A stretch of DNA of 64,000 bases from Albula goreensis. Taxonomy: Eukaryota > Chordata > Actinopteri > Albuliformes > Albulidae. The notes beneath the pieces were generated by a model. It was given only the letters and a program-made list of their open reading frames with translations, ran no database searches and had not been told where the DNA came from. The stretch spans positions 12,587,063-12,651,062 of the forward strand of contig CM040755.1 of NCBI GenBank assembly GCA_022829145.1, given 5' to 3'. A program made the position numbers and the translations under genes. The first letter of the stretch is position 1, and the number at the start of each line of letters is the position of its first letter. This document shows, piece after piece, positions 1 to 64,000 of this stretch.

Positions 1-1110
1 TGGACACTGGCACATGTCACGGTTTATTGGAATCTCATGCAGTACCCTTTAATTTCTACACATGGCCAATTAAAAGCTCTGCAAGAGCCTGACACACAGC
101 TACAGTGTGAACTCTTCATAACTATGAACAATGTCAGCCACAACAACACCCACAACCCATCAGAAGCTATACACATCTGCTCACAGCTACAGAATGACAC
201 ACACCCTGCCATGGCACTTTCAATTTTCTGCTCTAAAATGGAAGAGGGCTAATGCATTGAGGGTCAAAACAACAGACAGCAGACAGTCAAAAAAGAGACA
301 AAAGCACAAAGACACAGGCAGCCTTTTTGTTCCTCAAAGAGGGCATTGATGCGTTTGCCAGCAATTGTGTGCACATGTCCATGGCTGTTTACTGCATGTT
401 TCTGTATGTCTGTAATTCACCACAGGCACAGTGGATGGATAATTGTCTCATATGTTCATGGAAATGCACATCAAGCCTGGCAATCCTTTACTTAACATTT
501 GTGTGTTTTAATACATTTTGAGCTTGAAAATGAGGGATTCAATACTTCAATACTCTAAAGAGGTGTGAATAAGATTTTTCCAAACACATGGTTTATTTGT
601 TTTGCACCCAGCAGGATAAAAAATAAATAAAAAGGAAAACTAACTATGCTGCTTTTGGTTGAAGTAATGCAATTACATTTAAAGTCTATCCTCCATTTGA
701 AGTGTATTCTCTTCATTATCACTTATAAATGAGAGTCAGACGTTTGGGGTTTCCTGCTGTGAAGGATGACACTGTGATTGGCAGGATGCGATCTGCTCGG
801 CTGTACTTGCCATAAAGACAGGAAGCAGAACTGTGGTTAATGGGAAGCAGATGGGACCTACAGAGCTTCAGAAAATCATTACAGAGCAGTGATCACAGGG
901 CAGTCACCACACATGGTCTCTGAGCCCTGGCTCAGACAAGGGCCACCATCATATGGTCCAAAATCAATATGAGCGGAAACTAATGTGGGATTTCAGCACC
1001 CAGCTCGGAGGGGAAGAGGGAGGGGGTAGACATTAAATAATGCATCAGGAAAGCTGAAACAGTAATTTTGTCTATGATTTTGTGCAAGGTTAAGGACTGC
1101 CTTAGCATCT

Positions 1111-1331
1111 ATGTAGCAGAACTGTAAGGGAACTGGGTTTGTAACCCAGTCTCAGAAGTTCCAGGTTTGATTCCCAGGTAGAGTGTTGTTGCTGTGTCCT
1201 TGAACAAGGCACATCACCTGAACTTTCCCAATAAACAACCAGCTGCATAAATGAATAGTGTATAAAACTGTGATCTGATTAAGTTACTTGAGATAAGATT
1301 TTGCTGAATTCATGATATATAATTTAATGTG
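1111..1331 (+). repeat. Old tRNA-derived fish SINE
   Basis: A tRNA-like head contains the B box GGTTTGATTCC at 1164-1174. It is followed by the central block GTTGCTGTGTCCTTGAAC and AAGGCAC, then CCAGCTGCATAAATGAAT, and a degraded tail (AAGTTACTTGAGATAAGA). This order is that of V-SINE-like fish SINEs with an L2-type tail. Several substitutions separate it from the usual consensus, so the copy is old. No target-site duplication was recognised. Confidence 0.72.
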
Positions 1332-1489
1332 TTTGACTAAAAGAGTCATATGGAATAAGTAAGAATTGCAGCTAACTTATTTTAAATACATTACATACCA
1401 AGACATTTTAAAAGAGGCTTCCCTGTGAAAGTGGGCCTAATGAAATTTAAAGAACACACAGTACAATGAGAAGATTAATATCACCTTAC

Positions 1490-1550
1490 TTTCTGAAGAA
1501 CAGTGGTCCATCTTCTTGAAATACTGTTTGTAAGAGCAACAGCATTCTCC
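1490..1550 (-). CDS. Candidate further exon
   Basis: A 61-nt segment sits between CTGTCATTTCAG and AGAAA|GTAAGGTG, both good splice sites. All three frames are open. The one that follows exon 12 in phase reads RMLLLLQTVFQEDGPLFF. The site quality supports an exon, but its place in the gene is inferred only from phase. Confidence 0.3.
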
Positions 1551-4500
1551 CTGAAATGACAGAATAGAAATGTGAATATTTTACCAGTTAATAAAAAGTA
1601 ATGCATTCTCTAGTCACACATGAATACTCTTACATTTGCACATTATCATTGAGGAAATCCATAAAAATTGCCAATTTGCACTTAAAGTCCATGTAATATG
1701 ATTACGTGAGCTGCTCCCCAAGTAAAGGTTAAACACAGTCAGTGTACATATAAATATTGCAAACACCTTCTGAGACTGAAATGTAAAATTTCATTGCAGC
1801 AATTTCTGTACCACAGTTTTGCTGATAAAGCTCTTTGTTAATCGTACAACTAATACTGACCACAAACATGGTTTCCTATCTACAGTTGCACACTTGTATA
1901 GGTCTTTGGGGAAAACAAAGTACCCTTACAATGCTGACCCACTTGTGTTTTAGAGTCAATAAACACAAAACAATTTTAGAAGACTAGAAAAGGCGTGATC
2001 GGAACAAGTAATGTTTGCGGATGTGTGTTTAGAACAAATCCTTCTGTGTGCCAATAAGGTTAATCCTGTAATCATCACAAAAAACAAAGCATCCTGTGCT
2101 TGCTGCAATTTTAGGCTCACTGCCTTTGGCATTAATGTAGTCATGCTGGCTGCTGCTGCCAGTGATGGAAATTCTGCACGACATAACCCTTCTCGCCCAC
2201 TGTTTGCACAACACTCCCCCTCGTTCTGCCACGAAGAGAGAGTGAGTTCTGCTATCAAACCAGCATCGATGGGCCAAACATAATTAACAATTTTTCGAAA
2301 TGCCAGTCCCCTTACTTCTGTACCACTCACGATATGACTGGCAGAACAAACAAAAAACATTTTTAAAAATCTTGTGGAAACCAATCAGCTTGATCCGCCA
2401 CAGCACACAGCATGTGACAGGTGACCTTACCATTGGCATTTTAAGCTTCAATCAGACAGAGATGTATACTGAACATGAAAGTAGTGTATAATTGCAACAT
2501 AAAAATAACAGTTATGGGTGTTTGCAATGTGTTTCCAACTCATCTGCTGCTCATTTCAGCAAAGCACGCATTTCTCCAGGGAACCTGTGGTGAAATGACG
2601 GCAGAACAGTCCCACACAGGCAGCGAGGGCTCTGTTTGAGTATGGGAGTGAAGCAACACTGAGTTCAGAGGCTCCACTCTCATGCTCATTGATGTCAGAC
2701 GATCCTGCTGGCAGGAAATGGATACTGCCGAATGCCGTTCGGCCTTCACACGGCCCCCATCAATCACACCAATGCGTTTTTCTTTTCTGAAATTCCTCCT
2801 ATTCTTCCCTATTGGATTCCGTAACAGGCAAAGAGTGGAGGTTGTCAGAGCGTCCTGATGCGGAGGGATAAATCGCCGCCTGATCGAGATGCCTGACAAA
2901 GCTTTTGTGGTGGTGACTCTCAGAGGAAAAACAGCAGGAACTGCATACTATGAAATGGTATAGGCAGTTATGTCAAAGGCAAAGCTTTCCAGGGCTCCTA
3001 AAGTCAGGTTTGATGGGAAGGATGAAAGATGTCAGGACTGCTGTCCCCAAGATAGTAGATCTCCTAAAAACAACAAGAAACCTTACAGCTTCATTGAAAA
3101 GAGAACTAGAGAACAAGTGTAAATCAAGAGTATATCAGTGGGAAAGAAGGAAATTAGAGTGACAATACCAATGAGCTCAACTAATGTACAGTAAAGGAGA
3201 CCAAGGGCTAAATCTATGCATGGAGCATGCATGAAAAATGACAGTGAGTGAAGGCACTGTGTGCCGGACAAAGAAAGAACAAACTAGACACTTGGCTAAG
3301 CATTTACATAAGAAGAGATGACTGCATTCAATACGGGATCTTTGTGCATGTGTGTGTGCCGGCAAGTGTGTATTTTGACACATGCACGTGTTAGTATGTA
3401 CACAAGTGTATGTGGTTGTGTGCACGTGTGTGAGCTAGCATATGCATGTGCATGTGTGCTTGGCTTTGGTAAATCTTTAGTTTCTTCTTCTTAGTGAAAT
3501 GAATGCGGGTTGCCCTGTCAAGGCGCCATTGCCAGGCTACTGTGCGCTATTTGGACACCTGGTCATGCCTCACAGCACAGGTGGGTTCAGCAAAGGGGTT
3601 GACACAGCCGTCCCCGGGGGGCAGTGCAGGGAGGCAGCCTAACGAGCCCGCCTCACCTGCCTCTTTTCTTTATCATCATTTGGCTTTTTCTTACCACACC
3701 CCTAGAAATATGTATTTTGTATGTATTAACACAATATACAACACATGGACATTGCACATGTCTGTCATGCTGTAAGGTGCTCTGCTAAATAATAGGGTCT
3801 GCTAGATACCTGAAAATTCATCTTAAAAAGTAAAAAAAAAAAAAATATTTACGAAATATATGCACAGTGCATTGCCTGGCTTTAAACATTTTACTTTCAA
3901 CTATACTACATATCTTCTTTCCAGACAGAATTTTTTGATGTTATTGTGTTATTTCATACATTTCCCTAACATGCTAAATACCATACTCCTATCCCCTCTC
4001 AGGTAACCAATCATTATGTTCCACAGGGAATGGTCTTTGTGTTACAGCAGTAATTGAGTTAGTTGGCACTTGCCATGCAGCCTGACCTATGCTATCTAAA
4101 GTAATCTCTGTGAATTGTGCACTATGGAAGGCAAGCAAGCTCTGCAGTGCAGTTTCTCACATTAAAACTGTTGCATATGACAAAAGCAGGTCACCTGTAC
4201 AGATTGGTCAATATTCTTCACTGCACACAAAGATTAGGAAAACGGCATGTCTCATGTCATATGCACACAAGAAATGTATGTCCTTCACAAGACCATAGTC
4301 TCTGTCAAATCTAACACTGTAAAATAGCAAACATTTTTCTTTGATGTGTTAGAGGTTATTAACGTAAAGACAAAAACAAGGATGTAATTAGATTTCTGAT
4401 CACGGACATTTACTGAGTATTTTGGGACTTCAAAGAGAAACTAAAAAGCTTATTATTCATTAACTCCACATCCCTGCTGGCTATTTCAAGTGCACAGAAC

Positions 4501-5384
4501 TGTACGTTAAAGTGCAAACAGACATAGAATTTCTCATAGATTTCTCACACGTAACCACAGAGAAAAGAGGGAAGTCAGCACTGAGAAGAGAGGCACAGCA
4601 GTGGAGAAGCAAACAGATCAATGGCTACACCCTGTAATTATGGCTGCACTGTCACAGTGGGCTGAAGTCAATAAATGCTAAAATATCTCTTCTTTCATGG
4701 GTCTCAGGTGCTGAATTCTGTAAAATGCTGGTCCCTTCAGATTTTATACTTGATTTTCCTTTCCATAATTTATACAATACATTTGTCACTTTGTCCATAA
4801 TTCCAATTATAAACACTACAGAACATGCAGTGCAAGAGAGGATTAAAACAACAATCCATCTACAATTCTTGGCGATGCCTTCCTATGCACATGCTGTTTA
4901 TAGTTTTGTATTAATTAGAGAGTCATATTTTAGTAATAAATCCCATTCTAAGATGGTGACGCAGTCACATGCACATGGAAAAGTAGGCCATTGTAAACAC
5001 CAGCTGATGCCATGTATGTGCGCTCCTATGCTCTGGAGTATTTCATCAAGCTGCAGCAGAAGGAAAATACAAACAAAGCAGGGACACTGAACAGTTGAAT
5101 ATACCCTTTACTCGATTTACAGATTACAGTAAGCAGGGAACCATATTGTTTGTAATAAAGGAAGCACTGAATACACTGTGCACTGAATAAATTTCACCAT
5201 TCCCCTCCACTGTTGCATTAGCACACCTACTCTAGTTTGGTGCGTACTGTATGTACTTCACCCAGCAAACCACAGATTAGTTAGGCCAAGCAAAATGCAG
5301 CATTCCGGGTTTTCTGGAATGAAAGGTTACATTGCAGGGGTAAATTTAGACATGACTTTGGCATTATGAATGTGCAGGTCTTAC
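1551..5384. other. Intron or 3' flank of the C2 gene
   Basis: This is AT-rich sequence with two GC-richer patches, at about 2560-2900 and 3505-3660. Both contain open frames and possible splice signals, but none joins exon 12 in phase. A TG-rich patch lies near 3345-3455. I see no repeat family or RNA gene here. Confidence 0.4.
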
Positions 5385-5581
5385 AGGGAGAAGCTCCCAT
5401 GTAACCAAGAGGGATGGAGCCGTTACTCATGTATGACCTCTGTGTGGTAGAAAAAGGGTAAGCAGCTTTCCCTCGGTGTTCTGGGGAGCAGAAGGGCTCA
5501 TTCTGTCCAATGCCTTCTGTCTCAGATATGGCAGGATACTTCCCCATAATGTCTGAGTGCATGCAATGGTTACATATCAAG
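5385..5581 (-). CDS. Exon 12 (probable)
   Basis: The acceptor CATTTTTGTTTAG and the donor CCCT|GTAAGACC flank an open frame whose first base completes the codon left by exon 11. It contains ICNHCMHSDIMGKYP, CSPEHRGKAAYPF and RSYMSNGSIPLGYMG. The Cys/His cluster near its start could bind a metal, but it is too short to call a finger. A shorter start at 5552 has a poorer acceptor and the wrong phase. Roughly 6 kb separates it from exon 11, so an exon between them could have been missed. Confidence 0.5.
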
Positions 5582-8500
5582 CTAAACAAAAATGGAGTCT
5601 TCTCAAAGAAATGCAAAGATCAAAACAGGTTGAACAGGTTGAACACCAGTCACCTATAATAACCTGTGAGAGAAAGTCTTTATATTTTATAATATCAACA
5701 AACTCATCAGTCACTGGTAAAGATGATCGAAGTTTATGATATCTAAGAGTCAATAAGACCACAGAAGGATTTGCAAACATCGGTTAAAGTTGCAATGTGG
5801 CTTCACAATTATTCCTCTCACGGCCCAAACATTTGACAAGACGCAGCACAAGGGGATGTTTTACATTTTCTGCAATTCCAGCAGGAATCATTTGCTGGAA
5901 CAGAGTGTGCCACGCTTTTGAAGGCACAGTGTCGCAATGTGCAGGAGAATAAACCAGTTGCTGGTTGGCTGGTCTAAGATGTCATTTTCAGTGGGACCAC
6001 CAGCCAGTCACAGGGCAGACTGATACATGTAACCAGCTGATAGGTTGACCCTTGGGCCACAGCAGTTCTTTTGGGGCCTGGACTAGCCACAGAGAGCCAC
6101 TGTGTGCTAATGAAATACGTGATAGTGCAGAGATGACTTCATCTTCTAAACTAAAGCTCCTCTGGGGAAAAGACAGAGAAGCCTAACACCCATTTATCAT
6201 CTTAATTTGTCTCTATGTCACATTAAAAATCCTGGCACAAGTGTCTCTTCATTTAAATATTGGTTTTATTCATGTTCAGCATGTGTGGATTTAAACAGTG
6301 GTCATGGCTATATTCCTTGAGATGCTCAGTGTTGTTCTGTCTTGTTCATTTCAAGATTGTACCAAAATCAGTAGGCTCAAAGTTGGTAATTATCACTACA
6401 TTTGTTCTATGACAAGCATGACTATTATGACTGCTCAGGCTAAGGACATGTAACAGCAGCAGGAATACACTGATGTGAAGAGTTTGGCAAACCATAAGCA
6501 CTGGCAAATCTGTATCACCAGAACATATGCTGCACAAAGAACAGTCACAACTGCATTTAAAGTAATAATTCAGCTTGAATCTATGGCTCTAACAGAGTTT
6601 ATCACTTACTTAACTCTGTAAATTGAGGGTCGGAGCCCCCCAGAGACTAAACTGACAGACCAACAGCACTGCAATAACACAGATGACGAGAGGAAGAAAT
6701 AAGACAAAGAATGAAGGAGAATTTTGATGACAATGAGGAATTACAGCCAGAAAAGAACTAATTACTAAAGACTCCCCAGCATTTACTTGTGGCACCTTCC
6801 ATTATGCTCATTAAGCTTTAGTGTGTATGTAACCTATACAAACAATAAATTACATTATGATAAAAAAATATTAGTTGAATAGTTGCAAATAACAAACATA
6901 CTATATCTGAGGACAGAATAGTGATAAACAGCACCCTGACTTGTACATTTTATTGCATCTGACCATTCAGGCAGTCCTGGGAAAAGACTGTGCAAGGTTA
7001 CCCTCCTGTAAAAAATAATGTAAAAAAAACATGATCTCTTTCCTCAGAGACACCATATTGAATTTGCAACATTTTTCTGGCAGCTGCTAATGAAGACCGA
7101 AATAGCACCCATAGCCTCGCTGAGCAAAGTGTTTGGAGCCGCACATTGTCTGAGTGTATGTGCCACACTCAGCTGTTACCACGACAATCAAAGCAGGCTG
7201 CATTCATGGTCATGGCAACATATGTACAAGCAACAAAAATTGTTGCTTCGTTAAAGTAGGGGGAGGAGATTATGTAACGAGACCAGTATTTTCTGCTTAC
7301 GTTCATTACTGCTTGTTGTTCCCAGATTCCTGAAACATTTTTGTGCACACATCATCAGTGTGACCAGGATTTGTCTGGTCGCGCCATTATATGCTGAAAA
7401 AAAACCTGAACAAAGTGCTGAATATTTGTGCGAGGGCCTTGTCAATACTGGACAAATGAGGGCTGGTTTCTGATATCTGCATTACCTCTGGAAAGTGGGC
7501 TGAAGCAATAAGACCCTGTGTCAAGACATGGGGATCGAAGCTTAGACTCAGGTGAGATCAATTGAGCGACCTTCAAAATGTCTCAGTGCTCCCGGGTCAC
7601 ACCGGACTGTCATCCTGGCCCAGCAGAGACACAGCACCTGCCTGCCTCGGTCTATCCAAAATGCATTTGCGAAATCGGGTCGGGAGTTAGTGAAATATGT
7701 GCACTGACAGAGGCAGTAAATGTCGCTGCACTACCAACTTCTCTGCCTTCTCCATTTTTTCCACTGATGAGGCCCTTAGTACTAAATGTGCCGTAAATAT
7801 TGTGGGAAACAGACAAGCAGTTGGCAAATGGAAAATGCAAGAGGAAACAGATGAATCGAAAAAATGCAGACTGGTGCAGTGCAATGAAAAAGGCTGTCAC
7901 TCAGCAAGGCTGAGCTCTTTGCATATATCCGATGGGGTTGGCACGGTGATTTACCATGATGAACCTGACTAAACAGAGATTAAAAAAAAAAAGTGTGACA
8001 CGCACCACGCACATCTTAACACTGATTGATTCGCCATCTGCACTGGCCAAGTTTAAGCACATGCAACTTATTATACGACACACTATCTAATCATTTAATT
8101 GGGATGAACTTCTGAGCCAGTCAGCAAATGCAGTTTAAAATTGATCTGCATATTAGTCACTGGCTCCATTGATTCATAATTCATGGAATTCTAGGTTATG
8201 ATCATTATTATCTACAATCCATAGCCTGGCTTATGTACAATAGATGCAACTCAGTGCTGCACAGTCGGAAGGCAGAACTACAAAATCCCATCTGAAAACC
8301 AATTTTTTTTCTATAGATTTTTATCTATTACATTGTGCTTTTGTTTAATCTCCTTCTAACTCTATGTCACCTTGAAAATCTTAAGCACATGCATCCCTTT
8401 AGCTGAAGTGTGAACTCATTACTAAAATTGGCTAAGTAAGAGATCTGAATGAAGGTGGAGAGTATGCTGAGCCTTAAGGGTGTCATAAATATGTTACACT

Positions 8501-11500
8501 GCTTATCCATATGGTTGAAATATTATGTGGTGATCAGTACCCCGGGATGAAGCAGACTCCAAAGTTTAAACAGAAACAGTACCTCTGAATGAGTGATGTT
8601 TAGGAACCAATGTACATGACAGTTGTGACCCCACAATTTCATTTTCTAGCAGTGTCAGGAATCCCCCTTACATAAGTCCCCTACCATAACACAGTACCAC
8701 CAGCGCTCCATTCTCCCACATTTAGCCAGACCTTCCAGACAGACAGCTCATTAAGTCAATGTGCAAAGGTGCAAAGCGACAGATATATGATGTCTGTGAC
8801 ACAGGCAACATAATCAGTGTGTGTTTGTCTGTGTGTATGTAAGATTAGCATCAGCATATAGTAAAAAAAGTAATCCCCACTGCTGAAGTACTTTGGGTTT
8901 GAATGTGTGTGACAGCAAACACACCACTAAAAATATTATTAAACCTAATTCCAATGATTCCAAAGCTCTCCCTAGTTTGTGAGCTACTTAAACAGGATGT
9001 GATGAAGGCAGATGACACAGACAAGACAGAATTCTTTACAGATGATTAGTCAATGAAGCCTCTGGGCATTGTAATTTCATTTTGAAGACGGACAGTGATT
9101 CAGGCTCAATCTGGTGGTGGGGGGGTGTTGAAAAAAGAAAAGAAGAGGATCTAACAAAACAATGTTATTTGTTTTACAGTGTTTTATGACAAAATGCAGA
9201 TCTGTTAGCTGAAAATGTTAAAATGAATAATCCCTAAAAATGAGCCTCAAGCCTTAAATCACAGGATGCTTGGTAAATTTCCACACCCCGAACTTGCAGT
9301 TTCTATGGCAATCTGACTTGGTCAAAGAGAGTGAAAAGAAAACACAGATGGGAAATCTGGAAGACAGATTTTACACCACCAGACAGGAACTGGCATAAAC
9401 CCACATTTATAATATTCTAGGTTTTTATTTATATTTAATATGGCAAAACTATACGCTTCCTCCTTTTTCACACAGATCTGAATTTGCATTATCCATCACA
9501 TGAATTTATGGCACCCCTTTGCTGGCAAAAGTAAAATAGATTAAAACTCTGATTTGGCTTTCCCTCAGTTGTATGAACTGATACCCAAACTACATAACAA
9601 CATGAGGAAATCTCATCTACCGTTTCTCACGCTCTGACTGTTAACCCAGGAGTCAGAGCTATCAGAACCTGAGGATATTCTGCAGCCAGTGCCTGTGAAA
9701 GACCACAGCCATAGGTGTTTCAAACTTCAAGAGCATAAGAGAAAATGGAGCTGAGCAATTTCTCCCGGGCAAACAAAGTAATTACCAGTCAGGCTCCATG
9801 GTAAACCCTTGGAGCAATTTCTTTTTGAGAAAAGCTCTCCACTCAGATGGACCTGTCGCCCAAAACCCAGCGATGCTCAAAGATGGCTTCTGGGCCACTG
9901 GGTCAAACAACTTCATGTCTTCATGCCAGCAACACAGATGCATCTGGCTTAAACAAACACACACTGCAAATTCCCTAAAGAAAGACCAGACTGCTTACAG
10001 AGCACCACACAACAATCTCACAGAGTGATTTATGTTATGTATGTATTTTGCATTTCATTTTCAAAACTTCACTGAGCCTGATCATGTGGGGGCAAAATTA
10101 CATAACAATGATCAAATTGTTATGTAATTGTTTACTGCAAAATTGGCATTCAGGACAAAAAGAGAAAAAAAAACATGGATGGCATGAATTAGTTTGAGGT
10201 TTATATTTTCTTCCAATCTATCATCAGAGCTTGCACCATGTGGGTGTGTGGATTGGTTTCTGATAAATAATTAAAAGTGTTTCATTGCACACTTTTACAA
10301 AGATGCAATGTGAGTTGGCGATAATGGAATCAAGGATAAACTAAAAATGTGGAGGAGGTATCCACACACTTTGTTACTGTTATGACTAAAATGTATTTAT
10401 ATTTATAGGGTGTATAATTACCCAATGTAATAATCACAATGCATATGATCTTCAACTTCAGTATATTGTTTTGAAATACTAGTAAAAAAGCTATTTCCAA
10501 AAGAACAGCATGGTAAGTAGTTATCAGATTCTGTAGTGTCAACACCTATGTGTGTGTGTAAGTGTGTGTCAGAGCTTATCAATATAGAAAAGCAGCCTTA
10601 CAGAGATAGTGCATACTCCAGTGCATATGAACAGTAGATAACTTCACTCTCCAATAACACTAGCACAAATGGTCAAAGCAGTATACAGTATATCTTTAAG
10701 GTGTCTGCAGAAAGCTCATGAGCAGCAATAGTGTCAGTCTATCTGAAAACAATGGTACCATTTGTTTATTGAGTCCAACCATCCATTGATATCATTTAAT
10801 CATAGTTAATTCATAACTGAAAAAATATTTATAAATACTACATTACATCAGTTTCTTTCATTTTCATTTTTTTCTCTCTATTATTTTAGTCGTTGTCCAA
10901 ACCCTGATAGTCGCACCGCTATTCACACCAGCATGTGAGAGACTTTTGGGACTTTCAAGGAGGCAAATAACTTACTTTCCAGAAATTGGAAATTAACAAA
11001 AGGCCAGAGGAATGTTCAACACAAAATTTCAACCTGACAGACATTATTTCTACTCCCAAAATGTTTCTGTCAAATATCAAAAGCAGAAATAGCTCAATGA
11101 AGTGCACCCTCCACACCCAGCACAAAATGTTCCCAGTGATTCACACCACTCAGCTTGGCCTGAACTGACTCTCTTGTAGTGTAATCACCTCTCTGCTACA
11201 TCTGTACCACCACTGGTGAGGTGATTGGACAAGGCCTTGGTTTCATATTGGCCCAAGCAGGCCAGTAAAATACTGTACAGACTTTAATAGCCCTCGGTGA
11301 TCCAGCAAGCAAGGAGCACAGCTTTGCACCACAGGGGCAGCACTACTGTTGATTTCTCACTACCCCCAGTTGTTCTCCATCACAGCTTTAACTGCCATAA
11401 AATATGGCTCTCCTTTCAATGTTCGACCCAAATGAAAATAGAGTGACCTTAAAACACATGGAACTTTCATCACTCACATTTTGACCTGGCCTGGAGATTC

Positions 11501-14500
11501 ATCACTGCTGGTGAGGTGAACATCCTCCACACTTTTCTCTAAGGATGTGGGGCTGAGGTCAGGGGAAGCAGGATGGTCACATGTGGAGATGTCCGTCTGG
11601 CTGCAGAGCACAGTGGATTCAGGAGCCGGAAGGCTGTGGTCGCTGGTGTCAAATGATGTCATAGTCTCCATGTTCGGGCTAGAACCAGGAACAGCCTCAC
11701 TGGCTTGCAACAGGTTGGGGCAACTGTTCACTGAACTGCAAGAAAGAATGAAAGATTGAAAAAGTGAGAGAGAGAAGAAGGAGAGGAAACAAAAATGTCA
11801 ACAGATGGAAGATTTGAATTCAGTTAAGGTGATTAACTGGTTACCTTATTGACCCATTATGTCCACAGACAAACACAATGCTGGTGTTTCATGCAGGCCT
11901 AATTCTGCACAACGCATTTCATGGTTGGAAGAGTTTGTAGGGAATGCAGGATGTGACAGAGATGGACGATGGCCACAATAACGCTTTTTACTTTGCCGGT
12001 TGGCCCCTTGTGGCACGCGACACTGAACCTTTTCGGCACAAACAGGGTTCCAGTGATTCATGGCCTCCTTAACTACAGAGGAAAGGTGTCACTTCCAATG
12101 AGAGAGACGTGCCCCAGGAAAGATTGCAAAAAACACTCCAAGCACTGGCTGATAGGGGAGGAAACTAAATATCTGCAACAACCTCTTTAAAACCATCAGA
12201 AAGCTTTTTTAAACAGTTATGGAGTAAAACAAAATAAAGTAGCTCAACTACAGTATCACATCATTATGGCTAATGTGCATATGAGAAAGGAAGGGGGAGA
12301 TTAAAATGCTATATGTCAGCACCTCTCTGACTTTGTTGCACTCTATTTCCCTTCCTATTTGCATTTATATTTGAAACTGAATTTGTGGTCTACATGGTTT
12401 TTAACATTATGGATAAAATAAATACCACAACTTTACATCCATTTCCTGATTAAAAATGCTTTGAATTTTAATCTTGATGTTTTTATAGCCATTCTTCACA
12501 ATGAAATAATAGTAACTAAAACCAATCCCCAAGAGAAAACACTGTTTCAGGGAAAAAAAATTCTGATGCTGAATGCAGAAAACAATGCCAATGCTACTGC
12601 TCCATTTTCAGCAGGAGGTTAACAAGCAGCCTCCTCTGCTAAAAATGGCCTCGAGCCTTCTAAAGGTGTGCTGAACAAGCACCAGAACATATCAATTTAG
12701 AGCAGATTAAGAGCAGAATATATCCATTTAAGAGCAGGATACATCAATTTAAGAGTGGCATATATCCATTTAAGAAAAGAATATATTAATGTAAGGGCAA
12801 AATATATACATTTAAGAGCAGAATATATCAATTTAAGAGCAGGGTATATCAATTTAAGAGCAAAATATATACATTTAAAAACAGAATATATTCATTTACG
12901 AGCAAAATATATCCATTTAAGACCAGGATATATCCATTTAAGAGCAAGGAATGGGTCCACAAATCCATCCCAAAAACCAAAGTTTTTAAAACTTCATCTC
13001 ATTTTCAAACAGAGGGCAGTGCTGCAGACTGGGAAGATCCATCCCAAAACCAAAGTCAGGGCACTGTTGGATTGTCAAGCACTGTTGGTTTTCAAGAGCC
13101 TGCATTCAGAAGAAAAATAAGTCCTCTCTAGTGAGACTGTGTGCTCTGCACCTGAGTTAGATTCGGCCATAAAATGCAGTTAAGTGCCACTGTAATGATG
13201 CTGTGAAATCCAGAAGAGATAAAATAACTTTTTTTTTTTTTTTTTTTTTTACATTTGCCACATAGCTGACGTTTCTCTTCTTAGTGTTAATGCCATTCAC
13301 AGCAGCTATTAGCATGACTCAGCACATAAAATTGAACAGCCATTTTCCAATCTTAAACAGACTTCCAGGTACAATACATTATGCCATAATGTTCAACTGT
13401 TGAAAAAGTCTTAAATTTCAAGTGCAGAAATCAATTTAATACGACAAAAGGAAATATCTGGCAATATGTATTTGAAGAGACCTGATTAAACAATTACAAC
13501 AGAAGGCACAAACACAGTGAAAGCTGCCAATATTTTTAAGCACTAACATAACCCTTAATTTCATTAAAACACTAACAACATAACATTATAATCTTGTTAA
13601 AACATCAAGTACTTTCCTCTTACACCCATGACACCTGAATCCAGTAAGTCTTGAGTGTGTTGAAAACTCTCTAGCGGTGTATTTGAAGGTCTTATGCAAA
13701 TCCTTTTATAAAACAGAAGGTCTTGTTGTAATTATGACCCAATTTTAATCTAACTTTGCATCTTGCATAATTTCATTCTAAACAAAACCTGAAGTGCAAA
13801 AACTGCAGGACGCTAGCAGTGCATGCTAATCCTCAGACTTTACTGTTGAGGGCCTATTGTATGAGAGTATTTCACCATGTTTCAATGCTTCAATATGACA
13901 ACAACATCATCTTATTCTAATCCATGCAGTCCTCTCAGCAGTTATTTTTTCCACTGTTTTATATAAGCCTCCAAAGCATGCACAGGCTGCTGTTCTGACA
14001 CAGAGTAAACACAAATCTTGAGCTGAGATATTTCATTAAATGATGGCTGAATATCCTTCCCACTTCCTGTTCTCAAGTTACCAGAGAGCACACAGCACTT
14101 TTACTTATTGTATATATGTGCATGTTCAAACACATAATAACTAATGACTGTTCTCTATTGGTGTAAATCATAGTGCTTAAAGAAAGCATAGGATTTTCAG
14201 TGAATATTTTATTTTAATTTAGCATATACAAGGTGTGGCTATTAAATAATGACACTAGTGCTGAAGAAAAACACAAAATACTTCAAGCTATGCGTAACAG
14301 CGAACTGAAGACACAAGCGGTTTGAAACTTTCAGGGGTTGTTTATGCTTGCCCATTGGTCAATGTATACCACATAATTTGCACATGTACTCTGTGGTTCA
14401 ACTTACATAAGCCCAGTCTTTCATATGAGCCACACCTCATATGAAATAGTCCAATAAATTCGGTATGCTGATTCCCATTTGTTGACAAAAAGATGGAGTA

Positions 14501-17500
14501 CATTGGGAGAGGTTGAGAGGGGAGAGGCTCATATTGTAGAAAATCACAAACTGAAATGGACTAAGCACAGAGGTAATTTTTAAACTTGTGTCTGAACGCC
14601 CACTTGATAATTGTTTGTCAGGATGATAAATCACTGCTCTGACCACACAGCAAGGCTTTCCAGTTCTCACAAATTTTTATTTTTCTCTTGTCAAAACTTT
14701 TGCGTTTTTACTTAATATTATATTGTGAATTTTTCTATGTAACAAGTTTGACTGAAAGATTGCATCTGTCTGAACAAAGCCTACATCCAGCCAAATAAAA
14801 AACCTGAGTTTACCTTTAAGAGTAAGTCTTTAAGAACATTGCCACATATTTTAAAACAGAACTGTTGAATATGTATATTTATTCAAAAAAGGGGTGAGAA
14901 TATATGGTGAGAAAGATAGAATGTGAACTACAAAGTGAAAAGCAAGATGTTTTTTATCTCCATGGCCACTTTCCACAGTGCATCAGTTTTAGTGGTCAAT
15001 GTGCAAATCTTACCTGTCCATCAGGTGAGGAGATGGGGAGCCCGAGCACTGTGGTGATGTGTGAGTGCAGCTGGAGGGCTCCATTTTGCCATTGTTGTCT
15101 TTGCCCAGGTCTGTTTCCCCTTGGCTGCTGTCAAGAAATCAGACAGGTAAACTTCAATGCAAAATCAGGAAAGTAACTCAGTGCCCCTTTCTGCTACTAC
15201 TCCTGTGGGTAAGTAGTGGTGAAATGCCATTGCTGAAGATTAGAACAATATCATTTTGGCTGCATGCCAAAATTAGGCAATTCTTAGGGTACGTTGTGAC
15301 CCATGTTTATTGGCTGCACTTAAGTCTCAGCGCTCCTGAAGCTCGTCTAACAAGATCGGGAAGATGAATAAATGAATGAAGAGGTGCCGTGAAGGAAAAG
15401 CTGGAAAGCAATCTGCCGAGTTTGAAACAGCTGACCCCATTCACCTCTTCATTCATCACCATGTCAGCTCCTAGTGTGAGCGGCTGCTACCCTGCTACCT
15501 GAGCAGCTCCTCTGAAATGTAGGACATGGACGTCATGGAATTCATGTATTCATTCCAATCTGGGAATGCAAATGAACCCTGTCTTCCGCTTGACCGAAGG
15601 AACCACCTCAAGTAGCAGAAGAGGGAACACTGTGTGAGCCGGTGTCTCTCAAAAAAGAGCTTACTGGAAAACACCAGAGAATAAATCTGGAGAAAAACCT
15701 TAGACTTGTTAGGGGATTTCACTAAGCACCAGGACACAGCAGCTAAAATATGTCTGTAAATACTGGATAATATTGCTTATAATTACGTAAACTGGACAGA
15801 TCTGTTTCAGAATTAAACGAATCGATAATTTCAGATTAAATATACATTTGTTTCTTCCAATGTCACTGTCTTGTACATCCAAATGAACAGCAGTGAATAA
15901 AATAGCATAGTAAATGATTATAGCATACTGTACAGAAAAGTTCACAAACAGCTAAATAATTTCCAAATAATATATTGGCCACTGAAATACTTAAAAAGTA
16001 ATCTGAGAAAAGATTTAGACATATATTTGTCAAATCACAGGAGGAGACAATTCATAAAATAAAATGTGTACTCTGCACAATGTACAGAAGAAAGGCTAAA
16101 AAAGCAAGCCTAACAAAGATCATCCATTACATATGGTTAATGCTGTTTATCAAAATCAGATGTTAACTGTGTTAAAGTCATGAGTTTTAATGCTAAGGAA
16201 ATAAGAAGCCTTCATATGAAATCAACATGGCCTCAGCTTACATTACGTATAGATGATTTTGCCTGATTGTGTGCAGGTTTTTCTGGCAGTACGGCGTCTC
16301 TGAATTCTGACTTTACCGTGGCATGGACTCAGTGATGCCTTACTACAAAAACCTGTTTGGATTTTGCTCACCGGTTGCATCAGTGATATCAGAGAAAAGC
16401 AAAAATGCTGGAGTTCTGGAAGCAGAATAGGTTGAGTCTGTATTGAGCTGAAATGCAGCAATCAGCCGCTGATTGGCTGGCCCTATTTGAACCTCAGACT
16501 GGAGCTGCCTTGTGGGGAAATCTGTCAAGTGTGGCTATGAAATAAATCATTTCTGAGTTCCTTGGACAACCTTTACTTGCACCAGTGTGCGAAATGGAAA
16601 CAGAAAAGATGTTCGCTGACAATATGGCAAACAGAGAACAGACAAATGTACACAACAGTTCATCCTATGAGCTCATGTTAGTGGGTACAATTAAGTCATA
16701 TTTTAGGTTGCTACCATAATTATGTTTTGCCATCCATAGTTTACTCTATTTTACATTTGATTATGGCATGGCTTCTAATTTATTCTACTGCAATAGCAAT
16801 ATCTTCTCTCGTACTAACCCAATGACTTGAGTATCCATCAAACAGATTAGCCCTTACAAGTGTTTCACTAGGGGAAGGTAGTGACATCCCATCAGAGCTG
16901 TACCACTTATAAAAATGCGACATAATCCCTGCTGACGATGTAGATATGCACTCTGACAGCAAGCCTGCAACATGGTTCCTCTCACGCACCAGCTACATTT
17001 GGAGTATTTAGCTGGGTTCGTTTTAAAACTAAGCTGAGCTCACTCGCCTCATTTCTGTTTCCTGAAGTCAGAGCACTTGTGTTTTCCCTCAAGAGGCCTG
17101 GCAGCATTTGTGTGCCACATCCTCCGCCAAGCAGGAGCACACCTCCTGTGCTTCATGCATGCCAGGGAAGAAAGCACTTCTGTTTGAGAGGCACTCCTGC
17201 TACAGCCCCAGACGCAAACACAACGCATCAGAAATAATTACCTGCACTGGGACACAAGGTATATGTTTCCCCCAGTGCCCCACACCACTTCCTTACATGT
17301 ACAAAGTACTGTATATGCTCAATTATTGTGCCATGTGGGATTAGTTCATTTTTGTAACGTGACCTCCAACAGTAAAAAATGAGCATTGCTCTGGTAAAAC
17401 CTGCCCCAGCCAGAGCTCTATCAATCATACCATTGTGCTGTCTGAGGAACACTGAGAAGCAAGGGTTTTTCAACAACTTTATCCCCCAGCAAGCAATTTC

Positions 17501-20500
17501 TGTTGGCTGTCTGGAAGGGTCTGAGGTGCTCCGCTTCAGTGCACTTCTCACAGCCACATGCACGCGGTGACGAATGAGAGGACTGATTATTTAAATGCGA
17601 GTCCTGCAAACGGGGAGGGCGAGGGGCAATGGGGGGTTGTTTGAGGGTGGGGGTCTATGCGGTTGGCAGAGCATCAGTTTGTGATGCCTGGACACATTTT
17701 CATAGTGTGGCACAAATTACACAGGGACATCCTATGCCTCCAAAAATTTCACTGTTTCTTGGAAAAATACCAACGTGACGCACTACATTTCAGGAAGGCT
17801 GCACGAACAGGAGCCAGGGAAAAATGGCGAGTCCCTCTGGGGCCGAAATAGTTGCATTCTTTCCAATCCCAACGCTGCCAGGGAAAACAAACACGTGTGG
17901 CCTCCTCTGAATTACTATTCTTTTCGGCATGCTTTGATCTCAAAACTTCCTTCTTCGGTTTTCTGAGGGGACTGGGCAAACCCAGAAGTGGAACCCAGAT
18001 GTCCTTAAGCTGCTTTGTGAGAAGCTGGGGCTTTTGTACATATATTTGCTGAGGGCGTGGTCACCCTTTCACCTTCATTTCCACAACAAGTGCATGAAGT
18101 GATCCTGGCTCACCCCTGGACTCCAAGACGGAACACTGTCACAGCAGGAGTCAACTCTGTGCTGCTTCAAAGGCGGCGGCAGCTGCAGCCGAGACCAAAT
18201 CCAACACAGGTTCCTGTCCCCGCGCTCCGCCACATTTGATCAGCGCTGTCGGCGCAGCAGCCTCATACAGCGAATATAACAGCGCCCAGGCTTTTGATGT
18301 GCCGGCGCTGGAAGATAAAAGCGCATTTATTTTAAGAAGACAGCGCGATGCGGCCCGTTCGGGATGCAATTCACTTGCCGTGTGTGTACATTTACCTGCA
18401 TTGGGGTGGGGGTATGAAGCGCCGTTTTGTTCAGATTTAAATCTGTGAGGCATTTTGGAGGGTGGGGAGGCAGGCATACCTGGCATCAATGTCTGTGTCA
18501 GAGAGTCTCGGAGTAAATGGCTCCCTGAGGCTGTGCTCTGCTTGTCCTGCAGCAGTGACCGTTGAATCACTGGGGTCACCCAGGTCACCTCTGTCCCGCT
18601 GTTCAGATGGAATTTCCTCTACCACTGTAGGTAACAAGTAGAGCAGCGGTGAGGAGCTATAACATCTTAATGCCTTAATTGCACTCCCACAAAAACCAAG
18701 GCAACCGAGTGAAGACGTCAGCCCACATAACAACAAAAGGATTATAATTACTTTTTTTAACACGATGACTTGATGCAGTCTCCTCATTTTTCGAGAGCAG
18801 CCTTAAAACAATACTTATCAAATTATGCCATTATCAGATTATGTTATCTAATCTTCCCCCTGCTATATGACTGCTCAGCTAACACCATGTCTTCGATCAG
18901 TTCAAGGACGATACACATGACTACACACATGAAACATGGGGCTGCTCCAGGCTGTAGATGCCTATACTCTGGCTGCAAACACATTAGGAAAGAGGATGGC
19001 TACTTTCCTTATTGCATCTCACTCTGCTGCATAAGATCCAGCATAAGAAATCACTGATGGAACCCTGGGAAGAACTGCCAACTGTACAGGAAATCCTGAA
19101 CTCAGAATCCAATCACACTTTCAACCCCCATCCCAAACCCCAGTTTCACTGTAACCTTTATACAAAATGTATTCAGAACTGCAGCCTTATGTTTAATGTA
19201 TGTGGTAATATTTGGCACATCCATTTCACTACCACAGAAGTGCACAAATCAAAAAGGATGCATTCAATCACAGGTGAAGGCGAACATGCAACGGTGCTTG
19301 CATTTTGCATGTATTTTCTGAAACCTGCAAGGCTTCAGAAAATACAGGCATATGGCCTCGCTCATAAGCGGGGCACAATTCAAACATGATACTCACTGTT
19401 TACTTGGATTTTTGGGCTTTGTAAACTCAATTCACTGATTTTGTTGTTTAACTTAAATGCCATACCAATCAGAGCAGACAACATTATCAGTAATGCTTCC
19501 AAAAATGTGTGCCCTCATTTGTGCATGAAAAACCAGGTGAAATCCCGAGTGATTGTTATTAGAGAACTGAATCTTGTATCTTTCTCGTCTTTACTGCTTC
19601 AGCAGTGATAGTGAGATGGCTTAAATTCAAGTCTGTGAGGAAGTGGCTCTGCCAGCTAAGGCCCATGGGATTGGTTCCTGCGAGGATTCCACTCTAGCTC
19701 CCAGTCCCCACAGTGTCGCGGAGCATCAGCTGCCACGCTGCCGCAGGGCCAGGAGAATACCTTGGCCTCGAATCCGGGAAGCTCAGGTCAGCCCTCCTCT
19801 GGGAGAAAACCAACCATCTAACATTCACCCTCACTACGCTCACCTGACAGCTGTGAGTACTGCCTTCCAGCAGAAACACACTGCAACAAAGATCAGCTCA
19901 TATATTTTTAAATAATTTATATATTTTTTTCTTACTGTAACAACAGAAAAGAACATACATCTGATGCAGTGTCGAGTGGGCAATAACTACATCTTCTATA
20001 TTTAATAAGTCACAATGATTGCCTAGACATTTGAGATGGGTTGATTCATATAGTATGTTCACATTAAAAATATCACTGTATACATTATGAATGGAGTATA
20101 AAATAGGGCCTTGGACATTTTCTGGGAAACATCTTGGAACACTATTGGTTATGCCTACATTTCCCCACTCATTCCCCATGTAGAAATAGCATGAGCAAGA
20201 TGTGGAAAAACACCAAGCTTTCAATGACGCTTACATGGCACAACAGAGACATCTACTGGAGAAAGAGAGACATGTTTAAATGGCAGACCTCAAAACACAT
20301 CGGCATGAATTTTGAGGGAAAACCAAGAGTAAATGAAAAATCCTCTTATTTTGCCTGTTGAGACATGCATTTGACACAAGCTTTACTCATTTAATATTTT
20401 ACCTAACTTTGACACAGGATACAAGTAATTGTTTACTTTTTTGCAGTTTGGTGAGCTGATTTTTGTGATTGCTTAACATTCCATGAAATAAACTATCATA

Positions 20501-23500
20501 CTAGTATGATTGCTTACTGAACCAAGCCAAAGAATATCTTGCATGTTTCCATATCTGTACCTATCAACATCAAGAATTAACACTGTAGCTGGGGGTCTTT
20601 ACGCTCTCGGTTGACTTCAACATTAAGGTATAGTCCACTTTGCTCGCAAATTAAGTGTAATATGAACTGCCACTTTGAACCATTTTAATGGTCATCATGT
20701 CATCAAGTTAAAAATCTATACGGTATGTTGTCGGCGTGGTGTATACTCACAGTACATAGACAAGCCCACCATGCCCTTTTTAGGGAAGTGAATGGTGCTC
20801 TGGGTGCGATGTTCCCCCTCTCTGTAAAACTAAACAAAGCAAACCATACCTGAAACCAATATATAGATTAAGAAAAATAAAATATATAGAATATATATGT
20901 AGAATATATAATTATGTATTTCTTAATTTAGTTGTATGTGTAACTCCTAATTCAAATTTACTCCATACAGTAGAACATTCTGGATGATTATCAAAACATG
21001 CTGAAAGTGAAAATGAGGCTTGACAGTAGACAGATGCTGAATACTGAATACTGTTATGGACTGCCAAGAGACAAAAAATGAAATTTCATGCCAGGGCCAT
21101 GCCAATGGTACCCACCACCTGAGGCAGGCTTTCCACCAAGCTCAAAACCTCATCTTCTGGGATTTCTAAAAGGGAATGTAAGATCAGATGAGAAGGTTGT
21201 TTCTCTTGCCGATGCAAAATTCAGATAATGCTTCGCCCAAGCGCAGCTGCAAATTTTTCAAAATCTTCCAACTTCCCAAAACTCACTTCTGGTATACACA
21301 GCATGCAATATGCACACCTGTACATGAAGAGCACTGGCTGTCTTCTACATTATATCAGGCTTCAGTTCACAAATCTATAAAGATTCCTTACTAATTATTG
21401 GTGAACGTATACACCTGCATACCACTATGGCACCATTGCAGAAAGCAGGACTATACTTTATGAAAGGGTAAAGGCATACACTGGAGTACCTGTTGGTAGT
21501 TCATAATACATATCTAACATGATTTGGTGGTGAGTTGGTCTGTCATCATCACTGTGCAAAGACCACCACTGCCCTGGCCCTTCCTGGAAATTAAGAGTTT
21601 GGAAAAAAGATTACAATGGACACAATGAATTAAAATGGTAAAGGAGATTTTTCAAGTAATAAAGTCAACAAAATGGCTGAATTTCAAACTGTAGGGAAAT
21701 ACAGAATCTTTACAGGACTTTCAGCACCTGTGTCCCTAGCTCGATGCTGCATATTGGGATCCGAACAGAGCCCAGAAGCAAGTCCCACATCAGTCCTTTG
21801 TCCCATACCTCTACAAAGACAGCTCTTTCCAGGTCATTGATCTCACTGTAAATGGACAGAAAAAGGTACTTTTTTCACTGTGACACCAGAAAGGTACAGC
21901 ACTTTAAATCAGTTTCATGGTTATACTCTAATCTAATTTGAATGGTTCTGTGGAACTAGCATCTTATTAAATCTCCTCCATGTTTGTCCTCATTTTTTAA
22001 TCATAAACAGTGCCACTTGCATTATTTTTGTGCCAATGACTTCCTTAGCAAGAAAAAAACTGCAGCCAAAACCTATGAGCCACTGGTTTATTTTCCACAC
22101 TACACTACTAAAAAGAGCATGCTATTACACGAACATACAGTATATGTATGAAATGTATGCAATAATATCTGCTATTTTTAACACTCATTTAACAACTGAA
22201 AGGAGGATTATACTTACAATGCGTAGTTCTGTTCCCATGATGGCTGATTGCTTCTCATTGATATTGTGGTAGCTTTCAAATTCCTGACTTGTATTGTTAC
22301 ATAGGCATTGAATTTATCTAAGGGGAAAAAACAAACTCATGCATATTTTAAAGATATCAGATGTTAATACCATGGCATTTCATTTGATCTCACATGCAAA
22401 TTCTGCATATCTACTTTTTTAACTGCCTACAACATATTTAGATTTTCATTATTGTATGCTTTTGACTATTCAGACAAGAAAACAATCTGGATGTAAGCTG
22501 ATTAAATAGGACCACATCTCTCTATCTCATCCTGAGGCTTTTCCAGTGCTTCTTTTCTCACATTATACTTATATAGTTTTCCCTTTTTTGTTTTAAGTGA
22601 CAGTCTCTTTAAAAAAATGTCCTGTATGCTCATGTTATGGCTATTGCTGTACTATAAGAGCTGCCAGCCCTCCTGGTTTGGCCATGAGTCTTGCAGAATC
22701 ACCATCGATCTCCTAGTGACAACAAAGCGGTCTTGAAATCTTTGACAAAATACCGGGTACATAAAGAATGAATGCACATATCGCATACCAATTTTAACTC
22801 TGTTGTTGCTATGTGGCTCTATACTATTTTTCCAAAAATGTGTATTAGTAATTTAGAAGGGAGACTTTTTCATGACTAGCCAAAAAACATGCACATTTAT
22901 GGACACATTTACCAAATAATTTGTACTTATAGTAGTTTGTAATACTTTTGGCAAAGTGCAAGAGAACACCAACAAGACAACACAAAGTATCTAAGAAATT
23001 ACATGAATTAATGTGATCATATACTACCAAATGAGTTGAAGGCTTAAACAGCTCATATAGCCCATTGCCCTTGTATCACCATGTATGGAAAACATCAATA
23101 TACTGAGGTATGGCACATTCACTTGAACTGATAATGAAATGATTCATGACCCTCTCTGTAAGATTGTGACACTGTATTGATCTACCTGCTATTTATACCC
23201 TCCCTAAGTATTATGATTGCATGGCTACATTGATGTAATTGATTGATTTCTCAGAGATGGAGAATTAATTAGTTGATGAAAACACATGTTTAAGCATTAG
23301 CCATACAGCAGGGCCAGTTTGCTATATTTTCACCATATGATTGTCAATCTATGCTTCAGTCATGATTTTACATACAGTATACCACAAGCATATTGTTACA
23401 AAGCAGCAACTGAGAGTAGACTTCTGCCAAGCATATTCAGTATATCTTCATGTTTATCATCATAGCACCTTATCCATTTTTTTATTTTTACCATTACTAC

Positions 23501-26052
23501 CACACTGCTTTTGCATGGGCCAGAAGATGGGTTACTCACAACTGTAGAGACTGTTTAGAAGGTTGGGAAATCCTATGTACCAGGAGTAGATCGGCCAGAT
23601 AACTGGCTATCAGAATTGCTGCAGGACTGGACATGATCCTTTTGATATTGTGAGACATTAAAAATGGAGAAAACCTGCCACTCAGTCTCTTTTCCTTGTA
23701 GGGGCCCTTGGGAGAGCAAAGCAATGAGAATGCTTGGCAGTGCAGTTGTCCTTTAGGGAACTGTGGTTACATGAGCAACCCATCGATCTCTTTCACCAAG
23801 GGAAGGGCTGCCAGGGGGCTGGGAATGGTCTTAACAGGCTTTCACACAGGAGGATGGCATGGTAACACTGCTGTGAGGGCAGTGTGCAGGTGTGAGCTAG
23901 ATAACCTCTCAGGCTCACAGAGAGCGAAACACACAAATGTATGTGCTCCTTGATACACATGCCAATTAGATAAATTGATATAAACCATCAATAGGGCCCA
24001 TATATGTACCTCAAGAGACATTGTATCTATGTCAAACCTTATGTATAAGGCATTTCTGCCAGTGCAATGTATCATGCCTATCTCAGAAACCATTAGATAA
24101 CCAGTACCAGCAAGTGACCCATCATACCATCAGGATTAATGAGACAATGCTTGTGATGCTTTTATAAGGGAATGCATAGATGCAGTAAGGGATCATGAAG
24201 TGCCTGCACTGCTCAGGTCAGGGCTGGGTGGTGATGTGAAAATATGCATTTTATAGATTCACATGGTAAACTAATCCAGCTGAATATGTAACAAAATCTG
24301 CATAAGCTCCTGCATTTTAAGTAAGCTGTGCTGAGAAGCTTGTGCACAAATCAAGACACGGGTGCGCAGATCTCAGCGCAACACAGAGGGAAGGATATAA
24401 CTCATGTCAGCCACAGGCTTCAGCTGCACAGTCAATTTCCACTGTTGCATCTTTGTCCATAGGAACGCTGGAAAATTCCATTATGTGTGTGATGAGCAGG
24501 CCCAATGACGCTGTAGCACAAGCACATTGGTCCCCAGTGAGACATGCCCTCTTGTAAATCTCTGCAGCACATTTGTACTGTGTGGGAATGAGGCTTCTTC
24601 AGACAGCCCAAAGAGGGAACAAGGTCCTGTTATCAGTGGATCGATGCACAAGTGACGATGTATAGCCACTCTCAATTGTTCCAGCCACATTCATGGACTC
24701 ACCTACACCTTTTGTGGGAGGCTGGAACTCACATGAGGCTATTCCAGGCTGCAATGATCTTTGCAGCAACCACTGGTATGCAATAAAGAGGAGGGAATAG
24801 TGGAATGTGGCCTGTGACCTGACTGAACTGAATTCTGTGGTTCAGTGGCACAGGTGGGTTCTACTACAGAGTCCTCAGGTGTTTGCTTGTGCTTTCTATA
24901 ATAATATGTCCTCCCGTGTGAAATTCAATGCAAGGACTACTTGGCTCAATGCATGGAGCTAGCAAAGAGGTTAGTCTCGACTCTACCCAGGTACCTTGGA
25001 AATAGAACTCCAGCTCATAGTAGTTGCAGTTAATGACATGACAACCTACACATCTTTGGGGGTATGAAATTTTAGATGTCCACTGTCTTGGGTACCATAA
25101 TATGGAACTCGTCCATTACCATTTCATATGAGATACCAAATTAGTCTACTTAACAAATAGGAGCATTGTAGACATCTCCTGTACAGCAAATTCAGACATT
25201 TGAATTTGCTGTACAGGAGATTCAAATGTCTGAATTCACAAGACTACAAGACTATTCACAAGACATGTGAATTTTTTTATTTGGTGAAACATCATAGTCA
25301 TTGCCCTCATCTTTTGAAGTCTGGGTCACTGAGTACCTCCAGGGTGGATGTGGTGGCCAAGTGACCCTAAAGGTGGAGGTCTGTCAGAGGAAGAAGCACT
25401 AAACAGGGAAGGGCGACCACAGACGCCAGAGGCATGCTTCAAGCGGTTCTCCTGTGAGCGCTGCTGGAAGTTGGCAGAAGCGTCACCTGAATTATACCAT
25501 GCGAGCGCATCCTTAGTGTGCCGGGGGCCAAGCCATAACACCCAAGCAAGGTGTGACCTTCTGGAGGCAGATTTATTATTCAGAACAAGGAAGTGCTGCT
25601 GCATCGATCAGTGCAGTTATAAGAATACAGGGGCAGAAGAACCCTTGGTGAGTAGCCTGACCTCTCAGCAGGATGCCAGGTCTTCACAAAAATGTCAGTA
25701 TGAAAGGCAGCATTAATGCCCCCCCAAGGGAACAGTAGCTGTACCTTACGCTAAGTATTTAAGATCTCATCCAAATAAATAGGCTTACTCACAAAATGCA
25801 GGCACAATAATGACAGAGGGTGACTAAATGGAAAGGTAGCACCTGTCATTTGCTCAGTAACTTTACAAACAGGAAGGCTAGGTCACATGTGTAATATGTG
25901 AACACACATCCAGGCATGTGGGAAATCATATTAGGAGGAAGTCAGAAAATTGATGTTTACAGTTGAGCCATTACAAACTTTTACTGGCATGTTAATTTTC
26001 AGACTTGGATCATTATTTAAGCACCATTTCCAAACTACAAGATGCTATGTGG

Positions 26053-26087
<35 letters not shown>

Positions 26088-27277
26088 AGGATGAACCGAC
26101 TGGGCCTTTCAGCTCAATTAGAGCAGTTGAGAGAATTTTTATGAACATGCAAGAAACACGAAGCAGGGGATTAGTGGATGACTAAGAAGCAGCAAAATGA
26201 CTGTGGTGAGCTTATACATTGAGGAAAGTTCAAAAATTATTCATTTAAAGAAGGGCCGACCTATAGAGTTGTATGGTCATGTTATTTGCATGGTTTAATG
26301 CATCACTGCTATGACCTTGTTTTCCAATAGAGATCTCTCTCTGGCGCGCACGCACGCACACACACACACACACACACACAAAAACTGCATCAAACAAATG
26401 TCAGCAAGTAGCTTCAGCCTCCATAGGAGAGCCAGAAGAGCAGAAACTTTGCTTTCAAATACAGAATTTGACTGTTATGAGCTTATTATTCACTCTCTGT
26501 GAACAGCACACTGTGTACGAAACAATGATTTTACTGTATACGAGTATGGCATTTTAGAAACATGAAGGTTACAACTCACCAGGTGGTCCAAGCAGTTTTC
26601 CCCTTTTGACTGTTAATAAAATTAAAATATTAGCCTAACAAAGGTGTTGTTTTACAAGCATAAGTAAATTGACCCAATTATAAACAAGTAGTTCAAGGTG
26701 TATGTGGCATGCTTTTGTCAACAAGGTCTTCCAACTTAAATTTTCAAACTGAAGCGTGCATTCAACAGTAAAATGAAAATGTTGTAGAACCAGAATTTAA
26801 TTTACATACATTTGTATCAAAAAAAGAATTTAAACTGAAAGACGGGATCATTACAACTTACTTTATGCCTACTTAAGTTGCTTAACAGTTTAATATTTCA
26901 AATTGAATATAAAATCAATTAACCGTATCTGCCGTACACCCTGCTGCTTTCAACATGTTCTAAATACGTGAAATCTACTCTTAGCTCAATTGTTTAGTAA
27001 CAGGATTGTACAAACTGTTAGATCGATCTTTTTTCATACGGTCTTACATGAGCTTAAGTAACAACTATAAACATCCTGGCGGCGAACCAACAGAAGGAGA
27101 ACACAAAATATCTCACAACGAAATCCTCAATGTCCCAAAACGACTTTTTCCACTGTGACCATTACAGGCCCAAATGACCCTTTCAAGGTTTCAAAGATTG
27201 AGGTGTGAAAAAATGGCTAAACCCCAGCCCAGTTAAAAAAATATGTTCGCTTTACCTTTTATGTTGAGTAAATACAT
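5385..27277 (-). CDS. Divergent Munc13-C2A-type C2 domain protein, split gene, 3' end not seen
   Basis: Twelve exons, all with GT-AG introns, join in one frame to about 436 residues: 27277-27256, 26609-26580, 22317-22218, 21845-21728, 21583-21490, 21165-21112, 20819-20751, 18624-18480, 15606-15499, 15127-15014, 11735-11478 and 5581-5385. Residues 1 to about 105 form a C2 domain that matches UNC13A/B C2A residue for residue from the start Met, including DKFNAYVT, QPSWEQ, EVWDKGLMWD and EGPGQWWSL. As in UNC13 C2A, the Ca-binding Asp residues seem absent. In UNC13 this domain dimerises or binds RIM at the active zone; the same role here is inference. Residues from about 160 on are rich in Ser, Thr, Asp and Pro and look disordered. 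I do not recognise them from UNC13A, B or C. Whether C1, C2B and MUN domains follow is unknown because the gene probably runs off the left edge. The C2 call is firm, the exon chain good, and the orthology open. Confidence 0.75.
5582..11477. other. Intron between exons 12 and 11
   Basis: About 5.9 kb of AT-rich sequence. Splice-like fragments occur near 6605-6640 and 9780-9960, but they do not fit the reading phase. A possible relic of a hAT transposase end lies on the plus strand at 10910-10996. No other repeat was recognised. Confidence 0.5.
10910..10996 (+). mobile_element. Possible hAT transposase C-terminal relic
   Basis: A short open stretch reads APLFTPACERLLGLSRRQIT and then stops. 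It resembles the hAT dimerisation motif (roughly P.S.A.CERLFS.AG.I.T). Only about 28 codons can be compared, no inverted repeats were found, and a strong pyrimidine tract with AG precedes it, so a chance match or an unrelated exon is possible. Confidence 0.22.
11478..11735 (-). CDS. Exon 11, large Ser/Thr/Asp-rich exon
   Basis: The acceptor is CATTCTTTCTTGCAG, a strong tract, and the donor AAAAT|GTGAGTGA. It encodes 85 full codons, starting SVNSCPNLLQASEAVPG and ending SSDESPGQVK. It is low in hydrophobic residues and rich in Ser, Thr, Asp and Pro, as expected of a disordered scaffold region. The 258-nt length is again a multiple of three with matched phases. Confidence 0.75.
12691..12949. 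repeat. 21-bp minisatellite, about 12 units
   Basis: The unit is close to TATATCCATTTAAGAGCAGAA, repeated with substitutions. Because 21 is a multiple of three, one plus-strand frame stays open and reads a seven-residue repeat (YIHLRAK and variants) from 12755 on. It lies in the intron between exons 11 and 10 on the opposite strand, so this reading is a by-product of the array. Confidence 0.9.
13229..13250. repeat. T22 homopolymer
   Basis: An uninterrupted run of 22 T in the intron between exons 11 and 10. It could be the tail of a minus-strand retroposon, but no body was recognised beside it. Confidence 0.95.
14229..14439. mobile_element. Mariner-type MITE, about 211 bp
   Basis: The terminal inverted repeats are CAAGGTGTGGCT at the left and AGCCACACCTCA at the right, with 10 of 12 positions pairing. 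Each end is next to TA, the Tc1/mariner target site. The left end continues ATTAAATAATGACACT, which resembles mellifera-type mariner ends (GGCTATTAAATAACGAGAC) as I remember them. There is no coding capacity. It lies in the intron between exons 11 and 10. Confidence 0.7.
15014..15127 (-). CDS. Exon 10, Ser/Pro-rich
   Basis: The acceptor is ATTTCTTGACAG and the donor GACAG|GTAAGATT, both near consensus. The 114-nt exon encodes SQGETDLGKDNNGKM, then a Ser/Pro/Cys-rich stretch ending PSPHLMD. Its length is a multiple of three with the same phase at both ends, so it could be skipped without shifting the frame. Confidence 0.7.
15499..15606 (-). CDS. Exon 9
   Basis: The donor is CTCAG|GTAGCAG. I chose the acceptor CTTCTGCTACTTGAG because of its pyrimidine tract. 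An alternative AG at 15589-15590 would shorten the exon to 90 nt and also keeps phase. It encodes GRQGSFAFPDWNEYM, then NSMTSMSYISEELL. The aromatic and acidic residues look like a conserved short linear motif, but I do not recognise it. Confidence 0.65.
15607..18149. other. Intron between exons 9 and 8
   Basis: AT-rich on the exon 9 side, becoming GC-richer from about 17.0 kb. A splice-bounded 44-nt segment near 16370-16415 would shift the frame and is not accepted. No repeat family was recognised. Confidence 0.5.
18150..18440. promoter_or_regulatory. CpG-rich island, possible internal promoter
   Basis: This stretch holds roughly 20 CpG dinucleotides in under 300 bp, in clusters such as GGCGGCGGCAGC, CCCCGCGCTCCG and CAGCGCGATGCGG, while the flanks are CpG-poor. 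It begins about 40 bp 3' of exon 8 on the gene strand. UNC13B uses an alternative internal promoter, so a shorter isoform starting here and joining exon 9 is conceivable. That isoform is inference. Confidence 0.45.
18480..18624 (-). CDS. Exon 8, acidic and Ser/Thr-rich linker
   Basis: The acceptor is TTACCTACAG and the donor AG|GTATGCC. It encodes 47 full codons containing VEEIPSEQRDRGD, GDPSDSTVTAAG and FTPRLSDTDIDA. The composition suggests a disordered linker. It starts with two bases and ends with two, consistent with exons 7 and 9. A CpG-rich island lies immediately 3' of it on the gene strand. Confidence 0.7.
18625..20750. other. Intron between exons 8 and 7
   Basis: Mostly AT-rich. 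A GC-richer block lies at 19630-19870, with no tRNA-like boxes and no phase-compatible exon. Nothing else was recognised. Confidence 0.45.
20751..20821 (-). CDS. Exon 7
   Basis: The acceptor is GTTTTACAG, with a second AG two bases later (exon start 20819), and the donor is T|GTGAGTAT. The open frame reads EGEHRTQSTIHF, then PKKGMVGLSMY. The end phase fits exon 8 exactly. The start phase fits exon 6 only if the second AG is used. No known domain is seen. Confidence 0.65.
21112..21165 (-). CDS. Exon 6, short acidic segment after C2
   Basis: The acceptor is CCCTTTTAG. It encodes (T)EIPEDEVLSLVESLPQ, matching the position of DIPEEEARYW in UNC13A. Three GT donors lie close together: after CAG (exon end 21119), after CAGGTG (21116) and after CAGGTGGTGG (21112). 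Only the last, which has a weak consensus, keeps phase with exon 7. The other two would need a small unseen exon in between. Confidence 0.7.
21490..21583 (-). CDS. Exon 5, end of the C2 domain
   Basis: The acceptor is AATTTCCAG and the donor ACAG|GTACTC. It encodes EGPGQWWSLHSDDD, then RPTHHQIMLDMYYELPT. UNC13A has EGPGEWLTL and later RILLDTRFELP. The loop between them is about 14 residues shorter here, because the segment carrying NEICGTKDP in UNC13A has no counterpart. Confidence 0.88.
21728..21845 (-). CDS. Exon 4, second half of the C2 domain
   Basis: The acceptor is ATTTACAG and the donor CAG|GTGCTG. The first base completes Phe51. It then encodes EINDLERAVFVEVWDKG, LMWDLLLGSVRIP and ICSIELGTQ. 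UNC13A has EINRLDLGLTVEVWNKG and LIWDTMVGTVWIP at the same place. The exon ends in phase 0. Confidence 0.9.
22218..22317 (-). CDS. Exon 3, core of the C2 domain
   Basis: The acceptor is CCCCTTAG and the donor TT|GTAAGTAT. It encodes residues 18-51, with DKFNAYVTIQV, then NLKATTISM and QPSWEQNYAF. Munc13-1 has EKFNTYVTLKV, NVKSTTIAV and QPSWEQDFMF in the same places. The Lys at position 32 is kept. This exon gives the clearest family assignment in the window. Confidence 0.9.
25175..25236. repeat. Two interlocked perfect inverted repeats
   Basis: Arms of 19 bp (25175-25193 and 25202-25220) and of 17 bp (25189-25205 and 25220-25236) overlap in the order A, B, A', B'. The segments include CTCCTGTACAGCAAATTC and TTCAGACATTTGAAT. 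Both arm pairs are perfect. The order allows one hairpin or the other, or a pseudoknot-like fold, but not one simple stem. Confidence 0.9.
26056..26086 (+). repeat. A31 homopolymer
   Basis: A run of 31 A in intron 2. It may be the tail of a plus-strand retroposed sequence, but no body or flanking duplication was identified. Confidence 0.95.
26345..26381. repeat. (CG)/(CA) microsatellite
   Basis: A short GCGCGCACGC head passes into an uninterrupted CA run. It lies in intron 2, about 200 bp 3' of exon 2 on the gene strand. Confidence 0.9.
26580..26609 (-). CDS. Exon 2, 30 nt, first C2 strand and loop
   Basis: The acceptor is TTTTATTAACAG and the donor G|GTGAGTTG. The exon encodes KRGKLLGPP with split codons at both ends. 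UNC13A/B have an equivalent boundary just before the (D/E)KFN motif, so the intron position agrees with the family. The small size is supported by phase on both sides and by the homology. Confidence 0.8.
27256..27277 (-). CDS. Exon 1, start codon and first 7 residues
   Basis: The exon reads MYLLNIK plus one base and ends at AAAAG|GTAAAG. UNC13A and UNC13B begin in the same way (MSLLCV.V), with the first coding exon ending soon after, which is why I chose this Met. The split codon becomes Val when joined to exon 2, giving MYLLNIKVKRGK against MSLLCVGVKKAK in Munc13-1. The transcription start and 5' UTR are not resolved. Confidence 0.75.
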
Positions 27278-27500
27278 TTCCAAATACTTTCTTTAAGTTC
27301 TCTTTAGCCTTTGTGTCATTCAGAAGACAGAATTGTAATGACTCATGATCAGCCGCGCGAACGTTGTTTTACTGTATGTAAATCGTGATTTAAATTCGTA
27401 ATTTACAAGGCATGGTAGAACAGGGCGCAACATACATGTAAATAGCACCTTCATACATTGCTCTCGTATGCACTAATGCAAACTCACTTCTGTCTCGTAC
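27278..27500 (-). promoter_or_regulatory. Probable 5' UTR or promoter-proximal region
   Basis: This is the sequence directly upstream of the start codon. It holds an AP-1-type site TGACTCA at 27339-27345 and a small CpG cluster (CCGCGCGAACG) at about 27353-27363. There is no clear TATA box. A donor-like GAA|GTGAGT at 27488 could end an upstream exon. The transcription start is not defined. Confidence 0.35.
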
Positions 27501-27734
27501 ATAATTTTTCTTTGTATCGAACCAGGAAACAGTAACTTGTGGAGTTTTTGAAGATTCAAGTTTAAGGGTGTCAGGTATTTCGGAACACGACTTCAGTTTC
27601 TGAAGAAAATGGTATTTGGGAAGTACATATCGCTTGTAACTGCCACCAGAGTTATTCGGCCATCGATAACCAGATAGGTTTGCTAAACATGAATCCGGAG
27701 AGTACCATGATTTGTTTTGACATACAACTAGCAA

Positions 27735-28440
27735 TGTTTAGCTCAGCCATTGGTCATAATGGGGTGATAAACATTAAGCTTGCTCCCCATATAACATGCT
27801 GAATGCTTCTTAATAATGTTTTTCCTTAACAATTGTATTTTAATCATTCTTATGTGGTATTTTGTTTTGTACTATTGCTTTATCTTAATCCAAAACATAT
27901 TAAATAAGGGTAGGAATCAAAGGGGTCAAAAAAGATTCGTCTTGATAAGAAAATTATCCTTTTTTTTTTCGCTAGAGCCTTCAAACGAAACATATGCAAC
28001 ACAAACCACAGTGGAACTGGTTCAAGGTAGACGTTTCTCTCGGGCATATATGAAAAACAGCATGGCCCGGGCCATGATTCAAACCTCTAAACATGCAGAT
28101 TGGATTCGTGGATGGAACACAGCTGTTTTTCAAAGCACTTACCATCAGACACTGCTGCATTGGACCAACGGGAGATTTCAGGATGCAGTGAGGGCTAGGG
28201 CTTTCCAACAGAAAAACCCGCACTGGCTCATAGTGGGTTAGCCCATGATGGCCCCATCAAACGTGCCACCGTGGCTCCATGCTGTACATTGGGCAAATGC
28301 AGTGGTGTTTGCTGGGTTGGCCTCGGGGAAATATTGATTTTATGCATAGGTGAATGTTATGCTAAAACGTAAGCCACACCGAATGAAAGCCCCTGTCAAG
28401 ATATAACAATAATAAAGAAAAGCATCACTTTGCTCTCAGG
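27735..28440. other. 5' flank of the C2 gene
   Basis: AT-rich to 27.97 kb, then a moderately GC-richer block that contains a 16-bp perfect palindrome at 28061-28076. A 141-codon plus-strand frame spans it, but it lacks a recognisable domain and its first half is low-complexity hydrophobic, so I do not call a gene. Confidence 0.4.
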
Positions 28441-28469
28441 TGAACACTACCATGGAGACAGGTACGTCT

Positions 28470-28710
28470 ACTAAGAGACGGTAGCATCGATATCCGTAAA
28501 TTTAATTGCAATTTGAGACGTGATAATTCAGGCTTATATCGAACAACGGAACAAATGGAAATCAGCTTTGGACCGTAGCTGGCAGCAATTAGCGTAATAC
28601 TATCGTGTGCGCTCCTTGAGTGTGTTCTCACGGTGTTCATAATGGAACCAAGGATGCCTCTTTGCGCTGTGATCCAGAGGACCTGCATCTCCTGTATCCT
28701 CTCATCAGAG
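28470..28710 (-). other. Copy A of an inverted, strongly preserved non-coding element
   Basis: Read on the minus strand, this matches 59590-59800 on the plus strand. The 83-bp core at 28594-28676 differs by one base from 59608-59690. Outside the core the match continues for over 100 bp with many substitutions and small indels, including the shared blocks GATATAAGCCTGAATTATCA and CATTTG. There is no long open frame, tRNA box or poly-A tail. It is either a duplicated constrained element or an exapted ancient repeat. Confidence 0.85.
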
Positions 28711-29880
28711 TCTAATGGAGATTATGCAGTTTCATTGATATGAAAGCTGCCTCCCCAGGCTGGGCATAAATAGCACTGGTGCAGGTAAATATCCTTGGTA
28801 TATGCCATTTAATACAGTTAACTCTGTAATTAACTGACTGAATTACAGAGAAGTCTGGCAAATTGCTTTCCATTTTTAGGTTTCCTACATGCTGTGCACT
28901 GACATTTCTCTTGATCTGATGGTACGTCAAGATTGTAAAACCATGAGGGACGAGGCCTGGTGTACAATAAACGTGATGTGCTCAAATAGAATGAGACTGG
29001 TGCATGGAACATTATTTCCACAGAAACAGTCTATTTTCTGACTTGAGGTTCATGAGCAAGAAACCCGTTTGTTCATCTGAAAGAAACTCAAGGAGGAGCA
29101 CAGAGGGCAAGGAGCTGTAGGATACTCGAGGCTTTCATATGTCCCACTGAAAAGCCATAAGGTTTCACATCTCATGGGAGCTAAAGGAAAAGTGACTATT
29201 TCCCCATTTCTACAATGGCATAGAGGCATTTAATTTATTGTGTTAGGTTAAAGCCAGAATGCATTTCTAAACATCCATGGCCTGAATGCTGGTTGGTGGC
29301 TTTTGGCCGATGAGTCTGAGAAACTGCCAAGTCAATTATTGAACAGTGCTCTCAAATTTCAATGCATGTATTATTACTTTGATCATAAGCTTTATGAGCT
29401 GATATTTCTTTGCCACATTTTCACTGTTTGTGGTTTCTTCCAAAAGATCTGTAAGTTCAACACATAAAATGCACTCAGTATTTTGAGTAGCATTGTGTCT
29501 TAACTTACTTATACTGTAGGTAGGACACCATTTATCTTGAGCCTTTACCTTCTCATGGCTAATTAATTACCATTCATCATGCAATGTGCATGCTGAACCA
29601 TGTTTTTGGTGGGAGATTTTGGGTCCTACTATTTCAATCCAGTTTGCATTGAGCTCAGTAATTTGTCTGACACATGAAGAATCCACCAGTGTCAAAATTT
29701 TTCACTTCAGATCACTTACTGTCACAAGGCCCAGATAATCAAAAGTTTAATTAGTATGAGATCTTAAATGTATTGTGTTTGGGATTGTGAAATTAATGTA
29801 AAAAGTGCCATTGCTGAAAGCATGCCATAGAGAACACCAATTTTTCCATAACGCAGATCTTTCCTAGTTGCCCAATGATA
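28711..29880. other. Intergenic sequence, nothing recognised
   Basis: AT-rich sequence with no exon, repeat family or RNA gene that I can support. Confidence 0.5.
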
Positions 29881-29883
29881 TGA

Positions 29884-29896
29884 TGCCATCTAGTGG
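29884..29896 (-). promoter_or_regulatory. CTCF-like motif, minus orientation
   Basis: The minus strand reads CCACTAGATGGCA, a full match to the CTCF core CCASYAGRKGGCR. It is about 2.6 kb upstream of the start codon of the C2 gene. Confidence 0.5.
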
Positions 29897-31349
29897 TCAT
29901 GGTCATTATTACAGTAATATTTTACTTGCCATGTTTCAGCAAATGAGTGTTGTTTTTTTTAAGTAAAATAAGGTTTAACTGGGAGGGTAAAGGTGATTCT
30001 GTACCTGCTGCATGTAAATCCTTAATCCACGACTGTACCTCCATCCCCTCTGATTTTCTATACTTTTGGGGTAGGTTGACAACTATGTATATGATGAACT
30101 CATATTAAGCATAAATGTCTAGCATAAACTTATTTTGGTGTTGTGGCCCTCTTAGCCCGTGGGAGGTATCTTTAATTTTTAGGTAGTAGCTGAAATGTAT
30201 AGCCATTATAACTCATGATGACTTCTTTGCTGATTGAAATTAAGCCATTACATTTGCAGCAGTGACACAGTTGCTGGCATTAGTTTACATAATGTGAACA
30301 GATAAAATAAATGTGTAACCACCTTTGCAATGTGTGAAGTAAATGTCATGACCATGGAAAGTACTATTGTTTGCACTACTGAATTTTCCTATCAAAACAC
30401 CATTTATCATGCAGTAGTTGGCATGACCAAAATGAGGTTTTATATATAGAAGGTAAATATATAGAACCTAACATATATATACAGTATGATTGGGGTTTGT
30501 GAAGTTTTATGAAATCAAGGAGAAAGCCGTTGTGCTGTGTTTGTGGGGATCCATATTAGTCGCTGTGAAAGAGCATTAAGCACTTGCCCACTGATCGCAC
30601 TTGTGGAAGAGTGCCATTCTTGGGGGTCTCATTTGGCATATGGGGAATGTGTTTTTTCCACAAAGAACACAGAGGAGTTCTGACAGGATCTGGTGAACCA
30701 AAGTTACTCTCTTTGAGGCCATGTGCAATAAAAAAGTACTTAAATCTTTTCAGGGGCTGACATTATTCTGTTTTAGAACGAAAAGAACACATTGATGTGC
30801 ATGTAGCCATGATTTTGCTTTCAGTACTAAGATGATGACAGTTGATATTTTTTTCTGTTTGGATTTTCATGAACAGTAGTGGCAGGGTATAATAATGCTT
30901 CAGGTCATAATGCTAGGACATTTACGTTTTGTATGGTTTCATCCTGAAAATAGTAAATGTACGAAATCAGTGGGGAAGAGGTTGGATTCACTGATTTCTG
31001 ATAGAATGACCCAAGTGTGTGCCATATAATTGGGTTCATTACCAAAGTACCTCCATGTCAGTAGAATAAAATGTTGGACATATTACACAAAAGAAACAAC
31101 TGTCCACACTTCCATGGTCACTTCTTTTATTTCTTCCATGGGCACCTTACTTTCCCAGTCAGGAAAATTAATGAAAAAAGTGTCTATTAATACCAAAAGT
31201 GAATAAATACACCTAATAGTCAAATACCTCTAGGTTATGTGATATTTTATTATAAGAAAAAACAGGGGAATATTTTCCTACATTTATAACACATGCCAAG
31301 ACCTAGTTTTTAACATGTTCGCAAGCTGTTGGGGCATTATAAGATGTAT

Positions 31350-31363
31350 CCAGCAGATGGCAG
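31350..31363 (+). promoter_or_regulatory. CTCF-like motif, plus orientation
   Basis: The sequence CCAGCAGATGGCAG fits the CTCF core at all informative positions. It points away from the minus-strand motif at 29.89 kb. Confidence 0.5.
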
Positions 31364-33780
31364 TGTTGACCAGTTTTGGCCGCACTTTCAACCGTGAAGA
31401 TCATTGTCTGAGGACTGTTAACAAACTGAACAAAGAACGTCAATCAACAATTATCTGAGGATGTAAGGCCAGATGAAAATAATGTGGTCTTGACATTAGG
31501 AAATTTTACATACACGTACAGACACACATACACAAACCACAGAAACATGTCTGTTGTACTTACCAGCATATGTGATTGTTTTAAGTATCTGCAACTGAAA
31601 CAAATTCAGCAAGAAGCTAAGCTAAACAGCTGCCTGGGGACAAAGGCATAGTGGCCACAAATTAGTGATTGTTCATGTTTTATTCAAAGTGAGGTGAAAT
31701 TGTAATGAGGGGTACACATTTAACTAGTTGTAATGTCTGCAGCACACATTGTGCTCTCAGAAGGTATTTGAAAAATGTAAAACATTCCTCAGTCTTCCCT
31801 GCTATTGAGGAGTTTGACCTTGACCACCAAGATGACTTTTATCAATTATGCTTATGGGATATGGAAGTACAGAAGAAAAACATATAAAAACAATTGCATG
31901 GCCTTTATTGTATGGGATCTATATTCTACCAGTGAAGAAGCATAGAACAATGCACTGGTGAAAGAGTATGTCCTTGCCTCGACTTTATTCAATTCAATGG
32001 TGTTCACTGACAAATGAATTGTCCTGACAATTCAGAAAAAAAGAATCCATGCTTGGTTGGATACAGGATAATACAAGCCTTCCTTGAATATCCTATTCTT
32101 GCTGCTGTGTGTAGTTATTTAAAGAACTTGCGTGCCCACCCTCCCTCGCTTTCAGCGTATCAGTAAAATGTAACTGGCTCTGACTCCACAGACCCCAAAC
32201 ATATAAAGGGTTGAGATTAGATCAGAGCTCTGAAGGCTGACAATGGCCTAACTCTGCTCTCTGCTTGTACTTCCTTTATCTCGCCATAGTGTAGGGCACT
32301 AACTATACAAACAGATGCAAAATAGACAACGCCGCCAGCAAGTAGAACATTAACACAGGCTGTCTCTGCCTTTTATAAGAGGTTTGTTGGTTATGCTTGT
32401 GATTTGGGTTTTATTGATTCCCTGATAAATGTTAACAGGACGGACCCTATTTTTGAACTGGTGTTGGACACATGATCACCGAAGAGGTGCAGACTTCTGT
32501 AAAAAATTTAAAAGGAATTTCATATCCTCTTGTCATCCATGCATTTCCTCCCACTCAGTCAATTAAGCCATATTATTATTTAATTGGATATGCCAACCTA
32601 ATTTTGATGAACATAAGAGTAATTTACTTTCATAAAAATATTTTAAATATTGACTGATCATTATAATGTAAATTATATTGTTCAAAGGTACACAATTAAT
32701 TGATATTGATTGTGTTGATGAGTCTTCTTATTTTCACTTTGTAATGGGTACCCATAGATATACAGTGTGGTTTCTGCATAGCCTGTGGCTTCAGTATGTA
32801 GCCTGTGGGACCAGGACCATGATTGCTCACTGGAATAGTTTTACATACTCCACTAGATGGAGGCTTAATACCACAGGAGAAATTGGTAAAGATCAAATTT
32901 GCTTTGAAATTGTTGTCACATGATAATTATTCATAATTCAGATCCTTCACCCCATCAGAACAGTCATAGACATTCTGGAGTTAACATGCAATGTGATCGT
33001 TCCTCTGGAGGCAACATATAAGGTAGTAATTAAGCTTGTGATAATACAATGCGTATGACTCTTGAGAATTCATCAGATTACTTTTTGAAAAGTCATGGCA
33101 TTTCGGATTTTCACTCATTACATAAACTGTGCCTCTCTGTGCTTGGCATTTCACTACCCAGCTGAAGGTGTTTGATGTCTTAATCAAAAGCAGAGGGTGA
33201 TGAACCCCTTTTTCATGTGTTGGGAATATTCTGTTTAAATGTATATTTCTGATTGTCAGGTATGAAAAATTGCAAGAACAAATTATGCACAGTTAAATGA
33301 CTGTGTGGTCAAACCAGTTACACTGTGGAGATTACAATTATAAATATTACCCGTTTTTCATTTTTCTGTGCAAGTAGGTTGAAATCGAAAGGTTCCCATA
33401 TATATTTCTTGTACAGAATATATATTTCTAGTACAGTTGATAGTAATCAAAATTTAAACCCGGAATATGAATGCCAGTCTAAAAGAACACACCTGTCTTA
33501 CGTGGCAGTAACAATGGAGACCATGTTAAACACTCTGCACTCATGTCTGATTGAGCATATCGATCATACAGGTATGAAGGGCCATTATCATGCCACCCGC
33601 CTTGATAATCACAGAAGAGGGAACAAGTGGATATCCTCTTATATTGGCCATGATAATGAGCTCCACTTAAGCCTTGTCTGATGTCTCAGTGTATAGCTTT
33701 GTCATCTCTGCTATGAGGCAAACCATGGCTGTGTGCAGTGGAAGGGGATCCAGAGAGATTTAGGCTGGGAGGGGGGTCCT
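31364..33780. other. Intergenic sequence
   Basis: AT-rich. A moderately GC-richer patch at about 32130-32380 might be regulatory. No exon is supported. Confidence 0.4.
32850..32863 (+). promoter_or_regulatory. Weaker CTCF-like motif
   Basis: CCACTAGATGGAGG matches the CTCF core except at the C after GG. It has the same orientation as the motif at 31.35 kb. Confidence 0.3.
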
Positions 33781-33794
33781 GAGTGTACCAGGGG

Positions 33795-33935
33795 GCATAT
33801 GCAGACGCACACACCCCGACCCACATGCATGTACACATCCACACACAGACAGACACACACACTTACGCATAAACAAATACGTACAAACACACTTACACGT
33901 GCACATATAGATACACATACATAATAACATTAATA
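33795..33935. repeat. Imperfect CA-rich array
   Basis: About 140 bp of interrupted CA/CACG repeats. The open frames across it are artefacts of the dinucleotide repeat. Confidence 0.85.
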
Positions 33936-34039
33936 TGAACATTTGTGCATGTAGATGCAAACACACGTAGACTACAAACTCATACATGAATGTGCTGTTA
34001 TACAAGCGCACATATATACACATATGTCCATGCGGTCAC

Positions 34040-34520
34040 AGAGTCACATGATCACACACCAGCTGGCTGACAGGTGGGCACAGAAGGGGGAGCCCCTTAG
34101 AAGGTGCAGGTACAAGATGAACTTGGGGAGGTTTATTAAAGGAAATCGCACCATGTCACACACCATCAAAAGGCCCAACAAAAACACTGCTGCTGGAAGA
34201 TTTGTCTGGAGTTTGGAGAGCGCACGGCCATTGTGTGAAACAGCGGGGGACAAAGAAACAAGACCATCCATGCAGAACTGAGCAGCTGTGGCCAGATCTC
34301 CATGTGGGGAGGAAGAGGAGGGAGAATAAGAAAGAAACGGCCAGCTGAAATGATCTCAGCCGTGCCTGATATTAACAGGCAGATTAAAAAGAAATTCCGT
34401 CCACAGTGCATAATCCTCCAGCGCAAATGTACTATTAATTTACTCATCAGAATGGAGTGACTGTTAATGGAGATTAGAGACAGCTGTTTCCCATTTTGGC
34501 TCTTTTTGGGGTCTATTAGT
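34040..34520. promoter_or_regulatory. Candidate enhancer-like island
   Basis: GC-richer than the flanks, ending in a run of homeodomain-type words (CTATTAATTTAC, GTTAATGGAGATTAG, GGCAGATTAAAAAG). There is no open frame with splice support. Conservation could not be tested. Confidence 0.35.
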
Positions 34521-36640
34521 GGTGGCCTCTTTCTACAATAGAGCACAGTTAATTGGAGCCAGTTTGCTGTGAATAGGTTAGAAAGCTAGCACATACAGAT
34601 ATGACATACATTATGACTGGTTATTGTTGAGAAGCCTTGTGGTCTTGCTATTGTCCTGCACTGGAAGGGTGCTGTGCCAACTGTTGCATGTTGCACAAAA
34701 GCGACTCTTCAGGGAAAACTGAATCACACAAAAAGAAATAAACATGGAAGTTGTCTGTCTTCAGTTAGTCTGAACATTAATGTGTCTATTCGTTTTCCTT
34801 AACCAACCTTCATTCATGTCACATTTCTGTTTTGCACAGGGCAGTTTTACATTTTATTTTAAGTGATCACCTTTTATTACCACTTGGCTGAATGCACCTC
34901 AGAGTTAAAGCTAATTTATATTGCCAAATAATGGCTACTTTGGGGTTTTCCTTTGCATTTTCTGTACTGCTTACACTGGTGTGGAGATATTTTGATGGGA
35001 ACTTAAAAGATGGGCCAGTTTTGCAAGATGTGTATGCACGCTGAAAATCCTAATATACAGAGAACATGCAGCATTTGAGAAGAGACTCTGTGTGTACTAC
35101 TCTGATGGAGATGGCATGAAGTGTCTGGTCCTGAATCTAGATCCCTTTGTTTACACTCCCAAAGAATCTCTTTTCATGTAACATCTCTTACATCTAGTGT
35201 GAAAAGTGAAATCTTTTAGCCACCTTTTCCAGTGTAAATAAGTCCTTAAAGACTAAACATGCTGTGGACAGGTTTAATGGTGGCCCAATGGCATTTAGTG
35301 AGATGCTTCATTTGGGCTCTGGAGAAAAGGCACAGCCCAGACCCGAGCTGCAGGCTGCAAATGTCACCGTTCCTGTCTGCCTCTGTGAGCATTTGCTCAC
35401 GTCTCCTTGTGTCTGAGCATGTCTCGGGCTGCTGGCCATGGGCCTGCGCCTTGATTACCTCTGTGCGTGTGTGTGTATCTGTGTGGAGATGCTATCTGTA
35501 GGCTGACTGAGTGAGGGGTAAGGTATGGCTGGGAAAAGGGGCAAAGCAAAGCTGTCTCCCCTAAATGGTCCTCAAAACAAACAAAATAGTATGTGTGTAA
35601 AGTTATGCTCGGGAGAGCTCTTTTTGAAGCCTTTCTGTACTCCACACTGTTCATGCTGCACATTTAACCTGGAAAACTTCAAAATAATCCCAGGTTCACC
35701 AGTAAATACTAGTTATTACAAAACACTGTAATAGCTGGTATTTGGATCCTTAAGTTATTCACCTGCCTGGAATCCCCATATATCCATTTATTTTGAGCAA
35801 TATGTGGTTGCTTTTGTAATTACCAGACACCTAGATTTGTGGTCTTCCAATCTGACAAGGGTTGACACATTCTGAACACGTTTCTCTATGTGGATGACAA
35901 AACCCTGGCCAGATCTATCACAAAGAAATATATCCATTGTTGCTATAATGTTGCTATTATTGTAAATGATACATTTACATATGTTATATTAATGTATACA
36001 TTTTGTTTTCTTGTTTTTTTTCTGAAGGGAAGTGGCTGATGTCCGTGACTGTTGATGGCATGGAAACAGGGAATCGATTGACAGGTGTCAGTCCTGGTGC
36101 TTGAGCCTTTGCAGCCATGCCTCGCCCACCTTGTGTAAGCCTCTGAGGTCACAGCGCTGGATGATCACTTTCAGGTACATTTCTATGACTGTTGTTGATG
36201 CATTCCCAGGGAACACAGAGCTAACAGTTTGGTATTGCAGTGAATGACTCAGCTGCAGCAAATGAATTGTTCTCCTTTCTGCTAAAGAATTCACTTGCCT
36301 TTAATACTGAAATCATGGTATTTAGTTCCTCTACTACAGTTTACCCCTGTGCGGCACTAATTCATCTCAGCCACAGGTAGCTAACGTGGTACTAAGACAT
36401 TTACCTCTGTTCTCTCGTTCTAGCAATTTATAAGCACTCCACTTGGGCACTACACACATATACAGAGTTTTTAATCAAACAAATAATACATCTGCCTGAC
36501 TGTAGTTTCATGAAGCTTGCATTCCTTATACTTTGAGCTGTTTGCTGCTTGAGTATAACGTTTTTAGCTTGGCTGTCCTATAGTTCTAACTTTAGTTTTC
36601 AGGGGTTTGGGCAAACAGAGGGTGCGTGATCTGCTATTAA
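34521..36640. other. Intergenic sequence
   Basis: AT-rich. A GC-richer patch lies at 35320-35500 and a short TG run near 35465-35483. Nothing coding is supported. Confidence 0.4.
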
Positions 36641-36649
36641 ATGCAGGCG

Positions 36650-37240
36650 TGTGATTTCCAGCCTTCAGAGAGACAGTGGTCTGTGAACTGGGCTCTAACT
36701 GTTTGGCCTAATCAATAAAAATGTCAGCCCTAAATGTTACACAAGGTCAGAGAGTTCCCAAACGAGGTCTTTGAGAAAAACGCACGCGCCTTCTCTCCCA
36801 ATCTTCAATCTATTGCTATTGGAAAGCAGTCCGAGGTCAGCGCACTCCCGTGCCTACCGTTAATTTACCACCAGGTGTCAACACAGTTTGGCTTTCTCTA
36901 ACTTTCCTTCATTTATTTTTCTCCTGCCATCCTCCCTAGTTTCCTCCTTTTTCTCTTTTTTTGAAAAGTCTGTTTTCTTATTCGTCAACTGTGGGGGAAA
37001 GTTTGTTGGAGTTATTTTTGGTTCTGGCCAGAGCAATTAGGTGACCGTCATCCTTCTAATTCATTGGGAAGGAGCTGATTCCTGCGGCAGGGGAAGGCTG
37101 TGTGATTTAAAGCTGTCCCTGAGAAGCTGAAGCTCATTGTGTGTCTCTGTACAAGGCTTTGGCAAAGCAGAAACTGCTGTAATGTAGAGATTCTGTCATT
37201 TCCAGAGCTGTCAGACAACTCTGCAGTTGTGACCATGGCC
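36650..37240. promoter_or_regulatory. Candidate enhancer-like island
   Basis: Contains a CpG patch (ACGCACGCGCC), homeodomain-type words (CGTTAATTTACC, CCTAATCAATAA, GCAATTAGGTGACC) and a one-mismatch CTCF-like word CCACCAGGTGTCA at 36868-36880. No coding support. Confidence 0.35.
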
Positions 37241-39889
37241 TTCATAAAGTTCAGGACTCAAACCATATGTGAAAGGCATTCCTGTCTGAAAAGCTAAATA
37301 ATACAAATTTGCTCTTTTGTATTCTGTGAGATTCAAGCCATTCATTCATTCATGCGTCTTGGCAGTTAATGCCTTCCTCAGAAACATCGGCACAGAGGTG
37401 GCGAAGTGAGATTATTCTAAAAAGCGGTGTGAGTAGCATTTAACACAGTCTTCTTTGTATTTTCAGTTCTGTACTCCATTACCTCGTCATTACAAGGGTC
37501 TTTCACTGTTCATCTTTTACTACTGTATATCTTGTACTCTCAGGGTCATGCAAGTGGATAACACTCATTCTTTTAAAGCCATGTTCAAATGGTTGTTATG
37601 GAAACTGAAATAGATCCATTTTATTTTGTTGGCTTTGTTAGATCGCAGGAGCTTAGCTGTCTGCTATATGCAGTGCCGCTAGTTATTTGACTAAAACTGT
37701 AAACTTTAGCAACCACCATGTTAGGTTATGGCATTTTTTTTTTTGAGTTGATGTTTCGTTCAGTGTTGGTCTTTTCTTTTGACTTTGGCATTGATCTGTC
37801 TTACGTTGTTCTGATGTCAGTAACTGATCAGTAATGGAAAATAGTTCATATTTATATTTACTAAATTTTGCCACAAAAGCACATAAAAACATGGAAACAG
37901 ATGATTGACTATTTCAGATAAAGGTCACAAATGCAAATTCAAATGGTTGAATAATTGCATGCGTTATTAGGGGGGTTTTAAAGCTTTTGTGATAAGCACA
38001 CTTGTTGATATGCTGTTACTGCTTCCTATTCATATCTGCCCCATGTTAAGCAACTGAATTTTAAATGTCACAGCGATAAGCCTTAATTTAGACCCTCCTA
38101 TTAAGTATTAAGTATTTCCTGCCTTTTTAAGGGCACTCTTTGCTTAAATTATGTAAGGATCATTTGCTAAAATAGCACAGCCTGCTAGCTATTGACAGAG
38201 ATTTCCTATCAGTATAGTTTCTGAGGACCAGCTGTTGTGATGTAGGCATGGGGCAGTGTGTCTATGTGTACAATGTGTACACAAGATTCAGAAAATCTTC
38301 ATATCCAGCTATGATAAGATATATGCTACTCTACTATGATTAGGGTAAATATGTCAAATACTTACAATTTACCTTTGAATGCATGAAACCAGAATGGGGT
38401 CTGCACATAGTTACTGAAAGTTCTCATTAACACAAATTATTTTAGGTGTGTTTTATTTTGAAAATTTTAGGCTAGTGAGTCACCACTTTACCAACCCACC
38501 CCTGCACAAAGAACAATGCAGCACAGATATTCCACTGACCCAGTTTTCAACCGTACAATCCATACAGTACTGTATGATGCCAAGAGCCATATCTGTTTTG
38601 GACAGCTGGTAGCCTACAGGTGACTGACACACCATTGGGAGGAGAAAATTGGAAACCACCTTACAGTTGGCAAGTTTGAGACAACTGTGTCCAACTTAGC
38701 TCAACCCTGTAATGCCTGCAGCAACAAAGCCCAACTTGTCCTGGTAATAAACGGCTTTGCCACTTGGGGGCCCATAATGCATATCTTTGTTTGAACTGAT
38801 TCTTGTCCATCTTTGTGTTGCTTCACAGCACACACTGCAAACAGAAAGACAAAATGTTTGCGTTGATTAATTGATGATGGCCATATAGTAATCTACAGGT
38901 TTGCTAATTTCTGAGCAACCACTAATGTCTGTATTCTGCCTGTTTGCTCTGCCTAGATTAAATACCTTAATCAGATTATTATCAGTTAAAACATGACATT
39001 TACAACTATGTGCCATAAAGCTGCATAGGTCAATCAATAGTGACATATGATGTGATGTCAACTTTTCGTATCGCACTCAGGTTGGAGGAAATGGTTTCGT
39101 TCAAACAAATCAAGATGATTTGGCCCTATTTCTTACAGAGGGGCAATAGGAGGACCTCTGTGATCATCATTGATTATTCTGCATTTTGTATTCATCTGCC
39201 AGCTTAAAACAAGCTCAGGGAAGAGTCTAGGATCTAACTCTGATTATCCAATATGTACCATAGAGTTATTTCACTTTATTAAGAGCTGTCAAATTATTTT
39301 ACTTTATTAAGGAGGGTACATAATATTTAGATTCAATAGTTCAAACATGCAGAATTAGGGTCTTCAGAAAAATCATGGTGTTTTTGCACCTTCAATTTTT
39401 ATTGAAAAAGTTTACACACAAAACTAATGGGATACTGCAGAAACATCACCATTGCAATGGAAAAACAACATTGCTTGCAAATACACATTTTTTACAGTTG
39501 CTTTCAACTTTAACAGAGGGCTTTGATCAGTGCCGATATTTTTTTTAAAGGGATTATATTAAAAATAACTGAGAAGCTTAATACTATGTTAAGTCTATAG
39601 CATGTCTGAATAAGAGACTGAAGCCTGTAACCCTTTATGTTTGAGTTTATACCTAGCACAACCCTTTGGTGGAGTCCATAATAATATCTAGCAATGTGAC
39701 AAAATGCCCCTGAAAACTAAAATGCTGGAAAATATTGGCAAATATTAATTAAATTAAATCCAAGCGTAAATGGTTACTTTCCATTATCAACATTTTTCTT
39801 GTTCTGTATGCCAGCACTGTATTTGGGTTATTGGAGCTGCAGATATGTAATGCTTTCATTTCGACCCCTTTGTCCTTGCATATTTGAGT
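37241..39889. other. Intergenic sequence, nothing recognised
   Basis: AT-rich with short homopolymers only. Confidence 0.45.
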
Positions 39890-40270
39890 GATTTACAGTG
39901 GCTATCACTGGCCCCTCCTCGCCTCTCTCCAGACCGTTGGTCAGAATGATGTTTTGAGTGGGCGAGCGTGGCCTGTCCCATAAATTCTGCTGGTGCCTCT
40001 TTTTTATGCGCTGGAGGCAAGCGCAGAGCCGAGGTCAAGGTCAGAGAGGTCACTGGTCCCTTTCTAAAGCCACTCTCCATAGCCTGGAGGTCTGGCAGCC
40101 TGTGCGGCTCATTACGGCCTTATTAATCGGCTCAGGACCCAAACTTTCCATCCAGGACATAATGAAAGACCCAATGAAATCTGATTCTGAGGACTTATCA
40201 TGTGTGTGTCCGTACGGTAGAGCCGTTTCACATTTCTCTGCCTGTGGTTTCTCTGGGGCTGTCTGAATGC
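39890..40270. promoter_or_regulatory. Candidate enhancer-like island
   Basis: A GC-rich block in AT-rich DNA with TTTTTTATGCGCTGG, CCTTATTAATCGG and GAGGTCAAGGTCAGAG (nuclear-receptor-like half sites). Open frames occur on both strands with no splice logic, so a non-coding role is more likely. Confidence 0.35.
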
Positions 40271-42190
40271 TTGCTTGCAGATGACATATTTAACCCAGAG
40301 ATGATGTTGATTGTTTTGTGGACCAGAAAATAGGTCTCCTTAGACAGTAAAAACTACATTTTGAATTAACTCAGGAACTAAAATATATCCAAAGCAACTA
40401 ACATAGTTCATATTTTATTTATTATTCATCGACATCACTGGATATTTACTTAGGCAACCCATATTCAAACTGGTCTGATTATGGTCTCATTCTGGTTAGG
40501 AGTACCATTGTGTAAGCTCCCATCCACACCAATGCAGATGATATAGTCTGATCATCAACAATAAATGAACAATTGTTCCCATATCAACTGTTCAAAGGGC
40601 CAGTGTAATGCAGTGTTTCTCTGTAGAGTGTTTCTAAAATATTAATTTGACTGGTCTGGCAGTTGGTAAGTAGTGGTACTTTTTCCACATAATTTGAATA
40701 CAGTTGGCAAAACACTATACACAAGATGAAGAGGGAGAGTAAAAATGTTCTGGGGTGACTGTGCCAAGTTCTTTTGATGCTAACTGCTTTGGAATTATAT
40801 TACTTACTAGAATAATAATTATAGGATAACAAGGGAAGCTACAGCAAGTCATTTTCGTAAGGACATCCCTTACATTGAATATTTTTTTCTGACAACAATA
40901 TTTTCATGCTGTGGCATATTGACATATGTTTAAAGACCTGTAGAAGAAGACCTGTATATTGTGCTGAATAGAGTACAACAATAATATGCAAGAATAATAA
41001 TTGTACTGTAACATTTCAATATGCAATTGTCACTTATATATTATACAGATGTGTCTGTTTAAAATGACCAGCACCAAGCATAAATTCTAAATATGTGATA
41101 AATGTCCAAAGAGGATTGTTATTGATCTGGTTTACAGTCAATCAATGGCTTTGAGTGGTAGGTAAAGCACAATAAAATAACAGCGTAAAGTCAAGGCATC
41201 CTCAGTGACACTGGAAAGGAGGGCAGTGGTGAAAACACGTGTTAATTAAGCCTACTGACTGTGGAAAGAAACCAAATTTTGGCCGTATAAATGCAGAAAT
41301 TTACATCATGCCTCCCTTCACAGAGAGCTGAGCAGAGTGAGCAAGATGGCGGCCCAAGCATTAAGGTCGCTGCCATCACTTATCACTAGCAGCACAGAGA
41401 AAAGGGCTATTGGCGTGTCAGCCTTATAATTACATATTCTTTTTCAGTAAGATTTCACTTTATGCTTTGTATGGGGTCAAGGATGCAGCTGAAGATGGTA
41501 GTTATATGTGCTGGTTCTGTGTGGCCAGATTTTGAAACATCAATGGGTTTTTTTTTAATATCCACCGAAAAAGCTGCTAATCCAGACCTTTGAATCATTT
41601 GAAGTTGAAACTGATATAAAAGCAAGACTATTCATATATTCTTTAATTTCTCTAAATTCTTGATACAGAGATCCTGATTCTCTGGTTATGTTATAAAAAA
41701 TATGATATACTCAGGGAATGCTACATACAATTTTACAGACCTTAAAATATATTCTTTATATTCAAACTATTTTTAAATGCACGGATATGTTTGTAATCTC
41801 TGTCAAAATGAATGTGGGATTCCTCAAACACCTGAGGTTCAGTCACTGTGACTCTTCTCTTACATACTATATCATTGGTCCTTCCTCTTGATTCTTATTT
41901 AAATATTTTTTATTGATAGGTTTTTATTTTTACATTTATTATACATTTTTATATTAGTAATAATTTGAGCACATTACCTTATTTCCTCAAGTTAAGAATA
42001 ACATGAGTTTTGCCATTAGTTTTATTGTTAAGATTCTCCCAAGTGATGATGGTAATTGAACAAATCACAGTGTTTTACTAAAATAAAAATTAGTCGTATT
42101 CATGGAATGTTATTTGTGTCAGTAAATACATGCATTTTTGCGATGACATCCACATAATCACACAGAATGCATGGTGTGTTTCTTCTGAAG
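40271..42190. other. Intergenic sequence with a YY1-like start context
   Basis: AT-rich. The one notable site is GCAAGATGGCGGCCC at 41341-41355, which fits the YY1 motif and also starts a 27-codon frame at 41346. Confidence 0.4.
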
Positions 42191-42194
42191 CTGG

Positions 42195-42445
42195 TGTCTC
42201 TCTATTCTGCATGTCCGTGTGTCTTATGCAGGCTGTAGGCAGATGCAGTGCAGAGGAAGTGGCCACAGCAAGGCTGTGCTCCTGTAATCAATCTCAAGCA
42301 GTTCTAATTGATCCAGAGCCTCCCACAGCCGCGGATGAGGAGCGAGGCCTAGCCATCTGCATAGGAGCCGTTCTACAGACCGCAGCCTGGCCACAGCTCC
42401 TGAGCTCCCTGCCCACGCACCTAATGTCTCCAGGAACCAGCAAGG
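42195..42445. promoter_or_regulatory. Candidate enhancer-like island
   Basis: A GC-rich block with GTAATCAATCTC, TTCTAATTGATCC and CCGCGGATGAGG. An open plus frame crosses it, but splice signals and recognisable protein features are missing. Confidence 0.3.
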
Positions 42446-42539
42446 TAGGCGCTTTGTCTCTTATTACGTTCAAGAGCTTGGGTTTGATTTCCGCTCTTGA
42501 ATGGCCAGGTAAAGGAATGATGCTGAGTATGTAATGCAC

Positions 42540-42832
42540 ACATGCAAATGTATATAATGTCCACACACACATACATACACGTGTGTGTGTGCATCAATGC
42601 ATACACACACATACACACAGCCCAGTGTGCGGTCATAAACACATTCAGAGAAACATGAACAGAGACAACACACACACACACACGTGCACAGATGCACACA
42701 AACTCACACACACACACGCACACACGTGCACACACAGGCACAGGTGCACACACACACAAACACACACACACACATGAACGCACACGTGCACGAACAGGCA
42801 CAGATGCACACACACTCACACACACACACAGT
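42540..42832. repeat. Compound CA/TG array
   Basis: About 290 bp of CA repeats broken by GTGCA and CACGTG-type words. The alternating purine-pyrimidine pattern could favour Z-DNA. Long Cys/Val or His/Thr frames here are artefacts. Confidence 0.9.
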
Positions 42833-45800
42833 TCAGGAGTGGCTGTGAGTGGATCAATACACTCCCTCTGGCCCTAGCCTGAATCACTGCAGTTCTGTGC
42901 TCACCATTGTTATTGCCAATGTCGCTTCTGCTTGCAAATTGTGGGTCTGAATGTGGCCTTTTGGTTTATTAATTTTCATAAAGAAATGAGTGTTTTCATG
43001 TTAACAGGTGAATGGGGCAATGTTTCTTGTTGACTTTATGTCCTTGGTGGTCACCATACAACAAATCAGACGAGGCTGGGTTAGACTGGCCTGTGAAACA
43101 AGATCTGCATTGTGTCTATCTGTAAAATGTATAGCAGAGGCTCGGTTTTCAAGTTAGTGTTATTATTGCAGCATTAAAGGCTCATTATCAGATCAATAAA
43201 TAAAACAGGTATCAAATGATTTTGTGAATCTTTGGTGAGCAATAGAATGATAGAACAAAGAATATCAGAACTGTATACATATCAAAACAAACATTAGCTA
43301 TAACCTGATGTAAGCTGACTCTGTGATCTGATTTCATTGTGTAGGTTGTATTCAAATTGTAACTTTTGGCAAGGTAACCGTAAGCATATCTTGGGCTGTC
43401 ACCTCACCTGCACATACTTTTATATTTTTCTGTGCCTCTGTTAAATTCAGATTTTCATGTGTAAATAGACTGAAATAAACATTCAGTAGGAGTTAAAATT
43501 GGATTATTCGATTTGGATACTAAATGTAATAAATATAAATTCAATAATTTAATGAATATAATTTAATAAATAACTTTCTTTTTAATGAAAATATTTTTTC
43601 ATATGGAATTATTGCTGTTGGAATTAATAATTCATGGTTCAAAACAGTAACTTTCATAAAAACTTTCATAATTGATAAAAAAGTATTTATCAGTTTCATA
43701 TTCTAGTTAATATTCTAGTAATGTTCCAACTGATGTTGTGTTGTTACAGTGAGAAAAAAGTGTATTAATGAGTTCAGCAGTCATCTGAAGGATATTTTAC
43801 TATTGTACTACTATTTATTTGAATTAAACTTGAGGACAGAACTCTTCTTTAGGGGTTATTTATGGATCAAGGGAGAGACTGACGTGTTTGTTGGTTTAAT
43901 GGGTATGTCCTCAAAAAGAGTTCTCTCGGAATGGTACGGCCAGGGCTTGGATTTCACAGATTCTTTCTTTTCCTTATGGAATAAAACTCAGCATTGTCCA
44001 TATCTATGTGTTTGTTTGGAGTTATCCATACGTGTTTTTGATGACAGTGTATTTGTTATTATGTTTTAACTGCACAAATATGTTAATGTTTCATTGTTGC
44101 ACATTATTGATTTCAGCTTGTAAGTAATGGGAATTGTAGTGATTATAAGTAATCAATATTGCTCTTCATTTGTTTCATTCCAAATGTAAAATCTGCAGAT
44201 GCTCAATATTCCTGTTCGGTACTCGATAAGAAAATCAAACAGCTTTGTTTGTTCTGATCATAACGTAAAGCACAATTGTTAGTGTAATATATATATATAT
44301 ACACCAGCCACAATCACAAATCACACTGACGATTTTTACAACATATTTTCTACCTCTGTGACTATGAAGCAACAATGACAACAAAACTGAAACAGATTTA
44401 CATTTCAGTTTAGTCTTTCCTCATAATTCATATGAAAAAATGTTCACCACATAGTAGAAACCATTTTGTCCACTGGGGCTAATCTATAAAAAGCATTACA
44501 AAACATTTACAAATAAAAAACATTAGATATTGTTTTTGTTTAAAAGGAACAGATACAAGGCACATGAATTTGTCAAACCCTAAGGGAAAATAAATAACTG
44601 AATCATTCATTTCCTTAACGACTCCACCATCCTGGTGCATCCTGTGATTGGGTTTTGTCGTAAGCAGTGTCCATACCATGGCTGTGGTGAGCGTCCTTAG
44701 CTGGCAGATGGTGAAATGCCAGGGCGCTGACACAGAACCTGATCCAACCATTATTACCTTATCAGCAAAGACTAGTCCTCCCCTGATACTTAACAGCATT
44801 GATTGAAGTTCACAGCCAAGAGGATGCTTCCTTGTGCATACAGCTATATACGCATATAGATGTACTGTGTACCGTATGCAGACAAACGGCCATTTCAAAG
44901 TCCAATCTAATGTACAGTTTTTGAAATTCTGTGTCTTTTTTTAATTGAAAAAGCTAAGACACATTCTCTTCATTAAAGTTTATTGGCCTGAGTTGTTTGT
45001 CGGATGTTTTGGTCTGATTGTGACTAATATATAGCATTTCTGCCATCCTCCTTACACTGTCGCGTGAACATACTCACGCAAACCTGCTGAGCCGCATTGT
45101 CCACAGATCCTTTCAACGTACCAAGCACAGAAACTAGCTCTTTTTACAGCGATGAAAGCTGCTATTGCAGCTTCTAATCTGTATGAGGACAACCGTTTTA
45201 AAGCTCATTATAACATATCTCTCACTGTGGTTAAATTGCAATCAATAAGTTAGCCTCTGTGGTTTGCCACTCAGTTAAATGGGAGTTTTTCAAAATCTCA
45301 AGAAAGTGTTGATTACTTTTTTTTCTGTGTATCCCCAGAGCAAAATAACCAGGAAACTATTATTTCTGTCTATGTGTCAACCGTGAATACTACAGGTAAT
45401 TATTACAATTTGCAGTCATTGTTTCTTGTACATATTTTGGAAAGGTTTGCAAGACATAGAAGTGCTTTTTGGAATAATTGTCATTATTGCATTAACTGTA
45501 ATCTTACCCTATTTAGGATTCTGTATCTAGGAATATATTACTACTTATTCTAAAGATAAAATAATGATAATGAAATCACTCACTTTGAAATATGTCAATT
45601 TAGCTGTTTGGAATTAAATTGTTTGTGAAAAGAAACATTATTTCCCACACCTTTATTTTGCAGCTTGCTTCATGAGAGCTTAAAGCCAGGGCAACAAATG
45701 TGAGAAATGTGCTGAAATTACTGCACACTTTATGCAATATACACAATAGGCCACACTAACTCCTCATAAATCTTTAGTCTACACTAAATAACAGTGATAC

Positions 45801-46180
45801 AAATGTCAGTAGTAACAAGAATATATGTTCATTTTTTTAAAGCAATGGTCATAAATGAAATCATTTTTTTATTTTATATGTCCTGCTTTGGCCAAATTAG
45901 AACAAGTGTTTTTTTCTTTCATTTTGTTATTATTAGTTAGTGGTCTATTGCATTTTGCCAAACAGAATGGTTTTATAAATACTCTGAACATTATTGGAAA
46001 ATACGTCCTTCTGTGAATATCAATATGTGGAATGCAGGTTTTTTAGAAAATCTGATTAGTGGAAATATGTATATTGGATGGACAGAGGAGGATGGTAGAG
46101 ACTTCATTTATAAATCATAGTATTTTAAGTATGGGCACAGTTCAAAGGAATGATTTTTCCAGCACTGCATAAATAATCTC
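42833..46180. other. Intergenic sequence, nothing recognised
   Basis: Very AT-rich, with an AT run near 44288-44300. No exon or repeat family is supported. Confidence 0.45.
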
Positions 46181-46189
46181 TTCTTGAAT

Positions 46190-46640
46190 GTTTCCTATAC
46201 GTGCTTTTGTTCAGGTGTGTGGCATAATGCACCCTGGCAAGTTCAAAGTGAATGAGCGGGTTCATGACTTTGTTTTTTTTTTTGGGACATCCCTCTGTCC
46301 CTCATTAGAACTTCAAAGAATTTCCAGCGCGGAATCGTTTGTCCCTGCTCAGAATCTGAGGCACAGAGGAAGAATGGGCAGATTTCACGCCGCTCCACTG
46401 ACCGCGCGTGTCTCATTGTCCCGCACGTGCTGGGGTAAGGGGGCCCCGTGTCCCCTCCACCCCGCGTGACAAATTCACTTGTCACAGCGTGCATGCTCAT
46501 TATGGAAAGTTTGCGCACCTCAAAAGGAAGAGGCGGGGGAAGTGGGATAGGGAGGGACACACTTTGAGACTTTAAAGGAAGATCCTCCTGGCCTCCCTGC
46601 CCAGGCTGATCCTCACCCACACACCTGATGCGCTGTAGAG
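46190..46640. promoter_or_regulatory. CpG-richer candidate regulatory island
   Basis: The CpG cluster at 46330-46530 includes CACGCCGCTCC, ACCGCGCGTGTC and an E-box CACGTG at 46424-46429. It stands out from the AT-rich flanks. A 208-codon minus frame crosses it, but it reads into low-complexity sequence at its start and shows no domain. Confidence 0.4.
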
Positions 46641-49600
46641 GGTTACTGACTTGGTGAGGTGGGGCTCCTGCTGCAGTTGCAAAGTTACTCATCACATTGG
46701 GAGTTTGTATGGTATGATTCCATTTGAATAGAGCATTGTTCGAGTACTTATGGTCCACTTGACAAGGGGTCTTGCTGTAAATACTGCAATTTGACTCCAG
46801 CTGGTTGTGTGGCTTTGACAGCAGCCAAATAGCACTGCACCACAAAAAAGAAAGAAAGAAAAAAATCAATATTGGGTGCTTGTTCAGAGCAACCCCCTTT
46901 TCTCTGTCGTGTTAATTTATATAAGAAAACATCCAGTTAATCGTAAAAAGAGGACTACATATTTCACTCATTTAAATAGATGCTTGATACCAATTTTCTT
47001 AAATACAGACCTTTATGAAATCCATACATACATTTTAGACCCAAATCAAAGTATTTGTATTTTCTTGTTTGTAATTTTATCTATTTTAATTGACTTTATT
47101 TGGACACCTTGAATGTTTTCTGCAATGGTTTCCTGTTGTCTTTACATTTTCTCAGTTGTGCTATGAGTCATTTTGCTTTTCCATCGCTGTCTCTTAAGGC
47201 AATATTTCTTATCATTCAGGGATTGTTTGTCAACAAAATTGATAGTAACCCTGATATAACCCATAAGGAATGATAGGTAATGTTATTCTTTTACCTGTTT
47301 TCTATTAACTGTGATACATAGACTCTTTTGTATGATACATACACTGTGATGCTAACACTCTTCTCTGAACACAGTGTTAAAGGAACACTGCTGTGTGCCC
47401 AGGCAGGTGTAAAATGTCTTAAATCATACATAAATCATGTTTTTTGGGAAAAAGCTATTGATGATTATAGTCATGAATATGGAATATGATAAAAACATAG
47501 AAAGGTAACAGCCTTAATTAAAATTCACACATATTCACATCAAAACCTTGATTAACTGAATACTAGATTGGGTCCATTTCTTTTAAAACAGCAGTCCGAA
47601 CACACCAGAGATCAAAGATCTTGCATTTTAAAGCATCTTTGCCCATTCCTGTAAAGGCTAAGTGTTAAAACATTTCACAGCAACTTGAAGAGTTTTTGTA
47701 AAAATTCTCGGCAAATAACATATTAATGGCCATAGTATCTCATGTGATTTTGTCATTGTGTTAGCATTGATTTTATTTCATTTTTAAAATCACATTAATG
47801 ATTAATATTTGCCCACAAAGGACATATTTAATTTACACAGGTGGTAGAATTTTTTTTTACTATTGAATATTGCCTCTCCTCCTGGAAAAAATACTTTTGT
47901 TTATCAATACAATAAATGGAAAAAAAAAAATATATATATGCATTTTATTTTGATTCAGCCAATTTATTTAAACATTTAAGTGAGGCAGAAACAAGACATC
48001 CAACAGAAAACCAAATAGTTGTATACACGGCTACATGCTTAACAATTCAGTAATTATTACATATGTTTTGGAACAAAATTGAGGCTTGTTTGTTGACTAA
48101 GATAGATTAATGAAGCAACAGCCCAACGTTTGCATGTTATTGTATGAATAAAGAGATGAAACAGTGGAAGATTATTGATTTTAGATGTCCCTGAGGCTTT
48201 GAAATGGCCATCAGGCTCAAGATTAAAAGGTACACAAGGGTATAAAAGTGATGGGGTAATGACCACTCCACTGAAAATGCCTCTTAAAATGTGTTGATTC
48301 GGCCATGCATCCAAATTATGGTTCTTTTTGTTCTTCATTTGGTTTCTCACATAAAAGTGTCACATTTATTACAGCTCGTTTGTCTGTATTTGAATAAAGG
48401 TATCTCATGACTACAAAAATTATGCTTTAAACAAACTATACGTAAATTACTTTACTGAGCCAGATGATATTGGAGGTATGTACCGGACTGACACTCTGGA
48501 TAGTAGTACTAACCAGGATATAAATACATTAATTTCAGCTACTGTACCATTAACTTCTTCACCATGAATTTCTATATCTAAATGATATTGTATTTTTTAA
48601 TCACTGTGTTTTGAACACTCATTGTATTATTATACAGTTAAATTATACAATTTCAGTAGATAGTAATCAGGCAACAATGGAAAATGTTGCTGAAGGTGTT
48701 AGGTTTTTTTTTTTTTAGGAAAAAAACATTATTTATTTTTAGTTACTTTCAATAGATATATAGAAATGTATGCATATCTTAAACCCCTTACATGAGTGTA
48801 CTTAAGTTTGCACTCATGTAAAATGAGAGAGTCTGTATAATAAATAATGTGCACCATATGAATTCACAGATTGCAAAGTACTATTTAGTATAATATTTTT
48901 ATAACAGTGGATAAATTAAAACAGACATTCTTGACAATTTCAGTCTTGCCAAAAAGTGTAATTAAAATTTAAAATTTTGTGAATTAGGGTTAATATCAAT
49001 TTATTATATCAATCAAGTTTTAGACTGTTGTATTTGATTATAATATGCATTTTCCGTTTATGTTAAAATAATGCAGGGGTGGACAGAGCTGGGTATTCAT
49101 TTAGAAAACAGTCCTGTGACAAAAAAGGATATCAGAAGAGGTTTGTTAGTTTAGAGGATCAGGAATCAAGAGGATTTTTGCTTTTTTTCACCACCAAAAA
49201 TCTCTTATGCTGTTGTGGACCCTACACAGTGTATCAGGGCATACATTACAGTACACAGGAAGGAGCCAAACTCCTTTTACTGTCTGAATACAATGAGATC
49301 AATCAAAACCAATTGGTTGCATCAAAGCTTTTTAGCTGATTTGGCATCCATGGAAAATGTCTTCTCTACAAGATTTGAGAGACAACTGTCAAAATGAAAA
49401 TAAGGAATCGGGCCTGGTAGACTTGTAATCGCTGTAACTCAGCATTCACAGATAAATGAGAGAGCTTCATTCCTGTTGTGTCACGGGAACATTGATCTTT
49501 GTCTTCATTGATGAAAAAGATCACTTATCATGTGTGTTAATTGGGAAACATCTTAGTCTACATATTCCCATATAGATAACAAAATAGATTATTTCTGTTC

Positions 49601-50570
49601 CATGGCACTTTAGGATAATTCCAAAGTGCTGTGTGAGCATAACAGAAAACATCTTGATTAAGAGCTGTAATTAGATGAATACCCTTTTAAGAAGGAGTCA
49701 ATTAACTCTTCCCTGAAGGGTTCATTTATATTTTAATGAACAGAAGAAGATCCACTATTAGTGATCTTTAAAAAATACAATAGCTCGATGGTTTAACTAT
49801 AAGTCCCAGCAAAATGTAATACAGTAATACTGTATGTCTTTTATTATGCAATTAATTTTCTATAATTCAGGCTTCATTTATAATTGCTCTGAACCAGGAA
49901 TCCAATACTGTAGACTTTATTATGCTCAAGACCTTCTTTTCCCCAGATTGTCTTTTTTTAAAATCAGTAAAAATCAATAGATGCATATGTTTCAGACATA
50001 TTTTATTCATTTTCCCACAAAGATTCCAGGGTGTCATTCAATATTTTCATTGCATATGCAAGGCTTTATGATATTTTGTATTTCAGAATCTCCCTTGTGT
50101 GTCAGGCTGTGTAAATATTCAGCACAATAGCAGTAGGGATCTCTGGCTGAGATCTTTAGAGTAGGCTGCCGGTGAGGTAAGTTCTTCATTTCTTCCCTGC
50201 CGTCAAAGGGAAGTGCAAATGGACTTGATGTGTGAAGCGTGTATGAGCATTTGTATAGCTCTGTGTTCTGTGTCCTATAAGTGTGTGTGTGTGTTTGTGT
50301 GTATGAGAAGATACATGGATGTATATGATATGTTGCAGTATATCCAAAACGCAAACTGACACGCAATCCACAATTGAATGTAATCAATAATGGTCACTAT
50401 ATACATTCTGACCAACATTTTGATTATCAAAGACATGGCTGGATCAACACCTTAGTGTAACAATACACTGTTTCTCTGTGGGATTTCAATAGATGTCACA
50501 TACTATAACAGATGTTACTTACTTTGATAGATGTTGCAGAATTTTACTCTAGTAAAAAAAGAGAATTCAG
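46641..50570. other. Intergenic sequence, nothing recognised
   Basis: AT-rich with short A, T and TA runs and a TG run at 50280-50301. Confidence 0.45.
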
Positions 50571-50574
50571 TTTC

Positions 50575-50930
50575 CCCTTTCTTTCAGGGGGCTGGACGAG
50601 AGGGAGAGCACAGTCCATCTGTTCCTCTGAGATAGCATTGAGCAGGCAGCAACTGGTCAGGGAGGCTGAAGTGACAGAGGTCAAAGGGCCCTCTAACCCT
50701 GTGGGCAGTGTGCTTCTGTGGCCCCAGCTGCTTGGGGGGGACGTACATCTGGGAGGTTTCAGCCATGATGGCAGTGACGAGCCAATCAGAGGCCACCTCC
50801 TCCAAACCAAAAATGAGAATGTTCCGATCCGGCAGTTCCCCCACAGGCGTGTCCCCCCGCTGTGATTTTGAGGGGAAAGCTCTTTTTGAATGCCGTGTTG
50901 AAAATGAACACCCTGCTGCCAGGAAAGGGT
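50575..50930. promoter_or_regulatory. GC-rich island, regulatory element or orphan exon
   Basis: Open on both strands. The minus frame 50844-50584 includes DRNILIFGLEEVASDWLV and AETSQMYVPPKQLGPQ, which looks protein-like. On the plus strand CCCCTTTCTTTCAG precedes another open frame. No frame has matching acceptor and donor signals and I do not recognise either product, so I favour a non-coding element. Confidence 0.35.
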
Positions 50931-53900
50931 GATGCTTGTCACTGGTCTGGAGAACGCTGTGGTCATTAGGTTTGGGGGGTAGCAGGTTGTGTGGGGGGAG
51001 GGTAATCTTTCTCTCCTTGCAGTGATTGCTGCAGCCTCCTTATTTATCCTGGCCACAAACTCTCATTTCTCCCAGGTACAGTGCTGGTTCTACACGTCAC
51101 TCCATTACTGGAAGCCATTTTCTTTCAGCCTATCATCACAGATTGGCACATTCACTGTTTCACACATTTTAAAAGATGATGCTTGAATACAATTGAAAAT
51201 TACACATCCAACCCTCTCTGGGCTTATCAATTTGAGCTACATCAAATTGAGTGACATGACTGTTACCATTATTTTAAGAAAACACTAGTAGTACCGTAAT
51301 CATACTTTAGGACCTTATTCTTATCCTAGGAGCATGATGCAGTGTTGAGGTACTGGTGGGAGACAGAGAGGGGGCTGAGGCAGAGGGAACGGTAGCCTGG
51401 GATACATAGTGCACATTGGCATTCATTTATGGAGGTGCCACTCATTAGCACTTGTGCACACAGGTGTACAGCAAAACAGAATGGGGGCTATGGAGTGCAG
51501 ATAATGACGAATGGGCAGCTCTTTGCAGATCCAGATTAGTGCTATAACCCAAAAGATGGCACCAGGATTGTGGTGCACAGTGTGAGCCACGGGCCCCTCC
51601 CAGCCCATACCGCTGATTAATGAAAGAGGGTTTGACAGACCTGGCCGATGTGACGGTATCCTGTGTGAAGCCACTCCTGGCACACTGTGGGTGGTGGGTG
51701 TAGAATGCAGAATACAGATACCTCATTAAACCCTGGTGGAGATTATGCTGGGGTCATGGTGTTATTGGTGTTTAATGTTGTCAATGTACAGTATAGGGAC
51801 TTATTGATGGAATTTGCACATGTATGTAAATGGATGTGCTTTGCGCATGTATGTATTTGTTTATACATGGATGGGTGTGCATGTATTAGGGTTGTTTTTG
51901 TATGATTTTCATAATGATTACACAATAAGCCTACAGCAACAAATTTGTTAGGTTAATTGTAGGTCTGAAACCTCCTACAGTTTTCCATTTATATGAATGT
52001 TCTCCTCACAAAAGCAATGTTTCTTCAGAAGTGAAAATCAGAAGTGTTTGTTTGACTGCTGCTGACAGGAGACTTTAATGCTTTAATGTTTCTCTTTTCA
52101 GTTCCTGTGATATTTGAATGATAATCATATGGTTAACCCTACTCATGAACAATTCTCAACCTTTTGTGCACAAAATCGGTCGTACATTTTATGGGATTCG
52201 TTTTTAAAATACATAAGTTAGTCAGACTAATGTTTGTGCTGATAGACTCCCTGCATGGACAGCTGACCTGTGTGTTTTGTAAAATTGTTTCACAAAACAA
52301 TTTGGCACTGTTGGCAATAAAACAATATAATGAGCTTTTAATGATATGAAGGCTTTTATGTGTGTTTTCCACTGCAGGGAAATACCACCTTGCTGCACAC
52401 ATGTAGTCTATTTGCTTTATTTGCAAAGGAAATATTATGTTTTTTATAATGATCCATTATGGTAGTGACTTGGATTCCTAGATTCTTTGTTTTGAATTGA
52501 CCTTTCTGTGTGCCTGTGGGTGTTTTATGCAGTATATCAAGTATAGTATATTGCAGTTATATATAGTATATCAAATGTTTGTATTTTGTTTGTATTTTAC
52601 TGGTCTCCATGAAGACTACATGTTCCTGACATTCTAAAACATAGTATGGTCATTGTTGTTTCAGAACAAATACAAATAAAAACTTATTTTGAGAAGTCTC
52701 ACCTAGATTCAGATTCAGAACCACAAATCGCATTCTGCTTCAAGTTGTTATGTCTGTGATATTTGCACACATTAAAAACTATATGAAGTACTGTAAGATA
52801 ATTAATGAAGACTGTATGACTGTAGTGATGGCTGTATTTTTATATATTGTAAATGTTTTATTGAACTATTTGCTTTAATTGTTGTGTTCATACAGTTCTA
52901 TCAAACTTTAATTTTGAATCACACTCGACCTGGTTATTACGGCTGACTTCTGAGGAACGCTCTTTATGACGTGGTATCAGGTTTTCACTTTGGCTTTTTG
53001 TTGTGGCTTGCAAATTTGTATACCGTATTTCATTAGAGTAAAATATACTATTGTCAAGATGCAAGTTTTCTATGCGCCAAACTGAAAAAAAGTTTTGCGA
53101 AAGTGGCTCATTGCACTGGCTTTAACTCATTCACAATTAAATGAAATAGGACATTCTTGGAAGGCTGATTTTAAGCATTATAAATGAGTTCACATTGAGC
53201 CAATTGTAAGCCAGCTGAATAACATGCTGATAAGTATTTATCCTGACAATATTGCCTAAAGACAGCTATGCAAAAGGAATGCATACTTAAAGCAGAATAT
53301 GTCTTAAAAACAACAACCTAACTCTATTACCTTCAATAAAAGAAAAAGAAATAGAAATTGCTGTGGTGAAAGGTCGATTTTTGAGGAAGACGCTCCCAAA
53401 TGGGAAAAGTGTTCCTTCTTGTATTGGTGAATGTTCGCTGAGACAAAACAAGGAAAGGGATTTTCAATTTCTCATTTTTCCACAGCTGAGTTTCCCCTTA
53501 TCCCACAGAGTAAAGGAGACACTGAGGTTTATTACAGGTTATTGTACATCAAAGGCAGGAGATAGAAGGGGCCAAGGGCAGGTAAACCTGAACCAACAGC
53601 CTGTTAACTTTTTTAACGATTACTATTAGGATAGTGCCAAGGAAACCAAAAAGTACCCAAAAGATGGCATCTATAGCTTTTCATGAAATACAAATAATCA
53701 TGATGGCAATTAGCATTGTGTACAAGTGGAGGTATTTTATGACCATGAGATCATAGTTTTGCATCTACCGATCAAATAATGTTCAATGCCAAACATTTGG
53801 AAAACTGTAAAATAAACACATTTTATCTGCTAAAAAGAAAAAATTCTGCACACGTAATCTGTTGTAAATATATTAAATAAAACAATACCCCACAACACAA

Positions 53901-54880
53901 AACACAAATATTTCTGATTTCACAAAGTAATAAATAAACACAAAGATAATACATTGTGATGAGATCAGTTGTCCATGAATGTTTTGCAGATGTGTTTTAA
54001 CAAAAAGGAAAGCTTTCATCTCATTTTGGGCTTTTTGTTGTTTTTTTTTATTGATTTGTCTTTCCTCACAACCCTGGAGTTGAGTCCATTAAGATACTGA
54101 ATGGCTGTAGACAGTGGGAGAGCAGAGAGGGGAGACCGCTGAAGGACACACTGTCGCCTTTGGCACAGAGAGCCTTTGAAAAGGCAGGATCCTTCTTTCT
54201 GCACAGCACCCATGCTGATCATGCTTGGATTTGGACGTTGACTAAAAATTCATTTCTCAGTGTATTTTTCCAAATGCATCGTGTAATGTCTGGTACGAAA
54301 GGGAGATTTCAGTTTCAAGCCAATGGCGCAGCCAGCATTACCCTGGTGAGTGCCTTCACCAACTGAGCCACTTGGGAAATCCTAACATCAGGTGAATCAG
54401 AAAACGCATTAGATTAATTGCAATAAGATTAAAATACCATGTTATTACCAACAAATGCAATTACAATTATATACTCTTCCAAAAAAGAAATTATACACAT
54501 CAAAGTAACTAGTTTATTCTCAAGTTTAACGCCATATTCGTATGTATCTTTAAAATATATCTTCCCATGAATCTGTTTTCTAACCAATATATACTTTATA
54601 TTTTTCAAGTCATTATAAACACACAAAATACAATATACTTTCATCTCTTTAATATCTTCTGAGGTTTTCAGTGCTCAGCTCACACCCATCAATACAGTCA
54701 TGAGGAACTGGGATGAGGAAGTTTGGCCCTCACCCATTAATGTAGTCATGCGTATCAGGAATGGGGAAGTTTGGCTTGTTGCCAGAGGCAGGCTCAGAGC
54801 ACCCGGTTTTATCCTTAATAATGAACAACCACACTGCATAATGAAGAGGCAAAGGATCCTTACTTAGAGCCTGGTGTCAA
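50931..54880. other. Intergenic sequence
   Basis: AT-rich, with a small GC-richer patch at 51.33-51.70 kb and an imperfect tandem duplication at 54683-54776. No exon is supported. Confidence 0.4.
54683..54776. repeat. Imperfect tandem duplication, two units of about 47 bp
   Basis: Each unit begins CACCCAT(C/T)AAT and ends GGAAGTTTGGC. The units differ at several bases and by about 2 bp in length. Confidence 0.75.
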
Positions 54881-54889
54881 TTACATATG

Positions 54890-55215
54890 GATCTGTTACT
54901 GACCGGCTAGTGCCTGCACAGTCGCCATGCGTGCTCTGTCACATCAGACCACCCCTCTGGGTCACCTGCGGCTCGGTCCCTTTGGCATCAGCTCAGTTGG
55001 GGAATTGGCGGAAATTGTTCTTACGGCTGAGCTGTGATGATTTTGGTGCCAGGGGCTGTGAGACAGTCAGAGGCTCAGAGTTATCATTTTAAAATAACCA
55101 CAGGGAGGGAGAGGATGTGTGCCTGGGAGCTTCAGAAAGGAGGCCATGATCTGGAGCACCTTCTCGTCCTCGTTTCTGGAAGTTCAGACAGTGCCATGGC
55201 CATGAGGTTCAAGTG
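54890..55215. promoter_or_regulatory. Candidate enhancer-like island
   Basis: A GC-richer block with scattered CpGs in AT-rich DNA. The plus-strand frames lack splice support. Confidence 0.3.
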
Positions 55216-56560
55216 TATCTGTATCTGTTGGTTGGAAATGGTCCATCTTTTTTGCAATGGATGTCTGAATTAATGAATGTCTGATCGAATGAATGAAAAC
55301 ACATTTATCCTTGTCTAAGGAAAATCTTTTATCATGAACACAGTAGGAAATATGTAAAGGTAGTACAATAGTAATAGTGCGACATATTCAACGTTAAATG
55401 GGATTATATATATATATTTACTGAATATATTTTATATATGTATATTTTTCTGTAAAGTAAACCAAGTAACTACTGCTTATTTTTACTTGACCTGGCGGTT
55501 GTTTCCAGAAAGTGAGGCATCATGTCACGTTTTACAGTATTAATTGACCAGACAATTTATTAGTTGATTTATTAATCTATTGATTGATATTAAGATGCCT
55601 TTATGGGATCACCATTTGTAGTCCAAAAAAATGGTCAGTTGTACTCATGATAAAGATTGGCATATAGAATGTCTCAGAAACAGTGTGTTGGTTTTCTGGG
55701 TAGGTTTTAATTTCAAATTGAAGCTTCTCTATCACAGACACGCCCCCACAGCTTTTCTCAGAGTTAAAGATGCCGTACATCCTCACAGTTAATGGGCAGT
55801 GAACCCGCTGGCATTACAGACACAGTCAATACCTCACTGATGCATGGGTGAGCTTTGTCCATGGTTATTGCTTTACATTTTCTGTGTTTAAACACTGCAT
55901 GAGCAAAGGAAGCCCCCCCAGACTAAGACAAAGGTGAAGGTAAATGCAAACAGCCCATTGATATCACAAAGCTCCTTATCTATTTGCCCTGTGTACATGG
56001 CCTGTTTAAATTAATTTATGTGTTTCTTTATACCTCTATGCGTGGGCCTGGTGGCTGAATTTGACTTTGTTAACACCAGGTCATGAAGAGTCAGGATTAG
56101 TGTCAGTGCTGGCTTTTTGATGTGACAGTTCAAGCAACCCCTAATCTCATCCGGGCCCCTTAACCCAGCCTAACCCACTTGCGGTCCTCATCCATATTCC
56201 ATAGTGCAGTTTCCAATAAGAAAAAAACATCAGCTAGTATCACAGATACAGGGGACATCCAGGGACACATTTGTTTTTACTTTTATTTTAATGTATGGCT
56301 GAAATTCCAACCATGTCCATATTATGAATTTCTTGATGTGATCATCAGTAACACATCATTTGTTTTGAAAATGTGTGGTAACAGAAGGTAAATAAATACC
56401 AAAATCCAACGAATTGCAAATAGTGTGAGCTGTCTACTGTGACTTAGTCTTTTATCTTTCAATGGTTAAAATATTTGAGGCTTATTAAACTAATGCTAAA
56501 GCCTCTTCTCCTTTCCTATATAACCATTGACTTAACAACATGATATTGCAGGTTGTGCAA
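55216..56560. other. Intergenic sequence, nothing recognised
   Basis: AT-rich, with a TA run near 55407-55440. Confidence 0.45.
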
Positions 56561-56561
56561 A

Positions 56562-56651
56562 TGTGTGTGTGTTTGTGTTTTGTGTGTGTGTGTGTGTGTG
56601 TGATAGAGACAGAGAGAGATAGAAGGAGAAGCCAGAGAGTTTGCATGCATA

Positions 56652-56705
<54 letters not shown>

Positions 56706-56706
56706 G
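56562..56706. repeat. Two TG arrays
   Basis: TG runs at 56562-56603 and 56654-56706 flank a GAGA-rich spacer. The long TG run is uninterrupted for about 50 bp. Confidence 0.92.
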
Positions 56707-58055
56707 TGAGTTAGTGGGGGTCCAAGGTGGGGGTATCCTTGATGTCCAAGGACTGAAGCCCCTCCACCCCTAACTTGATTGTGAGAGCTTGTGGACCAGA
56801 TTTTACCCTCCTCGTGGTTCATGACCCCTAACCCAAACTCACACAGTCATCCAGCTTTTAAATAGATAGAGGCAGATGCTTGTAATGGAATAGCTGCCCC
56901 AGTTACCCAAGGGCAGGATAGGATGAGAGAGATCAAACTGTTTGGAAGAAAAATCTACTAATGGAACTCTTCAAATGAAATACTGGGAGAAGGAAAACAC
57001 TAGAGCCGTTGAAAGATACTCTTTAGAGAGCTAGTTTGCTGATGATGCCTGTTTTTTGATGAAACAGTGTAAGGCTGGTGCTAAGTATTCAGAGGGTAGC
57101 CTTTTTATTCCAGTTTTATCATGGAGCTAACCTTCAGCTTTGCTGAAACAGCCAAATGCAGGAAATATCCTATAATTAATAGTGTGTTATGACACATCCG
57201 GTAACATGTATATCATATATATATAATTAGTCAATTCATTTAGTCATAAGAGCATCTGGGGACCTTGCCCAAAGGTTTAAGATTGTAGTCCATAATATAA
57301 TTAAATACAGCTAAAGAACACTTATATGGTGGCTCATTGAGGTCATTGTGTAAAATAATATTTTTGGAGGCTAGTTATCTTGACAGCACAAGCTAATAAC
57401 CTCAGGGTCTAAATGTGCCCAGATAATTATGCAGCAAACAGTCGGTGTGTAACTCATAACATTACCAAAGCAGGTATAATTCACAGCTGGTAATGCTATT
57501 AAAAAGTTTGGGGTTATTTCATATGTGTAAGCAATTTTGTGAGAAAAATGAATGTCACAATTCTAAAATCAAAAATCTGAAATCAGAAATGTAACATTTT
57601 GAAATCAAATAATTCACACTTGAACCTCAGATATATGGAACTTGGAGAGTTATGGAAACAACGGTGAACTGAACGGGCACAAACCCAGAAGCAGTATTTT
57701 AATCACAACGTTTCAATGTCAAACTTTCAATGTAAGCAGAATAGCTTGCTTGCCTTTCTCACCTGATATATCATCCCTACATTCAGAATGGTTCGTCAGA
57801 TCCCTCATGACAGCTGGCTTATTCCAAAATGAAACTAACAGAGATGGAATGGTCATGTTGTGTAGAAGGAGCCTTGGCCTATAGCAAAGAGGGGTGCATC
57901 CCCACAGGTCTAAACTGATATTCTTATTTTCTGTATTATAGTGAATGGAGCCAACAGTCAGTGTTTGATTAATGTTGATGAATATTAAATGAATGTTTAT
58001 AATGTACAACTTCATAATAAGCTATTTTAACAAATACTGTTGAAAGAATAGGAGC
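56707..58055. other. Intergenic sequence, nothing recognised
   Basis: AT-rich, no repeat family or exon supported. Confidence 0.45.
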
Positions 58056-58059
58056 ACAG

Positions 58060-58440
58060 TGCTAATATCTGTTCCTGACTGCTGGCCTGCGGTACTGATA
58101 CTCATTTAATGAGACGGAGGACAGGACAGTCAGAGTCTGGACCGTGGTGCGTATGTGGGCTCCCCCCTCTGATGAGCCATTGTTCTGACAGGGGCCAGTC
58201 TGATTTGAGCTTTCTCTGGTCCTGGTGAGTGACAGCTGAGGGCTACCAGAACGTGGGCTCCCATTTGCAGTGGAGATCAGGGCCTGCTGGCACATCCCCA
58301 GCTATAGGGGAGCTGCCGGGGACTCCTCACACGGGCTGATGTCCTGACAGCCCAGAGCGCTTGGCTGAGCTCCTGTCCGCCAGAATGTCATCCACTTTAG
58401 TTTTCTCTTCTCCTTGGTCCCTTGACCCTTGACCCTTGAA
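58060..58440. promoter_or_regulatory. Candidate enhancer-like island
   Basis: A GC-rich block with CATTTAATGAGACGG, and tandem TGACCCT words at its right end. No splice-supported frame. Confidence 0.3.
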
Positions 58441-59589
58441 AATCATGGCAAACAGACTGGATCAGCTGTCCACCAGCTTTCACATGTTTTCCATTGTGCT
58501 GCTGTCCAAAAAATGCAGCAATACTGGCCGTGTGGTTTGGTAATGAAGCAAAATTTGATAATTTCAAAGACACGACTGAGGAAATTAATGTCAAATGAAG
58601 CTTTCTCCAACATCATGGTTTAACACACAGTATACAATGATTATAATTGGGGTGGAGAAGTGAAAAAAAAACATTTAAAATGCTATAAGTGCCTCAGGTT
58701 AACAACAATCATGAATATTTTTATTGTTGTGAATTATTAGTAAGTAATACATCTGCGGATTTGTCTTTTGAAATGTTCTGTTTTTGCTCAGACTGGGGAG
58801 GAGCTTTGGTCGTGTGTGCATGTATGAGAAGCTCATAAGCATGTTGGCCAGTCGGATATGCATGTGTGTGACACAGCATAATGTTGATACAGTATCTGAA
58901 CATGTGAGAAGATTGTATGTTCAGTGACAAGGAGTTCTTAATAGAGGGTCATCAGATGGTCACAAGAGTATTAGATGTCAAGCTGTGCTGTTTGATATAA
59001 TTTATAACATTTTACTCAGTGTAAGCATACCGTATCTGTATCCTGTTCTACAAGCATATACAGGTTATAGAGAATCAGGTCAATACATTCTAGTTTCAAC
59101 TTAGTTATCAGTGAGGACAACTAATGTAAGTTCAGCTAATTCAAAAATATACTTTGGTAAACAATCTGTAAAATCTAGAATACCAATTTGGCCAAACAGC
59201 TGAGAGAAATGAATATACAAAGCTTTTCTGGGGAGGGCTAAAAAAAAATCAAAACATTTTATTTTGACCTTCCCATCATGCACACACACCAATTCAGTCA
59301 ATTGTTCATACTAATATTGTTACCAGTTAGGGAACCCTTCAATTTGACACATGGGGCGAGTGTAAAGTTGGCCTTTGCATGTAATTTCTCGATCATGCTT
59401 CGATACAACAATCTTCAATAAGGAGGATGAAGTTGTGAAGAAGAAGGAAGCCATGAGTGAGGTGATTCAATGCTCTCCTTCGAGCTATTGCAACAAAGAA
59501 TCGCTTAATGCAACAGAAATGAGATTTGGAGTGTATTTTTAAACTAAATTAAATTGCAGAGGCGCCACCTCTCTCCTCTTCAGACTGTA

Positions 59590-59800
59590 GACGGGATACA
59601 GTTCCTGTGGATCACAGCGCAAAGAGGCATCCTTGGTTCCATTATGAACACCGGGAGAACACACTCAAGGAGCGCACACGATAGTATTACTGCATTACGC
59701 TAAATGCTGCCTGCCACAGCTCAAGGTTCATTTTCATTTGCTCCATTGTTTGATATAAGCCTGAATTATCATGTCTCACATTACAATTAAAGCCATAGAC
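59590..59800 (+). other. Copy B of the inverted, strongly preserved non-coding element
   Basis: Partner of 28470-28710 in opposite orientation, about 31 kb away. The core at 59608-59690 contains GCAAAGAGGCATCCTTGG and AAGGAGCGCACACGATAG and has one difference from copy A. Right after the core this copy has an extra TGCATTAC, probably a small local duplication, before the match resumes. Confidence 0.85.
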
Positions 59801-60869
59801 ACCATTGCTGGTGTTTGTGCACAGAACCCCGTCTGCATTGTGGTCTTCACGGAGCACCAAGTAATGTTTCACTGTGTTATGGTAATTAGCTTAGCAAGTG
59901 CCCTTATATGGTGTGACTTACATTTTTTACTGCAGCATTCACTTACACCTAAAACTATTGATATTCCCCTGGGTCCTTATGTCCGGCTAAACAGCCAGTG
60001 TCCCATCCACAATAACAACTTGCAACCTTCTGGCTGCAGTGGAACGTTAATAATGAAGTTCTGCATCTCCAGCCCCATGCTACTTACTTCTTCACTGAAC
60101 CAGTGCTATGCAGCGTTTTGTTTTGTGCCATTTGTTTAGGGGCCTCTGGGGGGGAATACACAAAATAATCTCAAAGTGATGTAAAAATATGAAAAAATGT
60201 GTACTTCTTTTAACCCCAGAGGTGCCCGTACATCTTTAATATGGTTCAGCATAAGGCTAAGTCCACGTGGAAATGGTGCCTTTCATGTTAGTGAGTTCTT
60301 GACTTCACTGGCCCAAGGGTACAAAACAAAGCCCAAAAAGCCTTGTTTTCCTTGTGAAGCAGGCTCTTTGAATGGTAAAAATGTACCTTTACTAATTACA
60401 ATCCCATAGTAAAAATATATACAGCCATATATGTGTACTGAGAGATAGTGTTTAAAGTGAGAAAATGTACAAAAAATACCGATATATGTACGTATGAGTC
60501 TGTACACTGCACTTACACTGTCTTAATCATTAAGATTAACTCATACATAATCATCAACTAATACATTAGTTTAACAAAAAAAATCCATGTTGTACAATCC
60601 ATGGTGAAATATTGGCAACAAAGTCTTAAAAATGTAAAATTATGAACATGAAAAAATATGATGAAAAAATGACATTATCTAATTTACTAGTTAATTCAAC
60701 TAAATGAAAAAAAAACACATTTTTTTTATTTGATTTTTGACTTCAAATACGTGAAATAATTTTTTGCAACTTTTACAACTATATCCAGCTCATAATAAGT
60801 GCATCTCCAAATAGGCGCCATGTTAAAAAAGATTTAACTGTAGGGCTAGAGGTCAGGGCTCATTGTTGG

Positions 60870-61150
60870 AGCTCCACAGAACCCTTTGGAGGACCCCTTC
60901 ACTAACACCATGCCTGGCCCTTTGTTCCCTGTGCGCAAACAGAACGGTTTTCAGACTAATTTCATACCTTTTAGGAGTCCCACTCCGGGGACATTTCCGC
61001 CACAGCACGCCAGCCCCCAGCTGCTAATTGGGCTGACAGAGAGGTGGCAGAGCTTGTGTTTCCATTTTAACGGGCAGACCGAACTCAGGCTGGACTCCGT
61101 GTGCCTCTTTTGAAATCATCACAGGTGGCAGCGTGACGCCACAAGGTTGT
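60870..61150. promoter_or_regulatory. Candidate enhancer-like island
   Basis: A GC-richer block with CTGCTAATTGGGC and CACAGGTGGCAGCG. No splice-supported frame. Confidence 0.3.
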
Positions 61151-61599
61151 CACTCTGGCGGATCTCCATTAGTGTAACTTCAAACAAGGTCATGTGCTTA
61201 ATATTAGCCTGAAAATATTCAACAAAAACTCCAGCTGCTCATATCTATAATACATATCTATGTACAAAAATACATACATATTTATATTACTTATTAGTGT
61301 GTGATAATTGCAATATGTTCACTACTTAGGTCATTGTATCGTCACCATAAATAAGTCATAGAGGTATCCATCCTGTGTGACAGGGTTGGTGGCATTAGCC
61401 ATCTTCCTGGCCTAAATCCTGCATTGCCCCCTCTTCCTGTTCTCTCCCCTCTCATCTCATTCCCCCTTACCCCCTCCCCACAGTCTGAAGCAGATGCTCC
61501 CCTTTTCAGAGTTGTGATGCACAATGTCACCAGTCACTTTGATCCACTAGGGTGAAGATGGCAAAGGCAAACAATTTTGCTTTTCTTTTACCTAATCGA

Positions 61600-61960
61600 G
61601 AAGTGAAAAGGGATTAGCCTGACTTCCGCTGAAACTGTTCCACTCTCATCCGCAGCCAGGCATACGCCACAATCATTGTTCAGAGGGGGGTGTGGGGGGC
61701 AGCGTTTGGGATGAGGGCCTTAATGAACGGAGATTAAGACGCAGCGGTTTAGCGCACAGGCGGACGCAGGCCATTATGGCTCATTGTGAAGAAACAGCAC
61801 GAGCCAGGGCCACGGGGACCAGAGCAGATTAACTGCTCATCTGCATTAAAGTGGGCCCCCTATTCAACAGTTGCCATTGACTCTGATTTACACAACTACA
61901 GCTGCTGATAAACTCCATTGTGCCCCAGCCAAGGATTAGAGACCAAGCCGCAGAGGCTTG
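61600..61960. promoter_or_regulatory. Candidate enhancer-like island
   Basis: One of the better islands in the desert. It has GGGATTAGCCTGAC, CCTTAATGAACGGAG, CGCAGCGGTTTAGCGC and GCCATTATGGCTCATTG, a dense mix of homeodomain-type words and CpGs with no long open frame. Confidence 0.4.
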
Positions 61961-62284
61961 ACCACAACTTTGTAAATGGTGTTTACAAAGTGGAACTAAT
62001 ATACATATAGTATGTCTCTATTGTGTTCTCCCATTCAACAGACAACAGAGGTATCTGTCTTCAAGGTTATACGAAAATGATTTGCAAACACATTCACTCC
62101 CAAAATCGATACTCTAGTGAATATATACGCTTTTTTGATACAATTGTTTATAGACAGCTAGGGTGTTGCACTTACACTGCAAGAACAGCACTAGTTGATG
62201 TTGATTCATGATTCTTTTTTAATATTGATATATCAGGCCAGGCCGTTGCTTCCCCGGTGTATTTCTAAGACCAAGAGATGCTGT

Positions 62285-62515
62285 CCTTATTCACTCCCTC
62301 CTTTGCTGCAGCTGGTCTGTGAGTTTGCGTTTTCCTGAAAGTGGTTGTGTCTGCTTGGTCCCTTGACAGAGAGCGAGGTCAGGCTGGAGCCAGGTGCCTG
62401 CAGAGCCAGGTTTCTGACAGTACCATGCAGAGACGACAGAGAGGAAAAACACAGCATCAAGCCCGCCACCCTCAGCCGGCCTCCCACTCACGTACTTCTG
62501 CCATTTTTAAGGGGG
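62285..62515. promoter_or_regulatory. GC-richer island, function unknown
   Basis: Open frames overlap on both strands without splice signals. Composition alone marks it out from its flanks. Confidence 0.25.
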
Positions 62516-64000
62516 TGAACTTAAAACTAAAAACTTTTTCACTCATTGCACGTTAGTATTATTTTTAATTGTACTATTTGTGAATTCTGAGGCCTCTAAA
62601 CACATGCACCCACAAATTAGCCTTGTTAATATTGTCATAAAATAGTAATAATCAGGGTAAGCAGATGGCACTTGTCTTGATTATTTAATGATGAACATCA
62701 ATTCCTGGGATATTGGAGTGCAGCTACCAATTGATTGTGTGTGCTCTGTGATGCGTTTTTCAGGCAGGGTTGTGTAAGTCATCTCCTGAGCAGGCAGGCA
62801 GTAGCAAGAGAGAGACCGAGTTTCCTTTTCTTTTCCTGCAAGCATCCTCCATCCTCCATCACCTCTGAGCACGCATGGCGCATCCTGTCATTTTTTCAGG
62901 TATATTAATCCATTATATGGCCTTCCCATCACGGAATTAGGTTTCAGCTATTAGGAAATAGCTCCTTTACTCTTTCTAAAAGGGGGTAGATGCAGGTCAA
63001 GCATTTGGTAATAAGCTGCTGTTGTCCCAGTGAAATGTTACCAAGGTCTCACTGTCCACTTTTGTATACCGTCTCTCTATAAAACAATGACAGTCTCGCA
63101 CTGTGAAATATGTCCTTTCTTCAAATATATGGTAACACTTGCCATCTGTCTCTCAAACCAATGCTGGAATGTCACCGCTGTTTCCTGACGTTGATTTAAA
63201 GTAGATACTAATTTTTTTCATGTTTTTATTTCTCTCCCAAGCTCTGTATTATGATTTTGTATGATGGAAATGTGTTCCTAGATCAGTCTTTAGTGCTTCC
63301 TTTTCCACGGATTATTTATCAATAAGCTGAATTTCAGCGTTCAATAAGGAAGAACATTCTGATTCATGTTTTTGATTTAAAAGATTTGATAAATAGTCTT
63401 AGTCCTAATGAGTGAATGTGTTTGAAATAAACAGACAATTAAACGAGCAATGAATTACAGCCCAAGCATGTGAAGGAATTCATTATACATGTGAAAGTAA
63501 ATTCACAGAATGTCTGTATCTGAAAACTTTCAGTCTCAGTTCAGCATTTTACATCACTGTGTCAAGATGTACCATTAGTGATTGTTATTCTGTGGAAAGA
63601 AAAGTGAAGAATTTTTTATTGGTTTGTTGTTTGGTTTGTTTGATGTATGCTTGTTTGCTTGGTATGCCTGTAAGGGTTAAGATTTAACTGGAAAATAATC
63701 TCGCAAGAATCTTCCTTTCTGTGTTCCTTTAATTTTCTGCAGCATTCTTCTTAAGCTACTGTAACAATCCAATAACAAAAGGCAGTAATACAGCAGACTG
63801 TGCTTTTATTGTGAATAGTTGCAGAGCTTTTACTATCATTTAGGAGTAGTGATGCACCGTGTTTCCCTCCTGAGATGATGGATGGTGTTTTCTCATGCCC
63901 AGTCCTAAGTGATCAGAGGAGATTGAAGACGCTCAATTCACTTAAGCATCCTCACCACTGCATTCAGGCAATCAGTGTGATGGGCATGCACACGCACTTG
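62516..64000. other. Intergenic sequence to the window edge
   Basis: AT-rich, no exon, repeat family or RNA gene supported. Confidence 0.45.

What the first reader, a model, noticed from the sequence alone, without database searches (positions are those of the whole stretch)
28470..59800. Inverted pair of a non-coding element with an 83-bp core differing at one base
Cores 28594-28676 (minus) and 59608-59690 (plus) match at 82 of 83 positions, while both flanks continue to align but are clearly decayed. A recent transposon would be similar throughout. A preserved core within diverged flanks suggests selection on both copies, as in duplicated enhancers or an exapted ancient SINE-like repeat. 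The two copies bracket the first half of the gene desert.
Basis: partly seen in the sequence, partly recalled or inferred. Interest (0 to 1): 0.78.

Follow-up and report, generated by a model that had tools for sequence, protein, structure and literature searches.

The report
Inverted twin enhancer-like elements beside onecut
A stretch of non-coding DNA was found at just two places in this vertebrate genome, in opposite directions 31 kilobases apart between a synaptic gene and a developmental switch gene, and its core looks held nearly unchanged by selection in both places.

Summary
Cores 28594-28676 (-) and 59608-59690 (+) match at 82 of 83 positions, inside a ~438-bp inverted similarity whose flanks have decayed to 57-65%. 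Searches of the 932-Mb assembly found the core and the whole element only at these two places, so it is not a SINE-like family. Tests for coding, known RNA and CTCF sites were negative.
New context: on the left an unc13-family gene (5' exons in the window), on the right, about 120 kb from copy B, a onecut gene. A second unc13/onecut pair on contig C1 shares colinear conserved sequence with this region. At copy B's place on C1 the flanks and second block are recognisable, but the core is nearly gone; at copy A's place nothing is detectable. So B's site is the older one, and A is probably a later inverted copy.
Best reading: a duplicated regulatory element of the onecut/unc13 region, both cores under purifying selection. 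Enhancer activity and target gene are inferred. Gene conversion is the main rival. No other vertebrate genome could be compared, and without one it is open whether C1 lost the core or never had it.

The parts
59595..59707 (+). copy B, conserved core (113 bp, carries the 8-bp insertion 59686-59693 relative to A)
28585..28689 (-). copy A, conserved core (105 bp), inverted
59728..59795 (+). copy B, second conserved block (57 of 68 identical to A)
28497..28564 (-). copy A, second conserved block
59538..59976 (+). copy B, whole extent of detectable similarity to A (left end 59538-59594 weakly supported)
28309..28745 (-). copy A, whole extent of detectable similarity to B
59423..59610 (+). sequence left of and just into copy B's core, also present at the duplicate locus C1:21259425-21259613 (67%)
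26580..26609 (-). unc13-family coding exon (VKRGKLLGPP), 30 nt, placed by splice signals
   Evidence: read from the sequence
22218..22317 (-). unc13-family exon, first part of C2A domain
21728..21845 (-). unc13-family exon, C2A domain; matches UNC-13 homolog A, PDB 2cjt, E 9e-7; Pfam C2 only below its cut-off (15.3 bits of 22)
21490..21583 (-). unc13-family exon following C2A
26751..28750 (.). zone of raised CpG (o/e 0.41 to 1.1 in eight 250-bp bins against 0.30 for the window), candidate unc13 promoter region; copy A lies at its edge
49425..49783 (+). other conserved element shared with the duplicate region, C1:21251687-21252042 (77%)
62852..63218 (+). other conserved element shared with the duplicate region, C1:21262433-21262797 (76%)
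34099..34288 (+). other conserved element shared with the duplicate region, C1:21237796-21237983 (85%)

Best explanation
This is a locally duplicated, inverted conserved non-coding element, most likely a transcriptional enhancer, in the interval between an unc13-family gene and a onecut gene. Shown: two places only in the searches of the assembly; inverted; decayed flanks; near-identical cores with all core CpGs shared; a duplicate region elsewhere in the genome where copy B's flanks and second block are recognisable, the core nearly absent, and no copy A detectable. Inferred: copy B's site is the older; copy A arose as an inverted copy about 31 kb away, near the unc13 promoter; the C1 core decayed and was partly deleted; both C15 cores bind the same set of factors and have been kept by purifying selection; they act as twin (partly redundant) enhancers, probably on onecut, possibly on unc13 from copy A.
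For: Two matches in 932 Mb with the 83-bp core, the 439-bp and the 437-bp elements (2 of 2 candidates scored each time) and with 27-mer and 31-mer patterns at up to 3 mismatches (reversed-pattern control 0). Identity is patchy, core 95%, spacer 65%, block 2 84%, flanks 57-65%, as constraint on sub-elements gives. CpG: 5 of 5 sites shared in the core, 0 of 14 shared outside it, in a window with CpG at 0.30 of expectation. The duplicate region on C1 is colinear: 11 of 17 alignment rows with E below 0.001, all plus and in order. There the 439-bp copy B scores 46 against a maximum of 22 in 40 shuffles, but its core is reduced to a short remnant, so this sequence seems to decay where not held. The best 83-column stretch of those 17 rows (two of them copy B's own counterpart) is 74 of 83, below the 82 of 83 of A and B. 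Context: CUT and homeodomain exons matching HNF6 and ONECUT2. In chicken, 98 candidate elements around Onecut1 were tested; most were inactive in retina but several drive expression there (PMC7082998, passages and part 1 of 4 of the Results).
Against: No other vertebrate genome could be searched, so conservation of either copy between species is untested. Recent gene conversion from A to B would also give an identical core and shared CpGs. Copy A lies in a CpG-rich zone where CpGs may be kept anyway. Much of copy B's match on C1 comes from its left flank: core plus block 2 alone scores 26 against a shuffled maximum of 21 (30 shuffles), and copy A does not exceed shuffles there at all (17 against 21; 20 against 24). 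So C1 may have lost the core or never had it. The absence of A from C1 is weak, since little of that interval aligns. No chromatin, expression or reporter data. Recalled motif tallies show no enrichment.
Confidence: 0.58

Rival explanations
1. Gene conversion between the two copies has homogenised a short tract, so the core identity reflects a recent copying event and not selection.
For: One near-perfect tract of about 100 bp in otherwise diverged flanks fits a single conversion tract; no interspecies data exclude it; the two copies are closer to each other than to the C1 counterpart in core, block 2 and right flank.
Against: A second conserved block at 84% beyond a 65% spacer, and an 8-bp indel inside the near-identical tract, make one clean tract less natural. 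Flanks of about 65% identity offer little homology for recombination 31 kb apart (general knowledge).
Confidence: 0.22
2. A low-copy ancient mobile element (exapted SINE or DNA transposon of the Eulor/UCON sort) inserted twice.
For: Such families exist in vertebrates and some became regulatory (PMC5753468, passages). The two copies are inverted and have definable ends.
Against: No third copy found in 932 Mb; no Rfam or tRNA match in the window; copy B's flanks and block 2 are at the matching place of the duplicate region.
Confidence: 0.06
3. The pair is an architectural element (inverted loop anchors) and not an enhancer pair.
For: Inverted orientation and position next to the probable unc13 promoter. 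Two exact matches to the recalled CTCF consensus lie at 29884-29896 (-) and 31350-31362 (+), outside but not far from copy A.
Against: No match with up to 2 mismatches inside either ~438-bp element; the count in the window, 21, is not far above the shuffled mean 15.1 (10 of 100 shuffles as many).
Confidence: 0.07
4. The core is an unrecognised short coding exon or a structured RNA.
For: One frame of copy A is open across core and block 2.
Against: The 8-bp indel shifts the frame and copy B then meets a stop; no Pfam match for the ORF over copy A; folding z-scores between -0.48 and 0.59 for four strands; no Rfam match.
Confidence: 0.03

Closest known systems
Duplicated conserved non-coding elements (dCNEs) of vertebrates, as described in PMC2781166
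   Same: Non-coding, more than one copy in one genome, cores far better kept than flanks, near a developmental transcription factor gene
   Different: [quoted passage not shown] here both good copies lie in one interval, inverted. The B/C1 pair is of the dCNE type, but its C1 core is nearly absent
Onecut1 regulatory elements of the chicken Onecut1 region (ECR9, ECR65 and others, PMC7082998)
   Same: Upstream side of a onecut gene; several drive retinal expression
   Different: Sequences of those elements were not compared (supplements not available); no wdr72 was detected in the fetched stretch with a recalled partial query without a positive control
Exapted ancient repeats (MER121, LF-SINE, AmnSINE1, Eulor, UCON; PMC5753468, passages)
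   Same: Similar conserved sequences at more than one place
   Different: Those are families; here two local copies
Shadow or twin enhancers (recalled, no call)
   Same: Two elements with presumably similar output for one gene
   Different: Activity untested here; shared sequence by direct duplication

Membership tests
Vertebrate duplicated CNE (dCNE) | non-coding | tested here: met
   frame broken by 8-bp indel, no Pfam match for the ORF over copy A
Vertebrate duplicated CNE (dCNE) | present more than once in the genome as non-repetitive copies | tested here: met
   two places
Vertebrate duplicated CNE (dCNE) | copies lie near paralogous genes | tested here: not met
   both intact copies lie in one interval; the counterpart beside the paralogous genes on C1 has little of the core
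Vertebrate duplicated CNE (dCNE) | conserved between distant vertebrates | not testable with these tools
   no other vertebrate genome held; exact 26-mer and 20/21-mer scans of the prokaryote and viral collections gave 0, as expected
Exapted SINE / ancient repeat family | multiple dispersed copies | tested here: not met
   2 places in the assembly
Recent transposon pair | similarity uniform to sharp ends | tested here: not met
   identity falls from 95% to 57-65%
CTCF boundary pair | CTCF motif in each copy | tested here: not met
   none within either element at up to 2 mismatches from a recalled consensus
Enhancer | activates a promoter in a reporter assay | not testable with these tools
   no experiment available

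The most novel reading that the evidence does not exclude
After the duplication that made the C1 and C15 regions, the C1 copy of this regulatory core was lost while the C15 element doubled in inverted orientation, so that one onecut locus gained two near-identical twins as the other lost its own: a shift of regulatory copy number between duplicate loci, with the new copy placed at the unc13 promoter and possibly recruiting that synaptic gene into onecut-type control.
Probability: 0.18. Interest if true: 0.72.

Novelty: new member of a known kind. Interest (0 to 1): 0.5.

Why it matters
If both cores are held by selection, the pair is a natural test of why extremely conserved non-coding DNA stays so: two copies of one core in one locus, plus a degraded counterpart at the duplicate locus, show which bases are kept and which decay, and redundancy between twins 31 kb apart can be tested directly by deleting one or both.

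Tried and rejected
Rejected: repeat family; coding exon; structured RNA; CTCF pair; haplotype or assembly duplicate (flanks too diverged). Led nowhere: string search of six 14-15-base pieces of the core in 5.39 million papers, 0 papers; paper searches for inverted, cis-duplicated or paralogous conserved elements, where I saw listings and, for a few papers, passages, and saw no report of this pair; an Iroquois-cluster idea, dropped once a onecut gene was found; recalled motif tallies, no enrichment; the first coding exon of the unc13 gene, not found, so whether A is upstream or in intron 1 is open; UNC13C-specific exons with a recalled query, none convincing. The Pfam scan of 129 ORFs gave seven families of one member each, best E 0.006, taken as chance. 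The third exon's structure search also listed fimbrial-subunit constructs (E 3e-5) with no stretch passing on its own. The random-pair control had one draw of 170 against the observed 188 (mean 21.8 of 200), so I rely; the maxima for core and block 2 (44.5, 24.5) probably come from draws overlapping the element. The three-way site counts cannot root three sequences and do not date the duplication. The first 50 kb fetched from C1 gave only simple-repeat matches.
Full report
Check of the observation. The similarity is longer than the core: blastn limited to the two neighbourhoods joins 28338-28745 to 59954-59538. Segment tests against 1000 random pieces each place its ends near 28309/28745 and 59538/59976, with the left end weak. 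Identity runs 57% (left flank, 32 of 56), 95% (core, 100 of 105 plus an 8-bp indel), 65% (13 of 20), 84% (block 2, 57 of 68), 65% (right flank, 114 of 175).

Copy number. Three DNA queries (83, 439 and 437 bp) each returned two places in the 931.9-Mb assembly, both in this window, with 2 of 2 candidates scored (the last two with E up to 10). Pattern scans with 27 and 31 bases and up to 3 mismatches gave one forward and one reverse hit each, and none for the reversed control. The tool warns that its DNA search skips very common words. In 264 kb of the locus, self-comparison (E up to 1e-8, 60 bp or more, low-complexity pairs removed) gave 11 rows: eight belong to two tandem arrays, one is a nearby hairpin (112494/113155), one another dispersed pair at 79% (252087/259377), and the strongest dispersed pair is this one.

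What it is not. No Rfam or tRNA match in the window. Folding of four strands gives z-scores of 0.02, 0.59, -0.25 and -0.48. One frame of copy A is open, but the 8-bp indel breaks it in copy B, and Pfam found nothing in the ORF over copy A. A recalled CTCF consensus with up to 2 mismatches does not fall in either element; two exact matches lie at 29884-29896 and 31350-31362.

Neighbourhood. Four minus-strand exons at 26580-26609, 22218-22317, 21728-21845 and 21490-21583 encode the start of an unc13-family protein with a C2A domain; the third matches UNC-13 homolog A structures at E 9e-7, while the Pfam C2 model matches only below its cut-off. MUN-domain exons on the same strand follow at C15:12457218-12509846, presumably of the same gene. 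The first coding exon was not found. CpG is raised from about 26.75 to 28.75 kb, a likely promoter region, and copy A lies at its edge. To the right, 200 kb were fetched: a plus-strand ORF with a CUT domain starts at window coordinate 181244 and a homeodomain exon at 187698, best matching HNF6 and ONECUT2 chains; a myosin-5a-like exon lies at 263326. Only five ORFs of this 200 kb were given to Pfam, so it is not shown to be free of other genes up to 181 kb. Human ONECUT1, MYO5A and UNC13C are neighbours on chromosome 15 (recalled). In chicken, 98 elements of the Onecut1 region, from the last intronic region of WDR72 to Fam214a, were tested; most were inactive and several drive retinal expression (PMC7082998; passages and part 1 of 4 of the Results). 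A recalled partial WDR72 query found nothing in the 264 kb (best E 0.81), with no positive control. UNC13C is named as lying in a gene desert in human (PMC1794582, passages).

The duplicate region. The genome has 19 CUT matches, six of them strong single ones, and a second unc13 (minus) with onecut (plus) arrangement at C1:21.08-21.37 Mb. A 20-kb query from the window, with 39 of 409 candidates scored, finds matches there to 49445-49783, 61709-61885, 62852-63120 and 63805-63999. Reading C1:21251501-21263700 and comparing it with window 49001-64000 gives 17 rows; the 11 with E below 0.001 are all plus and in the same order, the six weaker ones are not all so. Among the 11 are 59423-59610 to C1:21259425-21259613 (67%) and 59731-59774 to C1:21259687-21259730 (77%): the left side and block 2 of copy B. 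Between them C15 has 120 bases and C1 has 73, and what stands there on C1 aligns poorly (41 of 71 columns over the core) apart from a short remnant around CCATTAT. The whole of copy B scores 46 there against a shuffled maximum of 22; core plus block 2 of B alone 26 against 21; copy A does not exceed shuffles. So the homology of the place is well supported, the former presence of the core likely but not proven. At the matching place for copy A, C1:21229853-21235547, bounded by matches to 27251-27284 (E 0.001) and 32150-32399, neither copy in either direction exceeds shuffles; little else aligns in that interval, so this absence is weak.

Interpretation. Copy B's place is older than the split of the two regions. 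The two C15 cores have hardly changed although their flanks have, and they keep 5 of 5 CpGs while 0 of 14 CpG sites outside the core are shared (by hand, the chance of that split is 1 in 11628, treating sites as independent). The 17 rows between the two regions, two of them copy B's own counterpart, reach at most 74 of 83 in their best stretch; that was not computed for the 85% element at 34099-34288. Purifying selection on both cores explains this; so, less well, does gene conversion between them. Three-way counts: in block 2 C1 has 21 unique states, A 7, B 2; in the right flank 51, 21 and 18; but in the left flank A is the odd one (20, against 8 for C1 and 1 for B), so the left flank may not belong to the A/B copy at all. 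Such counts cannot root three sequences and leave open whether A arose before or after the region was duplicated. Absence of A on C1 favours after.

Mechanism. Shown: sequence, copy number, position, the state of the C1 place. Inferred from the known behaviour of conserved elements around developmental transcription factors: the cores bind a set of factors and enhance transcription of onecut over about 120-150 kb; copy A, near the probable unc13 promoter, may serve that gene instead or as well. The inverted direction needs no special role, since enhancers work in either direction (general knowledge).

Novelty. Duplicated conserved elements are known, normally beside paralogous genes (PMC2781166, passages; paralogous elements in teleosts, PMC11034925, passages). 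A pair inside one interval, inverted, with a degraded counterpart at the duplicate locus, is a less usual and useful case. My searches for such pairs showed no report of this one, but the library lacks most subscription journals.

Noticed in passing
window 49425-49783, 62852-63218, 34099-34288, 61709-62002, 63805-63999: Conserved elements shared, in order, with the duplicate unc13/onecut region on C1 (66-85%); a ready set of duplicate-retained elements for this locus.
   Followed up: partly
window 21490-26609 (-): An unc13-family gene beside onecut that keeps a C2A domain; mammalian UNC13C, its positional counterpart, is recalled to lack C2A. It lacks about ten residues present after C2A in the recalled Munc13-1.
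   Followed up: partly
window 12707-12946: Tandem array of a 21-bp unit, 11.4 copies, open in plus-strand frames as repeated heptads.
   Followed up: no
window 54468-54605: A dispersed repeat with matches at 72-79% on many contigs, one of few in this repeat-poor window.
   Followed up: no
window 59686-59698: The 8-bp insertion in copy B looks like an imperfect tandem duplication of the adjoining ATTAC motif.
   Followed up: no
window 28520-28575 and 59718-59772: In spacer and block 2, four CpGs of copy A stand as TG or CA in copy B, as expected if A lies in an unmethylated zone and B does not.
   Followed up: partly
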